From Nocardia carnea (GTDB lineage: Bacteria > Actinomycetota > Actinomycetes > Mycobacteriales > Mycobacteriaceae), in NCBI RefSeq assembly GCF_029869215.1, contig NZ_JARWPM010000243.1:1-40774 (forward strand): a stretch of DNA of 40,774 nt, written 5' to 3'. The stretch's first letter is position 1. Each line of letters starts with the position of its first letter. Shown here piece after piece: positions 1 through 40,774 of this stretch. A program made the position numbers and the translations under genes. A model generated the notes under the pieces. The model was not told the origin of the DNA, did no database searches, and saw only the letters and a list, made by a program, of their open reading frames with translations.

Positions 1-275
1 GTCCCGGCGTGCTCACCGAGGCCGCCCGCTCGCTCGCCGCAGGTGCCGAGGCACTGCTCGGCCCGGCCGGTGACGGCGGCTGGTGGGCGCTGGGACTTTC
101 CGATCCCCGGGCCGCCCGGCTGCTCACCGGCCGTGCCGACGATGCGTGGCTGGCGAACTGGTCACGCGCCGAGGCCGTGGCGTCCCATCCGATCGACCCG
201 CTACGGCTCACCGAGATCGTGGTCGATCTGCTGAGCCGCCGTACCGCCGCCGCCCCCCCAGGCCACCGGTTCTGA
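1..275 (+). CDS. C-terminal part of a DUF2064 / TIGR04282-like glycosyltransferase (cut by window edge)
   Basis: Codons run in frame from base 3 to TGA at 273-275; the beginning lies outside the window, so this is a partial gene. The visible ~90 residues contain LGPAGDGGWWALGL, which resembles the conserved GPA.DGG(Y/W)..(I/L)GL block of DUF2064 (TIGR04282) proteins, a GT-A-fold family of putative sugar or nucleotidyl transferases. The substrate is unknown. Such a gene commonly sits near a glycosyltransferase and the menaquinone genes in mycobacteria, matching the menE neighbour here. The family call rests on one motif. Confidence 0.6.
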   Translation, partial: PGVLTEAARSLAAGAEALLGPAGDGGWWALGLSDPRAARLLTGRADDAWLANWSRAEAVASHPIDPLRLTEIVVDLLSRRTAAAPPGHRF

Positions 276-380
276 CCTGCTGCTGGGCCGCCTGGTAGCG
301 CGCCCCGATCCGATTGCCCCCCAACCGCGGCGGCGGGGCGTCCGCGGACGCCGGTCCCACGCCTGCGGTCGCGGCGCCCC

Positions 381-386
381 TACACT
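381..386 (+). promoter_or_regulatory. -10 box (TACACT) of a leaderless VOC gene
   Basis: TACACT fits the actinobacterial TAnnnT -10 consensus. Eight bases separate it from GTG at 395, so transcription probably starts at or next to the start codon. No Shine-Dalgarno sequence is visible before that GTG. Confidence 0.5.
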
Positions 387-394
387 TGTTCAGG

Positions 395-778
395 GTGGAT
401 ATCCTCAGCAGCCGGATCATTCTGCGCCCGCGCGACTATGCGACCACGCTGGCGTTCTACCGCGATTCCCTGGGCTTGGCCGTAGCCCGGGAATACCCGG
501 GCGGCACGGTGTTCTTCGCCGGGCAGGCACTGCTCGAGATCGCCGGGCACGGCGGGTCGGCGGACGATCCGGCCGGGTTCGCGGGAGCGATCTGGTTGCA
601 GGTGCGCGATGTCGGAGCGGTCGCGGTCGAACTGGCCCTGCGCGGGGTGACGATCGACCGCGCGCCGGTGACCGAACCGTGGGGTCTGGTCGAAATGTGG
701 CTGACCGATCCCGACGGTGTGCCGATCGTGCTGGTGGAAGTGCCGCAGGAGCATCCGCTCCGGCGGGACAACCGCTGA
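395..778 (+). CDS. VOC (glyoxalase/bleomycin resistance) superfamily protein
   Basis: A 127-residue protein beginning VDILSSRIILRPRDYATTLA. The pattern of a substrate-side strand, FYRDSLGLAVAREY, then WLTDPDGVPIVLVEV near the C-terminus is typical of the paired beta-alpha-beta-beta-beta units of the vicinal oxygen chelate fold. Members are small metal-dependent isomerases, dioxygenases or binding proteins; the substrate cannot be told. GTG 395 was chosen because the open frame further upstream encodes low-complexity residues unlike the family, and a -10 box lies just before it. It stands alone between the DUF2064 gene and menE. Confidence 0.8.
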   Translation: MDILSSRIILRPRDYATTLAFYRDSLGLAVAREYPGGTVFFAGQALLEIAGHGGSADDPAGFAGAIWLQVRDVGAVAVELALRGVTIDRAPVTEPWGLVEMWLTDPDGVPIVLVEVPQEHPLRRDNR

Positions 779-1072
779 TCGGGACCGGTCCGGTTTTCCG
801 ACGGGTTGCCAAGGACCGGCCCGCCGGGCGACGATACGATCGGATGGCCGCCCGATCACCGACGCCCGGTGCGACCGATTTCGTACCGTCCGACGAGTGA
901 ATCGCAGTCCCATGCCTGGCGAAGCCCCCTCCGACCATCCGGCTCCGGCGCCCTGTCCCAGCAGCGCCGACCCCTGCTGTCCGCGGTCCGGCGGACATGA
1001 CACCATCGCAGCCGTGAGCGAGTACAGCGTGCGCACCATGGCTTTCCGGAACCCCGGGGACAAGGCGCGGCC

Positions 1073-2236
1073 GTGACGAAAACCCTGCGTACCCTGCCCA
1101 TGCCCACCGGCAGCGGAGTCAGCGATGTCCTACCGCATCTGCGGCAGGTGCTCGACGGCAGCGGTTCGGCGGCCTGGCTGCCGGTGCCCACCAGCGATCG
1201 GCGCGAAGCCCGCCGGCTCGGTGACGCACTCGCGCCCGGTGAGCCGATCGACGACGATATCGCGCTGGTCGTCACCACCTCGGGTACCACCGGCGTGCCG
1301 AAGGGGGCCATGCTCACCGCGGCCGCGTTACGGGCCAGCGGCGACGCCACCCACGAACGGCTCGGCGGCCCGGGCAGCTGGCTGCTCGCACTGCCGACCC
1401 ATCACATCGCCGGCCTGCAGGTCCTGATGCGCTCACTGCTGGCGGGCACGGAACCGACGGTGGTGGATGTCTCCGGCGGGTTCCTGCCCGAGGCGCTGGC
1501 CGGGGCGATCGCGGGTATGCGCGGGGAACGCCGCTACACCTCGCTGGTGCCGACCCAGTTGATCAAGGTGCTCGACTCCCCGGCCGCGACCGCGGCTCTC
1601 GCCGAACTGGACGCCGTACTCATCGGCGGCGCCGCGACCCCGCTACCGCTCTACGAGCGTGCCCGCGACGCCGGAATCAATGTCGTGCGCACCTACGGGA
1701 TGAGCGAGACCTGCGGCGGTTGCGTGTACGACGGGGTGCCGCTGACCGGCGCCCTGGTGCGGATCGACAGCGGACGGATCCTGCTCGGCGGCGCCATGCT
1801 GGCCGCCGGGTACCGCAATATGCCCGACCATCCGGCTTTCGCCGAACCGGGCTGGTTCCGCACCGACGACGCGGGCGTCTTCGACAACGGCGTCCTCCGT
1901 GTTCAGGGCCGCCTCGACGAGGCGATCTCCACCGGCGGCCTGCTGGTGATCCCGCAGGTCGTGGAGGCGGTACTCGCAACACATCCCGCAGTCGCCGAAT
2001 GTGTGGTGCTGGGCCTGCCCGACGACCGGCTCGGGCAGCGGGTCGCGGTCGCGGTGGTACCCGTCCCGGGCGCGACACCCACCCTCGACGAACTGCGCGC
2101 GCATGTCCTTGCCGAACTGGACGCCGTCGCGGCGCCGCGCGAACTCACCCTGGTCGACGAGATCCCGCTGCTGGGCCCGGGCAAACCGGACCGTGCCGAA
2201 CTGCGCAAGCATCTGCTTGCCGGTTCGGCCTCGTGA
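1073..2236 (+). CDS. menE: o-succinylbenzoate-CoA ligase (menaquinone synthesis)
   Basis: A 387-residue ANL-superfamily adenylating enzyme that activates o-succinylbenzoate to its CoA thioester in cytoplasmic menaquinone synthesis. Visible motifs: the AMP-binding P-loop VVTTSGTTGVPKGAML (about residues 65-80), HHIAG, RTYGMSETCGG (A5 motif), GWFRTDDAG (A7) and the C-terminal LGPGKPDRAELR with the A10-type lysine. The length is near that of short actinobacterial MenE proteins, which lack the long N-terminal part of larger acyl-CoA ligases. menA lies 0.6 kb downstream on the same strand, supporting the assignment. The GTG start forms a GTGA overlap with a tiny upstream frame. Confidence 0.9.
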   Translation: MTKTLRTLPMPTGSGVSDVLPHLRQVLDGSGSAAWLPVPTSDRREARRLGDALAPGEPIDDDIALVVTTSGTTGVPKGAMLTAAALRASGDATHERLGGPGSWLLALPTHHIAGLQVLMRSLLAGTEPTVVDVSGGFLPEALAGAIAGMRGERRYTSLVPTQLIKVLDSPAATAALAELDAVLIGGAATPLPLYERARDAGINVVRTYGMSETCGGCVYDGVPLTGALVRIDSGRILLGGAMLAAGYRNMPDHPAFAEPGWFRTDDAGVFDNGVLRVQGRLDEAISTGGLLVIPQVVEAVLATHPAVAECVVLGLPDDRLGQRVAVAVVPVPGATPTLDELRAHVLAELDAVAAPRELTLVDEIPLLGPGKPDRAELRKHLLAGSAS

Positions 2237-2356
2237 ACCACGCGCTCGCGGGTCGGGCGTAGGTGAGCCGCTGACCCGCGTTCACGCCCGGACCGGCGAC
2301 GGCCGCGCCGGATACCGCACCACGGCCTCGGCTCGGAGGCGCCGCGCCGGTATGAC

Positions 2357-2644
2357 TCAGGGCTCCTCGTCGGCGTAGGCACCGTCGTAGTCGTCGACCA
2401 GCGGTACCGGAATGGACTGTTCGGCCACATCGGCGGGGTCGGCGGCATGCCACCGGTCCGGGACGCCCGCGGCGGGCACGGTGTCCTCCGGAACCGGCAT
2501 ATCCTCCGGAACCGAACGCGGGTCGATATCGGTGTACGGGGCGTCGTCCGGGTAGGCCGGTGCGTCCTGTTCGGCACGGTCGGCCTCGGGCACCGCATCG
2601 AAGGCGCCGGGTTCGGCCGTCCGGGAAACCTTGTGCTGGGCCAT
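2357..2644 (-). CDS. Small acidic proline/aspartate-rich hypothetical protein
   Basis: A 95-residue protein starting MAQHKVSRTAEPGAF and rich in D, E, P and A, with no membrane segment or cysteine, so probably disordered. A strong purine-rich Shine-Dalgarno (GGAGGAGAGG) lies about 7 nt before the ATG, which supports a real gene. It lies between menE and menA on the opposite strand. No family was recognised and no function is assigned. Confidence 0.7.
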   Translation of the reverse strand: MAQHKVSRTAEPGAFDAVPEADRAEQDAPAYPDDAPYTDIDPRSVPEDMPVPEDTVPAAGVPDRWHAADPADVAEQSIPVPLVDDYDGAYADEEP

Positions 2645-2810
2645 GGTGGGCTCCTCTCCTCCGCATTGACCTCGCCGGGCGGATACCCGTCGAGAGGAAG
2701 ATCAGTCCAACGAACTCGAGAATGCCCGCGCGAGCCCGATCGGGCAAGTACCGCCCGCCGTGCACCTGCCGGGTCCGGTCTGCGAATGGGCCCGCTCCGG
2801 CCGCGCGCAC

Positions 2811-2816
2811 TAGGCT
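2811..2816 (+). promoter_or_regulatory. -10 box (TAGGCT) of leaderless menA
   Basis: TAGGCT (TAnnnT) is followed by exactly six bases and then ATG 2823, the geometry expected for a leaderless mRNA. There is no Shine-Dalgarno sequence in the six-base gap. Confidence 0.55.
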
Positions 2817-2822
2817 TCGGGA

Positions 2823-3695
2823 ATGGCTACCGCAGCACAATGGCTCGAGGGCGCCCGGCCCCGCACCCTGCCGAACGCGATCGCCCCCGTTCTCGCCGGA
2901 ACCGGCGCCGCGGCCGCCATCGACGGTGCCGTCTGGTGGAAAGCGCTGCTGGCGCTGGGGGTTTCGCTGGCTCTGATCATCGGCGTCAATTACGCCAACG
3001 ACTACTCCGACGGTATCCGCGGTACCGACGACGAACGCGTCGGCCCGCTGCGCCTGGTCGGTTCCGGCCTCGCCACCCCTGCCGCGGTGCGCACCGCGGC
3101 CGTGGCGAGCCTCACCGTGGGAGCGGTGCTCGGCCTGGTGCTCGCCGCGCTCTCCGCCTGGTGGCTGGTGCTGATCGGCGCGGTATGCCTGGCCGGGGCG
3201 TGGTTCTACACCGGCGGGAGCAAACCCTACGGCTACCGCGGGTTCGGGGAGATCGCGGTTTTCGTGTTCTTCGGCCTGGTCGCGGTGCTCGGCACCCAGT
3301 TCGTGCAGGCCGGGCGGGTCGACTGGGCCGGGGTCGCGCTGGCCGTCGGGGTCGGCTCGTTCTCCAGTGCGGTGCTGGTGGCGAACAATCTGCGCGATAT
3401 CCCCACCGATACCGAATCCGGGAAAACCACCTTGGCGGTGAAACTCGGTGACACCCGAACTCGCACGCTGCACATAGTGCTCCTGGCGGCCCCGTTCGTG
3501 ATGAGCTCGATCCTCGTACTGCGCACCCCGTGGGTCCTCGTCGGCCTACTCGCCGCGCCGCTGGCCCTGCGCGCCAACGCGCCGGTCCGGGCCGGCAAGG
3601 GCGGGCTGGAACTGATCCCCGCGCTCCGCGATTCCGGCCTGGCCATGCTGGCCTGGTCCGCACTCACCGCCCTCGCCCTCGGCCTGGCCGCCTGA
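2823..3695 (+). CDS. menA: 1,4-dihydroxy-2-naphthoate polyprenyltransferase
   Basis: A 290-residue UbiA-superfamily integral membrane enzyme that prenylates 1,4-dihydroxy-2-naphthoate to demethylmenaquinone. The first Asp-rich motif is [15 protein letters not shown] (about residues 58-72) and the second is [19 protein letters not shown] (about 189-207); both bind the Mg-diphosphate of the prenyl donor. The remaining sequence is a run of hydrophobic helices, as expected for about eight or nine membrane spans. The N-terminal [17 protein letters not shown] block is typical of MenA. It is preceded by its own -10 box and appears monocistronic. Confidence 0.95.
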
Positions 3696-3700
3696 ACCCC

Positions 3701-3721
3701 GCCGCCCTATCTCTGGGCGGC
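3701..3721 (+). terminator. Hairpin between convergent menA and holin-like gene
   Basis: GCCGCCC, a seven-base loop, then GGGCGGC: a perfect 7-bp stem 6 nt after the menA stop and before the convergent gene's stop. There is no T-tract, so termination in either direction is plausible but not certain. Confidence 0.45.
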
Positions 3722-3739
3722 ACGCTCCGCGCGCCGAAC

Positions 3740-4120
3740 TCAGTCGTCGGGCAGGAGGATGCCGATCGCCCAGTTCACGACGGTGATGATGAGGGCGCCC
3801 AGTAACGCGGCCCAGAAGCCGTCGATCCGCAGGCCGTAATCGGTGGCCTCGGTGATCCACGCGGTCAGCCACAGCATCAACGCGTTGATCACCAGCAGGA
3901 ACAAGCCGAGTGTCACGATCACCAAGGGCAGCGACAGCAACTTCACGATCGGCTTGACGAACGCGTTCACCAGGGTGAACACCACCGCCACCGCGAGCAG
4001 GACAACGATTTTCGCGCCGTTGCCCTGATCCGCCGGAGAAATGATCTCGATTTTGCCGACCCACAACGCGGCAAGCCAGATGGCGAACGCGGTGCCGATC
4101 AGCCGGAGCACAAGCTGCAT
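3740..4120 (-). CDS. Phage holin family IV / YvlD-like membrane protein
   Basis: A 126-residue protein with four hydrophobic segments (about residues 3-20, 38-58, 66-90 and 101-122) and short loops such as FVKPIVKLLSLPL and LFLLVINALMLWLTAW. This matches the small four-TM family annotated as mycobacterial phage holin superfamily IV (Pfam PF04020), which is chromosomal and of unknown role; there is no lysis cassette here, so a phage function should not be assumed. TAGCAT at 4126-4131 could be a -10 box, but the gap to ATG is only five bases. Confidence 0.8.
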   Translation of the reverse strand: MQLVLRLIGTAFAIWLAALWVGKIEIISPADQGNGAKIVVLLAVAVVFTLVNAFVKPIVKLLSLPLVIVTLGLFLLVINALMLWLTAWITEATDYGLRIDGFWAALLGALIITVVNWAIGILLPDD

Positions 4121-4150
4121 ACCCCATGCTAGGCACAGTGGTGTTTATTT

Positions 4151-4167
4151 GCGCGCCTTCGGCGCGC
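4151..4167 (-). terminator. GC-rich hairpin downstream of the Clp-N gene
   Basis: GCGCGCC-TTC-GGCGCGC forms a perfect 7-bp stem with a three-base loop, 13 nt after the Clp-N stop codon. No run of T follows on the minus strand, so this is a candidate terminator or a 3'-end stabiliser. Confidence 0.45.
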
Positions 4168-4179
4168 GGGTTTCGGCCC

Positions 4180-4749
4180 TCAGGCTGCTCGGTCCAGGTG
4201 GGTGTTGACCTGGTCTCGTAGTCCGGTGAGAACGTCGGGGCCGCCGAGGAGTTCGGTGGTGACCGGGTTGGGGGCGCGCAGGATGGCGAGCAGGATATGT
4301 CCCGACTCGATGGTTTTGTCTTTGCGCGCCAGCGCCTCTCGGAGCGCGAGTTCCACGATCTTCTTGGCGTCCCGGCTGAACGGGATATGCCCGAACCGCA
4401 TACGGCCGCTCCGGGATTCTTCCGGCGGGACGGCACGATCCAGCGCGTCGGCACCGAAATTCGCTTCCAGGCTTTCACGGACCGCGTCGAGGTCGATTCC
4501 GATGGACCGCAGCGCCTCCGCGTCTTCCGCGCCCAGCGGTTCGTCACGCGCCGCGGCGCGGAGGCGGCGCAGCGCGGAGGCGAGGGTGATTCCGTTGCGT
4601 TCCAGCAGAGTGTGCAGTGCCGGTTCGGCCTCTTCCAGCAGACCGAGCAACAGATGCTCGACCCCGATCTCCGGTGACCGTAGTTCGCGCGCGGACTCCT
4701 GGGCCGCGACAACCGCCGACCGGGCGTTCCTGGTGAACCTCTCGAACAT
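4180..4749 (-). CDS. Stand-alone double Clp N-domain protein
   Basis: A 189-residue protein with two Clp repeat (Clp-N) motifs: MFERFTRNARSAVVAAQ...GVEHLLLGLL at the N-terminus and KKIVELALREALARKDKTIESGHILLAILR in the C-terminal half. These are the substrate- or adaptor-binding N-domains of ClpA/ClpC, but no AAA+ module follows, so it cannot itself unfold proteins. An adaptor, decoy or regulatory role with the Clp protease is an inference. Its ATG directly abuts the TAG stop of the upstream HTH gene, so the two are almost certainly co-transcribed and translationally coupled. Confidence 0.85.
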   Translation of the reverse strand: MFERFTRNARSAVVAAQESARELRSPEIGVEHLLLGLLEEAEPALHTLLERNGITLASALRRLRAAARDEPLGAEDAEALRSIGIDLDAVRESLEANFGADALDRAVPPEESRSGRMRFGHIPFSRDAKKIVELALREALARKDKTIESGHILLAILRAPNPVTTELLGGPDVLTGLRDQVNTHLDRAA

Positions 4750-4971
4750 CTACCGACTCCTGACTTTCCGGTTGTATTTCTGATGAACCGCCTGCTTGCT
4801 GACCTCGAGCGCGTCCGCGATGGCCTGCCACGACCAGCCCTGGTCCCGGGCGTTGCCCACCTGGATGGCCTCCAGCCGGTCGAGTAGCCGGCGTAGCGCC
4901 AGCACCGCCCGCAGCCCCACGGCGGGGTCGGGACTGCCGGCCGCGGCAGCGAGTGTGGTTGCTTCTGTCAT
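4750..4971 (-). CDS. Small helix-turn-helix protein, partner of the Clp-N protein
   Basis: A 73-residue protein whose C-terminal part, GWSWQAIADALEVSKQAVHQKY, is a clear HTH: WQAIADAL as the support helix, then SKQAVHQKY as recognition helix. The preceding LRAVLALRRLLDRLEAIQVGNAR looks like an amphipathic dimerisation helix. There is no ligand domain. The start is ATG 4971, with no Shine-Dalgarno sequence; a -10 box six bases upstream suggests a leaderless message. Two identical-arm palindromes overlap its promoter, suggesting autorepression. It forms a two-gene operon with the Clp-N gene. Confidence 0.85.
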   Translation of the reverse strand: MTEATTLAAAAGSPDPAVGLRAVLALRRLLDRLEAIQVGNARDQGWSWQAIADALEVSKQAVHQKYNRKVRSR

Positions 4972-4973
4972 AT

Positions 4974-5017
4974 GTCAATTTTGATTGACGACACCGTGGC
5001 TGTCAATAAAAATTGAC
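4974..5017. promoter_or_regulatory. Two GTCAATnnnnATTGAC operators
   Basis: Two perfect palindromes share the same arms: GTCAAT-TTTG-ATTGAC at 4974-4989 and GTCAAT-AAAA-ATTGAC at 5002-5017. Start-to-start spacing is 28 bp. They stand out as AT-rich in very GC-rich DNA. The first covers the predicted -10 box and the second the -35 box of the HTH/Clp-N operon, the arrangement expected for an autorepressor with two dimer sites. Which protein binds is inferred, the adjacent HTH protein being the obvious candidate. Confidence 0.75.
4978..5006 (-). promoter_or_regulatory. Promoter of HTH/Clp-N operon (TTGACA-17-CAAAAT)
   Basis: On the minus strand, TTGACA (5001-5006) is a perfect -35 hexamer, followed by a 17-bp spacer and CAAAAT (4978-4983) as -10. 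Six bases then lead to ATG 4971, implying a leaderless transcript. Confidence 0.65.
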
Positions 5018-5068
5018 GAAAGGTGCCGCAATCGCGGTGCAAGGGCCGTGCAAGACCGGCAGGGAACC

Positions 5069-5330
5069 GTGAGTGCCCTGACGAAACACGAATCAGCCGC
5101 ATCGCTCGCCATCGAGGCGACCGGCCTGGTCAAGGTGTGTTCGGCACCTAGCGCGCCGTCGACGGAGTGAGCCCTGCGGTACCGCAGGGCTCCGTCTACG
5201 GCGTCCTCGGACCGAACGGCGCCGGGAAGACCACCACCATCCGCATGCTCGACACGCTGCTACGGCCCGACGGCGCAGCGCCCGCGTCTTCGGCCACGAT
5301 GTACGGACCTGATCGGCACGCAGTGCGAGC
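5069..5330 (+). pseudogene. Broken ABC transporter ATP-binding gene (DrrA/daunorubicin-resistance type)
   Basis: Starting at GTG 5069 the sequence reads like an ABC ATPase start (ASLAIEATGLVKV), then a 2-base slip in a tgtg stretch near 5138 and an in-frame TAG interrupt what would read VFGT-RAVDGV. The frame that then opens gives the Walker A block [19 protein letters not shown], followed by a second slip near 5275-5280 (the expected ARVFGHDV lies in the other frame) and a third near 5300. Nothing resembling the signature motif LSGGQ or Walker B follows before the convergent neighbour. It is a truncated, multiply frameshifted relic; the original permease partner is absent. Confidence 0.85.
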
Positions 5331-5450
5331 CGATAGCCGCCCGGCCCGCTTCCAGCACGGGGAGACGGCCGCCCGAGCGGCCTGGATCGAGATCCATACC
5401 GGAGTCATCGAATGCGCCCGGTGGTATGGCGATCGTGTCGAATCCCGGTG

Positions 5451-6536
5451 TCAGCCGGACCAGCGGCCGGTCGCGAAGAACTCCTCGAGAACCGCCGTCG
5501 GCCCCGTGAGATCCCAGCCCTGTGCGGCGACCCAGTCGTCGTCGAAATAGGTGCCCGCATACCGTTCGCCACCGTCACACAGCAGCGTTACCACACTGCC
5601 ACCCCGCCCGGCGGCCAGCAGCTCCGCGATCAGTGCGCAGGCACCCCAGAAATTCGTACCGGTCGACCCCCCGACCCGTCGGCCCAAACCGAGACCGGCG
5701 AACCGTGCCGCGGCGATCGAGGCGGCATCGGGTACATGGAGCATCCGGTCCACCACCTCCGGGACGAACGAGGGCTCCACCCGCGGCCGGCCGATGCCCT
5801 CGATCCGGGAGGGCATCCCGGTCGTGTAATCGCGGGCGCCGGTTTCGTAGGCGCCGTAGAAGGCGGAATTGTCGGGGTCCACCACCGCCAGCCGGGTCGC
5901 GTATCGGCGGTACCGCAGGTACCGGCCGATGGTGGCGCTGGTCCCGCCGGTTCCGGCGCCGACGACGATCCATTCCGGCACCGGGTTGGACTCCAGCCGC
6001 AACTGCTCGAAGATCGATTCGGCGATATTGTTGTTGCCCCGCCAGTCGGTGGCGCGTTCGGCGTTGGTGAACTGATCCAGATAGTGCCCGCCGCATTCGG
6101 CCGCCAGCCGCGCCGCCTCGGTGTACATATCCGGTGGCCGTTCCACATAGTGGCAGCGCCCGCCCTGCGCTTCGATCAGCGCGATCTTCTGCGGCGAGGT
6201 ACGCGCCGGCACCACCGCGACGAACTCCAGCCCCAGCAATTTGGCGAAATACGCCTCACTGACCGCCGTCGACCCCGAGGACGCCTCCACAATCGTGGTG
6301 CCCTCGGTGATCCAGCCGTTGCACAGCCCGTACAGGAACAGCGATCGGGCCAGCCGATGCTTCAGGCTGCCGGTGATATGAGTCGATTCGTCCTTGAGAT
6401 ACAGCTGCACATTCCAGTCCGGCGGCAGCGGATAGCGCAGCAGATGGGTATCGGCGCTGCGTTGCGCGTCGGCGTCGATGAGCCGGACGGCGTTATCGGC
6501 CCAATCCCGCGGATTCCCGCGAGTACAGCTCCTCAC
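5451..6536 (-). CDS. cds1: PLP-dependent cysteine desulfhydrase / cysteine synthase-like enzyme (Cds1-type)
   Basis: A 361-residue fold-type II PLP enzyme. Visible: [17 protein letters not shown] with the PLP lysine in the SLKHR block (about residues 57-60), [13 protein letters not shown] (the substrate-carboxylate loop, SGSTA), and [15 protein letters not shown], the glycine-rich phosphate-binding loop. The sequence resembles mycobacterial Cds1 (Rv3684), an L-cysteine desulfhydrase releasing H2S, pyruvate and ammonia, more than CysK or CysM; the reaction is therefore inferred from family. The GTG start overlaps the DUF4229 stop by 4 bp (GTGA), indicating one transcript. Confidence 0.75.
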
Positions 6537-7129
6537 GCGGTACCGCCGGAGCCGTCCGCCGGGCCCCGCCCCGGTTTCCCGGTACCGGAGTCGTTGCCGG
6601 CATCCGCCCCCTCTGCCTTGTCCCGGTCCGCACCGCCGGCCTCGGATCCGGCCGAACCGGTCCGCGAAGTCTCGGGCCGTTCCGCGCTCTCGGGCGCACT
6701 CCGGCGGCCGGGCTCGGATTCACCCGGCGAGCTCTCGGGCCGCCCCGACCGGCGTTTGCCCGATTCGTCCGCTCCCGTATCCGTGGGCTCGGCCGCCCCC
6801 GGCTCCCCGCGCAACCGGGCGCGCAACTCCGCCTTGTCCCGGCGGCGGCGTTCGTCGATCGCGGCGATATCGGAGTTCACCTGGGCCCGCAGCCCCTTGA
6901 ACAGCGTGAGCGAGAGCGGCATGGCGATCACGATGGCGAACAGAATGGCCACGACCAGCGGTACCTGCACCGAGACCACCGCGGCACCGGCAACGATCAC
7001 GACGGTGAGCAGCACGACGAGCACCAGCCGCGCCAGCGTGTAGAGCGCCAGGTTGCGGGCGAGCCGGCGGCCGGGCGAGGTAGCGGGCTGCGGGGCGGTC
7101 GATTCCTCGGAAGGGTTCGCGTCACTCAC
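6533..7129 (-). CDS. DUF4229 membrane protein with charged C-terminal tail
   Basis: A 198-residue protein: a short polar N-terminus, two hydrophobic helices (about residues 26-48 and 52-72; [18 protein letters not shown] and [18 protein letters not shown]), then a basic segment [21 protein letters not shown] and a long disordered tail rich in E, S, G, R and P. This is the layout of the actinobacterial DUF4229 family, whose function is unknown. GTG 7129 lies six bases after a TACGCT -10 box, suggesting leaderless expression. It is co-transcribed with the downstream PLP enzyme. Confidence 0.8.
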
Positions 7130-7135
7130 CTGACC

Positions 7136-7141
7136 AGCGTA
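7136..7141 (-). promoter_or_regulatory. -10 box (TACGCT) of the leaderless DUF4229 gene
   Basis: On the minus strand, TACGCT is followed by GGTCAG and then GTG 7129. The six-base gap fits a transcript beginning at the start codon. Confidence 0.5.
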
Positions 7142-7289
7142 AGCGAACCGTTAGCTGCCGCCACACGGGCACATCCGATTTGTCCATTACCTCCCCTTTA
7201 CCAACAGTAGGTGGTTCGAGTACCCGGGGGTCGCGGTGCCACTATGTCGGAATCCGATGAGAAAACGTGACGAAACAGAAAGGTTTGCC

Positions 7290-7505
7290 ATGACCGCGAT
7301 TGCCGTCGGGGCCCAGGAGAACCTGCTGACCCCCGGCCAGGTTGCCGCCCTGTTCCACGTAGACCCCAAAACCGTCACCCGCTGGGCACATGCGGGGCGG
7401 CTCGGCTCCCTGCGCACCCCGGGCGGACATCGCCGGTTCCGCGAATCGGAGGTGCTGCGCCTGCTCGAATCGCTCACCACCGAAGCGACCGTGCGCGGCG
7501 CCTGA
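7290..7505 (+). CDS. BldC-family MerR-like DNA-binding protein
   Basis: A 71-residue protein that is almost entirely a winged HTH: LLTPGQVAALFHVDPKTVTRWAHAGRLG followed by the wing SLRTPGGHRRFRESEVLRLL. This is the signature of small BldC-type regulators, which in Streptomyces bind direct repeats cooperatively and control development. ATG 7290 was chosen for its AGAAAGG Shine-Dalgarno; upstream in-frame codons lack family similarity. It stands alone and is followed by a strong hairpin. The target genes cannot be inferred. Confidence 0.85.
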   Translation: MTAIAVGAQENLLTPGQVAALFHVDPKTVTRWAHAGRLGSLRTPGGHRRFRESEVLRLLESLTTEATVRGA

Positions 7506-7528
7506 TATTCGGCTCCGCACCAGGGCAC

Positions 7529-7555
7529 CTCGGCCGCACAGCAGTTGCGGCCGAG
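7529..7555 (+). terminator. Hairpin terminator after the BldC-like gene
   Basis: CTCGGCCGCA, a seven-base loop, then TGCGGCCGAG: a perfect 10-bp stem starting 24 nt after the stop codon. There is no marked T-tract, which is common in actinobacterial terminators. Confidence 0.6.
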
Positions 7556-7646
7556 CACGACCCGCGGCGGTGATCCACCCTCTCGGGGCCGGTGCTCTTA
7601 CCGACCGGCACTCCGGGAGTTAACCTCGATAGAGGAGGTGAGCCAC

Positions 7647-7847
7647 GTGATGTACGTGTTGGCACTCATCGTGATCGTGGTGCTCGCGGTGCTGTGCTGG
7701 AAAGCGTTCGGGCCCGGACGCCCCACATCCGCGCCGGGACCGGCCCGTAAGCGGGTGCTCGGACCGGATGATGATCCCGAATTCCTCTGGCGTATCTCGC
7801 ACCCGCGCCACCGCACCGACGGTGATCCGGAATCCACCGAGCCCTGA
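7647..7847 (+). CDS. Small single-pass membrane protein
   Basis: A 66-residue protein with an N-terminal membrane helix (MYVLALIVIVVLAVLCW) and a polar tail containing PDDDPEFLWRISHPRHR. A good AGGAGG Shine-Dalgarno at 7633-7638 lies 8 nt before GTG 7647; ATG 7650 is an alternative. No family with known function was recognised. The DDPEFLW motif may be a conserved binding patch, but that is a guess. Confidence 0.7.
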   Translation: MMYVLALIVIVVLAVLCWKAFGPGRPTSAPGPARKRVLGPDDDPEFLWRISHPRHRTDGDPESTEP

Positions 7848-7900
7848 CCACCGAACCGGTACGGCGGGTGCATATCGCCGCGCCACCGGGCGCCGCGTAT

Positions 7901-8125
7901 CTAGTCCGCGGTGCTGTCGAGTTGCGGCAGCCCTTCCACCGCACGCAATTTATCCGCGACGCCGGCCAGCCGGTCCAGCGCCTCGGCGGGTAATCCCACG
8001 GCGGTACGGACCAATCGCACGAGAGAATCGGGCTCGAGCCCACAGATGATCGCGGAGTTCGCGGTCTCGGGCGGACAACAATCCGAGCCGGCGCCGTTAT
8101 CCGAACTGAAATTCTCCGAATCCAC
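7901..8125 (-). CDS. Small hypothetical protein
   Basis: A 74-residue protein reading VDSENFSSDNGAGSDCCPPE at its start and then a helical region (SLVRLVRTAVGLPAEALDRL). GTG 8125 was selected because GAGGAG sits about 7 nt upstream; longer in-frame extensions are basic and low-complexity. The adjacent CC pair is the only possible metal- or redox-active feature. No family was recognised. It is convergent with the small membrane protein upstream. Confidence 0.55.
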   Translation of the reverse strand: MDSENFSSDNGAGSDCCPPETANSAIICGLEPDSLVRLVRTAVGLPAEALDRLAGVADKLRAVEGLPQLDSTAD

Positions 8126-8334
8126 TGCCGCTCTCCTCACTGTTCGACGCGGCTTTATCCGCGTGGTGGAGGGGAAATGACCGGTCACGCCCGTTTACTC
8201 GAGAACCACCGGGCTGTATGCAGTTCAGCTGTTACCGACGGAACAATAGCAACTGCGCATTGCGGCGGAGTAACGATCATTACCGCGCCGGAAACACCGT
8301 GTCGAAATCGGAATGTGACAATTTTCGGCGCGAA

Positions 8335-9306
8335 TCAGGTGAGCCCGGAGTAGCTGTGCAAACCCGAAACGACGAGATTGATGATGAAGAGGTTGAACAG
8401 CATGGCGACGAATCCGGCGATATTGATCCATGCCGCTTTCGTATCCCGCCAGCCCGAGGTCGCCCGGGCGTGCAGATACGCGGCGTAGAGCACCCACGCG
8501 ATGAACGAGCACGTTTCCTTCGGATCCCAGCCCCAGAACCGGCCCCAGGCCGCTTCGGCCCAGATGGCGCCGAGGATGACGCCCGCGCCGAAGAGCGGGA
8601 AGCCGATGATCGTCGTGCGGTAGGCCAGCCGGTCCAGCGTGCGGGCATCGGGCAGACGGCGCGCGACGGCCCCGAGGATATTGCCCGATTCCGCGCCTTC
8701 GGGCTGGCGCAGCCGGTACAGGAACAGCAGGCTGGCGATACCGGAAACCAGGAAGACACCACTGCCGATACTCACGATCGTGACGTGCAGCGGCAGCCAG
8801 AACGACCGCAGCGCCGGCACCACGGGCGCGGCATCGGAGTAGAGCACGGTGCCCGCGAGGAACATCAGGATCAGCACCGGCACCAGCAGGAACGCCCACA
8901 TTCCGCGGTAGCGGGGATCGCGCATGAAGACGAGTCCCACCACCGCCGCGGCCGCGGTCGCCATGGAAACGAACTCGTACATATTGCCCAGCGGGAAACG
9001 GCCGGTCGCGAAACCGCGCACAACGATCGAGGCGATATGCAGGCCGACCGCCACGAAGAGCACCGAGAAGGCGATATTGCCCAGCCGGTCGGACAGCGGC
9101 ACCCGGGGGGCCTCGCTGATCTTGCCCGGCGTATCGCTCCCGGCGCTGACCCCACCGGCCGCGACCAATTCCCTTTCCCCGGCCTGCCGGGCGCGCGCGG
9201 AGGCGTACTGCACGATCAGCAGGACCAGCACCAGCGCGTACACGACGATCGACGTTTTGTAGGCGAGGTCGCTGTAGCCGGCGAGAGTCTCGTCGATCGG
9301 CATCAT
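8335..9306 (-). CDS. ccsB: Cytochrome c biogenesis protein CcsB/CcsA (heme handling)
   Basis: A 323-residue multi-pass membrane protein of the System II heme delivery complex. The tryptophan-rich WWD motif is plain: WGRFWGWDPKETCSFIAWV (about residues 245-265). Hydrophobic segments occupy most of the rest, with histidines in membrane-flanking positions (LHIAS, LPLHVTIV, LHSYSG) that could be heme ligands. It works with ResB to move heme across the membrane for attachment to apocytochromes. ATG 9306 overlaps the resB stop by ATGA. It is the last gene of the seven-gene overlapping operon. Confidence 0.92.
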   Translation of the reverse strand: MMPIDETLAGYSDLAYKTSIVVYALVLVLLIVQYASARARQAGERELVAAGGVSAGSDTPGKISEAPRVPLSDRLGNIAFSVLFVAVGLHIASIVVRGFATGRFPLGNMYEFVSMATAAAAVVGLVFMRDPRYRGMWAFLLVPVLILMFLAGTVLYSDAAPVVPALRSFWLPLHVTIVSIGSGVFLVSGIASLLFLYRLRQPEGAESGNILGAVARRLPDARTLDRLAYRTTIIGFPLFGAGVILGAIWAEAAWGRFWGWDPKETCSFIAWVLYAAYLHARATSGWRDTKAAWINIAGFVAMLFNLFIINLVVSGLHSYSGLT

Positions 9307-10934
9307 TGTTCTCCCGTGTCGGTCCCAGAAGCGTCCAGCAGACGGTGCCGTAGGCGCTCGAACTCCCCGCCCCAGCCGGCCTGATCGGTGCGGGCCAGCC
9401 CGCCCATTTCTACTACGACGCGTCGTTGGTCCACGGTACCCTCCGGGGTCACCCGCAACCACACCCGCCTCCGGGAAATGAGCAGCGAGACCAGCAACCC
9501 GCCCATCATCACCAGCGCGCTCACCAGCACCCACTGCTGTGCCGGATCGTGGGAGACCTGCAGGTTCACGAATTCCTCGGCACCGTCGAAGCGGATCTCG
9601 GTGCCGTTGGGCAGGGTGGTCGATTCACCCGGCCGCAGGTTCACCCGCGCTTCTTTGGCCAGCCGGCCCTGCCGCACCATTTCCTGATCCAGCGCGAAGA
9701 TCGACTGCGGCCGGCCGGTGTCCAGGCCCGTATCCCCGCGATAGATATCCACCGCCACGGCGGGATCGGTCATCTCCGGGTACACCGAGGTGAGCAGCGA
9801 ACCGTGGAAACTGGCGGTCGGCGCGAACAGGCCCTCGATCGCGATCTGGTTCTGCCGCCGCTCGGTATCGGTGGTGTACATACCGCCGGGCGGATCGATC
9901 CGCAGCACGCCGCTGGACAGGAAGGTCTGCATATCGTTGGGCTGCCACTGCACCGTCTCGGTACGGGTTTCGCCGTTGGGGAAGGTGACAGTGAACGTGG
10001 GCGCGTACCCGTGCCCCTGCAGATAGACGCGGTCCCCGCCGACCCGCAGCGGATGGTTCACCTTGATGGTCGTATCCCGCCAGGTGTTCGTCTCCAGGTC
10101 CGTACCCGACTGATACGCGATATCGGAGGTGAACATCTCGGCTTGACCGTTGTCGAGATAGTCGGCCCGGAAATTCTTCACCTGCACACACAACGGGGTC
10201 ATCCCGGTGCCGTCGTTGACGTTCCCGGCGCGGAAGGAATCGAAAACCGCCGGTGAGGTGGTACAGAAGCCGGGCCCGCCGTTGGCGATCACGATCACAT
10301 TGCCCTCGTAACTGAACAACCGTCCCACCGCGATGGCCACCAGCAGCCCGACCAGCGCGAGGTGGAAAACCAGATTGCCCAGTTCGCGTGTGTAGCCCTT
10401 CTCCGCCGACAGCGTCACCTCACCGTCGCGTTCGCCCGCCCGGACTTCGGTGCGCCAGCCGCGCAACCGCGTCCGCGCCTGTTCGGCGATCTCGGCCGCG
10501 GACCCGTCGACCACCGCACGGTGGTGGTGCGGTAGCCGGGCCAGATTGCGCGGCACCCGCACCGGCGGGGTGCGCAGCGCGCGGTAGTGGTCCACGGTGC
10601 GCGGCAGGATGCAGCCCACCAGCGAGATGAACAGCAGCACGTACACCGCGGTGAACCAGAAGCTGGAGAACACGTCGAACAGCTCGAACCGGTCCATCCA
10701 CTCGCCGAGCATCGGACGGTCGGCGATGTACTCCGCGACCTTCTGCTCGTTCAGGTTCCGCTGCGGCAGCAGCGCACCCGGAATCGCGGCCAAGGCCAGC
10801 AGGAACAGCAGCACCAGCGCGGTACGCATACTGGTGAGCCCACGCCAGCCGTTGCGGATCAGCGCCCGGGCACGGCCCAGCGGGGACTGCCGGGGCGGAC
10901 GTGCGGGCGCCTCGGGGTGGTCGGTCACGGTCAT
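9303..10934 (-). CDS. resB: Cytochrome c biogenesis protein ResB (Ccs1)
   Basis: A 543-residue membrane protein. N-terminal membrane helices ([38 protein letters not shown]) are followed by a large extracytoplasmic domain and a final helix ([19 protein letters not shown]), the ResB architecture. The domain contains [17 protein letters not shown] and [13 protein letters not shown], typical of actinobacterial ResB. With CcsB it forms the System II cytochrome c synthetase. The ATG start overlaps ccdA by ATGA and the stop overlaps ccsB by ATGA. Confidence 0.93.
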
Positions 10935-11803
10935 ATCGGCAACGTCACCCCGGAGACGAAACCGTCGCGCACCCAGCCGATGAACACTTCCCATGCCCCG
11001 GTCACCAGCGCCACGCCGACAGCTATGAGCAGGATGCCGCCGAGCATTTGAATGCTTCGGGAGTTGCGTCGCAGCCAGCCCACCCCGCGCAGCGCGCTCG
11101 CCGACCCGAAGGCCAGCACCACGAAAGGCAACCCGAGGCCGAGACAGTACGCCACGATCAGCGCGACCCCGCGCGCGGCGGTGGTGCCCTCGGTCCCTGC
11201 GGCCACCGCCATCACACCCGACAGGGTGGGCCCGAGACACGGCGTCCAGCCGAGCGCGAACACCGCACCGAGCAGCGGCGCCCCGGCGACACCGGCCAGT
11301 CGGCGCGGCGCCATCCGGGTATCGCGCTGCAACGCCGGGATCAACCCGAGAAAAGCCAGGCCCATCACGATGGTGACGACGCCGCCCAGCCGCTGTAGCA
11401 ACTCACGGTTCACGTTGAGGGTCTGAATGAGCCCGAAAACGGTCGCGGTGGCCAGCACGAAAACCACGGTGAAGCCCGCGACGAACAATCCGGCCGCACC
11501 GGCGACCCGCAACCGCCCGCTCTCCGCGGGCGGGGCCGTTTTCCGGTCGGGGCCGGTCAGTACCGCCGTCGCGCCCGGCCCGGCCGCCGTACGCCCGCGC
11601 CGGGCCTCCTCGACCGTCACCGGTGGTGTCTGCGCACCCACCAGACCGGCCAGATACGACAGATACCCCGGCACCAGCGGCACCACGCACGGCGAGGCGA
11701 ACGACACCAGACCGGCCAGCAGGCAGGCGCCGAGGGCCAGCAGCAGCGGCCCCGTGGCCGCCGTCTGCTGGAATGACTCCCCCACTCCTGCCAGAACCGT
11801 CAA
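10931..11803 (-). CDS. ccdA: Thiol-disulfide transporter CcdA
   Basis: A 290-residue DsbD-type transmembrane protein that carries electrons from cytoplasmic thioredoxin to extracytoplasmic TlpA-like proteins, keeping the apocytochrome CxxCH reduced. Both redox motifs are visible: [20 protein letters not shown] (about residues 34-53) and [14 protein letters not shown] loop of about 50 polar residues between helices 1 and 2 ([19 protein letters not shown] onwards) is longer than in minimal CcdA. The start at 11803 is TTG and gives a TTGA overlap with the preceding ORF; GTG six codons in is an alternative. Confidence 0.9.
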
Positions 11804-12051
11804 CGCGAACTACGCTCCGCTTCCGGTTCGGAATTGCTCGTACGGCGGTCTTCACCCCGGCCGCCCGGCGCGGTCGAACCGCGCGCCCCGGACGGCCGCG
11901 AGTTCGACACCCTCCGGTCGCTACCGGCGGTGGCCGCCGGCTGTAGCTCCCAGGAACCGAGCGACGATTTCACCAGTACCTCGGCGCGTACCCCCCGCGG
12001 GGGGCGGGTGGCGCCGTACCGGCGGACACCTCGGGACCGAAGACTTCTCAT
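11800..12051 (-). CDS. Small basic ORF bridging tlpA and ccdA
   Basis: An 83-residue frame, [20 protein letters not shown] then a Ser/Arg/Gly-rich tail. It has no hydrophobic segment and no recognised domain. Its only support is position: the ATG overlaps the tlpA stop by ATGA and its stop overlaps the ccdA start by TTGA, so both junctions match the rest of the operon. Low complexity and lack of similarity mean it could instead be a spacer or coupling frame that merely carries ribosomes from tlpA to ccdA. Confidence 0.45.
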
Positions 12052-12746
12052 GATGCTCCCTCCGCGGCGATGCGCTGCACCACCGGCATTAGATCCTCAG
12101 CGAGTAAGGCGCGCAGAAACACCGCCGCCACCCGGTGATCCCGATCCAGCACCACCGTGCTGGGAATGACACTGGTCGGAATGCCACCGAGCGCCAGCAA
12201 TGTGCGCATGGGCGGGTCGAAAATCGACGGATAACCGACGTGGTTATCGATAACGAAATCGCGTGCTTTGTCCTGCTGATCCTTGACATTGATCCCGAGG
12301 AAAGCGACCCCGAGATCCTTTGTCTGTTCGTAGACCTGTTCGAGCGCGGGCGCTTCGCCGCGGCACGGACCGCACCACTGCGCCCACAGATTGATGACGA
12401 CGACCTGGCCCGGGAAATCGTCCACCGAGACGGTTTCACCGTCATCGGACATCAGATCCGGACCGGAAAGCTCCCCGATGGTCCCGCGAGTGGACGGGGG
12501 ATCGTAGAAAATATCGGTCTGTCCACCGGGCGATACGAATTCGAACGTACCGCCGCCCGTGGCGACCGCGTCGGTACCGGTCGAACACCCGGCGACCGCG
12601 GCCAGGCACAGCAGCGCCGCGAGCACCGGCACCAGCCGGCCCCGAACCGCCGAGGCGAACCCCTTACCCATGCTGTATCCATCGCGCATGAGCGGGGGCC
12701 CTGCGTGGGGACGCTCCGCTACCGCCTCCGGGCCTGACCCGCTCAT
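12048..12746 (-). CDS. TlpA/ResA-like thioredoxin-fold lipoprotein
   Basis: A thiol-disulfide reductase that acts outside the membrane in cytochrome c maturation, receiving electrons from CcdA. Visible: hydrophobic LVPVLAALLCLAAVAGC with a lipobox (VAGC, lipidated Cys), then INLWAQWCGPCRGEAPALE with the WCxxC active site, and GGIPTSVIPSTVVLD with the cis-proline loop. The longest frame (232 residues) begins at ATG 12746, but the first ~25 residues are encoded by a palindromic repeat and give an overlong signal region; ATG 12689 or 12671 may be the real start. The 12746 start would make an ATGA overlap with the phosphatase gene. Confidence 0.85.
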   Translation of the reverse strand: MSGSGPEAVAERPHAGPPLMRDGYSMGKGFASAVRGRLVPVLAALLCLAAVAGCSTGTDAVATGGGTFEFVSPGGQTDIFYDPPSTRGTIGELSGPDLMSDDGETVSVDDFPGQVVVINLWAQWCGPCRGEAPALEQVYEQTKDLGVAFLGINVKDQQDKARDFVIDNHVGYPSIFDPPMRTLLALGGIPTSVIPSTVVLDRDHRVAAVFLRALLAEDLMPVVQRIAAEGAS

Positions 12747-12750
12747 GCGC
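12684..12750 (-). repeat. Palindromic repeat, copy 1 (inside tlpA start / phosphatase stop)
   Basis: A single copy with perfect 13-bp arms: GCGCATGAGCGGG at 12684-12696 and its complement at 12738-12750. The core reads GGAGGCGGTAGCGGAGCG on the minus strand. It supplies the TGA stop of the phosphatase gene and the ATG of the longest tlpA frame (ATGA). The sixth base of GAGCGx is G, paired with C. Confidence 0.85.
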
Positions 12751-13558
12751 CGTGCACCGTCGGATCCGATCCGCCCGCGGGCTCGGAGTAGACGATATCG
12801 ACCAAGGTGTCACCCCGGTAGACGAGCGAGGTCAGCGACGCCAGACCGCACTGGCGGCTGCGCGGATCGTGCCACAGGCGCTGGCCCTGCAGGAACCGGC
12901 GCAGCGTCCAGACAGGCAGCTGATGTGACACCAGCACCGCTTCGCGGCCGGTGGCCTCCACCCGCGCCTTGTTCACGGCGGCGAGCATCCGGTGCGCGAT
13001 CTGCAGGTACGGTTCGCCCCACGACGGGGTGAACGGATCGCGCAGTTTCCACCAGTGCCGGGGTTTGCGCAGGGCCCCGTCGCCGACCGATACCCGTAGG
13101 CCCTCGAAGGTGTTACCGGCCTCGATGAGGTTCTCGTCGGTGCGCACGGCGAGGCCGTGCCGGCCCGCGATCGGTTCCGCCGTCTCCTGCGCCCGCTGCA
13201 GCGGAGAGGCGATCACCACGGCGATATCGTGATCGGCCAGTGCCCGCGCGACGGCGCCCGCCTGCGCGCGCCCGGCGACGGACAATCCGAAACCCGGCAG
13301 CCGCCCGTACAGGATGCCGCGCGGATTGTGCACCTCGCCGTGGCGCAGTACATGCACGATGGTTTCCACCGATTCGGGGTCGGCGGCACCGGGTGAGGGC
13401 GGTTCGGCGGCGATACTGCCCGCGGTACCGGCCGTAGCGGCGAGGTCGTCGGCGTCCCCGTGTCCGGCGGGACTGTGCTCGGGAGCGGTACCCGCCGTGG
13501 CACTCCCGGTTTCGGTGCCGACCGTGGGGGCGTCGTTGTCCGGGTCGGGGCGGCTCAC
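12743..13558 (-). CDS. Histidine phosphatase (phosphoglycerate mutase-like) protein
   Basis: A 271-residue protein. About 60 N-terminal residues are disordered (rich in T, A, G, D and P); the catalytic domain starts at [20 protein letters not shown] with the RHG phosphohistidine motif, then [14 protein letters not shown], the conserved E region ([11 protein letters not shown]) and [10 protein letters not shown] with the second catalytic His. This is the branch-1 histidine phosphatase superfamily; the substrate is not predictable and it is unlikely to be glycolytic. It corresponds in position to the phosphatase after hemL in mycobacteria. GTG 13558 overlaps the hemL stop by GTGA. Confidence 0.85.
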
Positions 13559-14889
13559 GGCTGGCTTCCTTCTGGTGGCGCGCCGGCCGCCGCGGCCGCG
13601 GCGGCGGGTAGCGCGGCGGCTATCCGCTCGAACGCGTCGTCGTCGAGCGCCGCGGAGACGAACCAGGCCTCGAAGGCGCTGGGCGGGGCGTATACCCCGC
13701 CGTCGAGCAGCCCGTGGAAGAAGGCCGGATAACGCCAGGTCTGGCTCGCCTTGGCGGCGGCGTAGTCGAGTACCGGGGATTCGGCGAAGAACACGCTCAC
13801 CATATTGCCCGCGAACTGCACCTGGTGCGCGACCCCCGCGCCGGTGAGCGCTTCGGTGAGCAGAATGCCCAGCCGTTCACTGTTCCGGTTCAGGGCTGCG
13901 TACACCTGTTTGTCGGCGGCGCGCAGCGTGGCCAGGCCCGCCGCCACCGCCACCGGATTCCCGGACAAGGTGCCGGCCTGGTAGACGGGGCCGAGCGGGG
14001 CGAGCCGGTCCATCACATCGGCCCGGCCGCCGAACGCCGCCGCGGGCAGTCCGCCGCTCATCACCTTCCCGTAGGTGTAGAGATCGGCGGCCACCGATTC
14101 GATTCCGTACCAGCCGGCGCTGCTCACCCGGAACCCGGTCATCACCTCGTCCATGATGAGCAGCGCGCCGTGGTCGGAGGTGATCCGGCGCAGCCCGGCG
14201 TTGAAATCGGGCAGCGGCGCCACCGCACCCATGTTCCCGGCGGCGGCCTCGGTGATCACGGCCGCGATCTCGTCCGGATGCTGTTCGAAGGCCGCGCGGA
14301 CGGCGTCCAGGTCGTTGTACGGGAGAACGATCGTATCGGCGGCCTGCGCACCGGTGACCCCGGGCGAAGTAGGTAGCCCGAACGTTGCGACCCCGGAGCC
14401 CGCGTCCGCCAGCAGCGCATCGACATGGCCGTGATAGCAGCCCGCGAATTTGATGATCTTGGTGCGACCGGTGTAGCCGCGCGCCAGGCGCACCGCGCTC
14501 ATGGTCGCCTCGGTACCGGAATTGACCAGCCGCACCTTCTGCACCGGCGCGACCCGCTCCACGATCAACTCGGCGAGTTCCACCTCGGCGGCTGTCGGCG
14601 CGCCGAACGAGAGCCCGTCCCCGGCGACCTTGCGTACCGCCTCGACCACCGCGGGATGCGCGTGCCCGAGGATCATCGGTCCCCAGGAGCACACCAGATC
14701 GACGTAGTCGTTACCGTCCGCGTCGACCAGATGGCAGCCCCGGGCCGAGGAGATGAACCGCGGCGTACCCCCCACCGAGCCGAAGGCCCGCACGGGGGAA
14801 TTGACCCCACCGGGAACTACCGCTTCGGCTCGCTGGAAAAGCTGACTGGAGGCCGGCACCGCCGTACCGGCCACGCGCAGAGAACTCAC
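13555..14889 (-). CDS. hemL: Glutamate-1-semialdehyde 2,1-aminomutase
   Basis: A 444-residue PLP enzyme converting glutamate-1-semialdehyde to 5-aminolevulinate, the second step of the C5 tetrapyrrole route (hemA is in this window too). Motifs: [18 protein letters not shown] at the N-terminus, [17 protein letters not shown] for phosphate binding, [14 protein letters not shown] with the PLP-pyridine Asp, and [16 protein letters not shown] with the Schiff-base Lys. GTG 14889 gives the MSSLRV-type start; GGAGG lies only two bases before it, so the exact start is uncertain. First gene of the overlapping hemL-to-ccsB chain. Confidence 0.95.
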
Positions 14890-15073
14890 GGCCTCCAGTT
14901 TGGCAGCCTGCCCGCACGGCGTCGACGACAGGGTGCGGCATCGGTGACGCACACCGCCACCGCGGCAAATCACACAGCACTTGCCGTGCCAAATACACCA
15001 GGCGTTCGCCGTGAGTGCGTACTGTTCTGTTCCGTCGTAACAATTGCCCGAATCACCGGCCGGGGAGGTCGTT

Positions 15074-15469
15074 TTGCGAATTGGCATCAGTGGTGCGGCG
15101 CTGGCAGTGGCCTCGGTCGCGTGCGGCGTCCTGGCGAGCAGCCTCGGCGCGGGTACGGCCGCGGCCGCCGAACCGGTCGTGGACACCGAGAACGCCCGCG
15201 CTGGGCTGCGGCTGAACCAGGCCGAAACCGCGGCACTGGCCGCGGGCCCGGTCCCGGCGCTCGTCGACCAGATCGTTCCGGCATCCCGGATCGGCGCGGG
15301 CCTCGACAGCGATACCCGCCTCTACCGCGACGAGAACGGTGGCGTGCACGCCTCACTGCGCCAGGTGATGCTGGAATCGGTCGACAACAACGGTTCGGTC
15401 ATCGTGTTCGTGCACGTTCCGGGCGCCCCGCACGGCCGCGTGTTCGATATCTACCAGCAGTGGGGCTGA
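15074..15469 (+). CDS. Secreted hypothetical protein
   Basis: A 131-residue protein from TTG 15074, which follows GGGGAGG by about 5 nt. A signal peptide ([20 protein letters not shown], then GTAAAAE) with an AxA-type cleavage site predicts export. The mature ~100 residues contain [21 protein letters not shown] and [14 protein letters not shown], with no cysteine. It looks like one of the many short secreted proteins of mycolic-acid actinomycetes; no function is assigned. It is divergent from hemL. Confidence 0.75.
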
Positions 15470-15533
15470 CCCGGGCCGATCTGCCGAGGTGACGGCCGGC
15501 AGGTATCACCGGCACGCCGCCCCGCCCGGCCCC

Positions 15534-15776
15534 TCATGCCCTCCTGCGGCGCAGCAGCCGGGCGGCCGCATCGGTGAGAGCCAGCCCGGCGCCGGTGACC
15601 AGCAACATCGCCAGGAACAACCATGGGGCGACGTAGCGGGTCGCGGTGTAAGCCGGATAGTCCCCGGTCGCCGGGAGATCGGTGGTCTGCACGCCCAGCG
15701 CCCAGCACAGGGCTGCCAGTCCGGCCGCGACAACCGCCACCGCGATATCGACGGATACGACGAGCGAACGGTTCAC
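15534..15776 (-). CDS. Small two-helix membrane protein
   Basis: An 80-residue protein with two membrane helices (VSVDIAVAVVAAGLAALCWALG and VAPWLFLAMLLVTGAGLALT) separated by a polar loop with DLPATGDYPAYTATRY, and a basic RLLRRRRA tail inside. GTG 15776 is preferred because GAGGAG lies 5 nt upstream; ATG 15788 is the alternative. No known family was recognised. Confidence 0.7.
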   Translation of the reverse strand: MNRSLVVSVDIAVAVVAAGLAALCWALGVQTTDLPATGDYPAYTATRYVAPWLFLAMLLVTGAGLALTDAAARLLRRRRA

Positions 15777-15946
15777 AGGTCTCCTCATCTCTGCGGCGGC
15801 CGGAGCGGCGATCCCGGCGGGCATTCGGTCAGCGGGAAATTTTCGCCTGCACACGATGCTGCCCGCGCGGAATCGGATTGGCAATCAGCCTTGACGAGCC
15901 GTGTCGCCGAAACACGAACCACGGCACACCCTGGTGACCGGCTCGC

Positions 15947-16444
15947 TCATGCTGTCCCGCCCGTGCCACCGGACCGTGCGATCGCCTCGGTCAGCGCAGC
16001 CCGCAAGGCGCGATGATCCTTCGCCCAGGTACGCACCAGCTCGCCGTCGGTACGCCGGAGGCCGATGGCGGTACGCCGCCGCGGAACCCCGGTCAGCTCG
16101 CCGAGCGCGCGGCCGTCCTCCCAGGGGTCGTCCGCATCGGCCGGAAGGACGGCGGCGATGGACCGGACCGGGGTGGTCTCCGCACCGTTGCGCAGGAAAT
16201 CCGCGGTGAGTTCCACGCTCACATGCGTCCGTGCCGCATACACCTGGAGTACACCGAAACCGGTGATCAGCGCCGCGCAGAACAGCAGGGCGAACCAGTG
16301 CGGGGTGACGCCGGCGGCGAGTTCGGCGGCCAGTAGCAGCAGACAGATCAGCGGGCCGTACGCCACCGCCCGCCAGCGCGCGCCGGGCTCGGCGAACAGC
16401 ACCTCTGCGGAATCGACGGCGGTGGTGTCGGACCGATCAGGCAT
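15947..16444 (-). CDS. DUF3093-like membrane protein
   Basis: A 165-residue protein with two close membrane helices (about residues 28-46 and 50-68: PLICLLLLAAELAAG and WFALLFCAALITGFGVLQV), then a soluble beta-rich C-terminal domain (VSVELTADFLRNGAETTPV..., ending in an RALRAALTEA helix). This helical hairpin plus PH-like tail resembles DUF3093 proteins of actinobacteria, which have no assigned role; the match is by architecture only. It begins at ATG 16444 and a 39-residue membrane protein lies just upstream. Confidence 0.65.
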   Translation of the reverse strand: MPDRSDTTAVDSAEVLFAEPGARWRAVAYGPLICLLLLAAELAAGVTPHWFALLFCAALITGFGVLQVYAARTHVSVELTADFLRNGAETTPVRSIAAVLPADADDPWEDGRALGELTGVPRRRTAIGLRRTDGELVRTWAKDHRALRAALTEAIARSGGTGGTA

Positions 16445-16478
16445 ACGCGCGGGTACCGGAAGCGGAAACCACCTCGGC

Positions 16479-16598
16479 TCAGCCGACGATGCTGGGGATC
16501 AGCAGAACCGCGACCGTGAGCACACCGAACAGGATCAACAGACTCAAAACGAGCATATCCCGCCGGATACTCTGTGGCTGCTGGATAACCACTCGCAT
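16479..16598 (-). CDS. 39-residue single-pass membrane peptide
   Basis: A short gene starting at ATG 16598, preceded by GGAGGC with a 4-nt gap. The peptide is MRVVIQQPQSIRRD followed by a 25-residue hydrophobic helix (MLVLSLLILFGVLTVAVLLI) and PSIVG at the end. The basic N-terminus predicts an N-in orientation. It is easily missed because of its size. The next gene (DUF3093-like) starts 35 nt downstream on the same strand, so they may be co-transcribed. Function unknown. Confidence 0.65.
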   Translation of the reverse strand: MRVVIQQPQSIRRDMLVLSLLILFGVLTVAVLLIPSIVG

Positions 16599-16850
16599 CG
16601 TTGCCTCCGATCCCCGGAAAACCGGCCCCGGGATTTCGCCCTACTGGAGGGTTACCCGTGGCCACCGGTTCGCATGTCCTCTGTGACAGCCCTCACCATA
16701 CATGCCGGAATACGCGGAACAAACTCAACGTTCGTCCTGAGGATGCGCGGCCGACGGCGAGTCGGTATCAACGCGCAGGTCAGAACTCGGGACAGCGAAA
16801 TCGGCGCCGTAGCGGAGTGCGATCCGGCCGGGCCGCGCGACGGCAGATCC

Positions 16851-17342
16851 TCACGGCTTTCCCGGCCCGCGGGGCGCGAACCACTGCGCGGCCTCCGGCC
16901 GCAGGCACAGATAGACAGCCCCACCCGCGAGCACCGCCTGCACGATGGAAATCCCGCCGGACACCACGGTGCCGGCGCCTTCCACGGCACCGATGGAGAA
17001 CAGTGCGGCCACGCCCATGATCACCAGCCAGATCCCGGCGAAGGTCAGCAGCGTACGCGCCCACACCTTGCCCTTGCCGAGCTGATGGACCACCAGTACG
17101 CCCAGCGCGGCGATCAGCGAGCCGAAAACCGCCCCGAGCACCGCGCCCACCAGCACCAGCAGATCGATCGTCGCCGGAGCGAGCTGCGGATCGGCGGCCT
17201 GCATCCGCTCCCGGAACTCGGCGCCGAACCGCTCCCGGTTCAGCAGCGTATCGGCCAGCGAGACGAACAGCCGGACAACTCCCAGGGCGATGACGCCCCA
17301 CCACAATTGCCGCGCGGTGACGATATCCGCGGGCGGCTTCAC
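16851..17342 (-). CDS. Four-TM membrane protein downstream of hemB
   Basis: A 163-residue protein with four hydrophobic helices ([76 protein letters not shown]) and a conserved-looking charged loop after helix 1 ([15 protein letters not shown]). GTG 17342 overlaps the hemB stop by GTGA, so it is translated from the hemB message. Such proteins follow hemB in related genomes, but a link to heme synthesis is only positional. Confidence 0.8.
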
Positions 17343-18316
17343 CGTAACCAGTGTGCCGCCTCCGTCGCCCAATAGGTGAGCACGATATCCGCGCCGGCGC
17401 GGCGGATACCGGTCAGCGATTCCAGTACGGCGGCTTCCCGGTCGATCCAGCCGCGTTCGGCGGCCGCGGTGATCATCGAATACTCCCCGGAGATCTGGTA
17501 GGCGGCGACCGGCACCGGCGACCGGTCGGCCACCTCGCGCAGGATGTCGAGATAGGCCATGGCCGGTTTGACCATCACGATATCCGCGCCCTGTTCCAGA
17601 TCCAGGTCCAGCTCGTACAGGGACTCCCGCCGGTTCGCGGCGTCTTGCTGATAGGTCCGCCGATCGCCCTGCAGGGACGAGGCCACCGCCTCCCGGAACG
17701 GGCCGTAGAACGCCGACGCGTACTTCGCCGCATAGGCCAGGATGGCGGTATCGGTTCTGCCGGCCTCGTCCAGCGCCGCGCGGATCGCCCCGACCTGGCC
17801 GTCCATCATCCCGCTCGTCCCGAGCAGATCGGCCCCGGCCTCGGCCTGTGCCAGCGCCATGTCCACATAGCGCAGCAGGGTGGCGTCGTTGTCCACCGCG
17901 CCCGCGGCGTCGAGCACCCCGCAATGCCCGTGATCGGTGAATTCGTCCAGGCAGGTATCGGCCATCACCACGGTCGCATCGCCGACCTCCGCGGCCAGCG
18001 CCCGCAGCCCCCGGTTGAGAATGCCCTCGGGATCGGCCGCCTGGCTACCCTCCGGGTCCTTGTCCTCGGGTTTGGGCACCCCGAACAACATCAACCCGCC
18101 GACCCCTGCCGCCACCGCCTCGGCCGCGGCCTTACGCAGCGAATCCAGCGAATGCTGGAAAACACCCGGCATGGAACCGATCTCGCGCGGTTCGGACAGC
18201 CCGTCCGCCACGAACATCGGCAACACCAGATGCCGCGGCTCCAGACTGGTCTCGGCCACCAGCCGCCGCAACGCCGGCGTACGCCGCAACCGCCGCGGAC
18301 GCTCGATCCCACTCAT
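17339..18316 (-). CDS. hemB: Delta-aminolevulinic acid dehydratase (porphobilinogen synthase)
   Basis: A 325-residue enzyme that joins two 5-aminolevulinates to porphobilinogen. Motifs: [34 protein letters not shown] (metal region), [32 protein letters not shown] (first active-site Lys) and [13 protein letters not shown] (Schiff-base Lys). In the metal loop the classical zinc triplet C-x-C...C reads C-x-D...C, so the middle cysteine is Asp: a hybrid between Zn-type and Mg-type enzymes. A -10 box seven bases before ATG 18316 gives hemB its own leaderless start in addition to read-through from hemD. Confidence 0.95.
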
Positions 18317-18323
18317 ACGGTCG

Positions 18324-18329
18324 AGTCTA
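18324..18329 (-). promoter_or_regulatory. -10 box (TAGACT) of leaderless hemB
   Basis: TAGACT on the minus strand, then seven bases (CGACCGT), then ATG 18316. It lies in the 65-nt gap between hemD and hemB, so hemB has a likely internal promoter. Confidence 0.55.
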
Positions 18330-18381
18330 GGTGCGCGACGCCACCGGCGAACCCGCGGGTGCTCCCGACCTCCCGCCGAAC

Positions 18382-19944
18382 TCAGCGGCTGCGGCGGCTC
18401 TTCTTGCGGGGCGGGGGCAGGAGGCCTTCGGCGCGGAGGCGGGCGGCGTGTTCGGCCAGGGCTTCCACGAGGGGGCCGACCTGGGCGACCTCCGGCTGGA
18501 CGTCGACGCGCAGGCCGAATTCCACGGCGGTTTCCGCGGTTTTCGGGCCGATGCAGGCCACGATCGTGCGGGCGTGCGGTTTGCCGGCGATACCCACCAG
18601 GTTGCGGACCGTGGAGCTGGAGGTGAACAGGACCGCGTCGAAACCACCGGTCTTGATCATCTCGCGGGTCTCCGCGGGCGGCGGGGAGGCGCGCACCGTG
18701 CGGTAGGCCGTGACATCGTCGATTTCCCAGCCGCGTTCGCGCAGACCCTCCGCGAGCGTTTCGGTCGCGATATCGGCGCGCGGCAACAGCACCCGGTTCA
18801 CCGGGTCGAAAACATCGTCGTAGGGCGGGAAATCGGCGAGCAGGCCGAGCGAGGACTGTTCCCCACTGGGCAGCAGTTCGGGGTTGATACCGAAGGAGCG
18901 CACCTTCTCGGCGGTGGCCTCACCGACGCAGGCGATCTTGACCCCGGAGAAGGCCCGGGCGTCCAAACCGAATTCGGCGAATTTCTCCCACACCGCGCGT
19001 ACGGCGTTGGTGGAGGTGAACACCACCCACTGGTAGCGGCCGTCCACCAGGCCCTTGACCGCGCGTTCCATCTGCGCGGGGCTGCGCGGCGGCTCGACCG
19101 CGATGGTGGGGACTTCCTTCGGGATGGCGCCGTGGGTGACGAGGCGTTCGCTCATCTCGCCGGCCTGATCCTTGGTGCGCGGGACCAGTACGGTCCAGCC
19201 GTAGAGTGCCCGCGATTCCCACCACGACATCTTCGACCGCTGCGCGACCGCCTTGCCGATGGTTACGACCAGTGGTCCGACCAGTTCGGAGGCGGTGCTG
19301 TTCAGCGTGGCCAGGGTGGCCTCGATCGTGCGCTGCTGGCGGGTGGTGCCGCGCACGGTCACCGCGACCGGGGTCTGCGGAGCCATCCCGTGCTCCACCA
19401 GCGCGCTCGCGGTTTCGGCCAGATGGCCGGAGGTCGCGTGCAGGACCAGCGGGCCGGGCGCCGCGGCCAGCGCCGGCCAGTCGACCTCACCGCGCACATC
19501 GGCCTCGGTATGCCCGGAGCCGAGCGCGATCCCCGCGTAACTGGGCACCGCCGACCCGGACGGCAGCCCCGGCAGCACCTCGAACACGATATGTGAGCGG
19601 GTGACCGTGGTGACCTCGGCGATCACCGCGTCGGTGGTGAGCGGGTCACCGGAGACCACCCGCACCACATCGTGGCCGGCTTTCGCCTCGGCGATCAAGG
19701 TTTTGGCGACCTCGGCCGGATCGCCGAGGGCGGGCCGCACGTCCACGGGGCGCTCCCCGTCGGGGTCGGCTTCGACCTCGGTGCCGATCAGGGCGAGTAC
19801 TCCGGCGTCCACATCGGGGTCGGTGAACGCGAGGGTGGCCCGGCACAGCACTTCGCGGGATCGGGTGGTCAGCAATGCCGGGTCCCCCGGGCCCGACCCT
19901 ACGAACAGGATCCGCCCCGGATGCTTCTTGCTGGCTCGACTCAT
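18382..19944 (-). CDS. hemD: Fused uroporphyrinogen-III C-methyltransferase / uroporphyrinogen-III synthase
   Basis: A 520-residue two-domain protein. Residues 1 to ~255 are a SUMT/CobA-like methyltransferase domain ([41 protein letters not shown]). Residues ~260-505 are the HemD cyclase domain ([56 protein letters not shown]). It lacks the dehydrogenase part of CysG. HemD closes hydroxymethylbilane to uroporphyrinogen III; the methylase half would lead to siroheme or cobalamin, though its activity in this fusion is not evident from sequence. A basic tail ([11 protein letters not shown]) ends the protein. ATG overlaps hemC by ATGA. Confidence 0.92.
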
Positions 19945-21098
19945 CGGTTGTTCTCCATTGGACTGGGTTCGGTGAAGTCCGTGGCGGTGCTCGTTCCCGC
20001 TGCGGCGGTGCCGCTCGACTGCGCTGCGGCAGTGCCGCTCGAATCCGCTGCGGCGGTGCTCGTTCCCACCTGGGTGGTGTTGTCCCCGGGTGGCGCGGTG
20101 GATGCGCCCGCGGTGCCGGGTTCGGCGGCGAGAAGCTCGCGCACGCCCAAGTCCAGCAGTTCGCGGGCCAGTGCGCGGCCGAGTTCCGCGGCCTGCGCCG
20201 GTGCTCCCACCGTCGAGGCCCGTATCACATCGGAACCGTCTATCGCGGCGGCGCAGCCCCGCAACGACAGTTCCTCGACGATGCGTCCGTCGTCATCCAA
20301 CGATTCGACGATTTCGGCGATCGCTCCGACGGGCGCCGTGCAGCCCGCCTCGAGTTCGGCGAGCAGGGCCCGTTCGGCGGTCACGGCGGTTCGGGTGCCG
20401 TGGTCGTCGAGCGCGGCCAGCAGCTCGATCAGTTCGGTATCGCCGGCCCGGCATTCGACGGCCAGCGCGCCCTGGGCGGGTGCGGGCAGCATCTGCACCG
20501 GTTCCAGCGCTTCGGTGACGGCGTCGAGCCAGCCGATGCGGGCGAGCCCCGCGCGGGCGACCACCACCGCATCCAGTTCTTTGTCGGCGACCTTGCGCAG
20601 TCTGGTGTCCAGGTTGCCGCGTAGCGGCTGGATATCGAGCCCGAGCCCGAGCGCGCGCAACTGCGCGATCCGGCGCGGCGCCGATGTCCCGACCACCGCG
20701 CCCGGCGGTAGTTCGCCCAGCACCATGCCGTCGCGCGCGACCAGCGCGTCGCGCGGGTCCTGGCGCGCGGGGACCGCGGCGAGAACGAAACGCTCGTCGG
20801 CGGCGGTGGGCAGATCCTTGTACGAATGCACCGCGATATCGATACCGCCGGCGGCCAGTTCGGCGCGTAACGCACTGGTGAAGACACCCACACCGATATC
20901 CTCGACCGGTCCGGTGGACAGATCGCCGGGTGTTTCGATCAGGACGAGTTCCGCCGGATGCCCGGCCGCGATGAGCGCATCGCGCACATGTCCGGCCTGG
21001 GTGCGGGCGAGCAGACTGCCGCGGGTGCCGATCCGCCACGCCGCCCGGCCACCGGCCTGGGCCGCCCGGGCAGCGCCTTCGCCGTGCAGGACTGTCAT
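19941..21098 (-). CDS. hemC: Porphobilinogen deaminase (hydroxymethylbilane synthase)
   Basis: A 385-residue enzyme polymerising four porphobilinogens. Motifs: [41 protein letters not shown] with substrate-binding Arg residues, and [11 protein letters not shown] with the cysteine that carries the dipyrromethane cofactor. The protein is about 55 residues longer than usual: after [12 protein letters not shown] comes a disordered tail with imperfect repeats of SSGTAAA. ATG 21098 overlaps the hemA stop by ATGA. Confidence 0.95.
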
Positions 21099-22516
21099 GT
21101 CGACTGCTCCTGTTCGTCGGGGCCGGCGGGAGTGAAATCGTCGGCCAGCGCCACCTCGCCGTCCAGGCTCATCCAGCCGGCGCCGTTGTGCTCGGCGCGG
21201 CTGATCTCCATGGGCGCCGCCACCGCCTGGGCCGCACCGGGCTTGAGCTCGAACAGTTCACGCAGGGCTTCGGCGTAGCTGTCGCCGCCCGGGGTGGTGG
21301 CCAGCTGTTTGACCCGCACTGTCGGTGCGTGCAGCAGTTTGTCCACCACCCGGCGCACCGTGCGGGCCACCTCGTCGCGGGCCGGATCGTCGAGTCCGGG
21401 GAGGCGGGAGTCCAGCCGCAGCAATTCGGCCTCGACCACTTCCGCGGCGCGCTGCCGCAGCGCGGCGACGGTCGGCGTGACCTCCGCCATCCGCTGCCCG
21501 GCGAGGTATTTGGCGAGTTCGTCGGCGACGATCGCACGGGCCGCGGCGGTATCGTCGGCCGCGGCGCCGGCAGCGGGATCGCGCTGCAGGGTTTCGATAT
21601 CGATCACGGTGACACCGGGCAGCCCGGCCACGGCGTGATCCACATCGCGCGGCAGCCCGAGATCGCAGAACACCAATGGGCGGCCACCGCCACGCTGCGG
21701 GTGTGAGAGCGCGTTGTGCGCGTCGGCCAGGGTGACCACCGAGCCCACCGCACCCGTGCAGGTGACCACCACATCGGCGGCCACCAGCGCCTCGGCCAGC
21801 CGGGAAAGTTCGTAGGCCTGTGCCTCGACACCGTGCGATTCTGCCGTCGCGGCCAGCCGCTCGGCCCGCTCGATGGTGCGGTTGACCACCAGGATCCGCT
21901 CGATACCGGCCCGGGACAGATGCGCCACCGACAACCCGCCCTTGGCGCCCGCACCGACCACCGCCGCCGGCCGGCCCGCCGCCCCGTGCCCGGGGCCCGC
22001 CGGCCCCCGCGCCACCGACACCACCGAGGCACCGGCCCGGTCGATCCCGGTCTCCGAATGCACCCGTTTACCGACGCGCAGCGCCTGCTGCGACAGCTCG
22101 TGCAGGGTGCGCCCGATGGCCTGCTGAGCATCGGCGGTGGTGTAGGCGCTGCGGATCTGGCTGAGCACCTGCTGTTCGCCGACGACCATCGAATCCAGCC
22201 CGCTGGCGACCGCGAACAGATGCTCGGCGGCGGCCTCGCTGTAGCGGACGTAGGCGTGCCGGGTGAGTTCGGGCATCGGCAACCCGGAATGCGCCGTCAG
22301 CAGTTCGCCGACATCGGCGAGGCCGCCGTGGAACGCGTCGACCACCGCGTAGATCTCCACCCGGTTGCAGGTCGAGACGATCATCGCTTCGGAGATATGG
22401 CTCGAGGCCAGCATGCGGTCGATCAGTTTGGGCCGATCGGCATCGGTGATCGCCACCTTCTCCAGCATCGCAACGGGCGCGCTGCGATGGGAGATCCCGA
22501 CGAGAAGAACGCTCAT
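21095..22516 (-). CDS. hemA: Glutamyl-tRNA reductase
   Basis: A 473-residue NADPH enzyme reducing glutamyl-tRNA to glutamate-1-semialdehyde, the committed C5-pathway step. Visible: [24 protein letters not shown] with the catalytic Cys50, [18 protein letters not shown], and [15 protein letters not shown] for NADPH binding. The linker just before the Rossmann motif reads [15 protein letters not shown], Gly/Pro-rich where homologues have a helix; this is odd (see findings). ATG 22516 overlaps the rex stop by ATGA, so the redox repressor and its likely target are coupled. Confidence 0.95.
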
Positions 22517-23622
22517 GGTGTGACCACCGATCCCTTGCTGGTTGGCTCCGTTGCCGTATGCGAGGTCGTCTGGGCGGCCTGCGCCGCACAATGGGACAGG
22601 CTGTGCCTATTGGGCACGAGCGTGGGCCCTGCGTGGTCACGCTCCGCTACCGCCTCCGGGCCTGACACGCTCCTGCCGGGCCTATTGGGCACGAGCGTGG
22701 GCCCTGCGTGGTCACGCTCCGCTACCGCCTCCGGGCCTGACACGCTCCTGCCGGCGGGGCCCGGCGTCGGGTGCGCGGGCACCCGGCGGGCGATCCGGCC
22801 GGAACCGGTCAAGGGGTGGGCGGCCGATACGGCACTACCCGTTACAACGCCGGCGGGACCGGTTTCATTCGCCGCGGCGGACGCGGTCTCGGCCACATCC
22901 GCGGTGGCCGGGGCGTCGGCGGGCTCGTCGGTCTCGGCATTGCGGACCCGCTCGAAGGAGAGCATCTGCATCTCCACCGCCAGGTCCACCCGCCGCAACT
23001 CGACACCGGGCGGCGCGGTCAGCGGGCACAGCGCGAAACTCAGGATGGACTGCATACCCGCCGCCACCAGTTCGTCGCACACCTGCTGGGCGCTGTCGTC
23101 GGGTACCGCGATCACCGCGATGGTGGGCCGCAGCATTTCGATCCCGGCGGCCAGCTCCGCGGCATCGCGCACCCGCAGGCCCTCGACCTCGCGGCCGATC
23201 ACCTCGGGATCGTTGTCGAAGATCGCCACCACCGCGAACCCGCGGCGCCGGAAACCGCGGTAACCGACCAGCGCGCGACCCAGATTGCCCGCACCGACCA
23301 GCACTACCCGGTGCCCGCCGGACAGGCCGAGCACATCTTCGATCCGGGCCCGCAACCTGGCCACGTCGTAACCGACCCCCCGGACCCCGTTGGGGCCGAG
23401 GAAGGACAGATCCTTGCGGAGTTTCGCCGAATTGACACCCGCCGCGACAGCCAGTTCCTCACTGGATACGATGGCCACACCGTCATCGGTCAGCAGGGCC
23501 AGTACCCGGAGATAGGTGGCGAGGCGCGCCACCGTAGCCTGGGGGATGTCCTTCTGCGGTGGTCGAGTGGTGACATTGGGAGCATCGCCGGAGACGTCGC
23601 GCGCCTCATGCTGCTCTGTCAC
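22513..23622 (-). CDS. rex: Redox-sensing transcriptional repressor Rex, with repeat-derived C-terminal extension
   Basis: A 369-residue protein. Residues ~25-100 are the Rex winged HTH ([20 protein letters not shown], then [14 protein letters not shown]); [16 protein letters not shown] is the NAD(H)-binding Rossmann motif, and the conserved core ends near [14 protein letters not shown]. Rex releases DNA when NADH/NAD+ is high. About 120 further residues are disordered, and two 25-residue units of them are encoded by tandem copies of the palindromic repeat; normal Rex proteins stop near residue 250. GTG 23622 is preceded by GAGGAG at 8 nt. It heads the hemACD operon and has a Rex box in its promoter. 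Confidence 0.93.
22606..22755 (-). repeat. Palindromic repeat, two tandem copies inside rex
   Basis: Two nearly identical 75-bp units (22606-22680 and 22681-22755). On the minus strand each reads GGAGCGTGTCAGGCCC, the core GGAGGCGGTAGCGGAGCG, then GGGCCCACGCTC. The sixth base of GAGCGx is T, paired with A. Both units are translated in frame in rex as [20 protein letters not shown]. Confidence 0.85.
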
Positions 23623-23767
23623 GTCCTCGGCTCCTCGTCCGGACCGCCAGACGGCCCGGGTGGTCGGCGACCCTGGCGCACGAAACTTGTGCGGGGTCGG
23701 ATATCGGGTTGATTCACCTGCTACCGGCGGCCGGATACTCGCCCCGGCCTGCGGTTCGCGTGCCACC

Positions 23768-23796
23768 ACCGTAACCGCTTGTGAACCCATGCACAA
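23768..23796 (-). promoter_or_regulatory. Predicted rex promoter
   Basis: On the minus strand, TTGTGC (23791-23796, weak -35) is followed by a 17-bp spacer and TACGGT (23768-23773, TAnnnT -10). The transcript would have a ~140-nt leader before GTG 23622. The Rex box fills the spacer and -35. Confidence 0.45.
23779..23796. promoter_or_regulatory. Rex operator (ROP) upstream of rex
   Basis: TTGTGAACCCATGCACAA has TTGTG/CACAA arms and the 18-bp length of the actinobacterial Rex box (TTGTGAAC..GTTCACAA); the left half matches fully and the right half at six of eight positions. It lies ~155 bp upstream of rex, inside the predicted promoter, so Rex should repress rex-hemACD when NADH is low. Confidence 0.75.
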
Positions 23797-23922
23797 AGTC
23801 GGTGAAATTCGCCTCATTTTGTGTCGCGGCCCGGCCTTGTACGATCTGCCGCCACAATTCCACCGGGCGGGCCGGGCCCGGCGGATACGCGACCACGCGG
23901 GCACCACCCACCCGGAATGGAT

Positions 23923-24186
23923 TCAGCGCACCAGATCGCCGCGCAAGCGCGGCTCGTCCACGTCGAAATAGCTGTGTTCGCGGCCGTCGAGCAGGACGAC
24001 CGGGAGCCGGTCACCGTATTCCGCGCGTAGTCCGGGGTCGGTGGCGGCGGCCACGTCCACGTCCACGACACCGGGCGTCAGCCCGAATTCCGCGCATATC
24101 GCGCGCAGCTGTTCCAGTGCCCGATCGCACAGCGCACAGCCCGCGCGGGTCAGCAGAGTCACTTCATGGGTCGTCGGGTCGGTCAT
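23923..24186 (-). CDS. Glutaredoxin-like thioredoxin-fold protein
   Basis: An 87-residue protein with VTLLTRAGCALCDRALEQL, a beta strand leading to a CxxC (CALC) motif at helix 1, and RLPVVLLDGREH, the cis-Pro (LPV) element of the fold. This is the short glutaredoxin-related DUF836-type family. The substrate is unknown. It lies upstream of rex on the same strand but 300 nt away, and is divergent from the HAD phosphatase gene. Position matches the glutaredoxin-like gene near hemA in mycobacteria. Confidence 0.85.
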   Translation of the reverse strand: MTDPTTHEVTLLTRAGCALCDRALEQLRAICAEFGLTPGVVDVDVAAATDPGLRAEYGDRLPVVLLDGREHSYFDVDEPRLRGDLVR

Positions 24187-24292
24187 AACGGCTATTCAAC
24201 CCGCCACCGAGTCGTACCCGCCGGTGCGGTGCGTCCCGGAGCGTAGGTCCGGTTAGTGTGGACGTGATTCGCGCGAACAGGCGGAGGTGCTG

Positions 24293-25315
24293 GTGCCGGA
24301 ACGATCGAAGGTGGGGAAATCCGGGTTCATCGCGGGCCGGTTCGGGGAACTTCCGGTCCGCTGGAATCTGGGGCCGCTCGGACAGGGCCTTACCGAGCAG
24401 CTGGCGCGTATTTCGCGCAGCCCGTTCGGGCCCAGCGAGGAGGAGGTCCGCGCCAACGTCGCCGGTGAGGCCAGCGCCGATGCCGCGCTGGCGTTGCAGG
24501 ATGCCGAACGCGCCGGTGCGGGTGATACCGGCGTGCCCGAGGTCCCGCGCGACCTCACCGCCGCCGCGTTCTTCGATGTGGACAACACGATGGTGCAGGG
24601 CGCCTCGATCGTGCATTTCGCGCGCGGTCTGGCGGCCCGCAAATATTTCCGCAGCGCCGATCTGATGGATATCGCGTGGAAGCAGGTGAAGTTCCGGGTC
24701 ACCGGTAAAGAGAGCAGCACCGATATGGCCACCGGTAAAGAAAAAGCGCTCGAATTCATCGCCGGGCGCTCCACCGCCGAACTGGCCGCGCTGGGTGAGG
24801 AAATCTACGACGAGATCATCGCCGACAAGATCTGGCCCGGCACTCGCGCCTTGGCGCAGATGCATCTCGACGCGGGACAGCAGGTTTGGCTGGTCACCGC
24901 GACCCCGGTCGAGCTCGCCCAGGTGATCGCCAAACGCCTCGGTTTGACGGGCGCGCTCGGTACGGTCGCCGAAAGCGTCGACGGCAAATTCACCGGCCGC
25001 CTGGTCGGCGATATTCTGCACGGCCTCGGTAAAGCACATGCCGTCCGCGCGCTCGCCATCCGTGAGGGCCTCAACCTGAAACGTTGCACCGCCTACTCCG
25101 ACAGCCACAACGATGTACCGATGCTCTCGCTCACCGGTACCGCGGTGGCAATCAACCCCGATTCGGACCTGCGTGAGGTCGCCAAAGCCCGCGGCTGGGA
25201 GATCCGCGATTTCCGCACCGGCCGCAAGGCCGCCAAGATCGGCGTGCCCACCGCTCTCGCACTCGGCGCCGCCGGCGGCGCCGTAGCCGCCGCCGTCACC
25301 CGCCGGAAGAAGTAG
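24293..25315 (+). CDS. HAD-IB family phosphatase (SerB1-like) with C-terminal hydrophobic segment
   Basis: A 340-residue HAD hydrolase. Motif [14 protein letters not shown] (DxDNT with nucleophile and acid Asp), motif [10 protein letters not shown], motif III Lys in GKAHAVRAL and motif [13 protein letters not shown] are intact. The C-terminus carries a hydrophobic stretch ([20 protein letters not shown]) and RRKK, suggesting membrane anchoring. The family includes phosphoserine phosphatases and lipid phosphate phosphatases; next to an acyltransferase gene, a phospholipid-type substrate is as likely as phosphoserine. GTG 24293 is 5 nt after GGAGG. Confidence 0.85.
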
Positions 25316-25345
25316 CTCCGATCTGCGCGCCGACGTCCGGGTGCC

Positions 25346-26359
25346 TTACCCCATGAAGGTGTTGCGGCGTTTGATGAGGAGTTTGTAGAGGGTCTGCTGG
25401 ATGGTTTCACGGACCTGGTCGGTGACCTCGAACATGAGCATCGGGTCGTCGGCGTCCTCGGTCTCGTAGTCGGCGGTGCTGATCGGCGTACCGAATTCGA
25501 TGTACCACTTGGAGGGCAGCGGAACGGCACCCAGCGGGCCCAGATGCGGGAATGTGGGGGTCACCGGGAAGTACGGCAGGCCGAGCAGGCGGGCCAGCGG
25601 CTTGAGATCGGCGAGTTTGGGATAGATCTCCTCGGACCCGACGATGGAGCAGGGAATGATCGGCACACCCGTGCGCACCGCGGCGGCGACGAATCCGCCG
25701 CGACCGAAGCGCTGCAGTTTGTAGCGATCGGCGTACTGCTTGCCGACACCTTTGAAACCTTCCGGGAAGACACCGGTGATCTCGCCGGACCGCAGCAGGC
25801 GTTCGGCGTCGGGGCGGCAGGCCAGCGTATGGCCCGCTTTACGGGCGAGCGAACCCACCACTGGCATTTCGAAGACCAGATCGGCCGCCAGCAGCCGCAA
25901 GGCCCGCTGTTTGGGGTGATGGTCGTGCACCGCGAGCTGCAGCATGAGCCCGTCCAGCGGGATCGTGCCGGCGTGGTTGGCCACGATCAGCGCACCACCG
26001 GCCTCCGGAATGTTCTCCATTCCGTTCACCTGCACCCGGAACCAGTTCTCGGCGAGCGGCCGCAATGCGGGCAGCAGCACCGATTCCAGCAGATGCTCGT
26101 CGAAACCGAATTCGTCGACCTGGTAATCGCCGGTGAGCCGGCGGCGGGCGAATTCGGCGGTACGCCCGATCTGCCTGCCGACGGCGTCGCGCACCAGATC
26201 GATCGGTGACCGCGGCGCCGGTGGTGCGGGCGGGGTCAGCCGGTCGGTCAGGGAAGTCACCGACCGGACCGCGGAACCGGTCCAGTCCCGGCCACCGGGA
26301 CGTGGCCGCGGCACGGTGGAAAGATCTTGCAGCCGGATAACTTTGGCGACGTCGTTCAT
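25346..26359 (-). CDS. PlsC-like lysophospholipid acyltransferase family protein
   Basis: A 337-residue protein. NHAGTIPLDGLML is the acceptor-site block; it has His and Asp but with six residues between, not the four of the standard HxxxxD. FPEGFKGVGKQY is the acyl-binding FPEG block, and VPIIPCSIVGSEEIYP is block IV. About 110 N-terminal residues are proline-rich then helical. It resembles mycobacterial Rv0502. The unusual spacing suggests a divergent subfamily, so the substrate is left open. ATG 26359 overlaps the epimerase stop by ATGA. Confidence 0.8.
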   Translation of the reverse strand: MNDVAKVIRLQDLSTVPRPRPGGRDWTGSAVRSVTSLTDRLTPPAPPAPRSPIDLVRDAVGRQIGRTAEFARRRLTGDYQVDEFGFDEHLLESVLLPALRPLAENWFRVQVNGMENIPEAGGALIVANHAGTIPLDGLMLQLAVHDHHPKQRALRLLAADLVFEMPVVGSLARKAGHTLACRPDAERLLRSGEITGVFPEGFKGVGKQYADRYKLQRFGRGGFVAAAVRTGVPIIPCSIVGSEEIYPKLADLKPLARLLGLPYFPVTPTFPHLGPLGAVPLPSKWYIEFGTPISTADYETEDADDPMLMFEVTDQVRETIQQTLYKLLIKRRNTFMG

Positions 26360-27435
26360 GTATGTGCTCCCGTACCGGCCCGCAACAGGCCGAGCAGTTT
26401 GTTTTCTGCGGCGTCGATCCATGCCGGATCGACTACGGGCCGCAACGCTGCGCCCCCGGTGAAGTCGTCGAACGCCTGTACCGTCGTCCAGCGCGGCTCG
26501 AACCCGAGTTCGGCGCGCATACGCGTCGTGTCCAGACCACAACCGAAAAGGAAATAATCGAGCTGCTCGGAACTGAAATCACGCATCACCGGACCCATCA
26601 GGGTCCGGCCGACGGTGCGGAACACAGACCACGGTACCGGCATCGCGACCCGCCCCGCACGGCGTACCGCCTGAGAAAGTGCCAAGGCTCCGTCACCGGC
26701 CACGTTGTAGGTGCCACCGGGCCCGGCCTGGGTGGCGTGGACGAGGGCGGCAACGGCGTCCTCCTCGTGCAGGAACTGCAGCCGCGCGTCGCGGCCGAGC
26801 ACGGTGGGCGTGATCGGCGACCGCAGCAGCTGGGCGGCCCGCCCGCCGAGGCCGGGCCCGACGATCGGGGCCAGGCGCAAGGTGATGGCGGTGATATCGG
26901 GACGGCGCCGGGCCAGGCCGCGGACGAATCCTTCGACCTCGATCATGTCTCGCGCGAACCAGCCGCCGGGCGGGGTGCGCGCGCTCATTTCCTCGGTGAA
27001 TTTGGCGGGGTCCTTGGCACTGCCGCCGTATACCCCGGAACTCGAGCGCAACACCACCCGGCGCACGGTCGGCGATTTCTGGCAGACCGCGAACAACTGC
27101 ATCGCGCCGAGCACATTCATATCCTTCATCGCCGCCCGGCCGCCCCCCGACGGCGGTTGCGACAAAATAGCGGTATGTACCACGGTATCGACACGATGCC
27201 GTTCGATAACTTTGCGGATCAGTGGGTTGCGAATATCGGCGCGCACGAATTCGGCGCGGCCCATTCGGCGCCGCAACGGCGGATTGGGGGTCAATACATC
27301 GACTGCGACAACCCGTTCGATATCGGGATCGGCGACCAGCCGGCACACCACATTACCGCCGAAGTAGCGGCTGGCACCGGTCACCAGCACCACCTTCGGC
27401 TTGTAGCCGCCGTTGTTGTCAGTGTCCACCTGCAC
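26356..27435 (-). CDS. NAD-dependent epimerase/dehydratase-like (extended SDR) protein
   Basis: A 359-residue Rossmann protein with VVLVTGASRYFGGNVVCRL (nucleotide-binding TGxxxxxG) and VVLRSSSGVYGG (active-site Ser region). At the expected YxxxK position the sequence reads GGWFARDMIEVEGFVR, with neither Tyr nor Lys, so classical epimerase chemistry is doubtful despite the galE2-type label of its mycobacterial positional homologue. A regulatory NAD(P)-binding role is possible. The GTG at 27435 is the longest start; GTG 27429 is also possible. It forms an operon with the acyltransferase gene. Confidence 0.8.
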   Translation of the reverse strand: MQVDTDNNGGYKPKVVLVTGASRYFGGNVVCRLVADPDIERVVAVDVLTPNPPLRRRMGRAEFVRADIRNPLIRKVIERHRVDTVVHTAILSQPPSGGGRAAMKDMNVLGAMQLFAVCQKSPTVRRVVLRSSSGVYGGSAKDPAKFTEEMSARTPPGGWFARDMIEVEGFVRGLARRRPDITAITLRLAPIVGPGLGGRAAQLLRSPITPTVLGRDARLQFLHEEDAVAALVHATQAGPGGTYNVAGDGALALSQAVRRAGRVAMPVPWSVFRTVGRTLMGPVMRDFSSEQLDYFLFGCGLDTTRMRAELGFEPRWTTVQAFDDFTGGAALRPVVDPAWIDAAENKLLGLLRAGTGAHT

Positions 27436-27563
27436 CGGACCGTCCCACCTCGAGCATCGGACCCCCGCTCACTGTTCCCTGTACCAGAGTAACGGCGACC
27501 ACTGTGGCCGCCGCCGTCCTTTACAGGGATCTAACCCCAACTTCAGTTGAACGAAACGCAACG

Positions 27564-27595
27564 AAAAACCCGCCACCGAATGGTAGCGGGTTTTC
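27564..27595 (-). terminator. Rho-independent terminator after bS22
   Basis: AAAACCCGC-CACC-GAAT-GGTA-GCGGGTTTT: a hairpin flanked by A-run and T-run on either side, so it can act in both directions. It lies just beyond the bS22 stop. Confidence 0.8.
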
Positions 27596-27618
27596 GCTCT
27601 TCCGATGCGCGCTCGCGC

Positions 27619-27720
27619 TTACTTGCCGAGTTTGCGCCGCTGCACGCGGGTGCGACGAAGCAGCTTGCGGTGCTTCTTCTTCGACATGCGCTTGCGGCGC
27701 TTCTTGATCACAGAACCCAT
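27619..27720 (-). CDS. Ribosomal protein bS22 (AURKAIP1/COX24 domain)
   Basis: A 33-residue, extremely basic protein: [20 protein letters not shown] followed by [13 protein letters not shown]. This is the actinobacterial bS22 small-subunit protein, also annotated as AURKAIP1/COX24 domain protein, known from mycobacterial ribosome structures. GAGGA lies 6 nt before the ATG. It sits alone between two hairpin terminators, next to the excisionase-type HTH gene as in mycobacteria. Confidence 0.93.
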
Positions 27721-27889
27721 AGGGTGTCCTCGCGTTCTCTCCTCGGCGCGTCACGCGCTCGCTTACGTCAACTATCCGGCCGTACGCCCGGTTGCTCGCG
27801 GCTGAAGCCTCAGCCCTGGAGGCGGCGGCCGAGTACGGCCACCCGAAGGCAGGCCGACGGCCACCGATCCAACACAGCGAGGGTTGATG

Positions 27890-27917
27890 TTACCGGCCCG
27901 GTTGACCGGGCCGGTAA
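27890..27917 (-). terminator. Strong hairpin terminator after the HTH gene
   Basis: TTACCGGCCCGG-TTGA-CCGGGCCGGTAA: a perfect 12-bp stem with a four-base loop, 7 nt past the HTH gene stop. It separates that gene from bS22. Confidence 0.75.
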
Positions 27918-27923
27918 CCGCCT

Positions 27924-28172
27924 TCATCCGGCGTCGAAGTAGGACGTCTCCAGATACTCGTGCACCGCCTTGGCGTGCACGCGGAACGATCTGCCGACGC
28001 GGACCGCCGGTAACTCGCCCGAATGCACCAGCCGGTACACCGTCATCTTCGATACTCGCATCAGATCTGCCACCTCGGCGACGGTGAGAAACTGCGTCCC
28101 ACCACCGAGTATTGATTGTCCTGGCGACGAACCACCGCCGCCACCAGCGGACATCTTGTTAGAAGACATCAT
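27924..28172 (-). CDS. Excisionase/BldC-type HTH DNA-binding protein
   Basis: An 82-residue protein; after a Gly/Ser-rich start (MMSSNKMSAGGGGGSSPGQ) the domain reads FLTVAEVADLMRVSKMTVYRL, then VHSGELPAVRVGRSFRVHAK, the winged-HTH of the SinR/Xis-type AlpA/excisionase class. No integrase is nearby, so it is a chromosomal regulator like mycobacterial Rv0500A. ATG 28172 is preferred: GGAGGT lies 10 nt upstream. It is the second small HTH of this type in the window. Confidence 0.87.
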   Translation of the reverse strand: MMSSNKMSAGGGGGSSPGQSILGGGTQFLTVAEVADLMRVSKMTVYRLVHSGELPAVRVGRSFRVHAKAVHEYLETSYFDAG

Positions 28173-28326
28173 CGCACCACTGACCTCCGGCACGTCCGCG
28201 CCGCCGGCTTCCCCACCGGCGGAACAGACACGCACGTGCTCCTTGAAGCTTAGCGGGACCAGTGGGATTACTGCGACGGGAGTGAGAAAACAGGTTCATA
28301 CGCTGGGAATCCTCCGTTCATTCCCG

Positions 28327-28473
28327 GCATGAGCGAGTCAGGCCCGGAGGCGGTAGCGCAGCGTCACCACGCAGGGCCCTCGCTCATGCCCCATCAACAC
28401 AGCATGAGCGAGTCAGGCCCGGAGGCGGTAGCGCAGCGTCACCACGCAGGGCCCTCGCTCATGCCCCATCAAC
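28327..28473 (+). repeat. Palindromic repeat, two tandem copies at the 3' end of proC
   Basis: Units at 28327-28401 and 28402-28473 are identical over 72 bp (period 75). Each has arms GCATGAGCGA and TCGCTCATGC around GGCCC/GGGCC and the core GGAGGCGGTAGCGCAGCG. The sixth base of GAGCGx is A, paired with T. The second copy supplies the proC TGA stop (28459-28461). Orientation is antisense to proC. The position would suit a transcription terminator or mRNA 3'-end structure. Confidence 0.9.
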
Positions 28474-29286
28474 GCTGGACGCGCCCTGTTCCGCGGAACG
28501 CTGTTTGGCCGCGTGCAGCGCCTCCAGGAAAGCCGACCGCAACCCCGACCGCTCGAGCTCGCGCAGTGCCGCCGCGGTCGTCCCGGCGGGTGAGGTGACC
28601 GCCGCCCGCAGATCCACCGCGCTCTGCCCCGATTCGGCCAGCATGGCCGCCGAGCCGAGCATGGTCTGGTTGACCAGCTGGGTGGCGATATCGCGGGTGA
28701 GCCCCAGCCCCACCCCCGCCTCGATCATGGCCTCCACGACGAGGAAGAAATAGGCGGGCCCGGAGCCGGATACCGCGGTCACCGCGTCCATCTGCCCTTC
28801 GGGCACCACGCACACCTGACCCACCGTGCTCAGCAGTTCGGTCACCAGGTCGAGTTGCTCGCGCTTGGCGTACCGGCCCGCGGCGAGCACACTCATTCCC
28901 TCGCCGACCAGCATCGGGGTATTCGGCATCACTCGCACCACCGGGAATCCGGCGGGGAGTTTGTTTTCCAGCCGGGTGGTCGGCACTCCCGCGGCCAGCG
29001 ATACCAGGATCTGGTCCCGCTCGCCCCCGAGGTCGGCCTTGCCGAGCTCGGTGAGCACCGCGTCCACATCCATCGGCTTGACCGCGACCACCAGCAGATC
29101 GGCACCCACCGCGGCGTCGGAGATCGTATCGGTGACCCGCACCCCGAACCGCCCCGAAATCAGTTCCGCCCGATCGGCGTGGGTTTCGACGACGACCAGA
29201 TCTTTGACGGCGCGCCCCGCCTCCAGGAGGCCGGCGATCAAGGCCTCACCGATCCGGCCGCCACCGATAACCGCAATACGTGTCAT
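28459..29286 (-). CDS. proC: Pyrroline-5-carboxylate reductase
   Basis: A 275-residue NAD(P)H enzyme making the last step of proline synthesis. RIAVIGGGRIGEALIAGLL is the Rossmann glycine motif; VVAVKPMDVDAVL, FPVVRVMPNTPMLVGEGMSV and AVSGSGPAYFFLVVEAMIEAG are all ProC hallmarks, and LVNQTMLGSAAML lies in the dimerisation region. Length matches the family. The last codons and stop (VDGA-TGA) are contributed by the adjacent palindromic repeat. ATG 29286 follows a -10-like GACAAT by six bases, suggesting leaderless expression. Confidence 0.95.
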   Translation of the reverse strand: MTRIAVIGGGRIGEALIAGLLEAGRAVKDLVVVETHADRAELISGRFGVRVTDTISDAAVGADLLVVAVKPMDVDAVLTELGKADLGGERDQILVSLAAGVPTTRLENKLPAGFPVVRVMPNTPMLVGEGMSVLAAGRYAKREQLDLVTELLSTVGQVCVVPEGQMDAVTAVSGSGPAYFFLVVEAMIEAGVGLGLTRDIATQLVNQTMLGSAAMLAESGQSAVDLRAAVTSPAGTTAAALRELERSGLRSAFLEALHAAKQRSAEQGASSVDGA

Positions 29287-29292
29287 GGGTTC

Positions 29293-29300
29293 ATTGTCTA
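29293..29300 (-). promoter_or_regulatory. -10 region (TAGACAAT) of proC
   Basis: TAGACAAT on the minus strand; its GACAAT part ends six bases before ATG 29286. No Shine-Dalgarno is present in GAACCC, so a leaderless start is likely. Confidence 0.45.
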
Positions 29301-29368
29301 CGCCCCCGCCCCCGGCGACGCGGTACGGGGTTGGCTCACGAAGCTCCCCGCAGGAAACACGCTGCTTC

Positions 29369-30271
29369 TCAGCGTTTGGGTGAGGGCAGGAGGGCGAGCT
29401 GGCGGCTCTGGGCGACCAGCGCGCCGGTGGAGTCGACGACTATCTGGTCGGAGTCGAACATACCGCCGCCCACTTCGTGGGTGGTGGCAATGATCCGCAG
29501 CCAGCCCGGAGCCGGGCGGCGGCGCAGGTAGGTTGTCATCTGGACCGTGGGCGACCAGCCGAAGTAGCCCAGGTTCGTGGGCACCGGCGGGCACATATCG
29601 GCGGCCATCATCGCGATATAGGACGCCGTCTCCGGGTCGGCCTGATCCTGGGGGCGCGGCCGCAGCCACATCCGCAGGCGGGGTTCACCGTGCTCGTTAT
29701 CGATGAAACGGGCCCATTCACGGTCCAGGAACGCATCCATACCGCGGGCCACGTGCACGACCCGGCCCATCGACGAACCCGGTTCGTAGCCGATGGCATC
29801 CGCGGCCGGTTCGACGGGCAGATCGGTGAGCGCGGGCGCGTACAGCGGTTCCCGGTCCGGGCCGTCGAGGTGCCCGAACGTGAACGCGGTCCGCACCAGC
29901 GGCCGGCCGCGCTGGATCAGGGTCACGTCCACCAGGCAGATCTGCCGGCCCACTTTGCGGATGGACACCTCATAGGTGACCTCGCCCGGCTCCGGGGCAC
30001 CCAGGAAGTCGGTGCTCCCGGACAGCGGCGCCATGCCGGACCGATCCGGTTCCACCGTGCGCAGCCAGCGTGTCGCGGCCGCGGCGGACCCCGCGACCAT
30101 CGTGCCACCGTGCACCTTCGGCCCGATGGTCCAGATCTCGTCGATGATGCCGCGATAACGCCCGGCGCCCGGTTCGTCGGCGGCGAGTTCGGTCAGCGCA
30201 CAGACCCGGCTGAACGGCGCCTCCGCACGCACCGCGTCTAGCTCGGTGGCGGGCTCCGTCTCCGTCGTCAT
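29369..30271 (-). CDS. Acyl-CoA thioesterase family protein (double hot-dog)
   Basis: A 300-residue protein with two hot-dog-like halves: KVHGGTMVAGSAAAATRWL and VSIRKVGRQICLVDVTLIQRG in the first, and TNLGYFGWSPTVQMTTYLRR and FDSDQIVVDSTGALVAQSRQ in the second. The SDQIVVD...G.LVAQSRQLALL ending is typical of TesB/4HBT-like actinobacterial thioesterases. The acyl substrate is unknown. ATG 30271 has AGGAG 5 nt upstream. Position corresponds to Rv0499. Confidence 0.8.
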   Translation of the reverse strand: MTTETEPATELDAVRAEAPFSRVCALTELAADEPGAGRYRGIIDEIWTIGPKVHGGTMVAGSAAAATRWLRTVEPDRSGMAPLSGSTDFLGAPEPGEVTYEVSIRKVGRQICLVDVTLIQRGRPLVRTAFTFGHLDGPDREPLYAPALTDLPVEPAADAIGYEPGSSMGRVVHVARGMDAFLDREWARFIDNEHGEPRLRMWLRPRPQDQADPETASYIAMMAADMCPPVPTNLGYFGWSPTVQMTTYLRRRPAPGWLRIIATTHEVGGGMFDSDQIVVDSTGALVAQSRQLALLPSPKR

Positions 30272-30433
30272 CACTACTCCTGTGCTTTCCGGCGCACCGC
30301 CAGCGAGCGGGCAACGCCACTTTCCTGGGGGACCAGCCTACGGGTGACCGCCCCGGGTGTGTGAACGCAGGACCGGCCCTGTCCCATTTCGCGGTGCCGC
30401 CCACACCTGTCTTGCCCAGCGCCGGCGCACCGA

Positions 30434-31321
30434 TCAACAGAGCTTGAGGTGGGTGCGGGCGAATTCCAGGGTGCGGGTGAGCATGGCGGCGCGGGCCGCG
30501 GTGGTGCGGGCTTCCTGGGTGTTGATCTCGGCGACCGCGTGGCCGGTGAAGCCGTTGCCGACGAGTGCGGCGCATACCTCGGCGCACGGCTGGGTGCCCT
30601 CGCCGGGGATCAAATGCTCGTCGTGGGCGGCGCCGCGGCCGTCGGCGAGGTGCAGGTGCACCAGGCCCGCACCCATCCGGTCGGCCAGTGCCAGGGCGTC
30701 GGTGCCGGCGGTGGCAGTATGGGAGAGGTCGAGTGTGTAGTGCCGGAATCCGGTGTCGGTGGGGTCGTAGGTGGGGCTGAAGGCCGTCAGGGCCCACCCC
30801 GGGCCGCCGCGGCGTTCCAGGCGCCGGATATCGCCGGAGCGGCGGCCGAACAACTTGTCGGCGCGCATCGGGAACATGTTCTCCACGGCCACCGCCACCG
30901 AGCTCCGCTGTTCCAGTTCCGCGACCTGTTCGGCGAACCCCTCGGCGTAGCGCCGCTGCCAGCGGAACGGCGGATGCACGACAACGGTGTCCGCGCCGAG
31001 TGTTTCCGCGCTGCGCACACTGCGGGCGAGTTTGGCGACCGGATCGGCCCCCCAGACCCGTTGCGAGATCAGCAGGCACGGCGCGTGCACCGCGAGGACC
31101 GGTACCGAGTATTTCCGGGCGTAACGGCGCACCGTATCGATGTTCTGGCTGGCCGGTTCGGCCCACACCATCAATTCGACCCCGTCGTAACCCAGTTCGG
31201 CCGCGTACCGGAAGGCTGCCTCGGTGTTCTGCGGGTAGACCGAGGCGGTGGAGAGACCGACCTTGATCCCCTGGCTGCGCCCACCGCCGGACGACCCGGC
31301 CGTGGGAGAGTTGCCTGTCAT
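30434..31321 (-). CDS. Sugar phosphate isomerase/epimerase-like TIM-barrel protein (AP endonuclease 2 fold)
   Basis: A 295-residue protein of the xylose isomerase-like TIM barrel superfamily. Seen: KVGLSTASVYPQNTEAAFRY, the conserved LGYDGVELMVW, LAVHAPCLL, TVVVHPPFRW, VAVENMFP, YTLDLSHTATAGTDALAL, LVHLHLADGRG and the metal-ligand Glu in AVAEINTQEA. These His, Glu and Asp residues at strand ends are the metal ligands of the fold. The natural substrate is unknown. Corresponds to mycobacterial Rv0498. It starts 12 nt after the proline-rich membrane gene stop, so they form one transcript. Confidence 0.85.
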   Translation of the reverse strand: MTGNSPTAGSSGGGRSQGIKVGLSTASVYPQNTEAAFRYAAELGYDGVELMVWAEPASQNIDTVRRYARKYSVPVLAVHAPCLLISQRVWGADPVAKLARSVRSAETLGADTVVVHPPFRWQRRYAEGFAEQVAELEQRSSVAVAVENMFPMRADKLFGRRSGDIRRLERRGGPGWALTAFSPTYDPTDTGFRHYTLDLSHTATAGTDALALADRMGAGLVHLHLADGRGAAHDEHLIPGEGTQPCAEVCAALVGNGFTGHAVAEINTQEARTTAARAAMLTRTLEFARTHLKLC

Positions 31322-31332
31322 CGCCGCCTCGT

Positions 31333-32997
31333 TCAGCCCGCACTGAGTAGGAATGCCAGCGGCCCCAATGTGACGAACACACCGACGACCACGGCGATCA
31401 CGGTACTGAGAATATCGTCGGTGCGCCGCAGTATCCGCACCAGCGCCACGAGCCCGAGGATCACCACCACGGCGAGCGCGAGCGCGGCCAGCGGTTGCAG
31501 CGCCCACAGCTGTTCGAAACCTTTGAACGCCAGCATGCCGGCGAGGGCGGCACCTAGACTCTGGGCGCCCAGCATGATCCACTGTTTACGCGGATCCGCC
31601 ACCTCTTCGCTGTCCCGTTTCCGGGATCCGGCGGCCCGGGACCGGAGGGCGGTGAACTTCTCGGTCGCCGCGCCGAGCCGACCGGTGAGCGCCGAATGGG
31701 CACGGCTGCTGCGGGGTTCGGCGTCGAGATCGTCGTCCTCCGGGACGGCGTAGATATCGGAATCCGGTTCGAATTCCCCCGTGTCGCTACCGTGTTCACG
31801 CCGCATGGGACCGGGCGCCGGCGGCATGGGACCGTGTACGTCTGTGGCGTACATATCGGTGTTGCGGAAACCGTCGTCCGGTATCTGCTCGGCCGGCGGC
31901 TCGGGGTAACCCGGTTCCGGCTTCCCGGCCGGGTGAGCGTTGCGGCCCCCGCGGGCCCCGCCGCGGTCGCTGTGGTCGAGCGGTGGGGCGTCGAGGTCGG
32001 GTGTGCCGGGCCCGAATCCCTTGCTCTGTTCCGCCAGGGACCACACAAAAGTGGCCTGGTCGGCGTTCGCTTGCCCGACGGCCGGTTCCGGCCAGGGCGC
32101 GGGATCGGGGAGCGGGCGCGACCCGCGCCGCCGGCGTTCCAGTGCGGGGCGCGGTTCACTGGCGGGCGCCGGAGCCGGCCACGCCTCGGTCGCGGGTGCC
32201 GGGGCCTGCCATGCCTCGGTCGCGGGTAGCGGTGGCCCCAGCCGCGGCGGCCCGCTTTCCGGGCCGGCCCGCTGCGGGCCCGGCTCCGGCCGCCCGAACT
32301 CCGGTCCTCCGAACTCGGGCGCCCCGGGCGGTGCCGGCGCGGGGAATGAGGCCGGGAAAGCGCCCGAACCGGCGGACCGCGGAGGCAATTCGTAGCCCGG
32401 GTGCGCTTCCGCCACCGGTTCCGCTGTCTCGGCGGCGGCCGCGGCTTCGGCGGCTTCGGCCGCACGCCGGCGCGCGGCCCGGCCACCACTGGGCAGCGGC
32501 GGGCCGGTTTCCCAGGGTTGGCTCGCCGGATCGGCAGCGGGGTACACCTCGGCGTCGTCGTCCGGATCGGCGCGGCGGCGCCGGCCACGCCGCGGCGCGC
32601 TGTCCTCGGCCGGGAACGATGCCGGTGCGTAGGGGTCCGGTGGGGCCGGACGGGCGGGGAAATCGTCCTGGGACGTATCGCCCGGGTACGGGGCCAGCGG
32701 GTTGTACACCGTGATCGGCCCGGACATCGGCGAGTGACTCGGCTCGGCCGAATAGTCTTGTTCCGCATAGCTTTGCGGGGCATAACCGGTATCCGCGGGA
32801 GCGTCGGCCGGCTCCTCTGCCGCATCGGGCGCCGCATGCGCCGAACCGCCCTCGACGGCCGGTAGATCACCGGTCAGTTCGGTGACCGAAACCCCGCGCC
32901 CACCGCGCCGCCTGCGCCCGCCGCCGCCGGATGTCGGCTGCGCCCCGTTGCGGGCCAGTAGTTCGGCCACCGACAGCTGATTGGAGTTCCTGCTCAT
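31333..32997 (-). CDS. Long proline-rich membrane protein (Rv0497-like)
   Basis: A 554-residue protein. It begins with the recognisable MSRNSNQLSVAELLARNG motif, continues as about 400 disordered residues rich in P, A, E, D and R, and ends with three hydrophobic helices (about residues 480-552, including ALALAVVVILGLVALVRIL and IAVVVGVFVTLGPLAFLL). The mycobacterial positional homologue is much shorter, so the disordered region is expanded here; part consists of near repeats (TEAWQAPAPA, TEAWPAPAPA near 32155-32225). ATG 32997 overlaps the Ppx/GppA stop by ATGA. Function unknown. Confidence 0.8.
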   Translation of the reverse strand: MSRNSNQLSVAELLARNGAQPTSGGGGRRRRGGRGVSVTELTGDLPAVEGGSAHAAPDAAEEPADAPADTGYAPQSYAEQDYSAEPSHSPMSGPITVYNPLAPYPGDTSQDDFPARPAPPDPYAPASFPAEDSAPRRGRRRRADPDDDAEVYPAADPASQPWETGPPLPSGGRAARRRAAEAAEAAAAAETAEPVAEAHPGYELPPRSAGSGAFPASFPAPAPPGAPEFGGPEFGRPEPGPQRAGPESGPPRLGPPLPATEAWQAPAPATEAWPAPAPASEPRPALERRRRGSRPLPDPAPWPEPAVGQANADQATFVWSLAEQSKGFGPGTPDLDAPPLDHSDRGGARGGRNAHPAGKPEPGYPEPPAEQIPDDGFRNTDMYATDVHGPMPPAPGPMRREHGSDTGEFEPDSDIYAVPEDDDLDAEPRSSRAHSALTGRLGAATEKFTALRSRAAGSRKRDSEEVADPRKQWIMLGAQSLGAALAGMLAFKGFEQLWALQPLAALALAVVVILGLVALVRILRRTDDILSTVIAVVVGVFVTLGPLAFLLSAG

Positions 32998-34022
32998 GAA
33001 GGCACCGTTTCGACCGGGCCCGCCGACGCAGCGCTACCGGCCGCCACACCGTTACCGGTCGCCGCGTTCGGAGCGTTCGTTGTCAGTGGTCCACCATCCA
33101 TATCGGTATCCAGTTTGCGCAGGATCAGCCCTTCGCGCAGCGCCCATGGACAAATTTCCAGCGTATCGAGGGAAAGCGCACGCATCGCGGCCTCGGCCAC
33201 CAGCGCCCCGGCCACCAATTGCTGCGACCGGTCGGCGCTGACCCCTTCGAGTTCCGCGCGGTCGGCGGCGGTCATCCGGGAGATGAACTGGATCAGCTGC
33301 CGCAGGCCCGAACTCGTCAGTGTCCGCCGCACCCGCGGCCCCGCTCCCGAGGGGGCGGCACCGGTCAACCGGGCGAGCGACCGGAACGTTTTGGAGGTAC
33401 CCACCGCCAGATCGGGTTTCCCGGCCTCGGTGAGCTGTTTGGCCGGGTCGACCAGTTCCGCGGTCAGCCAATCGCGCAGGATGCCGATGCGGCGCTTGCT
33501 CGGCGGATCCTCGGGCAGCCATTTGCGGGTCAACCGGCCGGCACCCAGCTGCAGCGACAAGGCGACATCGGGTTCCTCGTCGACACCGCTGCTCACCTCG
33601 AGCGAACCGCCGCCGATATCGAGATTGATGATCCGGCCGGCGCTCCAGCCGTACCAGCGGCGCACGGCGAGGAAGGTCAGCCGGGCCTCGTCGACTCCGG
33701 ACAGCACCCGCAGATCCACACCGGTTTCCGCGCGTACCCGCGCCAGCACCTCGTCGGAATTGGTCGCCTCGCGCACCGCCGAGGTGGCGAACGCCATGAG
33801 TTCCGCGCAGCCCGAGGCCGCGGCCAGATTAGCCAGATCGGCCACCGTATCGACGAGTTTCTGGGCCCCCTCGGCCGTGATCCGGCCGGCATCGTCCATG
33901 CTCTCGGAGAGCCGCAACGACTCTTTCGTGGAGCTCATCGGCATCGGATGACCGCCCCTGTGTGCGTCCACCACCAGTAGGTGAACGGTGTTGCTGCCGA
34001 CATCGAGGACACCTAGACGCAC
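32994..34022 (-). CDS. Ppx/GppA phosphatase family protein
   Basis: A 342-residue ASKHA-fold protein: VRLGVLDVGSNTVHLLVVD (phosphate 1), AFATSAVREATNSDEVL, GRIINLDIGGGSLEVSSG (phosphate 2, IDIGGGS type) and VGTSKTFRSLARLTG. These are exopolyphosphatase/pppGpp phosphohydrolase motifs; which activity it has is uncertain, and the mycobacterial homologue (Rv0496) is the closest relative by position. About 35 disordered C-terminal residues follow. GTG 34022 lies six bases after TACCGT, so it is likely leaderless and heads the transcript through 30434. Confidence 0.88.
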   Translation of the reverse strand: MRLGVLDVGSNTVHLLVVDAHRGGHPMPMSSTKESLRLSESMDDAGRITAEGAQKLVDTVADLANLAAASGCAELMAFATSAVREATNSDEVLARVRAETGVDLRVLSGVDEARLTFLAVRRWYGWSAGRIINLDIGGGSLEVSSGVDEEPDVALSLQLGAGRLTRKWLPEDPPSKRRIGILRDWLTAELVDPAKQLTEAGKPDLAVGTSKTFRSLARLTGAAPSGAGPRVRRTLTSSGLRQLIQFISRMTAADRAELEGVSADRSQQLVAGALVAEAAMRALSLDTLEICPWALREGLILRKLDTDMDGGPLTTNAPNAATGNGVAAGSAASAGPVETVPS

Positions 34023-34028
34023 ACGAAC

Positions 34029-34034
34029 ACGGTA
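34029..34034 (-). promoter_or_regulatory. -10 box (TACCGT) of the Ppx/GppA gene
   Basis: TACCGT on the minus strand, six bases (GTTCGT), then GTG 34022: leaderless geometry. Confidence 0.5.
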
Positions 34035-34073
34035 CTTGGTCCACCTGAACAGCAATCGACCTGGTCGTGGTGT

Positions 34074-34079
34074 TAGCGT
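34074..34079 (+). promoter_or_regulatory. -10 box (TAGCGT) of the DUF3109-like gene
   Basis: TAGCGT is followed by eight bases and GTG 34088. The two divergent -10 boxes in this 65-bp intergenic region are only ~40 bp apart, so the promoters may share regulatory DNA. Confidence 0.45.
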
Positions 34080-34087
34080 TAGGGGTT

Positions 34088-35008
34088 GTGACGTCTGGCG
34101 CAGCCACGAACGACTCCGCACCCGCTCCGACCGATCTTCCGATGCCGAAGATGCGGCCGAGCCAGGAAGTGCCGCTCGACTTCCCCCGGGAGTGGCTCGA
34201 GTTCGTGGATCCGGCCGACGACGAACATCTGATCGCGGCCGACCTCACCTGGTTGCTCTCCCATTGGACCTGCGTTTTCGGCACCCCCGCCTGTCAGGGC
34301 ATCCTCGCCGAACAGCCGGATGCCGGCTGCTGCACCCACGGCGCGTTCCTCTCCGACGACGACGATCGCAAACGCCTGCGCAAGGCAGTGAAATTGCTGA
34401 CCGCCGAGGACTGGCAGCTGATGGACGTGGCGCGCGACGACAAGGGCAAGATCAGTCGTAAGACGTATCTGGAAACCGATGATCTCGACGACGAGCCCGC
34501 CGAACGCACCCGCCGCTACAACGATGCCTGCATCTTCCTGAACCGGCCGGATTTCCCGGGCGGCGCCGGTTGCGCCCTGCACATCATGGCGATGCGCCGC
34601 GGCTTGGAGCCGCATACGGTCAAACCCGACGTCTGCTGGCAGCTCCCGATCCGCCGCACCCAGGAATACGTGACCCGGCCCGACGGCGTGGAGATCCTGC
34701 GCACGGTGATCACCGAATACGATCGGCGCGGCTGGGGACCGGGCGGTATCGACCTCGACTGGTACTGCTCGGGTTCGCCCGACGCGCATATCGGCGAGCG
34801 CCCGGTATGGCAGGCCTATCGCGCCGAGCTCATCGAATTGCTCGGCGAGCCCGCCTACCGGGAACTGGAACGGCAGCTGCGCCGCCGCGAAGGCACGCAA
34901 ATCGCCGCGGAGCATCCCGCGACCACCAAGGCTCGTCGCAAAGCCCGGGCGCGTCAGAACGGGTTTCCGGCCGAACCGGATAAAATTCTGGGACTCGAGC
35001 TGCGATAG
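34088..35008 (+). CDS. DUF3109-like cysteine-containing protein (Rv0495-type)
   Basis: A 306-residue soluble protein. Cysteines are clustered: [25 protein letters not shown], then [24 protein letters not shown] and [12 protein letters not shown]. The C-x7-C...CC...C...C spacing recalls DUF3109/YkgJ-type zinc or iron-sulfur proteins, so metal binding is likely. The protein ends with a basic region ([12 protein letters not shown]). It is divergent from the Ppx/GppA gene, exactly as Rv0495c is to Rv0496. Function unknown. Confidence 0.8.
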
Positions 35009-35033
35009 ATCCCACCTCACCGGAGGCCGCGCC

Positions 35034-35456
35034 ATGCGACTGCGCAGGACTCGCCGCACTCCCCGGCACCACCGGATCATCCCGCCCGCGATACCGCCGG
35101 TCCGCACCGGATCCCGGGCCCCGCATCCCCGCGCCGCCGGTGCCGGCGCCGTCCTCGCCGCGCTCCTGATCACCGCGGCGGCGCCGTGGGCGAACGCGCA
35201 ACCGGCCGCCGACCCGCACCAGTTCTCCGACCACACCGCCGACTTCGTACCGCTCGGGGCACCGAACGCACTCGCCGCCCGCGATTCCGGTAAAGAGCTC
35301 GTGCTCAGCCCGCACGGCACCCGGCGCAGTATCGTCTGCCGCGGCAACGGAACCACCGTGCCGCGCTACGACTGCAGCCAGGAGGACGGCCTCGGCTGGG
35401 CGCCCCTGCACCGCACCGATACCCCCGTCGGCGAGGTCTGGATCTACTTCCCCTGA
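35034..35456 (+). CDS. Secreted hypothetical protein
   Basis: A 140-residue protein from ATG 35034, with GGAGG 8 nt upstream. A long basic N-region (MRLRRTRRTPRHHR) leads into AGAVLAALLITAAAPWANAQ, a signal peptide with ANA cleavage. The mature ~85 residues contain two cysteines (SIVCRGNG and RYDCSQED) that may pair. The start might be internal because the N-region is long. No family recognised. It lies 25 nt after the DUF3109-like gene, so possibly one operon. Confidence 0.75.
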   Translation: MRLRRTRRTPRHHRIIPPAIPPVRTGSRAPHPRAAGAGAVLAALLITAAAPWANAQPAADPHQFSDHTADFVPLGAPNALAARDSGKELVLSPHGTRRSIVCRGNGTTVPRYDCSQEDGLGWAPLHRTDTPVGEVWIYFP

Positions 35457-35506
35457 GGCACCGCTGCAGTACCTACCGGCCTGGCGCAGGACGACCCTGT
35501 TCATCC

Positions 35507-35720
35507 CGCGCGAACGCGGGCCCTACGTGGTAAACGCTGCGCTACCGCGTCCGAGCCCGACGCGCTCAGGCAGTGCCCGACGAGCCCGAGCGCGGGCCCT
35601 ACGTGGTGACGCTGCGCTACCGCCTCCGGGCCTGACGCGCTCAGGCAGTGCCCAATGAGCCCGAGCGCGGGCCCCACGTGGTCACGCTGCGCTACCGCCT
35701 CCGGGCCCGACGCGCTCAGG
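35507..35720 (-). repeat. Palindromic repeat, three tandem copies at the 3' end of regX3
   Basis: Three units, with GCGGGCCC at 35516, 35592 and 35667 (periods 76 and 75). On the minus strand they read GAGCGCGTCAGGCCC, the core GGAGGCGGTAGCGCAGCG and GGGCCCGCGCTC. The sixth base of GAGCGx is C, paired with G. The copy furthest from regX3 is the most degraded. The nearest copy contains the regX3 TGA stop (35716-35718). This explains the whole gap between the secreted protein and regX3; no gene is seen here. Confidence 0.88.
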
Positions 35721-36405
35721 CTTCGAGTTTGTATCCCAGGCCGCGGACGGTGACCAGGTGCTCGGGGCGGGCGGGGTCGGCCTCGATCTTCGAGCGCAAG
35801 CGTTTGACGTGCACATCGAGGGTTTTGGTATCGCCGACGTAGTCGGCACCCCAGACCCGGTCGATCAACTGGCCGCGGGTGAGTACGCGACCGGAGTTGC
35901 GCAGCAGGTACTCGAGCAGATCGAATTCCTTCAGCGGCAGCGTCACCGGGTTGCCGTTCACCAGGACGGTGTGCCGGTCCACGTCCATACGCACCGGTCC
36001 CGCCTCGAGAACGCCGTTCTCACTGCTGGAGTCCAGTTCGTCGCCGGCGCCGCGGCGCAGCACCGCCCGGATCCGGGCGATCAGTTCCCGGGCCGAATAC
36101 GGTTTGGTGACGTAGTCGTCGGCGCCCAGTTCCAGCCCGACCACCTTGTCGATCTCGCTGTCGCGCGCCGTGACCATGATCACCGGGACCCCGCTGCGGG
36201 TACGCAGTTGTTTACAGACGTCGGTACCGCTCATCCCGGGCAGCATGAGGTCCAGCAGCACGATATCGGCCCCGGAGCGGTCGAACTCGGCGAGCGCCGA
36301 GGGGCCGTCCCCCACGACCGTGACCTCGAAACCTTCCTTGCGCAGCAAGAAGGCGAGCGGATCGGCCAGCGACTCTTCATCCTCGACGATCAACACACTC
36401 GTCAT
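35716..36405 (-). CDS. regX3: Response regulator RegX3 (OmpR family)
   Basis: A 229-residue two-domain regulator. Receiver: acidic pair E8/D9 in [14 protein letters not shown], phosphorylated Asp52 in [13 protein letters not shown], and Lys in [17 protein letters not shown]. The C-terminal winged HTH holds [20 protein letters not shown] and [14 protein letters not shown]. It acts with SenX3 in the phosphate-starvation response known from mycobacteria. ATG 36405 overlaps... the senX3 gene lies upstream and ends in an ATGA overlap with this ATG (36402-36405). The last codons run into the palindromic repeat. Confidence 0.95.
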
Positions 36406-37637
36406 CTGCGTGCCTCCACACCATTCGATCGGCCCGCACCGTTCGGCCGCGGGCTGGGTTCTCTCTTCGTCAACGCGGGCAGGCCGGCGGCGCCGTTACC
36501 GTCGGCCTCCTGGTGCGCGGGTATGCGCAGGGTGAATGTCGAGCCGGTGCCCAATTTGCTCCACAGGGTTATTTCACCGTTGTGGTTGGCGGCCACATGT
36601 TTCACGATAGCCAGGCCGAGCCCGGTTCCGCCGGTGGCGCGGGAGCGCGCCTTGTCGGACCGGAAGAACCGTTCGAAAACCCGTTCCTGATCTTCTTTGG
36701 CGATACCGATGCCCCGGTCGGTGACGGCCATCGCGACATAGTTACCGCGGATCGAGCGGCTCACCGAGACATGCGATCCCCGCGGCGAGTAGGCGATGGC
36801 GTTCTCCACCAGATTCGACAGCGCGGTGATCAACAGGGTTTCGTCGCCGCGTACCTCGAGTCCGCTCGGCCGGTCGGTACTGACCGTGATCCCGGCGGCT
36901 TCGGCGGCGGTGCGCGACCGGTCCACGGCCTGGTTGACCACGGTATCGACGTCCACGACCTCGAGTTCGGGCAGCTTCTCCGCACCCTGCAGCCGGGACA
37001 GCGCGATCAGCTCGGTGACCATCTTCCCGAGGCGGTTCGATTCGGCCAGCACCCGCTCACCGAAATGCCGCACCGCCTCCGGATCCTCGACGGATTCCAG
37101 CAGCGCCTCCGCCAGCAGGCTCATCGCGCCGACGGGGGTCTTGAGTTCATGGCTGACGTTGGCGACGAAATCGCGGCGGGTCGCTTCCATCCGGGCCTGC
37201 TCGGAATCGTCGTCGGCGAACAGGACCGTGAAACTGGTCTCCTCGGGCGAGAGCGGCCGGGCCAGCCCGCGCACGGCGATACGGCCCCGGCCGGGTGTGG
37301 GCTTTTCCGCGGTGAGATCGAACTCGGCCGATTCGCCGGTGGCCAGGACCTTCTCCACCGCTTCCCAGGCACGCTCGTCGAGCAGCCGGTTACGCACCAG
37401 GCCCAATTCCTCGGCGCGGGGATTCACCAGCACGACATCGCGGTATTCGTCCACCACGGCGATACCGCTCTCCGAGGCGAGCACGATCAGGTCGAGAACC
37501 TGGGACATGGTCAGGCCGGAATCGGCCTGCCGCCGCTGGGCCGTCCTGGCGTTCACATATGGGATCACCAGTCCGCCGACGGCCAGTCCGACGACAGCCG
37601 CCAGGACTGCCAGCAGTACGGCCTGGGGAACGCTCAC
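36402..37637 (-). CDS. senX3: Sensor histidine kinase SenX3
   Basis: A 411-residue kinase. One N-terminal membrane segment (about residues 6-28, [20 protein letters not shown]) is followed by a PAS-like domain ([20 protein letters not shown]), the HisKA box [19 protein letters not shown] with His163, and the HATPase motifs [12 protein letters not shown] (N), [13 protein letters not shown] (G1), [10 protein letters not shown] (F) and [14 protein letters not shown] (G2). It phosphorylates RegX3. GTG 37637 was chosen because TACGAT ends seven bases before it; longer frames upstream are not conserved. senX3 and regX3 overlap by ATGA. Confidence 0.94.
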
Positions 37638-37644
37638 ATCAAGA

Positions 37645-37650
37645 ATCGTA
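37645..37650 (-). promoter_or_regulatory. -10 box (TACGAT) of leaderless senX3
   Basis: TACGAT on the minus strand, then seven bases (TCTTGAT), then GTG 37637. No Shine-Dalgarno precedes the start. Confidence 0.55.
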
Positions 37651-37719
37651 CGGTCGACGACGCGTAAACAAACCCGGGGTCGGTGAAGTTTCATGCAGGT
37701 CACGGGCGATTCCGGCGGT

Positions 37720-37737
37720 GTTTGCCCGTCGTTTACG
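37720..37737 (+). promoter_or_regulatory. Possible PHO/RegX3-type direct repeat upstream of senX3
   Basis: GTTTGCC-CGTC-GTTTACG are 7-base direct repeats with 11-bp periodicity, the spacing of actinobacterial PHO boxes (consensus GTTCACC). They lie ~85 bp upstream of the senX3 start. Sequence match is partial, so autoregulation by RegX3 is only suggested. Confidence 0.3.
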
Positions 37738-37801
37738 CATTGTTCGGCGGTGGCCGGGTTTCGGATCGACCCGGGCGTGTCCGATGCCCCGAAGACGCCG
37801 A

Positions 37802-37832
37802 AACCCCGTTGCGTCTGGGACACAACGGGGTT
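37802..37832 (-). terminator. Hairpin terminator after the S15 hydrolase gene
   Basis: AACCCCGTTG, an 11-base loop, then CAACGGGGTT: a perfect 10-bp stem ~30 nt after the hydrolase stop. On the minus strand the stem ends GGGGTT followed by TCGG, so the T-tract is short. Confidence 0.65.
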
Positions 37833-37861
37833 CACGACGGCCGCCCGCTCGGGGCGGGTGT

Positions 37862-39913
37862 TCACCAACCGGGGTTTCCGCGTACCGGGACGTTCACGAA
37901 ACTCGGCCGGTTCGGGTCGAGCTGCACATGCTGCGGCTTCAGTCCGGTGTCGACGAGCATCGGCAGCGGCGGCACGCCCTTGGGCGGATTGCCGGCGTAG
38001 ACATCCACCCGCAACCGGTGCCCCGGCTCGAGTCGCGCCTCGATCGCGGGCACCGCGATATCGAGCGTGGTCATCTCGCCGGGCACGGTGAGCCGCCGGT
38101 GCTCGATCGCGACATAGGGCCGGGGATCGGTGTAGTCGCCGTTGGCCGACCGGCTGCTGCGCGATTCGTCGATCTCCCGCAGCGAGGCCATCAGCTGCCC
38201 CGAGGACAACACCCGCGACTGCCCGTCCGGTGCCACATCGTTCACCGTCACCGACCAGTACCCGTCGGCCGCGTCCTGCACGGTCTCCAGATGCACCGCG
38301 ATCGGCCCGGAGATATCGACGGCCTCCGCGACCGGCGAGCTGGTGAAGGTGAGTCCGTTCAACTCCTGGATCCGGGAATCGGCACCGCAGGCATTGACGA
38401 TCGCGATAACGCCCGCGGTGGCCTGGCCGGCGTCGTTGGAACACAGTCCGGTGAGTCCCGGCGCGACCGTCAGCCGGGCGGAACTGTCGGCGACGGTGGT
38501 CAGCGATCCGTCGTGCACGCTGTGGCCGCCGGTCCCGCTGGGCGCCGCGGACAGATACATCCGCCGGTGCTCGGCCTGCTGGTCCACCGGCGCGCTCTCC
38601 CCGAAACCGTCCCGGGTCACCCAGCCGCCGCCCTGCTGGCGCAGGGTCACCGGGCCGTATCGATCGATACCGTTGTCGATACCCTTGAGCCATTTGTCGA
38701 ACCAGGCGCGTTGCAGCACGTCCAGGCGCGGCGGCAGCCCCGGTTTACCGGATTCGCTGCCCGAGTTGATGTGATACGTATCGCCCATGAGCAGCTGTTT
38801 CTGCCCGGGCGCCAGCGGCATCTGGTTGTAGATCTGCGATTCGGAGTAGGTGAACAGATCGTGCCAGCCGCCGGTGACGAAGGTCGGCACATCGATCTGC
38901 GACGGGTCGCCCAGCCAGGCCTGCCGGTCCGGACTGTCCGCGCGGATCATCTCCTGTAGCCGCGGGTCCAGATCTTCGACACGCGGCGTGGTGTAGGCGT
39001 TCAGGAAGACGTCGAGATAGGTGAACGGCGAGGAGAGCCGGTCGTGCAGCCACACCGGATCGAAGGTGCCGTTGACCATGGATTCCACGTTCGGCATCCA
39101 TTTGGTCGCATTGATCAGCGTCATCCACAGCGGGATGAAATTGAACCCGAAACCGCCACCCGGCATGAGCACGTCCTGCGCGAGATCGCTCCCCGGCACC
39201 ACCGGGAACAGCGCCTTCAGCGCGGGCGGATGTTTTTCGGCGGCCTGCAGCTGGTTGATCCCCGAATACGACATCCCGGTCATGCCGACCTGCCCGTCGG
39301 ACCAGGGTTGCCGCGCGGCCCAGTCGATCACCTCGACGGTGTCCGCCTGTTCGCGCTGCCGCAACATATCCCAGACGCCCTGGGAGAACCCGGTACCCCG
39401 GACATCCACCACGACCTGGACGTAGCCGCTCTTCACCAGCTGCCGGTCGACGGAGAAGTTGCGCATCGCGCCGCCACCCAGCGCCTTGGTGAGATCGGTG
39501 AGGCCGGACAGCGGGGTTCCGGTCATATCGATATCCCGGGCCAGCTGCATCATGGCGTCGGATATCCCCGGCACCGAATTCATATGGTCCATGAGATTGG
39601 TCGCCAGCTTGGTGTAGGGCGTCATATTCACCAAGACGGGCGTGCGGGTGTCGATCGGGTGGGAGGCGGCATCGGCGGGCCGGTACACGTTGGCCTTCAG
39701 CACGGTGCCGTCGCTCATGGTGATGGGCACATCCCAGGTGATGTGGATGTTCGGGTACTGCTGCGGCCCATCGTGGGTCGCCGCCCACTGCGCACCGGCG
39801 GCGCCCCCGTCCGGACCGGTAGCCACCGGTGCGGCTGCCGCCCCACCCCCCAGCAGCGGCGCCAGCAGTACTGCGGCCGCCAACGCCACAGTGGCACGTA
39901 ACACGATCTTCAT
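37862..39913 (-). CDS. Secreted CocE/NonD-type X-Pro dipeptidyl-peptidase-like hydrolase (peptidase S15 family)
   Basis: A 683-residue protein with a signal peptide ([20 protein letters not shown], then GGGAAAAP) and so exported. The alpha/beta-hydrolase part has [13 protein letters not shown], the nucleophile elbow GMSYSG, and [11 protein letters not shown] with the likely catalytic Asp; the His may be in GDTYHIN. The C-terminal ~250 residues are the jelly-roll domain of this class ([20 protein letters not shown] ... [19 protein letters not shown]). Substrates range from peptides to esters, so the reaction is unspecified. Single gene with its own promoter and terminator. Confidence 0.87.
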
Positions 39914-39952
39914 TGGCCGTGATCCACCTCTCGAACTGGTCGGACGATCGAG

Positions 39953-39980
39953 AGCATACACAGCGTTACCGGCGGGTAAC
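39953..39980 (-). promoter_or_regulatory. Candidate promoter and operator of the S15 hydrolase gene
   Basis: On the minus strand TATGCT (39953-39958) is a TAnnnT -10. A perfect palindrome GTTACC-GGCG-GGTAAC (39965-39980) sits immediately upstream, where a repressor would block RNA polymerase. The binding protein is unknown. Confidence 0.4.
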
Positions 39981-40130
39981 GACAATTCCCCGACCAGATT
40001 TCGGCCATTCCCCACCACCCCACCCCACGCCCGTATTCCACACAAAAAAGGCCGGCCACCACAGTGGCCATCCACAAACACCGCACCCCAGGAAAGAGGA
40101 CCCCCAAATCCCTACACCCGGATGGTTTAC

Positions 40131-40240
40131 GGGCGGGGCCCGCCCCTCGTCTGCAGCGACAGAGCGGGGGAGCGAAGCGGAGGAGCGGCGGAGTGAAGAC
40201 GAGGGGTTAATAGGGCCCCGCCCTCGAGGCGCGGAGCGCC
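40131..40240. repeat. Long stem-loop with purine-rich loop
   Basis: Outer arms GGGCGGGGCCC (40131-40141) and GGGCCCCGCCC (40213-40223) enclose inner arms CCCCTCGTCT (40143-40152) and AGACGAGGGG (40197-40206), a 21-bp near-continuous stem with a six-base bulge (TTAATA). The 44-nt loop is made of repeated GAGCG/GGAG units. A second small hairpin (GGCGC-GGA-GCGCC) follows at 40228-40240. It may be a structured RNA, a terminator or a repeat element. Confidence 0.6.
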
Positions 40241-40557
40241 TCCAAAATTACAGCCCGCCCCCTTGACGGATGGCCGACCCACGCCCACACAGCCGAAACT
40301 CCAACTTCCGAGGCATGGGCCCACCTCCAACCACAGCCCCGCCCCTTCGCGGAACATCGACCCCGGCAGCAAAGCTGAATACCGGCCCCGCCAAGCTCCC
40401 CGGAGGCAGCACCGCAACCCATCAGAAGCTATAGCTCCGAATTCGAGGCAGAGCGTCCCCGACATCACCGCCATAAACCTCGGACGGAGGTCTACCCCGT
40501 GCGCAAGTTCCGTCATTCTCGCGGTGAACGGTGACAAGATCGCCGCTCCGACGTCGC

Positions 40558-40774
40558 CGATCCGGATCGCGGCCGACCTCACAACACGCAGCCGGCACCG
40601 ATAACAAAGCGCCCCCCGACATTTGGGAAGGGGCGCGGGCGCCCGGTTTTTCGTACGGGCCCCCCCGGGCCGCCCGTACCCAAACCCCGCGCCGCCCCCC
40701 CCCCCCCCAACGCCGGGCGGCGCTTTGTTATCGGTGCCGGCTGCGTGTTGTGAGGTCGGCCGCGATCCGGATCG
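40558..40774. repeat. Perfect 56-bp inverted repeat running to the window edge (fold-back)
   Basis: Bases 40558-40613 are the exact reverse complement of 40719-40774. The 105 bp between them continues the palindrome approximately, with many small mismatches and a run of 14 C. This graded decay around the centre is typical of a fold-back read or contig-end artefact, though a true terminal hairpin cannot be excluded. Confidence 0.85.

Follow-up and report, generated by a model that had tools for sequence, protein, structure and literature searches.

REP elements carry GTAG and GGAG tetranucleotides at the foot of a hairpin, and Rickettsia palindromic elements (RPEs) are palindromic repeats that lie in frame within coding sequence. 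Mycobacterial interspersed repetitive units (MIRUs) are not known to have dyad symmetry. Passages in two papers (PMC12548453, PMC2734929) describe MIRUs as short, dispersed, tandem units of strain-variable copy number that lie at start codons beside an upstream stop, and passages in a third (PMC2267715) place MIRU repeats in the stem-loop family Myt-11 and mention repeats in genes of R. conorii. Among these known kinds, the mycobacterial MIRUs are closest to the Nocardia repeat described here, which, however, differs in that its hairpin covaries and its unit is in frame.

Hairpin units in the window and in the genus

We analyzed a 40,774-nt stretch of Nocardia DNA (the window), in which a sequence-only reading had claimed eight copies of a palindromic core. 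Direct reading and a pattern search located the core at all eight positions, exact in seven copies and with one mismatch in the copy at 35535-35552. With up to three mismatches allowed, the core pattern matched the window nine times versus 0.52 times expected from shuffles; the ninth match (19238-19255, three mismatches) is absent from the covariance-model list and was not counted as a copy.

The unit comprises 75 nt, a 65-nt hairpin and a linker with an AGC end, and is often repeated in tandem. The outer stem is longer than proposed from sequence, 11 bp, reaching three bases beyond NTGAGCG, and encloses an inner GGCCC/GGGCC helix and a conserved 28-nt apical region. GTAG and GGAG words, identified by eye, are located in this apical core and not at the foot of the hairpin. 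An apical pair between columns 29 and 41 was rejected as unsupported (of 217 copies, 119 have T and 72 have C at column 29, and 198 have A at column 41).

A single minus-strand copy (12685..12749) lies at the junction between a phosphoglycerate-mutase-family gene (12743-13558) and a TlpA/ResA-like ORF (12048..12746, minus strand). The TGA stop of the upstream gene (12743..12745, minus strand) is inside the 5' arm (CGCATGAGCG), and the hairpin is followed by the linker and then by an ATG at 12671. The frame of the TlpA/ResA-like ORF opens at the element's own ATG and crosses the element, which adds 25 codons ahead of the next ATG. Two copies on the minus strand (first, 22688..22752; second, 22613..22677) lie in frame in the tail of the rex ORF. 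At proC (28459-29286), two copies (first, 28326..28390; second, 28401..28465) occupy the plus strand, opposite to the gene, whose TGA stop (28459..28461, minus strand) falls within a hairpin arm. The RegX3-like locus contains three minus-strand copies (first, 35658..35722; second, 35583..35647; third, 35507..35572), the third being degenerate with a covariance-model score of 65 bits versus 86-96 for the other window copies; here, too, the upstream gene, coding for a RegX3-like response regulator (35716-36405), has its TGA stop (35716..35718, minus strand) inside the 5' arm (AGCCTGAGCG).

The variable stem pair was found in all four forms that had been reported, G-C (12685-12749), T-A (22613-22752), A-T (28326-28465), and C-G (35583-35722), and each is compensated. 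The eight copies are not independent, however: copies at one locus stand in tandem with a spacing of 75 nt, so that the window holds four arm types rather than eight independent cases. Throughout the source genome, 27 of 37 spacings between tandem copies are exactly 75 nt, and about 10 of the 37 differ; spacings of 74 or 76 nt would cause a frameshift. The outermost stem pair is retained in 40/48 first copies versus 5/35 inner copies, and AGC directly precedes NTGA in 23/35 inner copies of the same genome, a pattern suggesting that arrays grow after insertion. Additional tandem copies may arise when, after insertion, the segment running from NTGAGCG through AGC is duplicated.

The copies belong to a genus-wide dispersed family, as the sequence-only reading had proposed: the covariance model yields 102 hits in 65 arrays in the source genome and has hits in 97 of the 98 Nocardia genomes searched. 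In a family sample of 201 genomes, 2 of 31 genera match the model, and mycobacterial-type genera lack a hit. Phage or plasmid carriage was rejected. Viral contigs contain no exact match to the 26-base core pattern, phage records do not match the repeat, and the one matching record of the plasmid collection is a 2.66-Mb N. farcinica replicon with the repeat at at least 33 places. An 8.2-kb stretch inspected in this replicon lacks annotated features. Among open-licence papers, we found no title describing the repeat in Nocardia.

Covariation and the probable folded form

Among 107 distinct copies from the genus, 13 of 16 stem pairs vary on both sides. The covariation score of this set is 0.301, compared with 0.092 for shuffles, which ignore relatedness, and at most 0.051 with slid partners, arguing that the hairpin and not the sequence alone is maintained. 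In a second alignment set, 14 of 16 pairs vary on both sides; fitting alignments A3 and A4 to the covariance model biases them towards its structure. Stem substitutions in further copies are mostly compensated. Neither these substitutions nor the 102 model hits in the source genome refute the structured family proposed by the sequence-only reading. Because both sides of the hairpin change together, the repeat likely works as a folded RNA.

The sequence-only reading had considered RNA and a cruciform alike. Preference for G-U over A-C mispairs, which points to RNA, is evident in two of three sets, with ratios of 22:5 in first copies from the source genome and 13:1 in first copies from the genus, but not in five relatives (13:15); unpaired positions display no such bias. 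The window has no Rfam match at the gathering score, and a known RNA family was rejected on this basis; the best of the weak hits, at proC, is traJ-II (E 0.11, 20 bits versus a cut-off of 40).

Stop codons, filled sites and rival readings

The location of the repeat on stop codons and stop-start overlaps had escaped the sequence-only reading. In 33 of the 47 arrays examined in the source genome, the TGA in the 5' arm of the first copy is the in-frame stop of the upstream gene, whereas the other two frames account for two arrays each; the corresponding counts for first copies from the genus are 55/77 versus 4 and 10. The 33 stop-overlapping arrays comprise 23 ATGA, 5 GTGA, and 5 CTGA sites. The frame is open into the downstream gene in 17/28 ATGA/GTGA arrays versus 0/5 CTGA arrays, and since a unit of 75 nt keeps the next ATG in frame, the element reads through in these 17; the other 11/28 lack an in-frame downstream gene. 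Upstream-stop overlap on the core strand is lacking in 14/47 arrays, two of which, including proC, overlap a stop on the other strand. Gene finders may misplace start codons where the unit adds 25 codons.

Orthologous junctions in five related strains (n = 130) are empty in 73 cases, filled in 39, and otherwise arranged in 18. For eight arrays of the source genome, some relatives are filled and others are empty in register. The rex site is empty in seven of eight close relatives and the proC site in all eight. From this presence and absence at orthologous sites, we infer that the repeat is mobile. Copy number at a locus also varies between strains, a VNTR feature: rex carries two copies in the source genome and one in L070, and site C185:4580 has two copies in the source genome, a two-unit length in G292, and one copy in G289.

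Could half of the stem come from the host? If so, the 3' arm would guide the element to its target or copy it: at insertion it would base-pair with the upstream gene's last codon and stop, or be copied from them, and host bases would form half of the RNA stem. The outermost pairing in 40/48 first versus 5/35 inner copies would fit this. At C261:1017, a rare GTC arm pairs with a rare GAC flank, with GTC also present in one empty relative, and at the C98:14449 site a rare CGG arm accompanies a CCG flank in four strains. Of 19 loci whose empty relatives are in register, 16 have a source-genome base at position 1 that pairs with the arm, but the empty-site base at this position does not predict the arm (8/19 versus 6.5 for shuffles, p 0.28). 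Identity at position 1 is 0.52 between the source genome and empty sites versus 0.77 among empty sites, with lowered own-to-empty identity at -2 and -3 as well. Judging from these comparisons, the element probably brings in the outer stem bases at part of the loci, and templating by the host appears improbable. Position 4, the N of NTGA, follows the host (13/19 versus 6.9, p 0.0006).

A short dispersed palindrome, found hundreds of bases from the ends of genes, in tandem copies with covarying arms and with the REP tetranucleotides GGAG and GTAG in its conserved core, would suit an REP/BIME-type element without RNA function, the palindrome being needed as single-stranded DNA by a Y1 (RAYT) transposase. 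Such an element is nevertheless unlikely. No match to the Y1 transposase family PF01797 was found in the source genome (rated 100% complete, in 460 contigs), while 5/14 control genomes were positive; a Y1 transposase was accordingly rejected as the mobilizer, and the structure-recognizing REP-type mobilizing enzyme suggested by the sequence-only reading is so far not supported. The target is a coding-frame stop and not intergenic space, and the G-U excess in two of three sets favors RNA, although folded single-stranded DNA could favor G-T as well.

We regard it as quite unlikely that a peptide is what is kept, the repeat adding 25 in-frame residues to N-termini or tails in RPE style with the hairpin secondary. 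The in-frame insertions at the rex tail and at the TlpA-like gene, the 17 arrays in frame with both neighbors, and the 27 exact 75-nt spacings speak for this, but the most variable stem base is codon position 2 in the element frame, so that the residue changes while the pair stays, and neither CTGA arrays (0/5 in frame downstream) nor the reversed proC array acquire this peptide. The stable hairpin on both strands, together with the RegX3-like, rpsT-side, and other CTGA arrays at gene ends that lack a coupled start, could instead indicate a transcription terminator or an mRNA 3'-end stabilizer behind genes, whose stop-codon position merely follows coding sequence. This is very unlikely: the hairpins read in the window lack a following T-run, 17/33 arrays lie between two genes in one frame, a position at which termination would interrupt the operon, and the hairpin overlaps the stop codon itself instead of lying downstream of it.

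With somewhat better than even confidence, we favor the reading that the 75-nt unit, mostly on Nocardia stops and stop-start overlaps, is probably a MIRU-like, non-autonomous mobile element, with a selected hairpin predicted in its transcript. If this MIRU-like unit inserts at NTGA, the upstream gene would still terminate. With A or G as N, the ATG or GTG of the element would start a frame that crosses the unit (25 codons) into the downstream gene, and coupled translation could survive through this passing frame. The hairpin may then act on the mRNA between both genes, e.g. in re-initiation or decay. Such a genus-wide family, largely frame-preserving and with a covarying hairpin on stop-start overlaps, would link small mobile repeats to translational coupling, and sister strains that differ in site occupancy offer natural experiments on a hairpin between coupled genes.

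Comparison with known systems

With Rfam RNA families the Nocardia repeat shares a covarying hairpin that a covariance model can describe. It resembles RPEs as a palindromic repeat in frame within coding sequence, here the rex tail, but usually lies on a stop or stop-start overlap and not in the gene body. Dispersed short palindromes whose paired arms change together recall REP/BIME elements; in contrast to the REP/BIME and RAYT system, the repeat occurs on coding-frame stops in a genome in which no Y1 transposase was found. Location on stop codons, often in stop-start overlaps, makes MIRUs the closer comparison. Unlike MIRUs, the Nocardia repeat has a strong covarying hairpin and is also found on CTGA stops without a start, and its unit reads through in frame, whereas the end of the MIRU ORF overlaps the downstream start (-4 overlap). 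The likeness to MIRUs, drawn from described features, consists in a short, dispersed, tandem unit of strain-variable number and in the NTGA stop-start overlap. Given their strain-variable copy numbers, the arrays might serve to type Nocardia, as MIRU-VNTR does in mycobacteria.

A hairpin repeat dispersed through the genus

Direct reading and a pattern search recovered all eight copies that the sequence-only reading had placed in the window, together with its four forms of the variable pair (G-C, T-A, A-T and C-G). Because copies within an array are tandem repeats, the window gives four arm types. The TlpA-like ORF is 25 codons longer through the element, the tail of rex includes two repeat units in frame, and proC and the RegX3-like gene both terminate within a hairpin arm. 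The contig end (window 40558-40774) holds a snap-back inverted repeat with 108-nt arms, 83% complementary and 1 nt apart, around C-runs; it resembles an artefact of assembly or sequencing.

In the N. carnea source genome (7.76 Mb, 460 contigs) the core, with up to two mismatches, occurs 83 times (39 exact) vs 20 occurrences of the reversed control pattern. R1, a covariance model of the 65-nt hairpin built on 15 copies selected by the core, found 102 matches at E ≤ 0.01, which group into 65 arrays of one to four copies. Spacing within arrays (n = 37) is 75 nt in 27 cases, 76 nt in five and 74 nt in two, with 78, 93 and 150 nt once each. Nearest named relatives place the genus as Nocardia, with ProC identity to N. 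carnea reaching 95%. Matches in 97 of 98 genus genomes, the source genome among them, establish a dispersed family beyond the window, as had been proposed. In a family sample, 16 of 201 genomes carry matches, 15 from the same genus and one from another (2 of 31 genera). The latter, G111 (genus g15, 66% complete), has five, which could reflect transfer, misplacement or contamination. The one genus genome lacking an R1 match (G063, 5.3 Mb) is among the smallest; it may have lost the repeat, or its lineage may lie outside the spread. Diverged arrays with different arm sequences lie at proC in N. australiensis (locus L113, 10816-11007) and at the proC and regX3 sites in N. panacis (locus L098, 10803-10943 and 4335-4548), and represent a related subfamily.

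Covariation of the hairpin and probable growth of its arrays

On the core strand, the 11-bp outer stem comprises three bases and then NTGAGCGx, where N is variable. It encloses a GTCA bulge, an inner GGCCC/GGGCC pairing and a 28-nt apical region, and the linker that follows the 3' arm mostly ends in AGC. Four window copies fold better than shuffled sequences (z -2.65 to -4.54; other strand -1.94 to -4.37). The stem substitutions are mostly compensated, as the sequence-only reading held for the variable pair. Both sides change in 6/16 pairs among the 15 seed copies (covariation score 0.282 vs 0.107 shuffled), in 13/16 among 107 distinct genus copies (0.301 vs 0.092, 0/500 shuffles; slid partners ≤0.051) and in 14/16 among 92 distinct copies mainly from the source genome (0.269 vs 0.113; slid ≤0.060); fitting to the model tilts the two larger alignments towards its structure, and the shuffles take no account of relatedness among copies.

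Of 255 copies, 217 have a length of 65 nt; with the outermost pair excluded, their stem pairs comprise 2968 Watson-Crick, 120 G-U, 43 A-C and 124 other combinations. In 144 first (5'-most) copies of 65 nt, excluding positions 5 and 7 as fixed letters of TGA, G-U:A-C ratios are 22:5 in the source genome, 13:1 in the genus and 13:15 in five related strains (pooled 48:21, p 0.0016, the copies not being independent). Transition rates at unpaired positions (C to T 0.030, G to A 0.020, A to G 0.088, T to C 0.134) reveal no strand bias matching the G-U excess. The excess, present in two of the three sets, points to a hairpin that would be transcribed and may have a role as RNA; the ratio in the five relatives may either count against this reading or just mirror decayed copies.

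First and inner copies differ at position 1, three bases ahead of NTGA. In the source genome this position is paired in 40/48 first copies (shuffled expectation 18.7, 0/4000) vs 5/35 inner copies (4.7); the counts are 36/40 (16.5) and 2/20 (2.2) in the relatives, and 70/77 (48.3) and 15/35 (11.2, p 0.04) in the genus. Pairing at -1, just beyond the stem, is close to chance (19/48 vs 12.7, p 0.01, in the source genome; no significant excess in the other two sets). AGC precedes NTGA in 23/35 inner source-genome copies, and [AC]GC followed directly by NTGA ends 20/47 arrays, 16 of which have an identical N at their left side. On the simplest reading, tandem copies arose after insertion and retained the 3' arm of the first copy.

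Stop codons and empty sites

We examined position in 47 of the 65 source-genome arrays, taken with their flanks, and counted an upstream frame as coding when it had ≥50 open codons and its GC minimum at codon position 2. The first-copy TGA is the in-frame stop of this frame in 33/47 arrays vs 2/47 in each of the other frames; two further arrays, including proC, fit on the other strand, and 12 fit neither. The genus set agrees (55/77 first copies vs 4 and 10). N is A or G in 28 of the 33 stop-overlapping arrays and C in five, and the frame from NTGA is open into the downstream coding frame in 17/28 and 0/5, respectively; the element may affect coupling between such genes. One source-genome array (G000:C246:10948-11087) sits before a native stop-start overlap, creating a new upstream stop, and AAGGAGGG, a possible ribosome-binding site, remains ahead of the next gene.

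Among close relatives, the rex site is empty in 7/8, N. flavorosea NBRC 108225 (L070) having a single copy there, and the proC site is empty in 8/8. Left flanks of 30 source-genome arrays were searched in five strains, and junctions were compared for 29. Among the matches listed, 130 orthologous junctions divide into 73 empty, 39 filled and 18 other; "empty" was called by gap length and absence of a model match and so also covers remnants and a small number of rows that align poorly. Of the empty rows listed, 54, from 19 arrays, keep a TGA in register, and for eight arrays the listed relatives include filled sites as well as in-register empty ones. Clean cases, named by contig and position, are C323:26870 (empty 4/4), C261:1017 and C121:20598 (each empty 5/5), C185:4580 (filled in two, empty or remnant in three) and the window's TlpA site (three filled, two empty). 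At C75:5461 the downstream gene starts with ATG in empty relatives and AGG stands at that place behind the array, as if the start had shifted into the element.

The evidence is mixed as to whether the outer bases travel with the element or are supplied by the host. At position 1 the arm cannot be predicted from the base of the empty site (8/19 vs 6.5 shuffled), and flank identity is 0.52 between filled and empty sites vs 0.77 among empties. At C261:1017 (GTC/GAC) and C98:14449 (CGG/CCG), however, arm and flank match, and the same flank is present in an empty relative.

Comparison with known repeats

A REP-type mobilising enzyme had also been suggested; no PF01797 gene was found in the source genome, and for this reason we do not assign the repeat to REP/RAYT elements. 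We read the 75-nt repeat as a non-autonomous mobile unit that would work like MIRU. The family, where it sits, its occurrence or lack at orthologous sites and the covariation are observed, whereas its transcription, any RNA role, the effect on coupling and the way it moves are inferred. According to PMC12548453, MIRUs seem to be mobile, to enter at start codons and to couple genes with a -4 nt spacing. Because the -4 feature is absent from the downstream end and any kinship to MIRU sequences would be conjectural, we do not file the repeat as a MIRU. Unlike MIRU, the Nocardia repeat has a covarying hairpin, forms a unit of 75 nt that stays in frame, and also occupies plain CTGA stops.
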